A stretch of DNA of 34,543 bases from Candidatus Woesearchaeota archaeon (GCA_016784105.1 JADHVG010000010.1:1-34543); one strand, 5' to 3'; shown: positions 1-34,543, counted from the first letter of the stretch. The notes: generated from the sequence alone by a model not told the origin. Numbers and translations are program-made.

Positions 1-2
1 TT

Positions 3-161
3 GCACTTCCTGAGCTTGCAGAAACGTTTGCGCTGGTCTCTAGAATGTTAAAAGAAGGGGTAGCGTACACTGATATAGTTAATAGGAGTATAGCAAATAC
101 TGATAAAAATAATGTTTTATTCATGTTGACCCTTAAAGTGATATTATTGGAGAGTAGTTAA
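3..161 (+). CDS. C-terminal end of a CDS truncated by the window edge (ALPELAETFALVSRMLKEGVAYTDIVNRSIANTDKNNVLFMLTLKVILLESS*)
   Basis: Frame 3 is open from the window start to TAA at 159-161; absent from the ORF track because it has no upstream start. Confidence 0.5.
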   Translation, partial: ALPELAETFALVSRMLKEGVAYTDIVNRSIANTDKNNVLFMLTLKVILLESS

Positions 162-205
162 TCTATATTTAAATATTGTGGTTTTTTATTGAAAAATTAA
201 GAATT

Positions 206-1030
206 CTATTTGTTAAAATTAAAAACATCAGAAATATCGATATTTTTTTCTGCATCATCTGAGGAAGATTCTTGCGTTTCTTCCTGCTCATCTTCAGAAT
301 CCGAATCTTCCGCTGCATCAGATTCTGGTTCTTCTGATCGTTCTTCCACTATCTCATCCACTTCCTCATTTATTTTGGAGATATCTTTTCTTATCTCCAC
401 CACCTTTTCAGGGTCATCTTGCACTTCCTGTATATCCCGCCTTACTTCCCCAATATCATCTATAATCTTGTCTATTTTTCCGTGTTCCTGCTCTTTAACC
501 TGCTGTTCTGAAACTCCGATCTCAGACATTAGTTCATTTAGGGAAACATCCTGATTGTTTGGATCTTTAACAACATCATCTTCATAATTTGAGGGTTCTG
601 CTTGTTGTTGAGTTTCTTGAACTTCATTATTTTCTGGAGGTAATTGAGGCTCTTGCTCCAGATTAGGACTTTCAACATTTTCTTCAGATTCTTGAATATC
701 AGGCATCTCTTGAACTTCATTGTTAATTGAATGATTAGGATTTTCAGAATCAGAAATTTCTTGATATTCTCTTGGTGGCGGAGGAATATCTGGTTCATTC
801 TCTAAATCAGCTTCTTGTAGCATGCTTTCTGGTTCAACAGAAGGAGTAGGTTCTTGTGTCACTTCTTTCTGAACTTCATTAGGCATTTGAGGAGCTTCTG
901 GTTTTTCTGGAGTTTTGTGTGAACTAATATTAAGAATGCTTTTTGCTTTTTCTGTTGCTTCATACATAGAAGCTGCAAGGCCTTGTTCTTTGAGTTTTTC
1001 AGCAAGCTCTTGTACTTTTGGATCTTCCAT
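206..1030 (-). CDS. Acidic, Glu/Gln-rich low-complexity protein with N-terminal helical motif (VQELAEKLKEQGLAASMYEATEKAKSIL)
   Basis: 274-aa ORF with ATG start; strongly acidic with recurring NEVQE-type segments; the N-terminal motif resembles short helical motifs of DPANN proteins (from memory). Confidence 0.8.
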   Translation of the reverse strand: MEDPKVQELAEKLKEQGLAASMYEATEKAKSILNISSHKTPEKPEAPQMPNEVQKEVTQEPTPSVEPESMLQEADLENEPDIPPPPREYQEISDSENPNHSINNEVQEMPDIQESEENVESPNLEQEPQLPPENNEVQETQQQAEPSNYEDDVVKDPNNQDVSLNELMSEIGVSEQQVKEQEHGKIDKIIDDIGEVRRDIQEVQDDPEKVVEIRKDISKINEEVDEIVEERSEEPESDAAEDSDSEDEQEETQESSSDDAEKNIDISDVFNFNK

Positions 1031-1055
1031 GTTACTTTCCTTGAATAAAGTTTAT

Positions 1056-1538
1056 TTAATCTTTTCGGTTGCAAAAAAATATAATGTCCTTGTCTGAATC
1101 TATTCTTTTCTTAATTAAAAAATTATTTTTTATTTCTTCTTCAATAATCTCAAAACTGTTTGCTTTTTTCAGTATGCTAAAAACAAATGTTTCTCTACCA
1201 ACTCTTTGTATTTCCAAAATCCCTTTTTTTATGTCTTGGAAGTTATGCAGAGAGGTCATGGAAACCACAACATCAAATTTGTTATCTGGAAAAGGAAGGT
1301 TCTCTCCAATAGCCAGAATTTTGTTTTTGTTTTTATTTTTCTTCAATAATCCTTCAGAAGGGTCTATCCCTATAACCTTGCAATTAAAATTAGACGATAT
1401 TCCAGTTCCGCATCCTACATCCAGCAAAAGATCCTCTTTTTTAAGTTTGATATGTTTTTTAATAATTTCTAGTTTGGATTTTTGTTCAGAACCATGCAAT
1501 TCTTCATATCCTTCAGCTATCTTGCTATAATATTCCAT
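1056..1538 (-). CDS. Class I SAM-dependent methyltransferase
   Basis: Motif I DVGCGTG, then IGIDPSEGLL, and VVVSMTSLHNF. The ATG start is at 1538 (MEYYSKIAEGYEELHG); the ORF-track start at 1547 is a TTG. Confidence 0.87.
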   Translation of the reverse strand: MEYYSKIAEGYEELHGSEQKSKLEIIKKHIKLKKEDLLLDVGCGTGISSNFNCKVIGIDPSEGLLKKNKNKNKILAIGENLPFPDNKFDVVVSMTSLHNFQDIKKGILEIQRVGRETFVFSILKKANSFEIIEEEIKNNFLIKKRIDSDKDIIFFCNRKD

Positions 1539-1629
1539 TTTTATCAACTATTCTCTCAATTCTTTAACTTTTTTGTTAATTGATGCGAAAAGAATAAATA
1601 CCAGTTCTTTCCAAATAATTTTCTCGAAA

Positions 1630-2199
1630 ATGAAAAAAATATTTTTTTTGATGGTTTTTGCCTTGGTTTTTCTTTATAGTTGTACTTCTCCAGAATTAGA
1701 TTTTGAAGAAGGGGTTGATAAGCTCAACGAATTTAATTCAGAGTACGGGTCTACATTAAAAAACGCTCCTGAAACAAAGGAAAAGACTGATGAACTTATA
1801 GCACAGCTAACAGGTTTTGTAGCTCTTAATGCTTTGATTGATCCTCTAAACTCATTGTATAATTTTAGGATCAAGTTTCTGGAAGCAGAGAGCATGAGTT
1901 ACGAAGGGTGGGGCTGGGGTAGGGCATCCACAACAAAATACGGTTTTGGCTGTAAAAAAGGTTATGATAGGATAACTAACTCTTCTAGAATTAGAAACAA
2001 TTCTGTTGTCTTGGGTTACGAGGCTGTGGATTTGTTAGAAAGCTTTGTTGATTCGTATCCCGAAAAAACCAAAAGCTTAAATTTAACCCAAAAAGATGTT
2101 TTGATATTGAAAACTATTTATTTTCAGGAACAAGAAACAGCAGAAAGAGACGCAAGATTGATAAAGTCTGCCTGCAAGAAGGATGAAGATGGAAATTAA
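1630..2199 (+). CDS. Putative lipoprotein / secreted protein
   Basis: ATG at 1630 gives MKKIFFLMVFALVFLYSCTSPELDF: basic N-terminus, hydrophobic stretch, lipobox-like LYSC. Confidence 0.65.
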   Translation: MKKIFFLMVFALVFLYSCTSPELDFEEGVDKLNEFNSEYGSTLKNAPETKEKTDELIAQLTGFVALNALIDPLNSLYNFRIKFLEAESMSYEGWGWGRASTTKYGFGCKKGYDRITNSSRIRNNSVVLGYEAVDLLESFVDSYPEKTKSLNLTQKDVLILKTIYFQEQETAERDARLIKSACKKDEDGN

Positions 2200-2590
2200 G
2201 AAACCAAACAGCATGTCTGAATGTTTGTTCTTTACCAATAGATCCTTAGGTGAAGGTTTTGCTGTTGCTTGGGTACGCAGACCAACCTGTTCATCGTGCA
2301 AGGAAGGTCTGATGGGAAAGCCATTAAAAAAAGATGGTAAACCAATGAAAAAAGCTGAGTTCTATGAATGTCCACAGTGTAAACATCAACTACCTAATGA
2401 AGAAATGGAATCTCAACTAAAAGTAGAAATTGAATATCAATGTCCTCACTGTATGAAGGAGGGTTTTGCAGAAACTGAATATGTGAGGAAAACTTTTGAG
2501 GGCGTTAAAGCTTTTGTCTTTGAGTGTGGAAGTTGTGATAAGAAACTCGGCATCACAAAAAAGATGAAGAAGACTAAAAAAGGAAATTAG
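2183..2590 (+). CDS. Zinc-ribbon protein
   Basis: Four CxxC pairs (CSSC, CPQC, CPHC, CGSC) in a 135-aa protein; MSECLFFTNRSLGEGFAVAWVRRPTCSSCKEGLMGKPLKKDGKP; overlaps the previous gene by about 17 bp. Confidence 0.8.
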   Translation: MKMEIKKPNSMSECLFFTNRSLGEGFAVAWVRRPTCSSCKEGLMGKPLKKDGKPMKKAEFYECPQCKHQLPNEEMESQLKVEIEYQCPHCMKEGFAETEYVRKTFEGVKAFVFECGSCDKKLGITKKMKKTKKGN

Positions 2591-2746
2591 TTTTTAACAA
2601 TCTTTTTAAAACTAGTGATATACCTCAAACTAGGTGATTACACATTAATTTCTAATCTAATTACTACAATCAGGGTTATTAAAACACAGTTCTCACTGGA
2701 CATTTGCGCGTGAAGTATTTAAACCCATTTTTCATGGATATATCAT

Positions 2747-3835
2747 ATGAAAAAGATCAAAATATCACGGCAAAAATTGGTGAAGTTGTATATTGAAAAA
2801 GAGCTTAGTACATATTCAATTGCAAAACTGATTAAGTGTGATCCTACTGTTATTCAAAAGAGATTGAAAGAGTATGATATCCCTTCTAGGCAGCCTAAAA
2901 AGAAAATTGATCTCGATAAGGAAAAACTTGAAAATCTCTATCTTGAAAACAATTTATCTACGTATAAAATTGCAAAATTTCTAAATGTTAAAAGTAACAA
3001 TACTATTTCTAGAAAATTGAGAGATGCCGGAATCAGAGCTAGGCAGATTATTAAAACTCCAATAACTAAAGAAGATTTGGACTATCTCTATCACGTCAAA
3101 AAATGGCCGTTTTCTAAAATTGCTCACAAATTTTCATGCACCCCTACAATAATCTTTAGAAGAATGAAGGAATTTGGAATTGATGTTAGAACTGTAAGTG
3201 AAGCAAACACAATCTATGCAAAAAATGATTTTAGTGGTAACCTGATTGAAAAAGCATATCTGATAGGTTTTAGGTTGGGTGATTTAAATGTGAGACAGCC
3301 TGGAAGTCTAATCCAAGTTAAATCAAGCACAACGAAACAAGAACAGGTAGAGCTTTTTAAAAAATTGTTTCAAAGATATGGCCATGTTCGAGTAAGTAAA
3401 TCAAACCTTTGCTACAATCATCAAGTTGGATTGAACAAAAGTTTTGAATTTCTCACACCAAAAAAAGATAATATTGAAGAGTGGATTCTTGAAAGTGATG
3501 ATTTTTTTGTTGCCTTTCTTGCAGGATATGTTGATGCTGAAGGAAACATAGGAGTATATTCCAAGCAAGCAAGATTTAAAATAAAAACTTATGATAAATT
3601 TATCCTAAGATTAATCTATCAAAAATTGAATCAAATGCAGATTAATGCCAAATTTTCTCTGGATTCTCCAATGAAAAAGGGCAAGCACAACAAAGATCTT
3701 TGGTGTGTTTCGGTGAATAAAAAACAAAGCTTGTATCAATTATTTAATATATTGAAACCTCACATTAAACATGCAAAAAGATTTAAAGACCTTACCATTG
3801 CTGAGAGTAATGTCCAGGAGAGGTTAAAGCCATGA
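2747..3835 (+). CDS. LAGLIDADG homing endonuclease-like protein with three N-terminal HTH-like repeats
   Basis: Repeats KLVKLYIEKELSTYSIAKLIKCDPTVIQKRLKEYDIPSRQ, KLENLYLENNLSTYKIAKFLNVKSNNTISRKLRDAGIRARQ, DLDYLYHVKKWPFSKIAHKFSCTPTIIFRRMKEFGIDVR. LAGLIDADG-like helices AYLIGFRLGDL and AFLAGYVDAEG. Confidence 0.85.
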   Translation: MKKIKISRQKLVKLYIEKELSTYSIAKLIKCDPTVIQKRLKEYDIPSRQPKKKIDLDKEKLENLYLENNLSTYKIAKFLNVKSNNTISRKLRDAGIRARQIIKTPITKEDLDYLYHVKKWPFSKIAHKFSCTPTIIFRRMKEFGIDVRTVSEANTIYAKNDFSGNLIEKAYLIGFRLGDLNVRQPGSLIQVKSSTTKQEQVELFKKLFQRYGHVRVSKSNLCYNHQVGLNKSFEFLTPKKDNIEEWILESDDFFVAFLAGYVDAEGNIGVYSKQARFKIKTYDKFILRLIYQKLNQMQINAKFSLDSPMKKGKHNKDLWCVSVNKKQSLYQLFNILKPHIKHAKRFKDLTIAESNVQERLKP

Positions 3836-5814
3836 AAGAAACATACTATGTAACCACTGCCATAGCATATCCCAACCAGCCACCCCACGCAGGTCACATG
3901 CTTGAATTCATCCAGTCAGATTTTGTTGCTAGGTATCAAAGACTTCTTGGCAAGGATGTTCATTTTCTTACTGGTACGGATGAACATGGCCAAAAGATTG
4001 TTGAGGCTGCAAAGGATCAGGGTCTTACAACTCAAGAGTTGGTTGAAAAAAATGCCAAAATTTTTCTTGATTTTACTAAATTTCTTAACATGTCCAATGA
4101 TGATTTTATCCGTACAACAGACCAAAAGAGGCATTGGCCTTCTGTTGTCAAGCTTTGGAATAAGTTGAAAGAATCCGGAGACATCTACAAAAAAAAATAC
4201 GAGGGATTGTATTGTGTTGGTTGTGAAAAATTTGTTTTGGAACGGGAACTTGTAGATGGAAAATGTCAAAATCACAACACTGTTCCCAAAAAACTTGTTG
4301 AGGAAAATTATTTTTTTAAGTTGTCTAAGTACGCTAAAAAAATTGAAGAACTCATAAGTAAAGATGAGATAAAAGTTGTCCCTAAAACCAGAAAGAATGA
4401 GATCTTAAGTTTTCTTTCGGATGATGTTAAAGATATTTCTTTTTCACGTCATAAAGACTCTTTGACGTGGGGCATTCCGGTTCCCGGAGATGAAGATCAG
4501 GTAATGTATGTTTGGTGTGATGCCCTTACTAATTATATTAGTGCGCTTGATTATGATGCTGAAGGTTCTTTGTACAAAAAATACTGGCCGGCTGACGTGC
4601 ATGTTATCGGAAAAGATATTTTGAGGTTTCATGCTGCTTATTGGCCTGCTATGCATTTAAGTGCTAACATCCCGGTTCCTAAAAGTATTTTTGTGCACGG
4701 TTTTTTGAATAGTAAAGGCCAAAAAATGTCAAAATCTTTGGGTAATGTTATTGATCCTTACGAGCAGATTGAAAAATATGGTCTTGAACAGGTAAGATTG
4801 TATCTTTTGAAAAATCTTCCCAGCTATGATGATTGTGATTATTCAGAAGAAGATTTAACAGATACCGTTAATTCCGAGCTAGCGGATGATCTGGGTAATT
4901 TGATAAGACGTGTTATCGTTTTGATTGAGAAAAATTTTTCTGGAAACATTCCCAAAGTAAGTTCTTTGGAGGATATAGACAAGAAGCTTGTTGAAGATTC
5001 TAATTTTTTTGAAGATTTTGATGAATTCATGTTGGGATTTGAGTTCAATAAAGCCTTGAACAAGTTGTGGGAATTTATTCGGGCAACAAACAAGTACTTG
5101 ACTGATACTGAACCCTGGAAGATAAAGGATAAAGAACGTTTAGGAACAGTTTTGTATAATGCTCTTGAAGCAACAAGAATTATATCTTGCTTTTTGTATC
5201 CTGCTATGCCTACAACTTCTGAAGACATTTTGGAAAGGATTGGGCAAAAACTTCAAAACTTGAATGAGATAAAGTTTTCAACAAAAACTTCTGGAAAGAT
5301 AAACAAAAAAGATGAGGTTTTATTTAGAAAAATAGAGGTAAAAAAAATGGAAAGTACGTTCCCACTAAATCTCAAAGTTGCTAAAATAGTTTCTGCGGAA
5401 AACCACCCGGACGCAGACAAATTGTTAGTTTTACAACTAGACTTAGGTTCTGAGAAGAGACAATTAGTTGCTGGAATCAAAGGTTATTATTCCTTAGAAG
5501 AATTGGTTGGTAAAAAAATTATCATGATAACTAATTTGAAGTACGCTAAGCTTAGGGGTGTTGAAAGCCAAGGTATGTTGTTGGCTGCTGAAGCAGGAGA
5601 TGTTGTGGAAGTTCTGACTACTGATGCCCCGGAAGGAACTCAAGTTTCTGCTGGGAATTTGGAGAATAATGAAGAGCAAGTAACTTTTGAACAATTTGGA
5701 AAGCTAAAGATTGTGATTAAGGATGGTGTTCCTGTTTTCGAGGATAAGGTTTTAGAAGCTTCTGGTGAGAAAGTTTTTGTTACCCAAGTTTCTGATGGCG
5801 CAAAAGTAAGGTAA
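3832..5814 (+). CDS. metG: Methionyl-tRNA synthetase with C-terminal EMAPII/Trbp-like tRNA-binding domain
   Basis: PPHAGH (HIGH), GTDEHGQK, CVGC...CQNH zinc site, GQKMSKSLGNVIDP (KMSKS), C-terminal NLKVAKIVSAENHPDADKLLVLQLDLG...GIKGYY domain. Confidence 0.96.
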   Translation: MKETYYVTTAIAYPNQPPHAGHMLEFIQSDFVARYQRLLGKDVHFLTGTDEHGQKIVEAAKDQGLTTQELVEKNAKIFLDFTKFLNMSNDDFIRTTDQKRHWPSVVKLWNKLKESGDIYKKKYEGLYCVGCEKFVLERELVDGKCQNHNTVPKKLVEENYFFKLSKYAKKIEELISKDEIKVVPKTRKNEILSFLSDDVKDISFSRHKDSLTWGIPVPGDEDQVMYVWCDALTNYISALDYDAEGSLYKKYWPADVHVIGKDILRFHAAYWPAMHLSANIPVPKSIFVHGFLNSKGQKMSKSLGNVIDPYEQIEKYGLEQVRLYLLKNLPSYDDCDYSEEDLTDTVNSELADDLGNLIRRVIVLIEKNFSGNIPKVSSLEDIDKKLVEDSNFFEDFDEFMLGFEFNKALNKLWEFIRATNKYLTDTEPWKIKDKERLGTVLYNALEATRIISCFLYPAMPTTSEDILERIGQKLQNLNEIKFSTKTSGKINKKDEVLFRKIEVKKMESTFPLNLKVAKIVSAENHPDADKLLVLQLDLGSEKRQLVAGIKGYYSLEELVGKKIIMITNLKYAKLRGVESQGMLLAAEAGDVVEVLTTDAPEGTQVSAGNLENNEEQVTFEQFGKLKIVIKDGVPVFEDKVLEASGEKVFVTQVSDGAKVR

Positions 5815-5825
5815 TTTATTATTTT

Positions 5826-5980
5826 TTCTGTTATAGTTTACATATTTTTACTATTGATAATCTATAAATCAATTATTTATAACATAATTCTAGTATCAAT
5901 AACATAATTTAAGCTTATTTTAATCATTTTTTACAAATTTCTAATATTCATAACAGAATTTATTGAATAAATAACAGAAA
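5826..5980 (+). repeat. Iteron-like repeats ATAACA(T/G)AA: direct copies at 5879-5888, 5899-5908, 5950-5958, 5971-5979; inverted copy TTCTGTTAT at 5826-5834
   Basis: Read directly from the intergenic sequence; the two pairs are spaced 20 and 21 bp (about two helical turns). Confidence 0.65.
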
Positions 5981-5990
5981 ACTTTATAAA
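5976..5990 (+). promoter_or_regulatory. Archaeal BRE/TATA-like promoter of cassette A (GAAAACTTTATAAAT)
   Basis: Purine-rich BRE followed by TTTATAAAT about 25-30 bp before ATG 6014, consistent with a short or absent leader; abuts the last iteron. Confidence 0.55.
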
Positions 5991-6013
5991 TCAAAATTTC
6001 AATTATAAGTTTA

Positions 6014-6289
6014 ATGCAAAAAGAGTCTCTTAATCAGTACATGATTGTTTCTTATACTCTGAAAAACATTTCTCAGAAAAAAAAGGTCAAGTTTCTTAGA
6101 AAGCTGCAAGGCTACAAAGAAAAAAAGGAAAAGAAAGAGTATTCTCATGAAGGTTTGATACAAAAGTTGAATGCCAAAAAGCTCGGAAGCAACGTTATAC
6201 TTTCTCCGATAGAAAATTTTTCAGAGATACATAACCTGTTGTCTAGTTATAACATAAAGGCTGAGGTCAAAGAAGCATGGATGAAATGA
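6014..6289 (+). CDS. Small basic protein at head of cassette A, unknown function, possible regulator
   Basis: 91-aa Lys-rich ORF directly after the TATA box; ATGA overlap with the next gene (6286-6289). Confidence 0.65.
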   Translation: MQKESLNQYMIVSYTLKNISQKKKVKFLRKLQGYKEKKEKKEYSHEGLIQKLNAKKLGSNVILSPIENFSEIHNLLSSYNIKAEVKEAWMK

Positions 6290-8547
6290 AAAAGAAATCT
6301 CAAGTGACAATATTCATAATTCTAGGTCTTATCATCTTAGTTACCGCTTCCATGTTCTTTTTTATTGATGGAGAAAGTTCTGAGGATCCTCTCAGAACAG
6401 TTCAAGAACAACAGCCTTCACAGTTTGCTGGTCAAACCGAGATAGGAAGTTATGTTGATACGTGCTTGCAGGACTCTGTCCTGCAAGGTTTGGAAATAAT
6501 GAGACTACAAGGAGGATACATCGTTATCCCGGAAGACATCAAAACACTAAAAGTAAAAGATCTAGATAACAAACAAATTAAGCTTATTGATGGGAGCCTA
6601 AAAGTTGTGATTGATGAGAATGGTCCAGGAAATTCTGTTCCTTTCTGGATCGAAAAAGACAAAGTAGCAGTTCCTTCTCCAGAACATATTGGATTGCAGC
6701 TAGATAGGTATCTTTTCTTTGAAGTAAATAAATGTTTAAATGATTTTAAGCCTTTCAAAGAACAGGGATTTCAGGTTTCTTATGGTCCTGTTGAGACTAT
6801 TGTTGAAGTTGGAAATTCTGTTATAACAACACTAAATTTACCGATAGAAGCAAAAAAAGAAGATTTAGAAATTTCTTTGAATAAGTTTGTTTTTAGTGCT
6901 CCAATCAATCTTGAAGATCTCCAAGACATTTCATATAGCATTGCAGCATATCAAAACTCTTTTGGTTTTCTGGAAGATCACACAAAAAACCTTATCTCTT
7001 TGCATTCTGGTTTAGATGCCAATAAATTACCTCCTTTTTTTAGGTCCATAATCAACACTGATTGTAATTCTATAGAGTGGAGCAAGCAGACTTCAAAAGA
7101 ACGTCTTAAGAAGATACTTGAAGAGAATGTTCCTGAAATAAGGATAGATAAGACCGATTACAATCCCATAGAGTATAAGGATCTTATGTCTAAGGGAGTT
7201 TACGAAAGTTTTATCTATGATTTTTTGAATAAGAACCAGGATAGTACTCAAGTAAGTTTTAATTACAATCCTGAATGGGGTTTTATGGAGTATGATATTT
7301 TACCTAGCAGAGGGGATGCTTTAATCCCTAACATTGTTGAAAAAGATATTCCTTTGGTCTCAAAATTCTGTGTCCTGGAATATGAAAACAAGTATACATT
7401 GAATTATCCTGTCCTTGCTAGAGTAAACAACAAAGAATCTTCAGGCATAAATATTAAGAGTTCTTCTTTGATAAAAAATGCTGGCTTTGAAATGCAGTAT
7501 TTCATGGATTCTTATATCTGTGGCAATCAGGAAAAGACCTGCAGAACAAGACCTAACGTGGAAGTTGATTTACAATCTATCTCAGAGGAATTTGATGTTG
7601 AGATAATTCCAGAGACCCAGTTCTGTGATCCTGAACAAAGAACAAGTGAGGATATTTCTTTGGAATTTTCCGATGCTTCTGATGGTTCTGGAATAGAGGG
7701 ATTAAATTTATACTATTTTTGTGGAAATTATCAAAATAATTGTTTTATTGGCAGAACCAACAATCAAGGAACTATCATAGCTAAATTTCCTCAGTGCGTG
7801 AATGGAATTTTACACGCTTCCAAAAAAAATTATAGTGGTTTAATGGAACAATTAAGCATCTATGGAGATTATGCGAAGAGCTTTAGTTACCAATTGATGC
7901 CTCTGAAAGATGTTGAGGTTTTCGTTGAGAAAATAGATGCTACTTCTCTGGTAAGAAATTATTTTGAAACTGGAAAAGTAGAGATAGAAAAATCTTCTTT
8001 GCCTCTTGAAGCAGATGAAACCGTTTTTATATCAGGTTCGGGTCCCACCAGGATAAATTATTATCATCCAAAGATTCTTTTAAGTAGATTTGAGCTTGTT
8101 CCGGGAGATTATAGTTTTGGAGTTTCTTTAAGCAAGAATACTAATCTAAAAAGCAAAGTTATTGAGGGAAAAGAATTTGGAGGGATACAAGGAAATTTTC
8201 CTATGGGGATTTTGAATTTTGATTGGGATGTTAAAGAAGTTAAAGACAAGATGTTAGTTTATGCTCTTTCAAATTATGATTTAGGTGATGGAGGCATAAG
8301 CTTTGGAGATATCAGCGATCCATTGTTGGATAGTGAAGGGAGTCTTTCCGCGGAACTTGCTTACAGGTGCGAAAAGATAGTTTTAGATAATGAAGAATCT
8401 TGTAACTTAGATAATTGTGAATTTATTAATGCTAGTGGCATACTAAAAGATGATTTTGAAAGTGATTATGAAACTTGTGAGATAGAATTCAATGTTACTA
8501 TAGCAAAAGAAGATTATATAAATTTGATTAAACCAAGGTTCATATGA
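6286..8547 (+). CDS. Cassette A pilin-like (QVTIFIILG) secreted/anchored protein, paralog 1
   Basis: ATG 6286 gives MKKKSQVTIFIILGLIILVTASMFFFI. Paralogous to 13654-15768 and 23432-25294 via YVDTCLQDSVLQGLEIMRLQGGYIVIP and CFIGRTNNQGTIIAKFPQCVNGILHASKKNYSG. Confidence 0.87.
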   Translation: MKKKSQVTIFIILGLIILVTASMFFFIDGESSEDPLRTVQEQQPSQFAGQTEIGSYVDTCLQDSVLQGLEIMRLQGGYIVIPEDIKTLKVKDLDNKQIKLIDGSLKVVIDENGPGNSVPFWIEKDKVAVPSPEHIGLQLDRYLFFEVNKCLNDFKPFKEQGFQVSYGPVETIVEVGNSVITTLNLPIEAKKEDLEISLNKFVFSAPINLEDLQDISYSIAAYQNSFGFLEDHTKNLISLHSGLDANKLPPFFRSIINTDCNSIEWSKQTSKERLKKILEENVPEIRIDKTDYNPIEYKDLMSKGVYESFIYDFLNKNQDSTQVSFNYNPEWGFMEYDILPSRGDALIPNIVEKDIPLVSKFCVLEYENKYTLNYPVLARVNNKESSGINIKSSSLIKNAGFEMQYFMDSYICGNQEKTCRTRPNVEVDLQSISEEFDVEIIPETQFCDPEQRTSEDISLEFSDASDGSGIEGLNLYYFCGNYQNNCFIGRTNNQGTIIAKFPQCVNGILHASKKNYSGLMEQLSIYGDYAKSFSYQLMPLKDVEVFVEKIDATSLVRNYFETGKVEIEKSSLPLEADETVFISGSGPTRINYYHPKILLSRFELVPGDYSFGVSLSKNTNLKSKVIEGKEFGGIQGNFPMGILNFDWDVKEVKDKMLVYALSNYDLGDGGISFGDISDPLLDSEGSLSAELAYRCEKIVLDNEESCNLDNCEFINASGILKDDFESDYETCEIEFNVTIAKEDYINLIKPRFI

Positions 8548-9506
8548 TGAGAATAAGAAAACTTAATGCAATATTTTTGATTTCTTTAGTTTTAAGCATG
8601 TTCTTGTCCTTCCCTCTAGCTTCTGCACAATCTACTTACAATACCGCTCAGAGTTGTATTGAGAAGAACAAAGAGACTAATTTCATAACAGAGACCATGG
8701 AGAATGATATAATAAAAACTCTTGAGAGTCTTGTTACTGTCTTGCATGCGGTTAATAGTATCTGGCAATCACAACTTGTTGTTATCGATTTGTTAATTGC
8801 TTCAAATTATAACAATCTTTGGGGTAGCGCTTTTGCAGCATCTTTAGAAGAATATAGGAATATTGTTGAAGAGCCCTTAGCTGGAAGTCCAGGGAAAGTA
8901 TTGAATTACATGTTGACTTGTAGTCTTCCAGCCGGAGTTCCTTCTCTTTGTAATGTCAAGCCTGAAATTTTCGGACAAAATGTTGGAGTCAGCGGTTCTG
9001 AAAGCATATACACTGCCATAGGTTGTTTATGCTTACCCCAGATATTAAAGCATATGAAAAAATTGAATACTGTTTACAAAACTTACAACTGCTGTGTGGA
9101 ACAAGCCTGTATAAATGGGATGAGCACAGTTTCTTGTGAAGAAGAACTTGATGTTTCTATGTGTATGTATCTGGGAGTTGGTGGTTTGTTTAGTGCTGTT
9201 GCAAATATGGCGCTTGATCTAGGTTTTAGTTTGTTATACACAGAATTCGTGACCGAATGGATCGAAGAACTACCCCCTTATTTTGGGACTTTATTCAGTT
9301 TAGGTAACGTTTACTTCAAGATAGAAGGGTTGCTAGGTGCTTGGGAGACCATCCAGACTGCATTTGATGAACCTAATTGTGAAGACTTAGGATTTAAGGA
9401 ATTAAATGAAGAATCTGGAAGAGGTTCAAGCGAGAATTGTAATTATGTTGAAGTTGATCTCAATGGAGACGGGATTTATGATCGTTTAGATTACGTTTGC
9501 ACATAA
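8544..9506 (+). CDS. Cassette A secreted Cys-rich protein with C-terminal Ca-binding-like motif
   Basis: Signal peptide (LNAIFLISLVLSMFLSFPLASAQS); CLCLP/NCCVEQAC/SCEEELDVSMC region; DLNGDGIYDRLDY near the C-terminus; overlaps the upstream gene at ATGA. Confidence 0.85.
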   Translation: MMRIRKLNAIFLISLVLSMFLSFPLASAQSTYNTAQSCIEKNKETNFITETMENDIIKTLESLVTVLHAVNSIWQSQLVVIDLLIASNYNNLWGSAFAASLEEYRNIVEEPLAGSPGKVLNYMLTCSLPAGVPSLCNVKPEIFGQNVGVSGSESIYTAIGCLCLPQILKHMKKLNTVYKTYNCCVEQACINGMSTVSCEEELDVSMCMYLGVGGLFSAVANMALDLGFSLLYTEFVTEWIEELPPYFGTLFSLGNVYFKIEGLLGAWETIQTAFDEPNCEDLGFKELNEESGRGSSENCNYVEVDLNGDGIYDRLDYVCT

Positions 9507-9508
9507 AA

Positions 9509-11014
9509 ATGGATTTAAGAAAAGAAAAAACGGTAATGTACCTGTACTTTTTTTCAGTTGTAGCTTTGATAGCTAGTTTTAGCTTTACTGTTGAAGGGAA
9601 TAAAATCTCTGGAGCCGCAGTCTTTGACGATCTTAAAGGTTATGTTTCTGGTTTTGATGTGTTTAGTGTTTCTTTGATCCTTTTTATCTTTCTTTCGTTG
9701 CTTGTTTTTTCTTTGTATTTCGTACATCATTCTCACAAGATAAGAAAAGATATCCATCATTCACACGTTAAGCTAATTAGTGTTTTAACAGTTCTTATTG
9801 TTTTGATTGCTTTTGTTAGTTTCCTTAATTACGATAATGAAAGTAATAGTGTTACTGGTGCCGCCACCGGATTAGAAGGAATTACCGGGTACGCTACCAA
9901 TCCCTATGAAGAAGATTCTGAATTCAAATTTTTCGGTGAAGGGGGTGTTGCTTATTTCGATTTCTTTGACCCTAGTATTAAGAATGTTGATGGTTTTAGA
10001 ATTAATTTAAGAAATGGGCAGGTTACTAAAGATGGAAAGCCTGTTTCCCTGCAAGAGACTCAAACTGCTTTGTGGAAATCTGGATATTATTTAGAGTCAG
10101 ACCAGCTGTTAATCGATCCCAGAGATGGGACAGTCTTAGAATTAGAAGTTACTGGTGAAAAAGAAGTATCTGATTTAATTTCAGGAAAGAAAAAAGTCAA
10201 AGAGTATGGCATATCTGAAAAAGAATCAAAATTAAGTTCCAAGGAAATTGTAAATGCTTGGGTTGATTCTGGTTTTATTCCTGTAATAAAAGATGAAGAC
10301 GGTAAAGAATATTTGAGATTTCCATCTTATGAAACTGATGAAGAGGGGAAGACTAAATTCGCAGGATACGAATATTATTCTAAAGAAGAATTGGAAAAAA
10401 CAGATGTAGTGACATCCAAAGAAGGCACATCCAGTCTTGATGGTGATTTAAAAATTTCTAAAAATTTAGATGGGGAGGAGTTAGCTAAATTCGAGGATTT
10501 ATCAAGGAAAAATTCTGCAAGAGATGCTATGAACCGTCAAGCAAGGCAATTTTTCAGAAACATGTTGAATATGATTCTTGGCGATGTTATTAATGAGCAG
10601 GCTGAGGCTATGTGTCGGGATGGTGAAGCATCTTCGGAGCCTTCTGAAGTTCAAGGAAGTTCTCCTCCTCCAGGTGGTTCTTCTGGTTCAAGTTCTTCTA
10701 GCTCTGGTTCTGGTAATTGTCCGAATCCTGTTACTACGCTAACTGCTCAGTCAACGAAATCTCAGGTTGGCAGTTCTTTCACTTATAGAAGTTCTTGGAC
10801 TGTTACGGCTTGCAAGCAAGATACACAGTATTCTATTTATTTAGCTAACAGCGTGAGTGATAGGCAAGAAATTGCTACGGGTTTTGCTTCTTTAGCTTCA
10901 ACAAGGTCCGCATCAAAAGTTTCTACTATAAACAGCGATTTTAATTCCATCTGTGTTTTAACGGATGATTCTTCTGTTGGAGATAGTGGTTATGTGTGTT
11001 TTGATGTTGTTTGA
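9509..11014 (+). CDS. Cassette A membrane-anchored protein with two N-terminal TM helices, TGAATG motif, Ser/Gly linker and C-terminal YRSSW/Cys domain
   Basis: VMYLYFFSVVALIASFSF and VLTVLIVLIAFVSFL helices, SVTGAATGLEGITGYA, linker SSPPPGGSSGSSSSSSGSG. ATG at 9509 preferred over 9497. Confidence 0.83.
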   Translation: MDLRKEKTVMYLYFFSVVALIASFSFTVEGNKISGAAVFDDLKGYVSGFDVFSVSLILFIFLSLLVFSLYFVHHSHKIRKDIHHSHVKLISVLTVLIVLIAFVSFLNYDNESNSVTGAATGLEGITGYATNPYEEDSEFKFFGEGGVAYFDFFDPSIKNVDGFRINLRNGQVTKDGKPVSLQETQTALWKSGYYLESDQLLIDPRDGTVLELEVTGEKEVSDLISGKKKVKEYGISEKESKLSSKEIVNAWVDSGFIPVIKDEDGKEYLRFPSYETDEEGKTKFAGYEYYSKEELEKTDVVTSKEGTSSLDGDLKISKNLDGEELAKFEDLSRKNSARDAMNRQARQFFRNMLNMILGDVINEQAEAMCRDGEASSEPSEVQGSSPPPGGSSGSSSSSSGSGNCPNPVTTLTAQSTKSQVGSSFTYRSSWTVTACKQDTQYSIYLANSVSDRQEIATGFASLASTRSASKVSTINSDFNSICVLTDDSSVGDSGYVCFDVV

Positions 11015-11263
11015 TTATTGTTTGTCTTTGTGGTAGAATTCTAGGAAAGTTATTGTGTTTTCTGTGTAAGCATAAGATATCCTAAATGGTTTTATGTAAA
11101 GCTCTCTTGTTCCTTTTCTTACATTCTTCATTGGTTTCCCTATTGATGGGTTCTCAACAACTTTTTTTATTTGTTTGAATATTTTTATTTTGAGTTTTTT
11201 GTCTTTTATGTGTTTGAGAGCTTTGTCGAATGTTTGGGTTTTCTTTACTATTCTTTCGCCCAT
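11015..11263 (-). CDS. RelE/ParE-family toxin
   Basis: 82 aa, TFDKALKHIKDKKLKIKIFKQIKKVVENPSIGKPMKNVRKGTRELYIKPFRISYAYTENTITFLEFYHKDKQ: RelE/ParE-like size and C-terminal YxIxY...ILE.xH pattern. Confidence 0.85.
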   Translation of the reverse strand: MGERIVKKTQTFDKALKHIKDKKLKIKIFKQIKKVVENPSIGKPMKNVRKGTRELYIKPFRISYAYTENTITFLEFYHKDKQ

Positions 11264-11523
11264 TTTTCCAATTCGTTCAAGAAATCTTCGGATTTTTGAG
11301 AAGTGAATTCCCCTTTATCCATTCTTTTCCACGCTTCTTCTGTCCTTCTTGCGAATTCCATATCTTCTTCTAGGTTCTTGCTTAAGTCTTTTACTTTCTT
11401 CATGATAAGTTGATCTCTATTTTTGATTATGGCCAATTTCTCCCCCCTCTTTATTCCTTTTCTCATCTCTTGAGGGATTATTACTTGTCCTTTTGAGCTC
11501 ATCTTGGTTATAGCAATGTCCAT
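11248..11523 (-). CDS. AbrB/SpoVT-like antitoxin
   Basis: MDIAITKMSSKGQVIIPQEMRKGIKRGEKLAII is a typical AbrB swapped-hairpin sequence; ATG at 11523; 16-bp overlap with the toxin. Confidence 0.9.
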   Translation of the reverse strand: MDIAITKMSSKGQVIIPQEMRKGIKRGEKLAIIKNRDQLIMKKVKDLSKNLEEDMEFARRTEEAWKRMDKGEFTSQKSEDFLNELEKWAKE

Positions 11524-11573
11524 ATTATCACCAAGTAAGATTAGTCTTACCACCTATAAAAATGTTTCTATAA

Positions 11574-12698
11574 TCAGACAAACTCAATAAAACTTTGATT
11601 CAGTAAACTTTCGTAGAATGCAACTTCTGATATGTTTAGTTTTGATAACTGCTTCAAACTATCACAACTTTGACGAAGATATTGATTCGTTACCTTGTTA
11701 CAAACTGAATAATCCTTTTTGTCTATGACAAAGTTCATGTAACAGCTATCCTTGCGAGAATCTTTGCTTATTTGTTCGCAGATTGCGCTGTTAGTCGTTT
11801 GTTTTGCTATGTTGCTTAAGCAAACATCTTTTGTCCTTTCATCTGCTATTCTTATGCAGTATGATCTGTCTCCTGTTTGCTCTGCTATTTTGTTGAAACA
11901 TAGGTCCTTAGAAGTTTGTAGCTGTAAGCTTAAGCATATCTTTTCTGCTTCTAATCTATTTTGTTTTGCTACATTCTCAACTTTCTCTAATGCCTCAAAT
12001 GTATTTAGGGCAGCATCTCCAGAACTTTCCCTTTCTTCTTCCTCTTCCTCAGGAACCTCTTCAACAACCTCTGGTATCTCTTCCAGAGCTTCTTCTATGG
12101 GTTCTTTTGTTTCCTCAGCAACTTTGGAGGCTGCTTCGATGTTAACTGGTAAGGTTGCTATGGCTCTTTGGCCAGAATATCGTGCTATCGCTCGCACCAT
12201 GTGATTTCCCGCAGCGGTTTCCGGAACCATAATCTTTATGGTCTTGGATCCTTTTGTTTCTATTGCTCGTGTCTCTTCTTTGAAAGTTACAACTTGATTG
12301 CTTTCTAAATTTATGAGTTCATATTTTAATTCTACATCATACCTATCCGCACTACCAAGGTTATCAATTTCTGATATGAAAGATATCTCGTTTCCTGCTT
12401 CAATTTCTGTCTTTAGTGATTCTAAATTTAGATCAAGTAATTGTGCGGGTTCTTTAGAAATGTTCATGAAGAAGAAAACAGAGACAATAACTGTGATGAA
12501 CACAACAGAAACTCCTATCCATGTTGCTGGAGAAAAATGTATGACATGATCCACTTGTGGACTATAAACTTTCCTTAAAGCCTGATCAACATCTTGTGGG
12601 TTGTATCCATAACGAACCAGAGCAGTTCTTAATTCTTGAGTGTTATACCCTTTTTGGATTTGCTGTCTTATATAGTTAACAAGCTTTTTGTCTGGCAT
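11574..12698 (-). CDS. Membrane-anchored protein with N-terminal UBA-like helical domain, one TM, CARDB-like extracellular domain and Cys-containing C-terminal repeats
   Basis: LVNYIRQQIQKGYNTQELRTALVRYGYNPQDVDQALRKVY; TM IGVSVVFITVIVSVFFFM; beta-rich CARDB-like region; repeated ICLSLQLQTSKDLCFNKIAEQTGDRSYCIRI-type units. Confidence 0.82.
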   Translation of the reverse strand: MPDKKLVNYIRQQIQKGYNTQELRTALVRYGYNPQDVDQALRKVYSPQVDHVIHFSPATWIGVSVVFITVIVSVFFFMNISKEPAQLLDLNLESLKTEIEAGNEISFISEIDNLGSADRYDVELKYELINLESNQVVTFKEETRAIETKGSKTIKIMVPETAAGNHMVRAIARYSGQRAIATLPVNIEAASKVAEETKEPIEEALEEIPEVVEEVPEEEEEERESSGDAALNTFEALEKVENVAKQNRLEAEKICLSLQLQTSKDLCFNKIAEQTGDRSYCIRIADERTKDVCLSNIAKQTTNSAICEQISKDSRKDSCYMNFVIDKKDYSVCNKVTNQYLRQSCDSLKQLSKLNISEVAFYESLLNQSFIEFV

Positions 12699-12783
12699 AT
12701 GAAAAGATTGGTCCGTATTATGTATTTAAACTTTGTCAACCTATGGGAAAATATTATATTTAATTCTTCATTCCTTCAAGATT

Positions 12784-13298
12784 ATGTCATCTTTAGCCTA
12801 TAATTTGATTTACTCTGCGCTTGTGTCTTTAGTCGGTGTTTCTCAGTCGCAATATTCTTAGGTTATTCCGATAAAGGCTTCTCCGGGGTTCACGGAGAGC
12901 ACCAAACATGAAGGTTTATCTAATCTTGAAAGGTTTGTTGATCGTTCTTTGGATTTTGAACAAGGAGACTTTCCTGTTTTGGTAAGAAGTAGTTTAAGGA
13001 AGGTTGCGCAATTAGAGCATTATCATACTGGAATAAACCTTTCCTCTGGAGAGGTTAAGGATGAAGGAATGTTTCTTGATTCAGTGTTGAACTATCATAC
13101 CGCGAGAACTCATGAAGGTAAAATTATCCATCTTATCCATGACTTCAACACTTTGAATGGGTATCTACCCTTCAATATGCTGTTTTTATGGTTGATGATG
13201 ACAAGAAAGCTAACTTCGTTTTAGTTAATGGCAACAATTTTGATAAGAATCATTTTCAGCAAAAAATAGCAATTTACATCAAACAGCAAAAGCGTTAA
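12784..13298 (+). pseudogene. Degraded gene: signal-peptide-like start, in-frame TAG, later frameshift
   Basis: ATG 12784 reads MSSLAYNLIYSALVSLVGVSQSQYS*, then VIPIKASPGFTESTKHEGLSNLERFVDRSLDFEQGDFPVLV... in the same frame. After DFNTLNG the reading continues in another frame as STLQYAVFMVDDDKKANFVLVNGNNFDKNHFQQKIAIYIKQQKR* to TAA 13296-13298. Confidence 0.68.
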
Positions 13299-13378
13299 TT
13301 TATACTTTATTTATCCATTATTTTGTATAAATAATACTTAATTTATTCTTTATTTATACTAAATTTTGTATAAATAAT
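13298..13378 (+). repeat. Operator-like half-sites: ATTTATAC at 13298-13305 and 13352-13359; GTATAAAT at 13325-13332 and 13368-13375; 15-bp direct repeat TTTTGTATAAATAAT at 13321-13335 and 13364-13378
   Basis: Exact matches read from sequence; 13352-13375 is a perfect 8-bp inverted repeat with an 8-bp spacer. Confidence 0.7.
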
Positions 13379-13481
13379 TATAAACAATAGACTTTCTAAT
13401 GAAAATATTTATATATTAGTATACAAATAAATAACAAAAAAAGACAAAATTTAGCATAAATCGTGCACAATTAAAGCTAAA

Positions 13482-13652
13482 ATGGTTAATAATAGCATAC
13501 AAGTACGCATAACAATTTCTAAAGAAATCAATGATTTACTTGAAAGAGCAGCCAAAAAACTAGGCAAGAAAAAATCCATGTTAGCACGAGAATTAATGGA
13601 ACAAAAACTGTATGACTTAAACTTAATCCAAAAAGAACTCAAAGAATTGTAA
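13482..13652 (+). CDS. Ribbon-helix-helix (CopG/Arc-like) DNA-binding protein, 56 aa, head of cassette B
   Basis: MVNNSIQVRITISKEINDLLERAAKKLGKKKSMLARELMEQKLYDLNLIQKELKEL*; beta strand SIQVRITIS then two helices typical of RHH. Below the ORF-track length cutoff. Confidence 0.85.
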   Translation: MVNNSIQVRITISKEINDLLERAAKKLGKKKSMLARELMEQKLYDLNLIQKELKEL

Positions 13653-13653
13653 G

Positions 13654-15768
13654 ATGAAAAAAAGAGGGCAAGCATCTATATTTATTATATTAGGGTTGAT
13701 ACTAGTTATGGGAGCAGCATTATTTTTTTATACAGATTTAAACAAGAACAAGGAAGAGATAGCTCCGGGAGTCTTTGTTGCAGTAAATGATATCCCTCAA
13801 GAACTTAATCCAGTGAAAAATTTTGTTACACAATGTCTTGAGGATACTTCCTCCAACGCTTTAAAGCTTCTTGGACAGAACGGAGGATATATAGATCTTG
13901 ACAGTTCTTATTCCGGGAAAAATTTCAATATCGATAATGGTGCAACCGAAAGTGACATAGTATCTTTCACCGAGGAAAGCAACCTTAAGATACCTTACTG
14001 GTGGTACATGAACTCTCCCAACACCTGCAAGAATTGCAAGTTCACAAGTAATAGACCAGACCTAAGAGACGGTTCTTATTCAATAGAAGCCCAGCTCAGC
14101 AAGCATATAGAGCAAGAACTAAGTTCATGTCTTGGTGACTTTGAAAGCCTAAAACAACTGGGTTTCGAGATAAAAGAAAAAAGCAAGATAAAAGTTTCTT
14201 CAAAAGTTACAGAAGAGGATGTCATCTTTATTCTTGATTATGATCTTGAGTTCAAGAAAGGTGATACGACCTCCTCTTTAGATCAGTTTTTTGTGAGAGT
14301 TCCTATAAGCTTGCAGAAGATCTACAATCTCGCCACGGACATCATGAATATGCAACAGGAATTTAGGTTCCTTGAAAGACAAGTCCTAAACTTAATAGCT
14401 TCTTTCTCGTCCATAGATAGCAACAAATTACCCCCCATGTCTGATATGAGTTTTGAGTTCGGAAGCACAACTTCCTGGTCAAAGCAAGATGTACAAAACA
14501 ACCTCCAAGGCATTCTTGAAAGTTATGTTCCTTTGCTGAAAGTTGACAGTACAAAAAATTTCAACAGAGAATTTTACAGTTCTTCTTTGAAGCAAAGGCT
14601 CCATGACAGCATGATAATTCCGATAACTGACAGTTCTTATAATAACTTACAAGCCACCTTCTCTTATCTCGATTTCTGGCCCCCATATTTCGACATGAAT
14701 TGTAAAGGAGATATATGTCAACCAGAATCCGTTTCCTCTGACCTACTATCAGTTATTGGGATCCAAAGATACAATTTTTTTTATGACCTTTCATATCCCG
14801 TTTTAGTCAACATTTTCGAAGAAGATGCTTTGAACGGACGAGGGTACGAATTCAACTTATTCCTGGAATCTAATATCCGGAATAATAACGAACTCAGAAC
14901 AGGTTTTGCCCCATTAGAAGTTTCTTCAATAGAACTTGGTTCAGGACTTTGTGACCTTGGAAACAGGAACAGTAAACCAGTAACCATAACCACAAAAGAC
15001 AAATCATCCTCAACTCCGCTTGGTAATGTAAACATTGTCTTTAATGTCGCAGGAGAAAGTTGCTATATTGGTTCTACTTCCGATAACGGAACCCTTATCT
15101 CTAAGTTCCCAGCGGGAACAGTTGGTGGAACAATCAGCTTTATGCATGAAGATTATCTTTCAGAAAGCAAACTTTTCGATGCAAGTCTTACTGATGAAAA
15201 AATCATAGAGGAAAAACTTGAACCTATAGCTGATAAAAGCATCGAGATCAAGAAAAAACTTCTTGAAAAAGTTGGTAACGAATGGGTTTTTACAAATAAG
15301 GTCGAATCTTTAAGGAGCAACGAAGAGGCATTCATAACCTTAACAAGAATAAGCTCTCTTGAAGAGGATGATTTTAGTGCTGCTGCGAACATCCAAGGAA
15401 CTTCAAAAGAGCTTATACAGATTGTTCCTGGAAAATACACTCTCAATGTAAACATGTTCTTACGAGAAAACCTAAAAATTCCTGAACGAAAAGTTAAGAA
15501 AAGAACCGGACTTTTTGAAGAAGAAGAATTTGACATTCCAGGAACCGAATTCAATGAGAACAACCCTTTCCCTTCTGGAGGGGTAAACATCAACATAACA
15601 ATAACTAAACAGGATCTTGAAAAAAATGTTATAACAGTTTTTGCCTTGAGTCCTGCTTTGTATGATGTCCCGGAAAACTTGAGAGAATTAGAGGACTTAC
15701 AACAATCAGCAAACGTACATGATTATTCAAAGGTTTTTGAAGCTTTGTTAAAACCGGTTTTCCAATAA
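13654..15768 (+). CDS. Cassette B pilin-like (QASIFIILG) secreted/anchored protein, paralog 2
   Basis: MKKRGQASIFIILGLILVMGAALFFYTDL; NFVTQCLEDTSSNALKLLGQNGGYIDL; IPYWWY; CYIGSTSDNGTLISKFPAG. Confidence 0.88.
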   Translation: MKKRGQASIFIILGLILVMGAALFFYTDLNKNKEEIAPGVFVAVNDIPQELNPVKNFVTQCLEDTSSNALKLLGQNGGYIDLDSSYSGKNFNIDNGATESDIVSFTEESNLKIPYWWYMNSPNTCKNCKFTSNRPDLRDGSYSIEAQLSKHIEQELSSCLGDFESLKQLGFEIKEKSKIKVSSKVTEEDVIFILDYDLEFKKGDTTSSLDQFFVRVPISLQKIYNLATDIMNMQQEFRFLERQVLNLIASFSSIDSNKLPPMSDMSFEFGSTTSWSKQDVQNNLQGILESYVPLLKVDSTKNFNREFYSSSLKQRLHDSMIIPITDSSYNNLQATFSYLDFWPPYFDMNCKGDICQPESVSSDLLSVIGIQRYNFFYDLSYPVLVNIFEEDALNGRGYEFNLFLESNIRNNNELRTGFAPLEVSSIELGSGLCDLGNRNSKPVTITTKDKSSSTPLGNVNIVFNVAGESCYIGSTSDNGTLISKFPAGTVGGTISFMHEDYLSESKLFDASLTDEKIIEEKLEPIADKSIEIKKKLLEKVGNEWVFTNKVESLRSNEEAFITLTRISSLEEDDFSAAANIQGTSKELIQIVPGKYTLNVNMFLRENLKIPERKVKKRTGLFEEEEFDIPGTEFNENNPFPSGGVNINITITKQDLEKNVITVFALSPALYDVPENLRELEDLQQSANVHDYSKVFEALLKPVFQ

Positions 15769-15778
15769 TAATATAAAT

Positions 15779-18700
15779 ATGAAAGTCAAAAAAATGAAGA
15801 TGCACAAAAAATCGAGGAAAATTTCTGCTATCCTCTTATTATCTATGCTTATTATTCTTCCAATAAACTCTTCTTTAGCCCTCGCTGGAATCATTGATGT
15901 AAATGCTGAAGGAAAGGACAAGGTTAATGGCTATATTAGAGAAACCGACCAGGTTGATTTTTCAGTCTCTGCTACGATAGCCGGAGACACTGAAATAACC
16001 ACTAATCAAGTTTTGTTAGGATCTAATGTGGAATTCGGCTCATGTACTGCAGGAATTGACGGTTTTGATTGTACTCTTAAATTTCCAGATTCCGGAGATA
16101 CTACTTTTGACGCTAAGCAGATACCTTATACCATAACCTTGAAAAGTGATTCCGGAACTGTTATTGATACTAAGACCGATAGCTTTTACGTTGACAATCT
16201 TCCTCCGACCGTCAACAGTTTCAGCGTTGACACAAGCGTCCTGTCTACTGGGAAGATAAGATTAAAATATGAAGTCCAGGATCGTGCCTGTTCCGGTTCA
16301 GGTTGTGAAGGTAAGTGCTCAGGCATAAGTAAGATAGAACTTTTTGAGACTGGAAGCAGTTACAAAGAAACCATCACTCTTAACACTAACTCCTGCTTAG
16401 TATCTGATAGGTCCATCGCTTCTATAACTCAGTTCAGCGAAGGTTCTCACACTGTTTTTGCTAAGGCTTATGATAATTTTGGTCTTGCTTCTTCCGTTTT
16501 ATCAGCTACTTTTGACTTTGATAAAAGCGCTCCTTCAATAGACACTTCTAGTTTTACGATAACTGATAGTAGCAATCTTCCTTTGGACCATTTTGGAAGT
16601 TCTCCAGTTCCGGTTATTGTCAAAATTAATATCCATGATTCTGATCTTAATAAAAACAATGTGTTTGCTGACTTAAGCCAAATTACTGGTAGCTCTGGAG
16701 ACAGCAACAAAAAAGCTTTGTGTTCCGGTGAAGATGCTGTTGAGTGTTCCTGGCAATTATCTTTGAATCCTGGAAATCCCGGAACTAAAACTATGAAGGT
16801 AGAAGCTACTGACGGCGCAGGTAATAAAGCAACAACTGACATCCAGAAAAATATGCAGTTGGATAATTCCGGACCAGTTGTTCTATCTATTACCTCTTTT
16901 CAGACTCAAGATGGGAAGAGTTTTGCAAAATTAACGGATAACAATTTCTTAGCAACTTTTTCCGAGCAAGATTCAGGCTTAAAGAAAGAAGATATTGTGC
17001 TTCACGCCTCCAATTCAAAGTCGGCAGATTCTTGTGTTAGTTCTGGAGGTATCTGGCAGTGTGAATTTTCCGGAATAAATTTTGCTAGCTCAGGAACATC
17101 TACTGTTTATATAGGTTCAGATTCAACTGATCGTCTTGGAAACAAAATAAACAGTCAATTTTCTCAGGAAGTTTTAGTGGATACTTCCCGTCCTTCGGTA
17201 TTGAAAGTAGTATCCAGAGGAATTGGAGGAAGTTCCAGCTTGTTAGCTAATTTAACAACTACCGGTTCCAAGATTCAGGTAGAAGCTGCAATATCTGATG
17301 ATAACATAGAATCCGCTTCCGGTGACTTTTCAAAATTTATATTTAACGCGGATAATATTCCGGCTGATTCTTGCATCAAGACTGCTGAAAAGACTTTTGT
17401 ATGTTCCTGGACAACTTCATCTATTGACATAGAAGGCCACATAAATGATTTCATAACTTTAAAGTTTAAGGATACTTCCGGCAACATTTTAGAAGCTAAG
17501 GAAAGGTTTGTTGTTTATGGTACTGATGGGGCTAGGACAGCTGACTTCTATACTAGCAATACTAGATGTTCTCCTGCTAATCTAGATAGGGGCACTATGG
17601 CCCTGATTGAGCAACGCGCTTACTGCATTGTTTCCTTAATCCCTCAAACTCTTGTGAACGATGTTGGAAGGTTTGAGGCTGTTGAACCAATCTCCATGAG
17701 TCTTGGAGAATGCACTGGTGATACTGGTTTTGTGCAAAATGTTGAGCTTCTTAATGATCAAACTGTTGAACCGGTCCTCAAGGTAACTTTCCAGAGGCAA
17801 GGAGGGAACATAGACAAAGTTGATCTTTTATGTCCTTTGAACATAATATCCAAACAAGGAAATACCATCATAACCACTCCTGAAACTGAAAACGCAGACA
17901 TTAATTTTCGGCTCTATAATCTTCCAGTTGGAGAACTAGAAGATTCTGTCCAGACAAAGATTGATACTGCGGTTGAAGATGCTGATAACGCTTTGAAGAT
18001 AGCAACAACTCTCAAGAAACTTTTCTTCTACGGAAAACAAATATGTCAAGTTGGAAATACCCTAGCTAATGTTGTTGTTTTGTATAGGACAGTGGGGGTT
18101 GTGTGGGACAATTGGGATGCTATAACAACTGGAACTCCCGTTAATGCTCCTGCCAAAGTAAAAAGGGAAGCGTGGAATGAGGTAACGGAGGCCATGCGAC
18201 AAAATGTTATTTCTGAATATCCTATGTTCAACAAAGCTTGTAATTTTGTAAATTGTAAGACCGTTGTGGACAGTGACGCTGCTACTTTTGATTTCGAAGG
18301 TCCTGATTCGATTCTAGGTAAGTGGCGTGCAGAAGGAAAAGACATCATTGGCAAGCTTGATGTTGGAAACGTTGTTTCTGAGTACGTTGGAGATGGAGGG
18401 GAAATTAGTGATCCTTCAAGGTTCATGAATCCTCGGGATAGTATCGCAGTTGCAACTCTTACTGCTTGCGTTCCGGGAATAATTCACGGTTTAGATAAGT
18501 ATAGGCAGATTCAGTGTATGTACGCTGACTGCTTAAAAACTGGAGTTGGTGTGCAAGGACTCCCAGTTTATGCTTGTGATGATCAAAAATCTTACGCAGA
18601 ATGCAAATATGTTGTTGGAGAAATCTTCCAGATACTTCCAATAACTGCAATGTTTGATTACTATGCTAACTTGATCAAGAACACTTTATCTAATCCTTTC

Positions 18701-18949
18701 AAGATCTTAGGTTCTGGTATCGCTCTGGTTTGTCAAACAGGTTCTGTTGAACCTTACTCTTACGGTCTTTGCTCCACAACAAAAATAATCTCGTTGTTAG
18801 GGTCAACAATCCAAGAAGTTACCTCCATATTTGATTCCAATCAGTGGACCGTACAAGATGATTTTTGCAAACGGCTAGATGAGAGTAATGATGATGACGA
18901 CAGCAGTGGAGATAGTGAAGAAAGCGGAGGACTCTTTGGCTGGTTTTAG
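15779..18949 (+). CDS. Cassette B large secreted Cys-containing protein with Ig-like repeats
   Basis: Signal peptide ISAILLLSMLIILPINSSLALAG; repeated Ig-like segments (FDKSAPSIDTSSFTITDSS, LDNSGPVVLSITSFQ, DTSRPSVLKVVSRG); C-terminal Cys module ACVPGIIHGLDKYRQIQCMYADCLKTG. Confidence 0.87.
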   Translation: MKVKKMKMHKKSRKISAILLLSMLIILPINSSLALAGIIDVNAEGKDKVNGYIRETDQVDFSVSATIAGDTEITTNQVLLGSNVEFGSCTAGIDGFDCTLKFPDSGDTTFDAKQIPYTITLKSDSGTVIDTKTDSFYVDNLPPTVNSFSVDTSVLSTGKIRLKYEVQDRACSGSGCEGKCSGISKIELFETGSSYKETITLNTNSCLVSDRSIASITQFSEGSHTVFAKAYDNFGLASSVLSATFDFDKSAPSIDTSSFTITDSSNLPLDHFGSSPVPVIVKINIHDSDLNKNNVFADLSQITGSSGDSNKKALCSGEDAVECSWQLSLNPGNPGTKTMKVEATDGAGNKATTDIQKNMQLDNSGPVVLSITSFQTQDGKSFAKLTDNNFLATFSEQDSGLKKEDIVLHASNSKSADSCVSSGGIWQCEFSGINFASSGTSTVYIGSDSTDRLGNKINSQFSQEVLVDTSRPSVLKVVSRGIGGSSSLLANLTTTGSKIQVEAAISDDNIESASGDFSKFIFNADNIPADSCIKTAEKTFVCSWTTSSIDIEGHINDFITLKFKDTSGNILEAKERFVVYGTDGARTADFYTSNTRCSPANLDRGTMALIEQRAYCIVSLIPQTLVNDVGRFEAVEPISMSLGECTGDTGFVQNVELLNDQTVEPVLKVTFQRQGGNIDKVDLLCPLNIISKQGNTIITTPETENADINFRLYNLPVGELEDSVQTKIDTAVEDADNALKIATTLKKLFFYGKQICQVGNTLANVVVLYRTVGVVWDNWDAITTGTPVNAPAKVKREAWNEVTEAMRQNVISEYPMFNKACNFVNCKTVVDSDAATFDFEGPDSILGKWRAEGKDIIGKLDVGNVVSEYVGDGGEISDPSRFMNPRDSIAVATLTACVPGIIHGLDKYRQIQCMYADCLKTGVGVQGLPVYACDDQKSYAECKYVVGEIFQILPITAMFDYYANLIKNTLSNPFKILGSGIALVCQTGSVEPYSYGLCSTTKIISLLGSTIQEVTSIFDSNQWTVQDDFCKRLDESNDDDDSSGDSEESGGLFGWF

Positions 18950-18952
18950 AAA

Positions 18953-21900
18953 ATGAAAAACAAAAAAGCAGTTATCAAAGGCTTTGTCACATTCTTACTA
19001 GTGATGATGGGTTTCTTCTTCCTAGGATTCTATACTGAAGATGAAATGATAACTGGTGCCGTTACCGGATTAGAAAAAGTTACTGGAATGGTTACTGATG
19101 AAGAATTGAGTAAGATGAGTTCTCCAGAAAAAACTGCTGCTATCCGTACTGGGACTCTTAGCGCTGCTCAATTAGAAGTTTTAACTGGAGACAATAGTGC
19201 TGGAGTAAGGACTGTTGCTGAAGAATATTTAGGGAAAGGTGCTTTTAATCCTGGTTCTGTCTTTAATATGCCTAATGATGAAGATTTAACTCTTTCAGAA
19301 GGAGATGGAGATACAACAACAGAATCTGTTACATCCCCCCTTTCAATTAGACCTCCTACTCAAGAAGAGCAAGATAGGAGAGTTACTGCAGTGAGTCCTG
19401 CAGAAAAACCCACGAAAACTGCAACTGTTCTGATTGATACTTTAGGGATAAATAACAAGATGTATGAAATTGATTATTATGAAAATGGACAGATAGCTAA
19501 GATCACCAGCAATGGGGATGAAGTTTCAAGAAATGATTTTGATTCTGATTTAGAAAAAAATCTGGGAATTAATCCTGAATCTGATGCAGATGTATACAGA
19601 GTAGCTGCACTGGTTTCTCAAGGTGCTTCTAATGAAGGATGGTTAGATGATTCTTATGTCAAGATAGAAGATAAAACTTTCAATAGAAAAAGTGCAGGAG
19701 AAAATCTACCAGGAACAGAAGCAGCGATAAAAAGGCAAATTTTCAATGACGACACAGAAGCACAAGAAACAGGAACAGCAGGAGAATTAACTCCGACTCC
19801 TAAAGTAGAACAGGTTATACTGCCTGAATGGGTCAGGCCTCTTGAAGCAGACCAAACAAGAACAGAAGTAGAAGGGGATGTCGTAACTTTCTATAACGAA
19901 AATGGAGAAAAGATTGGAACTTATAATACAAAAACAGAAACACGGATTTATTCTCCTCCTTTGGGAGATGAAGATACTCACGCACAAGACATAGGGACAG
20001 CAGGGGAAATTTATGAAGTTGGAAATGCTTATGGTTCTCAGGAGGGTACTGGACTTCCTCAAAGTATAACCATTCTAGAATCCTATGAAGGATTTCTATT
20101 TGCAGAAGGGAGCTCAGATGGTCAGAATTATGTTTTTCATGATAATGAATGGAAGTCAATTAATAATTTTGAGGATATTAGTAAATTTAGGAATGAAAAT
20201 GGAAGGGTAATCTTATTCCATGAATCTGGAGAAGAATATTCAGTCATATATGACAATAAAGATGGTGATCTAACAGGCAAAACGTTAACCCTTACAGAAA
20301 GAGATGCACTCATAGGAGCATCAGAATTAGTGCCTGAATCTAAAACAGCTATTGAAGCAGATGATATAGACCCAGCAGATGGTACTCCTCCTGCATTATT
20401 ATCTGGATCTGGAACAACTACTGGGCAAACAGCCGCGAACGAAGACGCTTATGAAGGTTCCGAAAAAACAACATCTCCGCAATCTTCAGATGAATCTAGT
20501 TCTGATGCAAATTCCAATGCTGCGCCAACAACAAAAACAATTTACAAAACAACTCTTCCTGACGGCACAGTGATACAATCAGAAAACAAAAAAGAGATTG
20601 AAGATTATTTAACAAGGAAAAACATAAAGGCTAAGATAGAAACAATAACTTTGAAAGTTGGTGAGACTGTTGCTGAGGTAGAGGGTTTCAAGAGTTCTTG
20701 TGATAATAAATTAAATATTTGTGATGTTACCGGTCCGGATGGTTATTATAAGTCTTTTACTGGCGAAAATAGGCAATCTGAAGCGGAAAGCCATGGAAAT
20801 GAAAAAAATAATGAACTCTACAAAAAAAGATTAGAAGATTTAGTTAAAAAAGAAAAAGGAACTTTGATTGAGGGAGATAATGAGTTTTTCATGGAGAAGA
20901 ATGGGTTAGTGTTCCATTATGATCCAAACTCCAATACTTTTAGTAAAACACAATCAGATACTTACACTTCTGTTGAGAGTGTTGGTGATTTCAAAGTTTT
21001 TAGGAAGTTTGTTTATGATAAAAAAGAGGAGGAGTATGACGAAGAAGTGTTCTATCTGGAAAATGAACAAGGGGAGAAATTGTACTTAGATCCTCAAACT
21101 TTAGAAGAAATTAAGAAATTAAAGGGAGATTCTGAAAAAATTAAGGTGTCTGGTAATGGGGATAGTGCTTCTTACACTTTTTCTTTAGAGAATGGTAGAT
21201 CTCAAGAGATAGTTACGGAACCAGGCTTGAGACACACAAAATTTTTGGATACTATTTATGAAAAAGATGGTAAAAGGTTAACTCAAGAAGAATTTGATGC
21301 TCTCGGGGATGAGGAAAAAAAGAAGATACAAAAAAGTTCTAAGATTATGGTTGCAGAAATAATTCAAACTAGTTCTTCAACTACTCGGACTAATTATCGG
21401 TATGATTCTTCCCTAAAAAGAATGGTCGGAGATAGTGTAGTTACAAAAAGTGCTGATGGAACAACAAGTTATGAGTATAAGGAGTGTGATACTCCAACTA
21501 AGTGTGCGACCGTTACTTTTGATGATAAAGGCGAACCAAGTAAGTGTGTTGGAGAGAATTCTATTTGTAAGGACTTGGGGAATAAGATGGAAAGGGCTAA
21601 CACTGCTCAAAATAAACATTCTTCTAGGCAATTTTTCTCTCAATTAGAAACTACTTTAACTAGATTTTCTGGTTTGGGTTATTATGCTACTTTATTCTTC
21701 GAAGAGGGAGATTTGGATGAGTGGAGGAATAGTGTTGATGAAGCGTTCTCAACTCTTTATTTAGGTACGGAGTACTGGACTTCTGAGATTTGTGCGGCGG
21801 ACATAGAACGTGACCAGCAAGGTGTTGCTTACGTTGACACAAAATTAGGCCTTGCAGGAGTTGCTGCTCACATACAAGCGACAAGAAGTGAAGAGTTGAT

Positions 21901-22336
21901 TCTTCCTGGAATTGATTATGATGAAAAAGGAATAGTGAATAGTCCTAGAGAATTTTTGTATAAGGTAACGTTCAACGTAAGAAATGGTGATTATGATACT
22001 GACCCTAATGCTTTGGAAAAATTAAAGTTTAATGTAGAATTACGAGGAGAAAGAACAATAAATATTTACAAACAGAAGATAACTGTTGATAAGGGAAGTT
22101 CTCATGCTGCTTTAGCAGGTAATTCTTTTGTGCAGTACTCTAATTATTTTTATGATACTGTCTGTTTGATTTTTGATGATGCTCCTACTTCTTGGAGATT
22201 GAGTGATGACACTGTTTGCAATACCATACAAGGTCCTACCAGCCCTTCTTCTACTGGAGGTTCTAGCTCTGGAGGAAGTAGTAGTGGAGGTTCCAGAGAG
22301 AGCAATGAGGGAGATGGTGACACTAATGACGTTTAG
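18953..22336 (+). CDS. Cassette B large membrane-anchored protein with ITGAVTG motif and Ser/Gly-rich C-terminus
   Basis: TM GFVTFLLVMMGFFFLGFYT then EMITGAVTGLEKVTGMVT; C-terminal RQFF, FLYKVTFNV and VCLIFDD...DTVC segments match the cassette A 505-aa protein. Confidence 0.85.
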   Translation: MKNKKAVIKGFVTFLLVMMGFFFLGFYTEDEMITGAVTGLEKVTGMVTDEELSKMSSPEKTAAIRTGTLSAAQLEVLTGDNSAGVRTVAEEYLGKGAFNPGSVFNMPNDEDLTLSEGDGDTTTESVTSPLSIRPPTQEEQDRRVTAVSPAEKPTKTATVLIDTLGINNKMYEIDYYENGQIAKITSNGDEVSRNDFDSDLEKNLGINPESDADVYRVAALVSQGASNEGWLDDSYVKIEDKTFNRKSAGENLPGTEAAIKRQIFNDDTEAQETGTAGELTPTPKVEQVILPEWVRPLEADQTRTEVEGDVVTFYNENGEKIGTYNTKTETRIYSPPLGDEDTHAQDIGTAGEIYEVGNAYGSQEGTGLPQSITILESYEGFLFAEGSSDGQNYVFHDNEWKSINNFEDISKFRNENGRVILFHESGEEYSVIYDNKDGDLTGKTLTLTERDALIGASELVPESKTAIEADDIDPADGTPPALLSGSGTTTGQTAANEDAYEGSEKTTSPQSSDESSSDANSNAAPTTKTIYKTTLPDGTVIQSENKKEIEDYLTRKNIKAKIETITLKVGETVAEVEGFKSSCDNKLNICDVTGPDGYYKSFTGENRQSEAESHGNEKNNELYKKRLEDLVKKEKGTLIEGDNEFFMEKNGLVFHYDPNSNTFSKTQSDTYTSVESVGDFKVFRKFVYDKKEEEYDEEVFYLENEQGEKLYLDPQTLEEIKKLKGDSEKIKVSGNGDSASYTFSLENGRSQEIVTEPGLRHTKFLDTIYEKDGKRLTQEEFDALGDEEKKKIQKSSKIMVAEIIQTSSSTTRTNYRYDSSLKRMVGDSVVTKSADGTTSYEYKECDTPTKCATVTFDDKGEPSKCVGENSICKDLGNKMERANTAQNKHSSRQFFSQLETTLTRFSGLGYYATLFFEEGDLDEWRNSVDEAFSTLYLGTEYWTSEICAADIERDQQGVAYVDTKLGLAGVAAHIQATRSEELILPGIDYDEKGIVNSPREFLYKVTFNVRNGDYDTDPNALEKLKFNVELRGERTINIYKQKITVDKGSSHAALAGNSFVQYSNYFYDTVCLIFDDAPTSWRLSDDTVCNTIQGPTSPSSTGGSSSGGSSSGGSRESNEGDGDTNDV

Positions 22337-22372
22337 GAAATATTTATAAAAAGTATTTAGAAGGTTGAATAA

Positions 22373-23125
22373 ATGGTAAAAAAAGAGGGTTTGTTAAAGC
22401 ATAGTTATTCTTTATTTCTTGACTCGTTCAAGGACATTGATAAAAAATTTCCACTCGTTATCTTATATGATTTCTTATTTTATTTTGTGTTGGTGCAGGC
22501 TGGAAACTTGATGTTATTGTTCTTGCAAAAGAAAGCTTCTTCCATAAATTTAACTAATGATTTTTTGGCTTTGGATCCTGCGCAAGCAACAAGCATGCTT
22601 TCTTCTTTGAAAGGATTTCTTTTTTTTGTTGTTCTTGCTATGGTGCTTTTTGTGTTATTTAACACGATCAACGCAAGCCTTTTCAAAGGACTGGTATGGT
22701 CCACCTCTTCCAAGAAATCTTATAATAAAGAGACTTTCAAAAATTTCCTTAAGATAAACATCGTTTGGATTCCTTCCTGGGTAATCTTGGTTTTCTTGTG
22801 GAACGTTATCATGACTCAACAGGCAGCTACCATTGCAGGAGTCATAACCCTACTGCTTGCACTCCACCTTACTGGAATCATAAATGTTTCAATTCTAAGA
22901 AAAAGTAAAACTCCATTAAAAGATGCTTTTTCATTAGGTATTAAAAAGTTACATTTTTTCTTGATCCCTTACCTGGTGGTTTCGATTTTTTTCTTCATAT
23001 TTTTCAAGCTGCATTCGTTAATAGCAGCGTCTTTACATCTTTACTTTAATATTTTGATTTTGCTTGTATTTTTAGCGTGGACAAGATATTTTATTGTTAG
23101 GATTGTTGATAGCATAAGAAAATAG
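22373..23125 (+). CDS. Multi-TM membrane protein of cassette B, paralog of 31868-32716
   Basis: Several hydrophobic helices; AFSLGIKKLHFFLIPYLVVSIFFF...WTRYFIVRIV matches VFSIGTKKFVPVITSYLIIIFSVI...WTKIYFYIVI. Confidence 0.82.
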   Translation: MVKKEGLLKHSYSLFLDSFKDIDKKFPLVILYDFLFYFVLVQAGNLMLLFLQKKASSINLTNDFLALDPAQATSMLSSLKGFLFFVVLAMVLFVLFNTINASLFKGLVWSTSSKKSYNKETFKNFLKINIVWIPSWVILVFLWNVIMTQQAATIAGVITLLLALHLTGIINVSILRKSKTPLKDAFSLGIKKLHFFLIPYLVVSIFFFIFFKLHSLIAASLHLYFNILILLVFLAWTRYFIVRIVDSIRK

Positions 23126-23168
23126 TCACAAAAAGAGGGGTTTTCTTGATTAAAAGTTTGAACACCAA

Positions 23169-23180
23169 AAAACTTATAAA
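23169..23180 (+). promoter_or_regulatory. TATA-like promoter element of cassette C (AAACTTATAAAT)
   Basis: TTATAAAT core in the AT-rich gap upstream of the small AbrB-like gene. Confidence 0.4.
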
Positions 23181-23268
23181 TCCATATATGAATTAGATAT
23201 ATTTAATAGTTAAAATTATGACTTAATAACTATAATCTATATATAAAACAGATATTAAACATATATAA

Positions 23269-23418
23269 ATGAAGTTTACAAAAAAAGTGATGAAGACTTC
23301 TGGAGGGATTGTAGTTAGGGTTCCTGCAGATATTTGCAAACTTCTTAATTTAACGGAAAAAGATTATGTTGAGATAGATTTGCAAAAAATAAATTTGAAA
23401 GAATTAAGTAAAAAATAA
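23269..23418 (+). CDS. Small AbrB/SpoVT-like DNA-binding protein, 49 aa, head of cassette C
   Basis: MKFTKKVMKTSGGIVVRVPADICKLLNLTEKDYVEIDLQKINLKELSKK*: GGIVVRVPADICKLLNLTEKDYVEI matches the AbrB hairpin pattern. Below the ORF-track cutoff. Confidence 0.78.
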   Translation: MKFTKKVMKTSGGIVVRVPADICKLLNLTEKDYVEIDLQKINLKELSKK

Positions 23419-23431
23419 TAGTGCGAGTAAA

Positions 23432-25294
23432 ATGTTTACAAAAAAAAGAGGTCAGGCATCTATTTTCATGGTATTCGCAATTGTAATCCTATTGGCAGGA
23501 TCATTTTATTTTTACACTCAAAAAATTTCATTAAAAGAAATTACTATCATAGATTCGGAAGCCGCTCCTGTCAAAAATTTCGTGGAAGAATGCATAAGTA
23601 ATGTCGCAAAACAAGGCTTAACTATCCTTGGAGCTAATGGTGGTTACATAACCTTCCCTGAAGAGATAGAACGTAACAAGAACTCTTATCTGCAAACAGG
23701 ACCAATAAGCAGCATAAAGAATCCTTATTGGTGGCATGATGGCATAGAAACAATACCTGGAGAAACTTTCATGATAAGCCAGATAGAATCTTATGTAAAA
23801 GAAAACTTAAACAGTTGTGTAAATAATTTCGCAGCCTTTACCAACAAGTTTGATGTTAAGGAACTCTCTGACTTGGAAGTAGATGTATCTTTGAATGAAA
23901 ATGATGTTACTGTTGATGTTTCCTGGAAATTAGATTTAATAAATAAGCTTAACAGCACAACCCTAAAACTAGAAAGCTTCAAAGAAATAGTGCCTATAAG
24001 ATTAAAAAAGATCTATCAGGCAGCAAGAGATATTTATGAAGCTGAAAAGAGAGATTTCTTCTTGGAATTTAAGACCATAGATCTCATAACCTTAGATGAG
24101 TCCATTCCCACAACCGATCTTGAAGCAACGTGCACCGAAAGAACATGGAATCAGGATGTTATTGAAAGCAAACTGAAAAGGCTTTTAGCGATTAATTTGC
24201 CGTACATTAATGTTCTGGGTACTGATTTTGATGATAACATTTACGTTCCTAATCCTTTTGGAGAGGACACTTACAAATCATCTTACTATAACCAGCATTA
24301 CAAGTGGCAAGTAAAAGATAAGAGTTATGATAATCTAAAAGTTTCTATTGATTACGATGAGAAGTGGCCTTTCGAATTTACAGCCCGTCCAAGCAGTAAT
24401 GGCATCTTAAAATCTAACGCGCAAAAAGGGCAAAATCTTCTTGGATTTTTATGCTTGCACATCTGGCATTTTACTTACGATGCTGTTTTCCCAGTAAAGA
24501 TAACGATAACCGATCCTGATTCAGAACAATTCCTATTTTCTTATGCTTTGAAAACCAGCGTAGATCATAATCAACCTAAGCGTGAAAACTTTGCATCAAC
24601 AATTTTTGAGCAACAAGACGTGATAAGCAACGAGGAATATTGCAATGATGTTGTGGACATAACAACCATTTCCACTCTCAGCAACTCCACAACCGAAGAA
24701 GCGATTGATGATGTTGAATTAAGTTTTACTTGCGGTATCTTCACTTGCGACATGGGTAAAAGCGAATGGGCAAGTTTTGGTGCTTCTGCTGAGTTAAGTA
24801 AACCGTTCCCTTACTGTGTGAATGGTATCTTAAGAGCAAATAAAGAAGGTTTTGAAGAATCTCAAATGTTTATAAATACGGAAGGGACAAGAGATTATAC
24901 TATTTACTTAAAACCAACAAAAACCTTTGAGAGCTATGAAATAGTAAAACATGAGGTGGATGATTTATCTATAACTAACAAGATGCAGGAAGATGAAATA
25001 GCTTCTATAACGCTTACCTCAACCACAAACGAGTTTGAAAGCTTCGGTATTATTCCAAGTGAAGACTTTCCTTTAAAGCTTCTTGACCAAGATCAGGAAT
25101 ATGACCTTACCATCCACTTGTCAGATAAAGAAAATGTTAAGGGCATGTACAAAACTGTATGGAAAGTTAAAAAATCAGAATTACAAGGTTCAAATAAAAT
25201 AATTTTCCATATTGTAGAAAGTGGCAACTCAGAATCATTATCAGAGAACATAGAACAATACTCGAACGAACTTCCAAAACCGGTAATAATATGA
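23432..25294 (+). CDS. Cassette C pilin-like (QASIFMVFA) secreted/anchored protein, paralog 3
   Basis: MFTKKRGQASIFMVFAIVILLAGSFYFYT; NFVEECISNVAKQGLTILGANGGYITFPEE; NPYWWHD; PFPYCVNGILRANKEGFEES. Confidence 0.88.
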   Translation: MFTKKRGQASIFMVFAIVILLAGSFYFYTQKISLKEITIIDSEAAPVKNFVEECISNVAKQGLTILGANGGYITFPEEIERNKNSYLQTGPISSIKNPYWWHDGIETIPGETFMISQIESYVKENLNSCVNNFAAFTNKFDVKELSDLEVDVSLNENDVTVDVSWKLDLINKLNSTTLKLESFKEIVPIRLKKIYQAARDIYEAEKRDFFLEFKTIDLITLDESIPTTDLEATCTERTWNQDVIESKLKRLLAINLPYINVLGTDFDDNIYVPNPFGEDTYKSSYYNQHYKWQVKDKSYDNLKVSIDYDEKWPFEFTARPSSNGILKSNAQKGQNLLGFLCLHIWHFTYDAVFPVKITITDPDSEQFLFSYALKTSVDHNQPKRENFASTIFEQQDVISNEEYCNDVVDITTISTLSNSTTEEAIDDVELSFTCGIFTCDMGKSEWASFGASAELSKPFPYCVNGILRANKEGFEESQMFINTEGTRDYTIYLKPTKTFESYEIVKHEVDDLSITNKMQEDEIASITLTSTTNEFESFGIIPSEDFPLKLLDQDQEYDLTIHLSDKENVKGMYKTVWKVKKSELQGSNKIIFHIVESGNSESLSENIEQYSNELPKPVII

Positions 25295-28200
25295 TAAAAG
25301 GAAAAAATAAAGGAGTAGTATTTTTATTAGCTCTTCTGGTATTTACTTTACTGATCAATACTGCTTTTGCTATCAGCATAAGCAACGTAGAGATAAAGAG
25401 CATAACATCAAGTTCTGCAAGAATAACTTGGGATACAGATGTGGTTGCAGATGGTAAGGTTCGGTACGGAAAAACCAATGCTTTAGGTCTAACTTCCAGG
25501 CACAATACATACATTTTCGAACATGACCAGGTACTACAAGGTCTTGAATCCGGAAAGACTTATCTTTTTAAGATTGAGTCAGAGGACATAAATACTAATT
25601 TAGTTACTGATGATAATTCCGGTCAGCTTTATTCTTTCCAGACAAAAGACATCAGTCCTCCTCAAAAAATCAACAATCTTGCTCTTAATAGTAAAAGTAA
25701 AACTTCAATAAGCCTTGAATGGCAAGCTTCTCAAACAGATGACCTCGATCATTATAACGTTTATAGGAATCATGAAAAAATACTGGAAGTTTCTACCGCT
25801 AGCTTTACGGATGAATCCCTACAAACTGGAACTGCTTACTCTTACAAAGTTTCTGCTGTTGATTTTTCTGAGAATGAGGGCCAACAGTCTGATACGTTGA
25901 TAGTTACAACAGAACACCTGGACATAACCTCTCCGGATATCTCTGAACTGAAAGTTGAGAGTACTGGAAGCACTTCCGCTGCTATTTCCTGGACCACTGA
26001 TGAAGAAAGCACTTCTATAGTTTATCTTGGGACAGACTTAAACTTAAGCGATAAAAGAGGTTCAAGTAATCTTGTAACAACACATTCCATCAGTTTTGAG
26101 GGGCTTATTAACAATGTTAAATATTATTTTGTTGCAAGTTCTTGCGATAAAGAAAATAATTGCAAAAATTCTTCTTTAGTTAATTTTAATTCTGAAAACT
26201 CTCAAGGTCCTTCATTAAACGCTTCAATACCCAAGTTTTACAACAAAGGAAGCATTGACATTTACGGTATAACCGATCCTTTCTCTTCAATAAAACTTTA
26301 TGTTAATAATCTTAACATTCCGATAAGGGCTCTTGATGGTTCTGAGGTTTCTGAAGGAACCTTTAGATTCAGACAGGTGCAACTTCAAAAAGAGAATGTT
26401 ATCAAAATTGTTGCTACTGGAATTTCTGGAAGCAAAACTGAGAAGATTTATCGGGTTAGTGTTGATACTGAAGACCCTATTTTGATAATTGATGGCCTTC
26501 CAGGAATAACTTCTTCCAAGAATCTGACGATTGTAGGTACAGTAAATGAGCCAGTTACCATAAACTTTTTCCTGAGATTTGGAAGCAAGCAAGCCCCTGA
26601 CAAGATTGAAGGAATTTCTGCTATTACCAAGAACAGTTCAATAAAGTTAGAGTGGAATGAGACTAGTGAAGAAGATTTCTCTCATTACATAATCTATAGG
26701 AAAGATGTAGGTCCTATCGCAATAACCGACCAAAAATCCTACAACACCTATACAGATATTCTAGTAAATAAAAATGTAGAATATTCTTATAGGGTTAGTG
26801 TTGTTGACAAGTTCGGTAAAGAAAGTACATTATCGGAAGCTGCTGTAACATCTACTTCTTCTGGATTAGAAAACATAGAAAAGCCTTCTCCAATAGACAA
26901 ACTCATAATTGAAAAGCCTACTGAAATTTTAGAAACAAATTCTTCTTTCTCTCAATCTTTGAGAATAGGAAAAGACGGAACTTACACTTTGCTGATCGAA
27001 GTTTTAGATCGTGCATCCAATAGGTTAGTTATAGAAAAAACAATAGATGCTGACACTAAAAAACCTCCAATAGATATTATTTCTCCAAAATCAGGAACTT
27101 TCATTTATGAAAACTATGCTAATGAGATGGACATCAAAGGAATAACTGAACCCAATGCAAAAGTTTATTTGTACGTGGAAAGAACTCCTTTTGGTTCTTT
27201 AGATAAGAATTTTGACATATCTGGGCTTCCTAACCGTCTTGAAAACATTGATGATTCTAAGCTCGATGCGAAGTGCAGGTTAAAGATAGCTGGTTCTAAT
27301 TATTGTAATGAAGCTGCAGATTATGTTACAACTGCCGATGGTGCTGGAAACTTTGAGTTTGAAGATGTGGATTTAACAAGTTTCCTTAGCGGAGGTATAG
27401 GTATTAAAGAAGTTTCTGGTTCAGAATTAGGTAATGAAAGAAGATTAGATAAAAGTAAGTCTGCAAGCATGATCTTTATAGCAAGAGACCAGGCTGGAAT
27501 CTACAATGCAAAAAAACATGAAACCAGAATAGGAACTTGCTGGTCTGGAAACCAGAGTTGGGATCTTATTCCTTTAGCACAATATCAAAGTCCAACCCTA
27601 ATAAGTCCACAACGTCTTGCAGACAACAAAGAGAACATTTACTTTTACTTTAATTATTCTTATATTGGTAGAGGGAATGATGAAAAAGTTGATTCGGTTT
27701 CCATAAGCCGTGCTTGTGATGGCCTAGAAACTTTAGGAGAAAAACGTTTCAACACAAGTTGCCAAATACTTCCTTCAGGTGGTTTCTCAACAGCAGTAAA
27801 TCCGGATGGTAAAGTTACCTATACCCAGATAAAACTTAACCGGGCAGAGGGCATGGAACAATTTTTGGCAGAAGACTGGAAGTCTTTTGCAAACTCGGTT
27901 AGTAATGAACTTACTTTTCCGATGAAATTTACTATCAGGTATACTCATAAAGTGGATGGTAAAGACGTTCGTGAAACTCAAACAACGTGCCAGGAAGTTA
28001 GTTATGTTTTGGATAATAGCATAATTGATCCTAGATCTTACATGCCTGACTGGTTGTTATATGATGTGGTTGATTTTCTTCAAAATTCCATTAAGACAAT
28101 TGATAAGGTGAATAACGAACTCACAAAAGTATTGCAATTTGCAACTGTAGGCTGTGTTTCCAGTGGTTTGTTAAGAACTTCTTTTCAAATAATTAGAAGG

Positions 28201-31200
28201 TTCGACACTTTCTTAGAGGAAAAAAAGTTTTTGTTAAAAAATGCTGTTAAATTAACAGGATTAGATTTACTTAAATTTGATGTAAAAACAGAAGAAGACC
28301 AACAATATTGTAATGATGTTTCTAAAGCGATATTAGAATCCCAAGGTATTCCTAACAAAGCCGATGCTCCCAACATACTAAAAGGCTTAAAGCTAAAATA
28401 CTTTAGCAACCAAGACCTTGAAAGATGTTTCCCAAGTGTTGCATCTGTTTGGGAAACAGAAGCTGACTTGTACAAATTCTATAGATTCACTTGTGACCGT
28501 GTTTTTGGTCATCAAACACCTTCAGAATGGACTGAGAATCTAAAGGACGAAGACATATTCCAAAAACTTGGAGAAGGACAAACCTGTCAAACAGACCAGA
28601 GTGTATTTGGTCAGGCCTTGAGAGCTGAAAAGTGTGAGATTGTTGCCGGGAGCTTTGATAGAAATGTCAAAAATTTAGAGGGTAAGACTTGTTTCGTTAG
28701 GCCAGTATCCGGTGGAAAAGAGCTTTATGTTCTTGGAAGTCCTGTTCAGGGTACTGATAAATTGTATGAATTGGAAGCTCTTAAGACTTCTGGAAGAGCT
28801 ACTGAAACAGGTTATGCCATAAAAGTAACTGAAAACAATTTCCTTACAAGCCAGCCCACAACCTGCGAACAGGTTTGTACTGGGGGTTCAAAAGGAAAAA
28901 CCTCAGAAAATCTTATTTTCGATGGAACAACAATACCTTTAGTTGATAAAAAAGGATCTAAAGATAACAAGATAGGATATACTTGCACAACTTCTAATAC
29001 CTGCCAGTCTTGGGGGCAGAACAAAGAAGTGGACTATGGTGGTAAAAAAATAAAGATAGAATCTACCGCAAACAAAGGTTACACTTCTGATTGTTTCCCT
29101 CCAAAAACGGAAACTTCTACGATCAGTGATAGTCCTTCTCAAAGAGTGGAATGTTGCTGCTTGAACACACAAGGAGATTCCACCCCTCAGACATATTACG
29201 TGTTTGATGACTTAAACAAGTATGTAAGTCCACAGTATGCTGCTCCTGATGGAACTTCTCAAGATTCTGGACAGCAACCTGCTTTTTATAGAATTAACGA
29301 AAAAGGAGATAGAATAGAAGGGACTCCTGAAAAGTACGATGAAGTAGAATGGAGTTATAGATATTGGAAAGAACGTTATCAGACTGAAGCTAATGATGCT
29401 AAAAAGCATTTTGAGTACAATCCTAATAGGTATATAGAGGGTAGAGATTTTGCTGCGTGTTTTGGTCAGAATAACTGGCTTTACGATGGGGCTACTGTTC
29501 CTGAAGGTGAGACTGGAGAATTAGTTATGATTGATTCTAGGCAACAACATACCAGTGCCTTCCAATGTGCAAACATAGGCGGAATGCAAAACAGGTTAAC
29601 CATGCTCAACAATATTCAAGGAGCTTTATCTAATTGTTTAATAGATATCCGAGAAACCGGTACATCAGATGCTGCTGCTTGTAAAGAATTCTTTACTAGA
29701 TATGTTTGCTCAACCGTTTGGCAATTCATCGATTTTTTCTCTAATCAGTGCTCTCCGTTCTCATCCTCTTTAGACGAACTTGGTGATGATGACTATGCGG
29801 CTACTGTGGGGGCTGGATTTAAAAGCATAACTGAAAGTCTAGCAGATACACAATCGGAATTAGCTTCCGAATATGGGAATGCAGAACTGAACAATTTGTT
29901 AGGAAGTGGTGCGGGAGGTATAGCACGAAAGGTCTGTTTAGCAGCATTTGGTTATGATTGGGACTTTACCTTACAAAGTGTTCTTGATGCTGCTTATTCT
30001 CAAAGCTTTGAAAGTTTAGTGCAGAAAACTACTGGAACTAGAGAGTATCTTACCGTCGACCCTACAAACGCGCAGGCAAAATATGAATATCGTGCCTCAT
30101 GGATAATAAATCCTGGATGTGATATAGACAGTTATACTGCTGATTTATCATGTGTTGGAAGGGATGAAATAGACGGAGGAGGTTCTTTAGGATTTACTGA
30201 TCCTTTAAGCAACATAGGCATAGCTTCTCGCGGAATTAGATGCGATGCTGTTGGAAGTCCAGATGGTAACAATTGTGATTGTGCAGGTCTTGACAGTGAG
30301 AAGACAAAGAGGTTCTTTAGTTCTGGAAAAATATCCCAAAACAAGTTAGTTCAAGAATCCCATGATGAAATTGTTACATCTAACTATAGATATGATCATC
30401 TAAAACTTACTTTAAGAGCAGACAGAAAGCTTAGAGGAAATTTAAAAAATTCTTGCTTCCCTCCAGGACACGAAGATGGTGTGTTCTATTTTCCTTTAAC
30501 TGATAAAACTGCCAGAGACATCATCTCTTGTTCCGTTGATCCTCTCTCTGGAATTTTCCAATGCCCGGGAGCTTCTAACTTCTGGAGCAAGAAAGGTCTG
30601 GCAAGGATTGAAGATTTAAAGGTTAATAATCAGGATATTGTGTCAAACAAAATTACTATCTTCAAAGGAGATGATATTACTTTGACTCCAACAGTTTTTA
30701 AGACAGATGAGTCTCCAGATAAATGTTTGATTGCTCAACTAACAAAGCAAGGAGCTAAGTCCAGTCCTAAATATGAAACAATTAATATAAATGGGATCCA
30801 TAAATATCCACCTATGGTTTTAGATGAGAATATTCAGCCTGTACAAAATGCAAAAAGTATTCCTAAATCTTTGTTTGAAGGTTGTGAACCCTCTGGAACA
30901 TGCAAAAAAGATATGGAAAGAAGAATTCCTACATTAAGAGTTATAGAGCGAGATAACGCTGAAAATGTTGAATTAGAAATTAAATTTATTGACAGTAATA
31001 CTGATGGGATAAGTTTAAGTGAAGACAGTACTGATAAACTGGAAATAAGGTTCAATAACAGACCACCTCAAGAAAAAGTTCTTGGAAATGACGATGGAGC
31101 TGGTTGGTATGATATAGATGAAAAAGCTCCGGTCATTTCTTTGGATGCTTCTGGTGTAAGATTAAAAATAACTAAAGCTCCTTTGTTTGCAAAAGGAATA

Positions 31201-31866
31201 ATTTCATCAACTTATTCGTTGAATATTCCTTCAGTTACTGAATCTGAAACCGATAATATTTGGTATCTTAATCTTGGATTGTATGAAGCTGGAGAGAACG
31301 GACAATGCAGTAGGTATAATGCTGGAGAACTCATAACTTATCAAGGTTCAAAACAGGAAAGAAAAATAAGGTTGGATGTAAAGGCCTCAGCAGAAAAAGC
31401 TAATGCTCCTAAAATAACTTTAAGCTTTAAAGATAACAAAGATGAAGTAAAAAATGATCAAAATGTGATACTAAATATAGGTGTTGTTGATGAAAACCGA
31501 TTAAGGAAAAAATTGGATCTCTACATAGCCTCTCCAGATGGTCCAAAATCTAATTGGGATGGTTCTGGTGTTGAATGTAATGATTTAGAAAGAACTGTTG
31601 ATGGAGGAGAGAAGCTATCGTGCAGTGTAAAGATAACTAAAGATATTTTAGCTAAAATTCCTCCCGGAAAAGCAGGAGCTTTCAAGATTGGTGTTGAGGC
31701 TTGGGATCTTGATGATAATGCCAACAAAGCAGAAGAAGATATTTCTTTAGAATTGTGGTGTGGAGAAAATAGGAAGGAAGGATTGTGCTTAAATTCCTGT
31801 GATCCAAGAGATACAATAAATGAAGGGCTGCAATGTGGTCAGGGATTAACCTGCTGTGAAAGATAA
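25291..31866 (+). CDS. Cassette C giant (2191 aa) secreted protein with FN3 repeats and Cys-rich C-terminal half
   Basis: Signal peptide GVVFLLALLVFTLLINTAFAIS; about four FN3-like repeats (e.g. SSSARITWDTDVVADGKVRYGKT, KTSISLEWQASQTDDLDHYNVYRN, SAAISWTTDEESTSIVYLG, SSIKLEWNETSEEDFSHYIIYRK); many Cys; ATGA overlap with the upstream gene. Confidence 0.88.
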   Translation: MIKGKNKGVVFLLALLVFTLLINTAFAISISNVEIKSITSSSARITWDTDVVADGKVRYGKTNALGLTSRHNTYIFEHDQVLQGLESGKTYLFKIESEDINTNLVTDDNSGQLYSFQTKDISPPQKINNLALNSKSKTSISLEWQASQTDDLDHYNVYRNHEKILEVSTASFTDESLQTGTAYSYKVSAVDFSENEGQQSDTLIVTTEHLDITSPDISELKVESTGSTSAAISWTTDEESTSIVYLGTDLNLSDKRGSSNLVTTHSISFEGLINNVKYYFVASSCDKENNCKNSSLVNFNSENSQGPSLNASIPKFYNKGSIDIYGITDPFSSIKLYVNNLNIPIRALDGSEVSEGTFRFRQVQLQKENVIKIVATGISGSKTEKIYRVSVDTEDPILIIDGLPGITSSKNLTIVGTVNEPVTINFFLRFGSKQAPDKIEGISAITKNSSIKLEWNETSEEDFSHYIIYRKDVGPIAITDQKSYNTYTDILVNKNVEYSYRVSVVDKFGKESTLSEAAVTSTSSGLENIEKPSPIDKLIIEKPTEILETNSSFSQSLRIGKDGTYTLLIEVLDRASNRLVIEKTIDADTKKPPIDIISPKSGTFIYENYANEMDIKGITEPNAKVYLYVERTPFGSLDKNFDISGLPNRLENIDDSKLDAKCRLKIAGSNYCNEAADYVTTADGAGNFEFEDVDLTSFLSGGIGIKEVSGSELGNERRLDKSKSASMIFIARDQAGIYNAKKHETRIGTCWSGNQSWDLIPLAQYQSPTLISPQRLADNKENIYFYFNYSYIGRGNDEKVDSVSISRACDGLETLGEKRFNTSCQILPSGGFSTAVNPDGKVTYTQIKLNRAEGMEQFLAEDWKSFANSVSNELTFPMKFTIRYTHKVDGKDVRETQTTCQEVSYVLDNSIIDPRSYMPDWLLYDVVDFLQNSIKTIDKVNNELTKVLQFATVGCVSSGLLRTSFQIIRRFDTFLEEKKFLLKNAVKLTGLDLLKFDVKTEEDQQYCNDVSKAILESQGIPNKADAPNILKGLKLKYFSNQDLERCFPSVASVWETEADLYKFYRFTCDRVFGHQTPSEWTENLKDEDIFQKLGEGQTCQTDQSVFGQALRAEKCEIVAGSFDRNVKNLEGKTCFVRPVSGGKELYVLGSPVQGTDKLYELEALKTSGRATETGYAIKVTENNFLTSQPTTCEQVCTGGSKGKTSENLIFDGTTIPLVDKKGSKDNKIGYTCTTSNTCQSWGQNKEVDYGGKKIKIESTANKGYTSDCFPPKTETSTISDSPSQRVECCCLNTQGDSTPQTYYVFDDLNKYVSPQYAAPDGTSQDSGQQPAFYRINEKGDRIEGTPEKYDEVEWSYRYWKERYQTEANDAKKHFEYNPNRYIEGRDFAACFGQNNWLYDGATVPEGETGELVMIDSRQQHTSAFQCANIGGMQNRLTMLNNIQGALSNCLIDIRETGTSDAAACKEFFTRYVCSTVWQFIDFFSNQCSPFSSSLDELGDDDYAATVGAGFKSITESLADTQSELASEYGNAELNNLLGSGAGGIARKVCLAAFGYDWDFTLQSVLDAAYSQSFESLVQKTTGTREYLTVDPTNAQAKYEYRASWIINPGCDIDSYTADLSCVGRDEIDGGGSLGFTDPLSNIGIASRGIRCDAVGSPDGNNCDCAGLDSEKTKRFFSSGKISQNKLVQESHDEIVTSNYRYDHLKLTLRADRKLRGNLKNSCFPPGHEDGVFYFPLTDKTARDIISCSVDPLSGIFQCPGASNFWSKKGLARIEDLKVNNQDIVSNKITIFKGDDITLTPTVFKTDESPDKCLIAQLTKQGAKSSPKYETININGIHKYPPMVLDENIQPVQNAKSIPKSLFEGCEPSGTCKKDMERRIPTLRVIERDNAENVELEIKFIDSNTDGISLSEDSTDKLEIRFNNRPPQEKVLGNDDGAGWYDIDEKAPVISLDASGVRLKITKAPLFAKGIISSTYSLNIPSVTESETDNIWYLNLGLYEAGENGQCSRYNAGELITYQGSKQERKIRLDVKASAEKANAPKITLSFKDNKDEVKNDQNVILNIGVVDENRLRKKLDLYIASPDGPKSNWDGSGVECNDLERTVDGGEKLSCSVKITKDILAKIPPGKAGAFKIGVEAWDLDDNANKAEEDISLELWCGENRKEGLCLNSCDPRDTINEGLQCGQGLTCCER

Positions 31867-31867
31867 A

Positions 31868-32716
31868 ATGAATTCTACTATCGTTAATTTAAAAAGTTCT
31901 TTTTCGATTATTAAGAACAATAAAATAATATTTTTACTGCTTTTTTTCTTGCAATTAATTCTTTTGATTTCTTTAACGTTCCTAGGTTCTTATTACAGTA
32001 TCATTATCTTGAGCAGTTCTAAAGACATAATAGAATACATGGAATCTATTAATTCTAATCTTGAAAGGGCTAAAGTTGAGATCTTGCAGGAAAAGATTCC
32101 TCTAGGAAACAATCCTGAGATGATATCTCAAAATTATGAAGTGATATTACATAACATCCTAAAATTATTCTTGTTTGCTTTCCTAATTTTTACTTTGCTA
32201 AATGGGTTAGTGTGGTTTTTAATTTCTAATATGGTTAAGAAAACAAAAAAAGGTTTCTCAGCAAAAAATATTCTATCTTTTGTTTTGAAATTTGCAATTG
32301 TTGGTTTAATTTTATTCCTATTGTCTTATTTTTTAATATCGAATTTAATGAAAATTGTTTTTAATGCATTCCTTGAGACTGATCCTTTGAGCTTCATTCC
32401 GTTATTTGTATTATCTTTAATATTGTTTTACTTTGTGTACGTTTCCATTCCCTTAATAAATAATATAAAATTAGATAAAAAAGGAATCAAACGTTTTGTG
32501 AAAGAAGTATTTTCTATTGGAACAAAAAAATTCGTTCCAGTAATAACTTCCTACTTAATAATTATTTTTTCAGTAATTTTATCTTCTTATCTTGTTTTTT
32601 ATTTTTTAGAATTAAATTTAGTGTTGTTATTACTAAGTTTATTGTTATTAGTAGAAATTCTTATCTGGACAAAAATCTATTTTTATATTGTAATAAATAA
32701 TTTAAACGGCTTCTGA
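31868..32716 (+). CDS. Multi-TM membrane protein of cassette C
   Basis: Several hydrophobic segments; paralogous to 22373-23125. ATG at 31868 lies just after the upstream stop; the track start at 31856 is a GTG inside the previous gene. Confidence 0.8.
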   Translation: MNSTIVNLKSSFSIIKNNKIIFLLLFFLQLILLISLTFLGSYYSIIILSSSKDIIEYMESINSNLERAKVEILQEKIPLGNNPEMISQNYEVILHNILKLFLFAFLIFTLLNGLVWFLISNMVKKTKKGFSAKNILSFVLKFAIVGLILFLLSYFLISNLMKIVFNAFLETDPLSFIPLFVLSLILFYFVYVSIPLINNIKLDKKGIKRFVKEVFSIGTKKFVPVITSYLIIIFSVILSSYLVFYFLELNLVLLLLSLLLLVEILIWTKIYFYIVINNLNGF

Positions 32717-33964
32717 TTGTGCTTCAGAGCATTCTGCTTCATTATCACTTGCTTCTTCATTATCGTTTACAGCTTCATAGTTCTCGTTAGATTTTTCTTC
32801 TGATTGATAATTCTCATTTGTAGCTTCTTCAGCTTCTTCTACAATCTCTTCTAGATCTGATGCTTCATTTTTATTTTCTTGCTCTCTTACTTTAGCAGCA
32901 ACATAGTTGCTGGCTTCTTCTCCTTCCAATCCTAGCTCTTCTGCTTCCGCTTCCAGCTTGCTTTCAAGGTTTGCTCTTTTTGCTGAATAAGCTTTTCCAT
33001 ATCTTTCAGGAGTCGTATCTCTATCACGTTTTATGTGCCTTGCTAGCCTAAAATAATGCTGTCTTGTGGCACTATCTCTTGAATTCTCTACCATATACTC
33101 ACAAAACTCTAGTAGTGCTTGTTTTGTTGCTACCTCTTCATTGACTCTATCCTTAGTAGATCCTCCTTTGTCGAAAGATTTTCTATAAAGATGCATGCGC
33201 TCTTCTCCTAAAATAATGTTTGTCATGGCATTTACATGTACCTTATAGTGATCAGCCAGTTTAGCTATTTCTTTAGCAGAATTAATTCCATTATATAATT
33301 TGATTTCTCCATGTTTTAATCTTCCTATTGCATTCACAACGTTTTTGTTTGGATGAACTCCAAATTTGGTTATTTTTTCTCCAGGTCCATACATTTCTTC
33401 CATTGCTTTTCCTAGTTTACTGGACTCAAACTTACGTGCATTAGCTTTTATATTGTAAGCTTGAGAAAGATAGTTTCCGAAATCATTCATAGGACCGGAA
33501 TATGTGCCTTTAGTGATGTATTTTCCAGGAAAACTTGTTTCAGTTTCATCCCTCATCATAGTTATTCCTTTGAACATAGGTCTTGGTCCATAAGAAGCGG
33601 ATTGATTTTGTTCTGTTGTGGCTTTCCATGCTTCGATATTAAGGTCATCTGCGTTAAAAACGGGACCAAATTTTTGGTAATTATCTTTTGAAACCGCTAT
33701 CTTATTTTGTGAAGTTGTAAATATAGCGTAATCACCCGCGAGGTGGGGTTTGTCATCAAATGCCATCAATCCTTTCATAGTTTTTGCAGTACACGGATTA
33801 TTGAATCCAACACTTATGGGGAACATTTCTCCATCTGTTCCGTAAGAATTATCATTAGGAGAAAGTAGATTACTCAACATGCCGCCATAAGAAGGTCCTT
33901 TATAGTGTCCACTATTAATCTTCTGGAATAGTACACTTTCACTTTGCAGTGCTGGTTTTACCAT
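32702..33964 (-). CDS. Uncharacterised protein with helical core and acidic repeat C-terminal tail
   Basis: ATG at 33964 (MVKPALQSESVLF); track start 33979 is TTG. HVNAMTNIILGEERMHLYRKSFDKGGSTKDRVNEEVATKQALLEFCEYMVENS; tail NENYQSEEKSNENYEAVNDNEEASDNEAE. Confidence 0.8.
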   Translation of the reverse strand: MVKPALQSESVLFQKINSGHYKGPSYGGMLSNLLSPNDNSYGTDGEMFPISVGFNNPCTAKTMKGLMAFDDKPHLAGDYAIFTTSQNKIAVSKDNYQKFGPVFNADDLNIEAWKATTEQNQSASYGPRPMFKGITMMRDETETSFPGKYITKGTYSGPMNDFGNYLSQAYNIKANARKFESSKLGKAMEEMYGPGEKITKFGVHPNKNVVNAIGRLKHGEIKLYNGINSAKEIAKLADHYKVHVNAMTNIILGEERMHLYRKSFDKGGSTKDRVNEEVATKQALLEFCEYMVENSRDSATRQHYFRLARHIKRDRDTTPERYGKAYSAKRANLESKLEAEAEELGLEGEEASNYVAAKVREQENKNEASDLEEIVEEAEEATNENYQSEEKSNENYEAVNDNEEASDNEAECSEAQSEAV

Positions 33965-34069
33965 TTTAGACTCTAACAAATATTGATTTAACTATTATTT
34001 ACCATTTAATAGTGGTAAAACTAGTATATAAAGCTTTCGGTTTTATGTTTATAAAGAACTAAATCAGAA

Positions 34070-34543
34070 TTAAGCAGCTTTTTTCTTTTCTTTATAGAAA
34101 TGGTTTCCTTCCAGACTTTTTGGAGCAATAGATTCATTACTTTTAAAATATATCTGAGCTAATTGTTTTACTTCTTCAACCCTCATCTTGTCAGTATCAA
34201 CATAGTCAGAAATACCTAACCTTTTAACTAATTCTGGAATATGTTCCTCTTTAATCCTACCATAAATAACACCTTCAAGTTCTTTATCCTGTACATCTCT
34301 TAACTCATCAACAACCCCTTTATGTTCATCGATAGAGTAACCATGCTTTTTTTTGCTTATTTGATCTTTAAAGAACTGACTAGTTACTCCAGTATATGCT
34401 TGTATCAATAATTCTTCTTCAAGTTCTCCTTCAACATCTTTAGCACCAAGGCTTTTTTTAGCCGCCTCCAAGTAATGATCCCTTAAAGTTTCAACAAATT
34501 TTAGTTGAGTTTCAGAATTTTTTAATTTATCATAGTCTACCTT
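34070..34543 (-). CDS. Uncharacterised helical protein, N-terminus beyond window edge
   Basis: Frame stays open to the window end: KVDYDKLKNSETQLKFVETLRDHYLEAAKKSLGAKDVEGELEEELLIQAYTG...; the track start at 34471 is an internal TTG. Confidence 0.78.
   Translation of the reverse strand, partial: KVDYDKLKNSETQLKFVETLRDHYLEAAKKSLGAKDVEGELEEELLIQAYTGVTSQFFKDQISKKKHGYSIDEHKGVVDELRDVQDKELEGVIYGRIKEEHIPELVKRLGISDYVDTDKMRVEEVKQLAQIYFKSNESIAPKSLEGNHFYKEKKKAA

Follow-up and report, generated by a model that had tools for sequence, protein, structure and literature searches.

A conserved three-gene surface operon, X2-X3-X5, as a strong candidate for the cell-contact machinery of Nanobdellota

Three cassettes in a woesearchaeal genome

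The window, meaning the entire 34,543-nt stretch of DNA that was analyzed, comes from a woesearchaeal DPANN genome (Nanobdellota; 1.19 Mb draft, 83% complete) and carries three tandem gene cassettes, A, B and C (Table 1). All 13 open reading frames of the cassettes lie on the plus strand and in the same order, at the positions given in an earlier note made from the sequence alone. The tight packing described there is borne out by overlaps or short gaps at the junctions: -13, -4 and -10 nt in cassette A (A1/A2, A2/A3, A3/A4), +1, +10, +3 and +36 nt in cassette B (B1/B2, B2/B3, B3/B4, B4/B5), and +13, -4 and -11 nt in cassette C (C1/C2, C2/C3, C3/C4). Cassettes A and B are separated by 2467 nt and B and C by 143 nt. 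A4 may start at ATG 9509 (501 aa) instead of TTG 9497, and C4 at ATG 31868 instead of GTG 31856. The description of A4 and B4 as anchored proteins has to be revised, as both have N-terminal membrane segments and no C-terminal anchor. Searches of the window's proteins against Pfam, NCBIfam and PHROGs matched A2, B2, C2 and B5 to no family, and Rfam and tRNA scans of the window gave no matches.

The interval between cassettes A and B encodes a ParE-type toxin, a MazE-type antitoxin and a 374-aa membrane protein on the minus strand. The latter also occurs at 24 other loci, mostly 0.4-1 kb from an X2 gene (see below).

Table 1 Features of the three cassettes and their surroundings in the window.
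Feature	Position	Strand	Description
A1	6014..6289	+	91-aa basic protein, head of cassette A
A2	6277..8547	+	X2-family ectodomain protein, 756 aa; class III signal KKS/QVTIF; 14 Cys
A3	8544..9506	+	Sec-secreted, 320 aa, 13 Cys; X3-family C-terminal Cys domain without Ig repeats
A4	9497..11014	+	505 aa; three N-terminal membrane segments and outside domain
374-aa membrane protein	11574..12698	-	Helical N-terminus, Cys-rich tail
Candidate promoter/operator of B1	13380..13481	+	TATA-like TTTATATA; TTAGNMTA half-sites at -66 and -31
B1	13482..13652	+	56-aa RHH-like protein, head of cassette B
B2	13654..15768	+	X2-family, 704 aa; class III signal; CnaB/transthyretin-like C-domains; unmatched N-domain
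B3	15779..18949	+	X3-family protein with 27 Cys; Sec signal, Ig-like repeats and a helical Cys domain at the C-terminus
B4	18953..22336	+	1127 aa, secreted or N-terminally anchored; variable partner
B5	22373..23125	+	X5-family multi-TM protein, 250 aa
C1	23269..23418	+	49-aa AbrB/MazE-like protein, head of cassette C
C2	23432..25294	+	X2-family ectodomain protein, 620 aa; class III signal; 8 Cys
C3	25291..31866	+	Giant X3-family protein with 50 Cys; Sec signal, FN3/Ig modules and a Cys domain near 1410-1480
C4	31856..32716	+	X5-family multi-TM protein, 286 aa

A2, B2 and C2, regarded earlier as three paralogous pilin-like proteins, are indeed homologous, both by BLAST (E 1e-44 and 2e-32) and by hhalign (B2-C2 E 1e-90, A2-B2 6e-75, A2-C2 9e-65). 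The homology expected of their downstream partners holds for most of them: A3 corresponds to the Cys domain at the C-terminus of B3 (hhalign E 2e-13), B3 and C3 have Ig repeats in common (E 1e-10, or 3e-18 with larger profiles), and B5 and C4 are paralogues (hhalign E 3e-18), whereas the resemblance of A4 to B4 is weak and confined to the N-terminus (probability 20%). At the heads of the cassettes, A1, B1 and C1 are mutually unrelated by hhalign. The three cassettes are diverged copies of one ancient operon, X2-X3-X5, in which X2 is an ectodomain protein of 620-760 aa with a class III prepilin-type signal, X3 a giant Cys-rich Sec-secreted protein and X5 a multi-TM protein. In the window, X2 followed by a Cys-rich secreted X3 is present in all three cassettes, with X5 near the pair in cassettes B (B5) and C (C4) and no clear X5 in cassette A.

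Distribution and age of the operon

The X2 family was found in 55 of 59 genomes in a first survey of relatives, and a larger profile detected it in 283 of 371 genomes of the phylum (E<=1e-40). X3 lies directly after X2 in 75 of the 80 non-edge cases, at a median spacing of -4, i.e. ATGA. Of the five remaining cases, four have X5 or the second X2 as the next gene, three of them with the B-type X3 upstream instead, and in the fifth, locus L119, the X3 frame looks broken. This recurrence in many families and in other orders upholds the earlier idea of a modular, duplicated surface apparatus.

Thirteen genomes from other orders each encode one full-length X2 (615-707 aa). In most of them a single giant Cys-rich protein of 1216-2562 aa comes directly after X2, and in five genomes a membrane protein of the B5/C4 type was recognized behind the pair. 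Within Woesearchaeales the B and C versions stand side by side, and the order B2-B3-(B4)-B5-C2-C3-(C4) recurs in many families. This B-C array often adjoins metG. Cassette A was seen among the loci examined only in the window, L063, L064 and L086, with orthologues of A4 in L063 and L064.

In a tree of 79 sequences, C2 forms one clade (support 95) and A2 another of its own (support 99), with A2 nearer to C2 than to B2. These separate clades indicate that the copies are old and co-existing. Strong matches to B3 were restricted to the order in the phylum survey. Among 18 listed genomes of the order that lack a full-length X2, a B3 match below 1e-20 occurs only in G089, so X2 and B3 tend to go together. 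Entire families lack both full-length X2 and B3. X2-X3-X5 is a previously undescribed gene set found across most of the phylum.

X2 carries a prepilin-type signal on a fold that is not a pilin

All 69 X2 N-termini that were read have a class III signal, with G, A or S at position -1 and Q at +1, followed by a hydrophobic helix. Residue -2 is K or R in all but one sequence, which has S, and residue +5 is F in 65, Y in three and S in one, not the Glu of pilins. An AF2 model of B2 (55 sequences, pLDDT 88) was matched by Foldseek in its C-terminal part only, to CnaB and transthyretin-like domains (8bdw, TMt 0.61; 5aq0, TMt 0.77). Its N-domain (about 45-430), which recurs in shorter X2 paralogues of 250-300 aa, gave no PDB match in the same search. 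The term pilin-like therefore suits the signal peptide but not the fold. By reading, the C-termini of A2, B2 and C2 have no LPXTG-type sorting signal, unlike sortase-linked pili.

An A24 prepilin peptidase is encoded in 24 of 25 X2-positive genomes tested, and processing of X2 by such an enzyme is plausible. The peptidase is also present in 16 of 18 X2-negative genomes and co-loss with X2 was not seen, so the co-loss test neither supports nor weakens this link.

X2 could be a giant minor pilin, or it could form the base of the tip in a type IV pilus-like filament whose tip adhesin would be X3. This would agree with the class III signal and with the A24 peptidases, T2SSE and T2SSF encoded in the window genome. 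In L081, L093, L095, L103 and G038, moreover, a T2SSE gene lies at a distance of 5-7 kb from the cassette, and Makarova 2019 (PMC6393860) interpreted comparable DPANN dark-matter islands as pilin loci that have diverged. Most X2 loci, however, show no such linkage, and neither the F at +5 nor the modelled fold is that of a pilin. Moreover, five drafts that are 96-100% complete (G053, G058, G066, G073 and G078) have X2 while their sole ATPase is a distant type of ~770 aa found in nearly all genomes, so a pilus motor is probably not needed. Linkage to T2SSE was rejected as proof of a pilus, since near-complete genomes without a pilus-type ATPase keep X2. The pilus-like character proposed earlier is weakened by these genomes despite the class III signal, and we consider a filament unlikely.

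X3 joins a conserved Cys domain to a variable payload

Pfam domains were detected in B3 (Big_3_3, 8e-7) and C3 (fn3, 1.4e-14). Both also contain a Cys domain of the approximate pattern C..G....L...R.I....CL....G....C......Y.C, and it is exactly at this domain that X3 proteins of other orders align by hhalign with C3 (97%, E 4e-10) and B3 (93%, E 3e-7). A model of the domain, taken from the B3 C-terminus, reached a pLDDT of 68 with its helical part poorly modelled, and Foldseek returned no match to it at E<=1e-3. Matches of this model to Fsx1 and invasin were treated as noise.

Peptidoglycan hydrolase domains were found in four of the 12 X3 proteins of other orders, namely SLT in L111 and L112, SLT with Amidase_3 in L115, and M23 in L114 (SLT 1e-22 and 1e-14, Amidase_3 2e-41, M23 2e-17). 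The catalytic ES...GL motif is present in all three SLT-bearing proteins. In the window's own family, B4 of G009/L072 contains an SLT domain with intact ESG...GLGQ, and B4 of L068 and L074 match an SLT profile built here from the SLT cases. Pfam detected no SLT or other peptidoglycan hydrolase domain in B3, B4 and C3 of the window, and its genome, at 83% completeness, gave no SLT match.

Alternatively, X2, X3 and X5 could belong to the cell wall or an S-layer-like coat of Nanobdellota, of which B and C would be two components with no direct role in attack. A coat would account for the near-universal occurrence of X2, for its single copy as a full-length protein in other orders, for a secreted Ig-rich and Cys-rich protein with an anchor, and for losses that are few and clustered in certain families. 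It fits less well with the very unequal lengths of X3 proteins and with whole families without full-length X2 and B3. In addition, murein hydrolases make little sense in the coat of an archaeon without murein, and archaea are not known to possess murein. On balance a coat seems rather unlikely, even though the near-universality of X2-X3-X5 would also fit a structural role in the envelope.

It is extremely unlikely that the operon is a dedicated export system in which X5 acts as a translocation or assembly factor and X2-X3 bring toxic modules into other cells. While X5 homologues are conserved with the X2-X3 pair and the payload of X3 and B4 is variable, the signal of X3 is an ordinary Sec signal and the operon contains no known secretion component.

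Head genes and the question of switching

A1 is similar to the C-terminal half of a nucleotidyltransferase-domain protein (NTP_transf_2, 196 aa) of a relative and is therefore not an obvious regulator. It is kept upstream of A2 in L063 and L064. B1 precedes B2 in about 23 loci and has a mean pairwise identity of 81% (12 sequences), compared to 36% for its structural neighbor B2; it is RHH-like by motif, with no significant match in Pfam. In 20 upstream regions of B1, 30 TTAGNMTA half-sites were counted against 4.1 +/- 2.1 in shuffles, a contrast to be read with the motif having been picked after viewing these regions, which are related sequences, so that the operator is a lead. In the window, neither A1 nor C1 is preceded by such a half-site. 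C1 gave a Pfam MazE match below the cut-off (E 0.0037) and is limited to the window's family, and several clades are entirely without B1 or C1. Of the earlier proposal that each cassette has its own regulator, the part concerning cassette B gains support from the conserved RHH-like B1 and its candidate operator, the AbrB-like C1 makes it possible for cassette C in the window's family, and it is not supported for cassette A.

The same note had also raised alternative expression of surface types, in which A, B and C would be used under different conditions, each through its own small regulator. The head genes do differ, and a candidate RHH operator stands before cassette B only. Yet cassettes B and C occur together, in unchanged order, throughout Woesearchaeales, C2 and A2 form old separate clades, and cassette order is conserved among relatives. 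Clades without B1 or C1 and an A1 that is not recognizably DNA-binding point in the same direction, as does a search for repeats, which found no strong long ones and no convincing invertible or recombining ones. Taken together, switching between surface types is very unlikely.

Proposed function and comparison with known systems

We favor, at a probability of roughly one half, the reading that X2-X3-X5 is a standing surface apparatus for contact with other cells, most likely bacteria, and in some lineages for attack on their walls. X2 would insert into the membrane by its prepilin-type N-terminus and expose its large Cys-containing ectodomain. The gene order suggests that X2 binds X3, which would thereby be kept at the surface, and the multi-spanning X5 may assemble, anchor or aid the export of the pair. 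Within X3, a docking or structural role could fall to the conserved Cys domain, with the remainder a variable payload, presumably for binding in the window (Ig and FN3 repeats) and for cutting bacterial walls in relatives (lytic transglycosylase, amidase or M23 domains). Cells would carry the apparatus on their surface permanently instead of switching it, versions B and C would be present together, and it would make contact with neighboring cells and mediate local attack in some lineages. Against this reading stand the small share of X3 proteins of other orders with hydrolase domains, the absence of such domains from the window's proteins and the poor model of the X3 Cys domain.

The ways in which DPANN archaea recognize their partner cells and act on them are still an open question, and the majority of their surface genes lack annotation. 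X2-X3-X5 provides a defined three-gene unit over most of a phylum, with a predicted fold, a signal peptide, a Cys motif and payload domains as testable parts, and it is a strong candidate for the means of contact between Nanobdellota and other cells. It ties giant wall-cutting proteins to membrane partner genes, argues against earlier views in which these loci are pili or switchable surface variants, and leads to the prediction that bacteria are the target of at least some lineages. More tentatively, most Nanobdellota might possess an unrecognized surface machine that owes nothing to pili, S-layers or known secretion systems and shows interchangeable giant adhesins and hydrolases of bacterial walls; this could be the common contact apparatus of these symbionts, many of whose partners would then be bacteria.

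Archaeal type IV pili and other class III proteins (Makarova 2016, PMC4858521) resemble X2 in the signal, the hydrophobic helix and the presence of an A24 peptidase in the genome. X2 differs by its F at +5, its length of 620-760 aa, its CnaB/transthyretin domains and, as seen in the five near-complete drafts, the lack of a required assembly ATPase. The DPANN islands of Makarova 2019 (PMC6393860) likewise encode unannotated secreted proteins, near FlaI/TadC in some genomes, whereas most X2 loci are not beside these genes and the unit here is X2-X3-X5. That study also reported NEQ255 of N. equitans as a secreted protein near a secretion component, and NEQ255 is a possible relative. Surface proteins and pilins of Gram-positive bacteria have CnaB domains in common with B2, but X2 is anchored N-terminally and has an unmatched N-domain.

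Archaeal wall hydrolases that kill bacteria, prominent in Nanoarchaeota (PLoS Biol 2025, PMC12352652), are comparable to those in X3 and B4 of relatives of the window; a multi-gene display apparatus such as X2-X3-X5 is not part of their description in the available portion of that paper. Murein-cutting enzymes of this kind have been interpreted as predatory (Vigneron et al. 2022). Castelle 2021 (PMC8204110) described fam00969 as giant murein-transglycosylase proteins of Pacearchaeota and Woesearchaeota. These are similar to the X3 proteins of L111, L112 and L115 in size (up to 3000 aa), lineages and SLT domain, and differ from B3 and C3 of the window, which have no SLT. Unlike X3, fam00969 is described in the available portion of that paper without an operon, partner genes or a Cys domain. 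It is likely that X3 includes fam00969.

Further proteins with the X2 N-domain and the surroundings of the cassettes

Proteins with the N-domain of X2, the ectodomain protein with a class III (prepilin-type) signal, are additionally encoded in the same genome on contigs C39, C50, C62 and C63 (loci L009-L012). On C63 the domain lies within a 2108-aa frame, which is preceded by an 875-aa protein containing 50 Cys and followed by small proteins with a pilin signal. At two loci from another order (L111, L112), a small winged-helix-like ORF that overlaps or is fused to X2 represents an additional type of head gene, the small gene ahead of X2. Upstream of B, a short X2-like protein and a secreted protein bearing a lytic transglycosylase (SLT) domain form a small parallel cassette.

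The partner proteins A4 and B4 have a TGAxTGLExxTG-like motif in common (residues ~115-135 and ~32-48, respectively), positioned immediately outside the membrane segment, and this may be a shared anchor or sorting motif.

An inserted gene pair lies between cassettes A and B, called as a ParE-type toxin (1.4e-7) and a MazE-type antitoxin (2e-5); at the corresponding spot in L063 and L064 the pair is missing or the content differs. The HTH/LAGLIDADG-like gene shares its last 4 nt with the beginning of metG; at loci L043 and L045 it was not found upstream of metG. The 374-aa membrane protein is a conserved neighbour found at 24 further loci, where its gene is mostly divergent from B.

Features in the window and at compared loci
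Feature	Location	Strand	Remark
362-aa protein	window 2747-3835	plus	repeated HTH, LAGLIDADG endonuclease-like part
ParE-type toxin and MazE-type antitoxin genes	window 11015-11553	minus	between cassettes A and B
374-aa membrane protein	window 11574-12698	minus	helical N-terminus, Cys tail
Short X2-like protein and SLT-bearing secreted protein	L066 4710-6101; G012:C5:172763-174313		neighbouring genes, small parallel cassette
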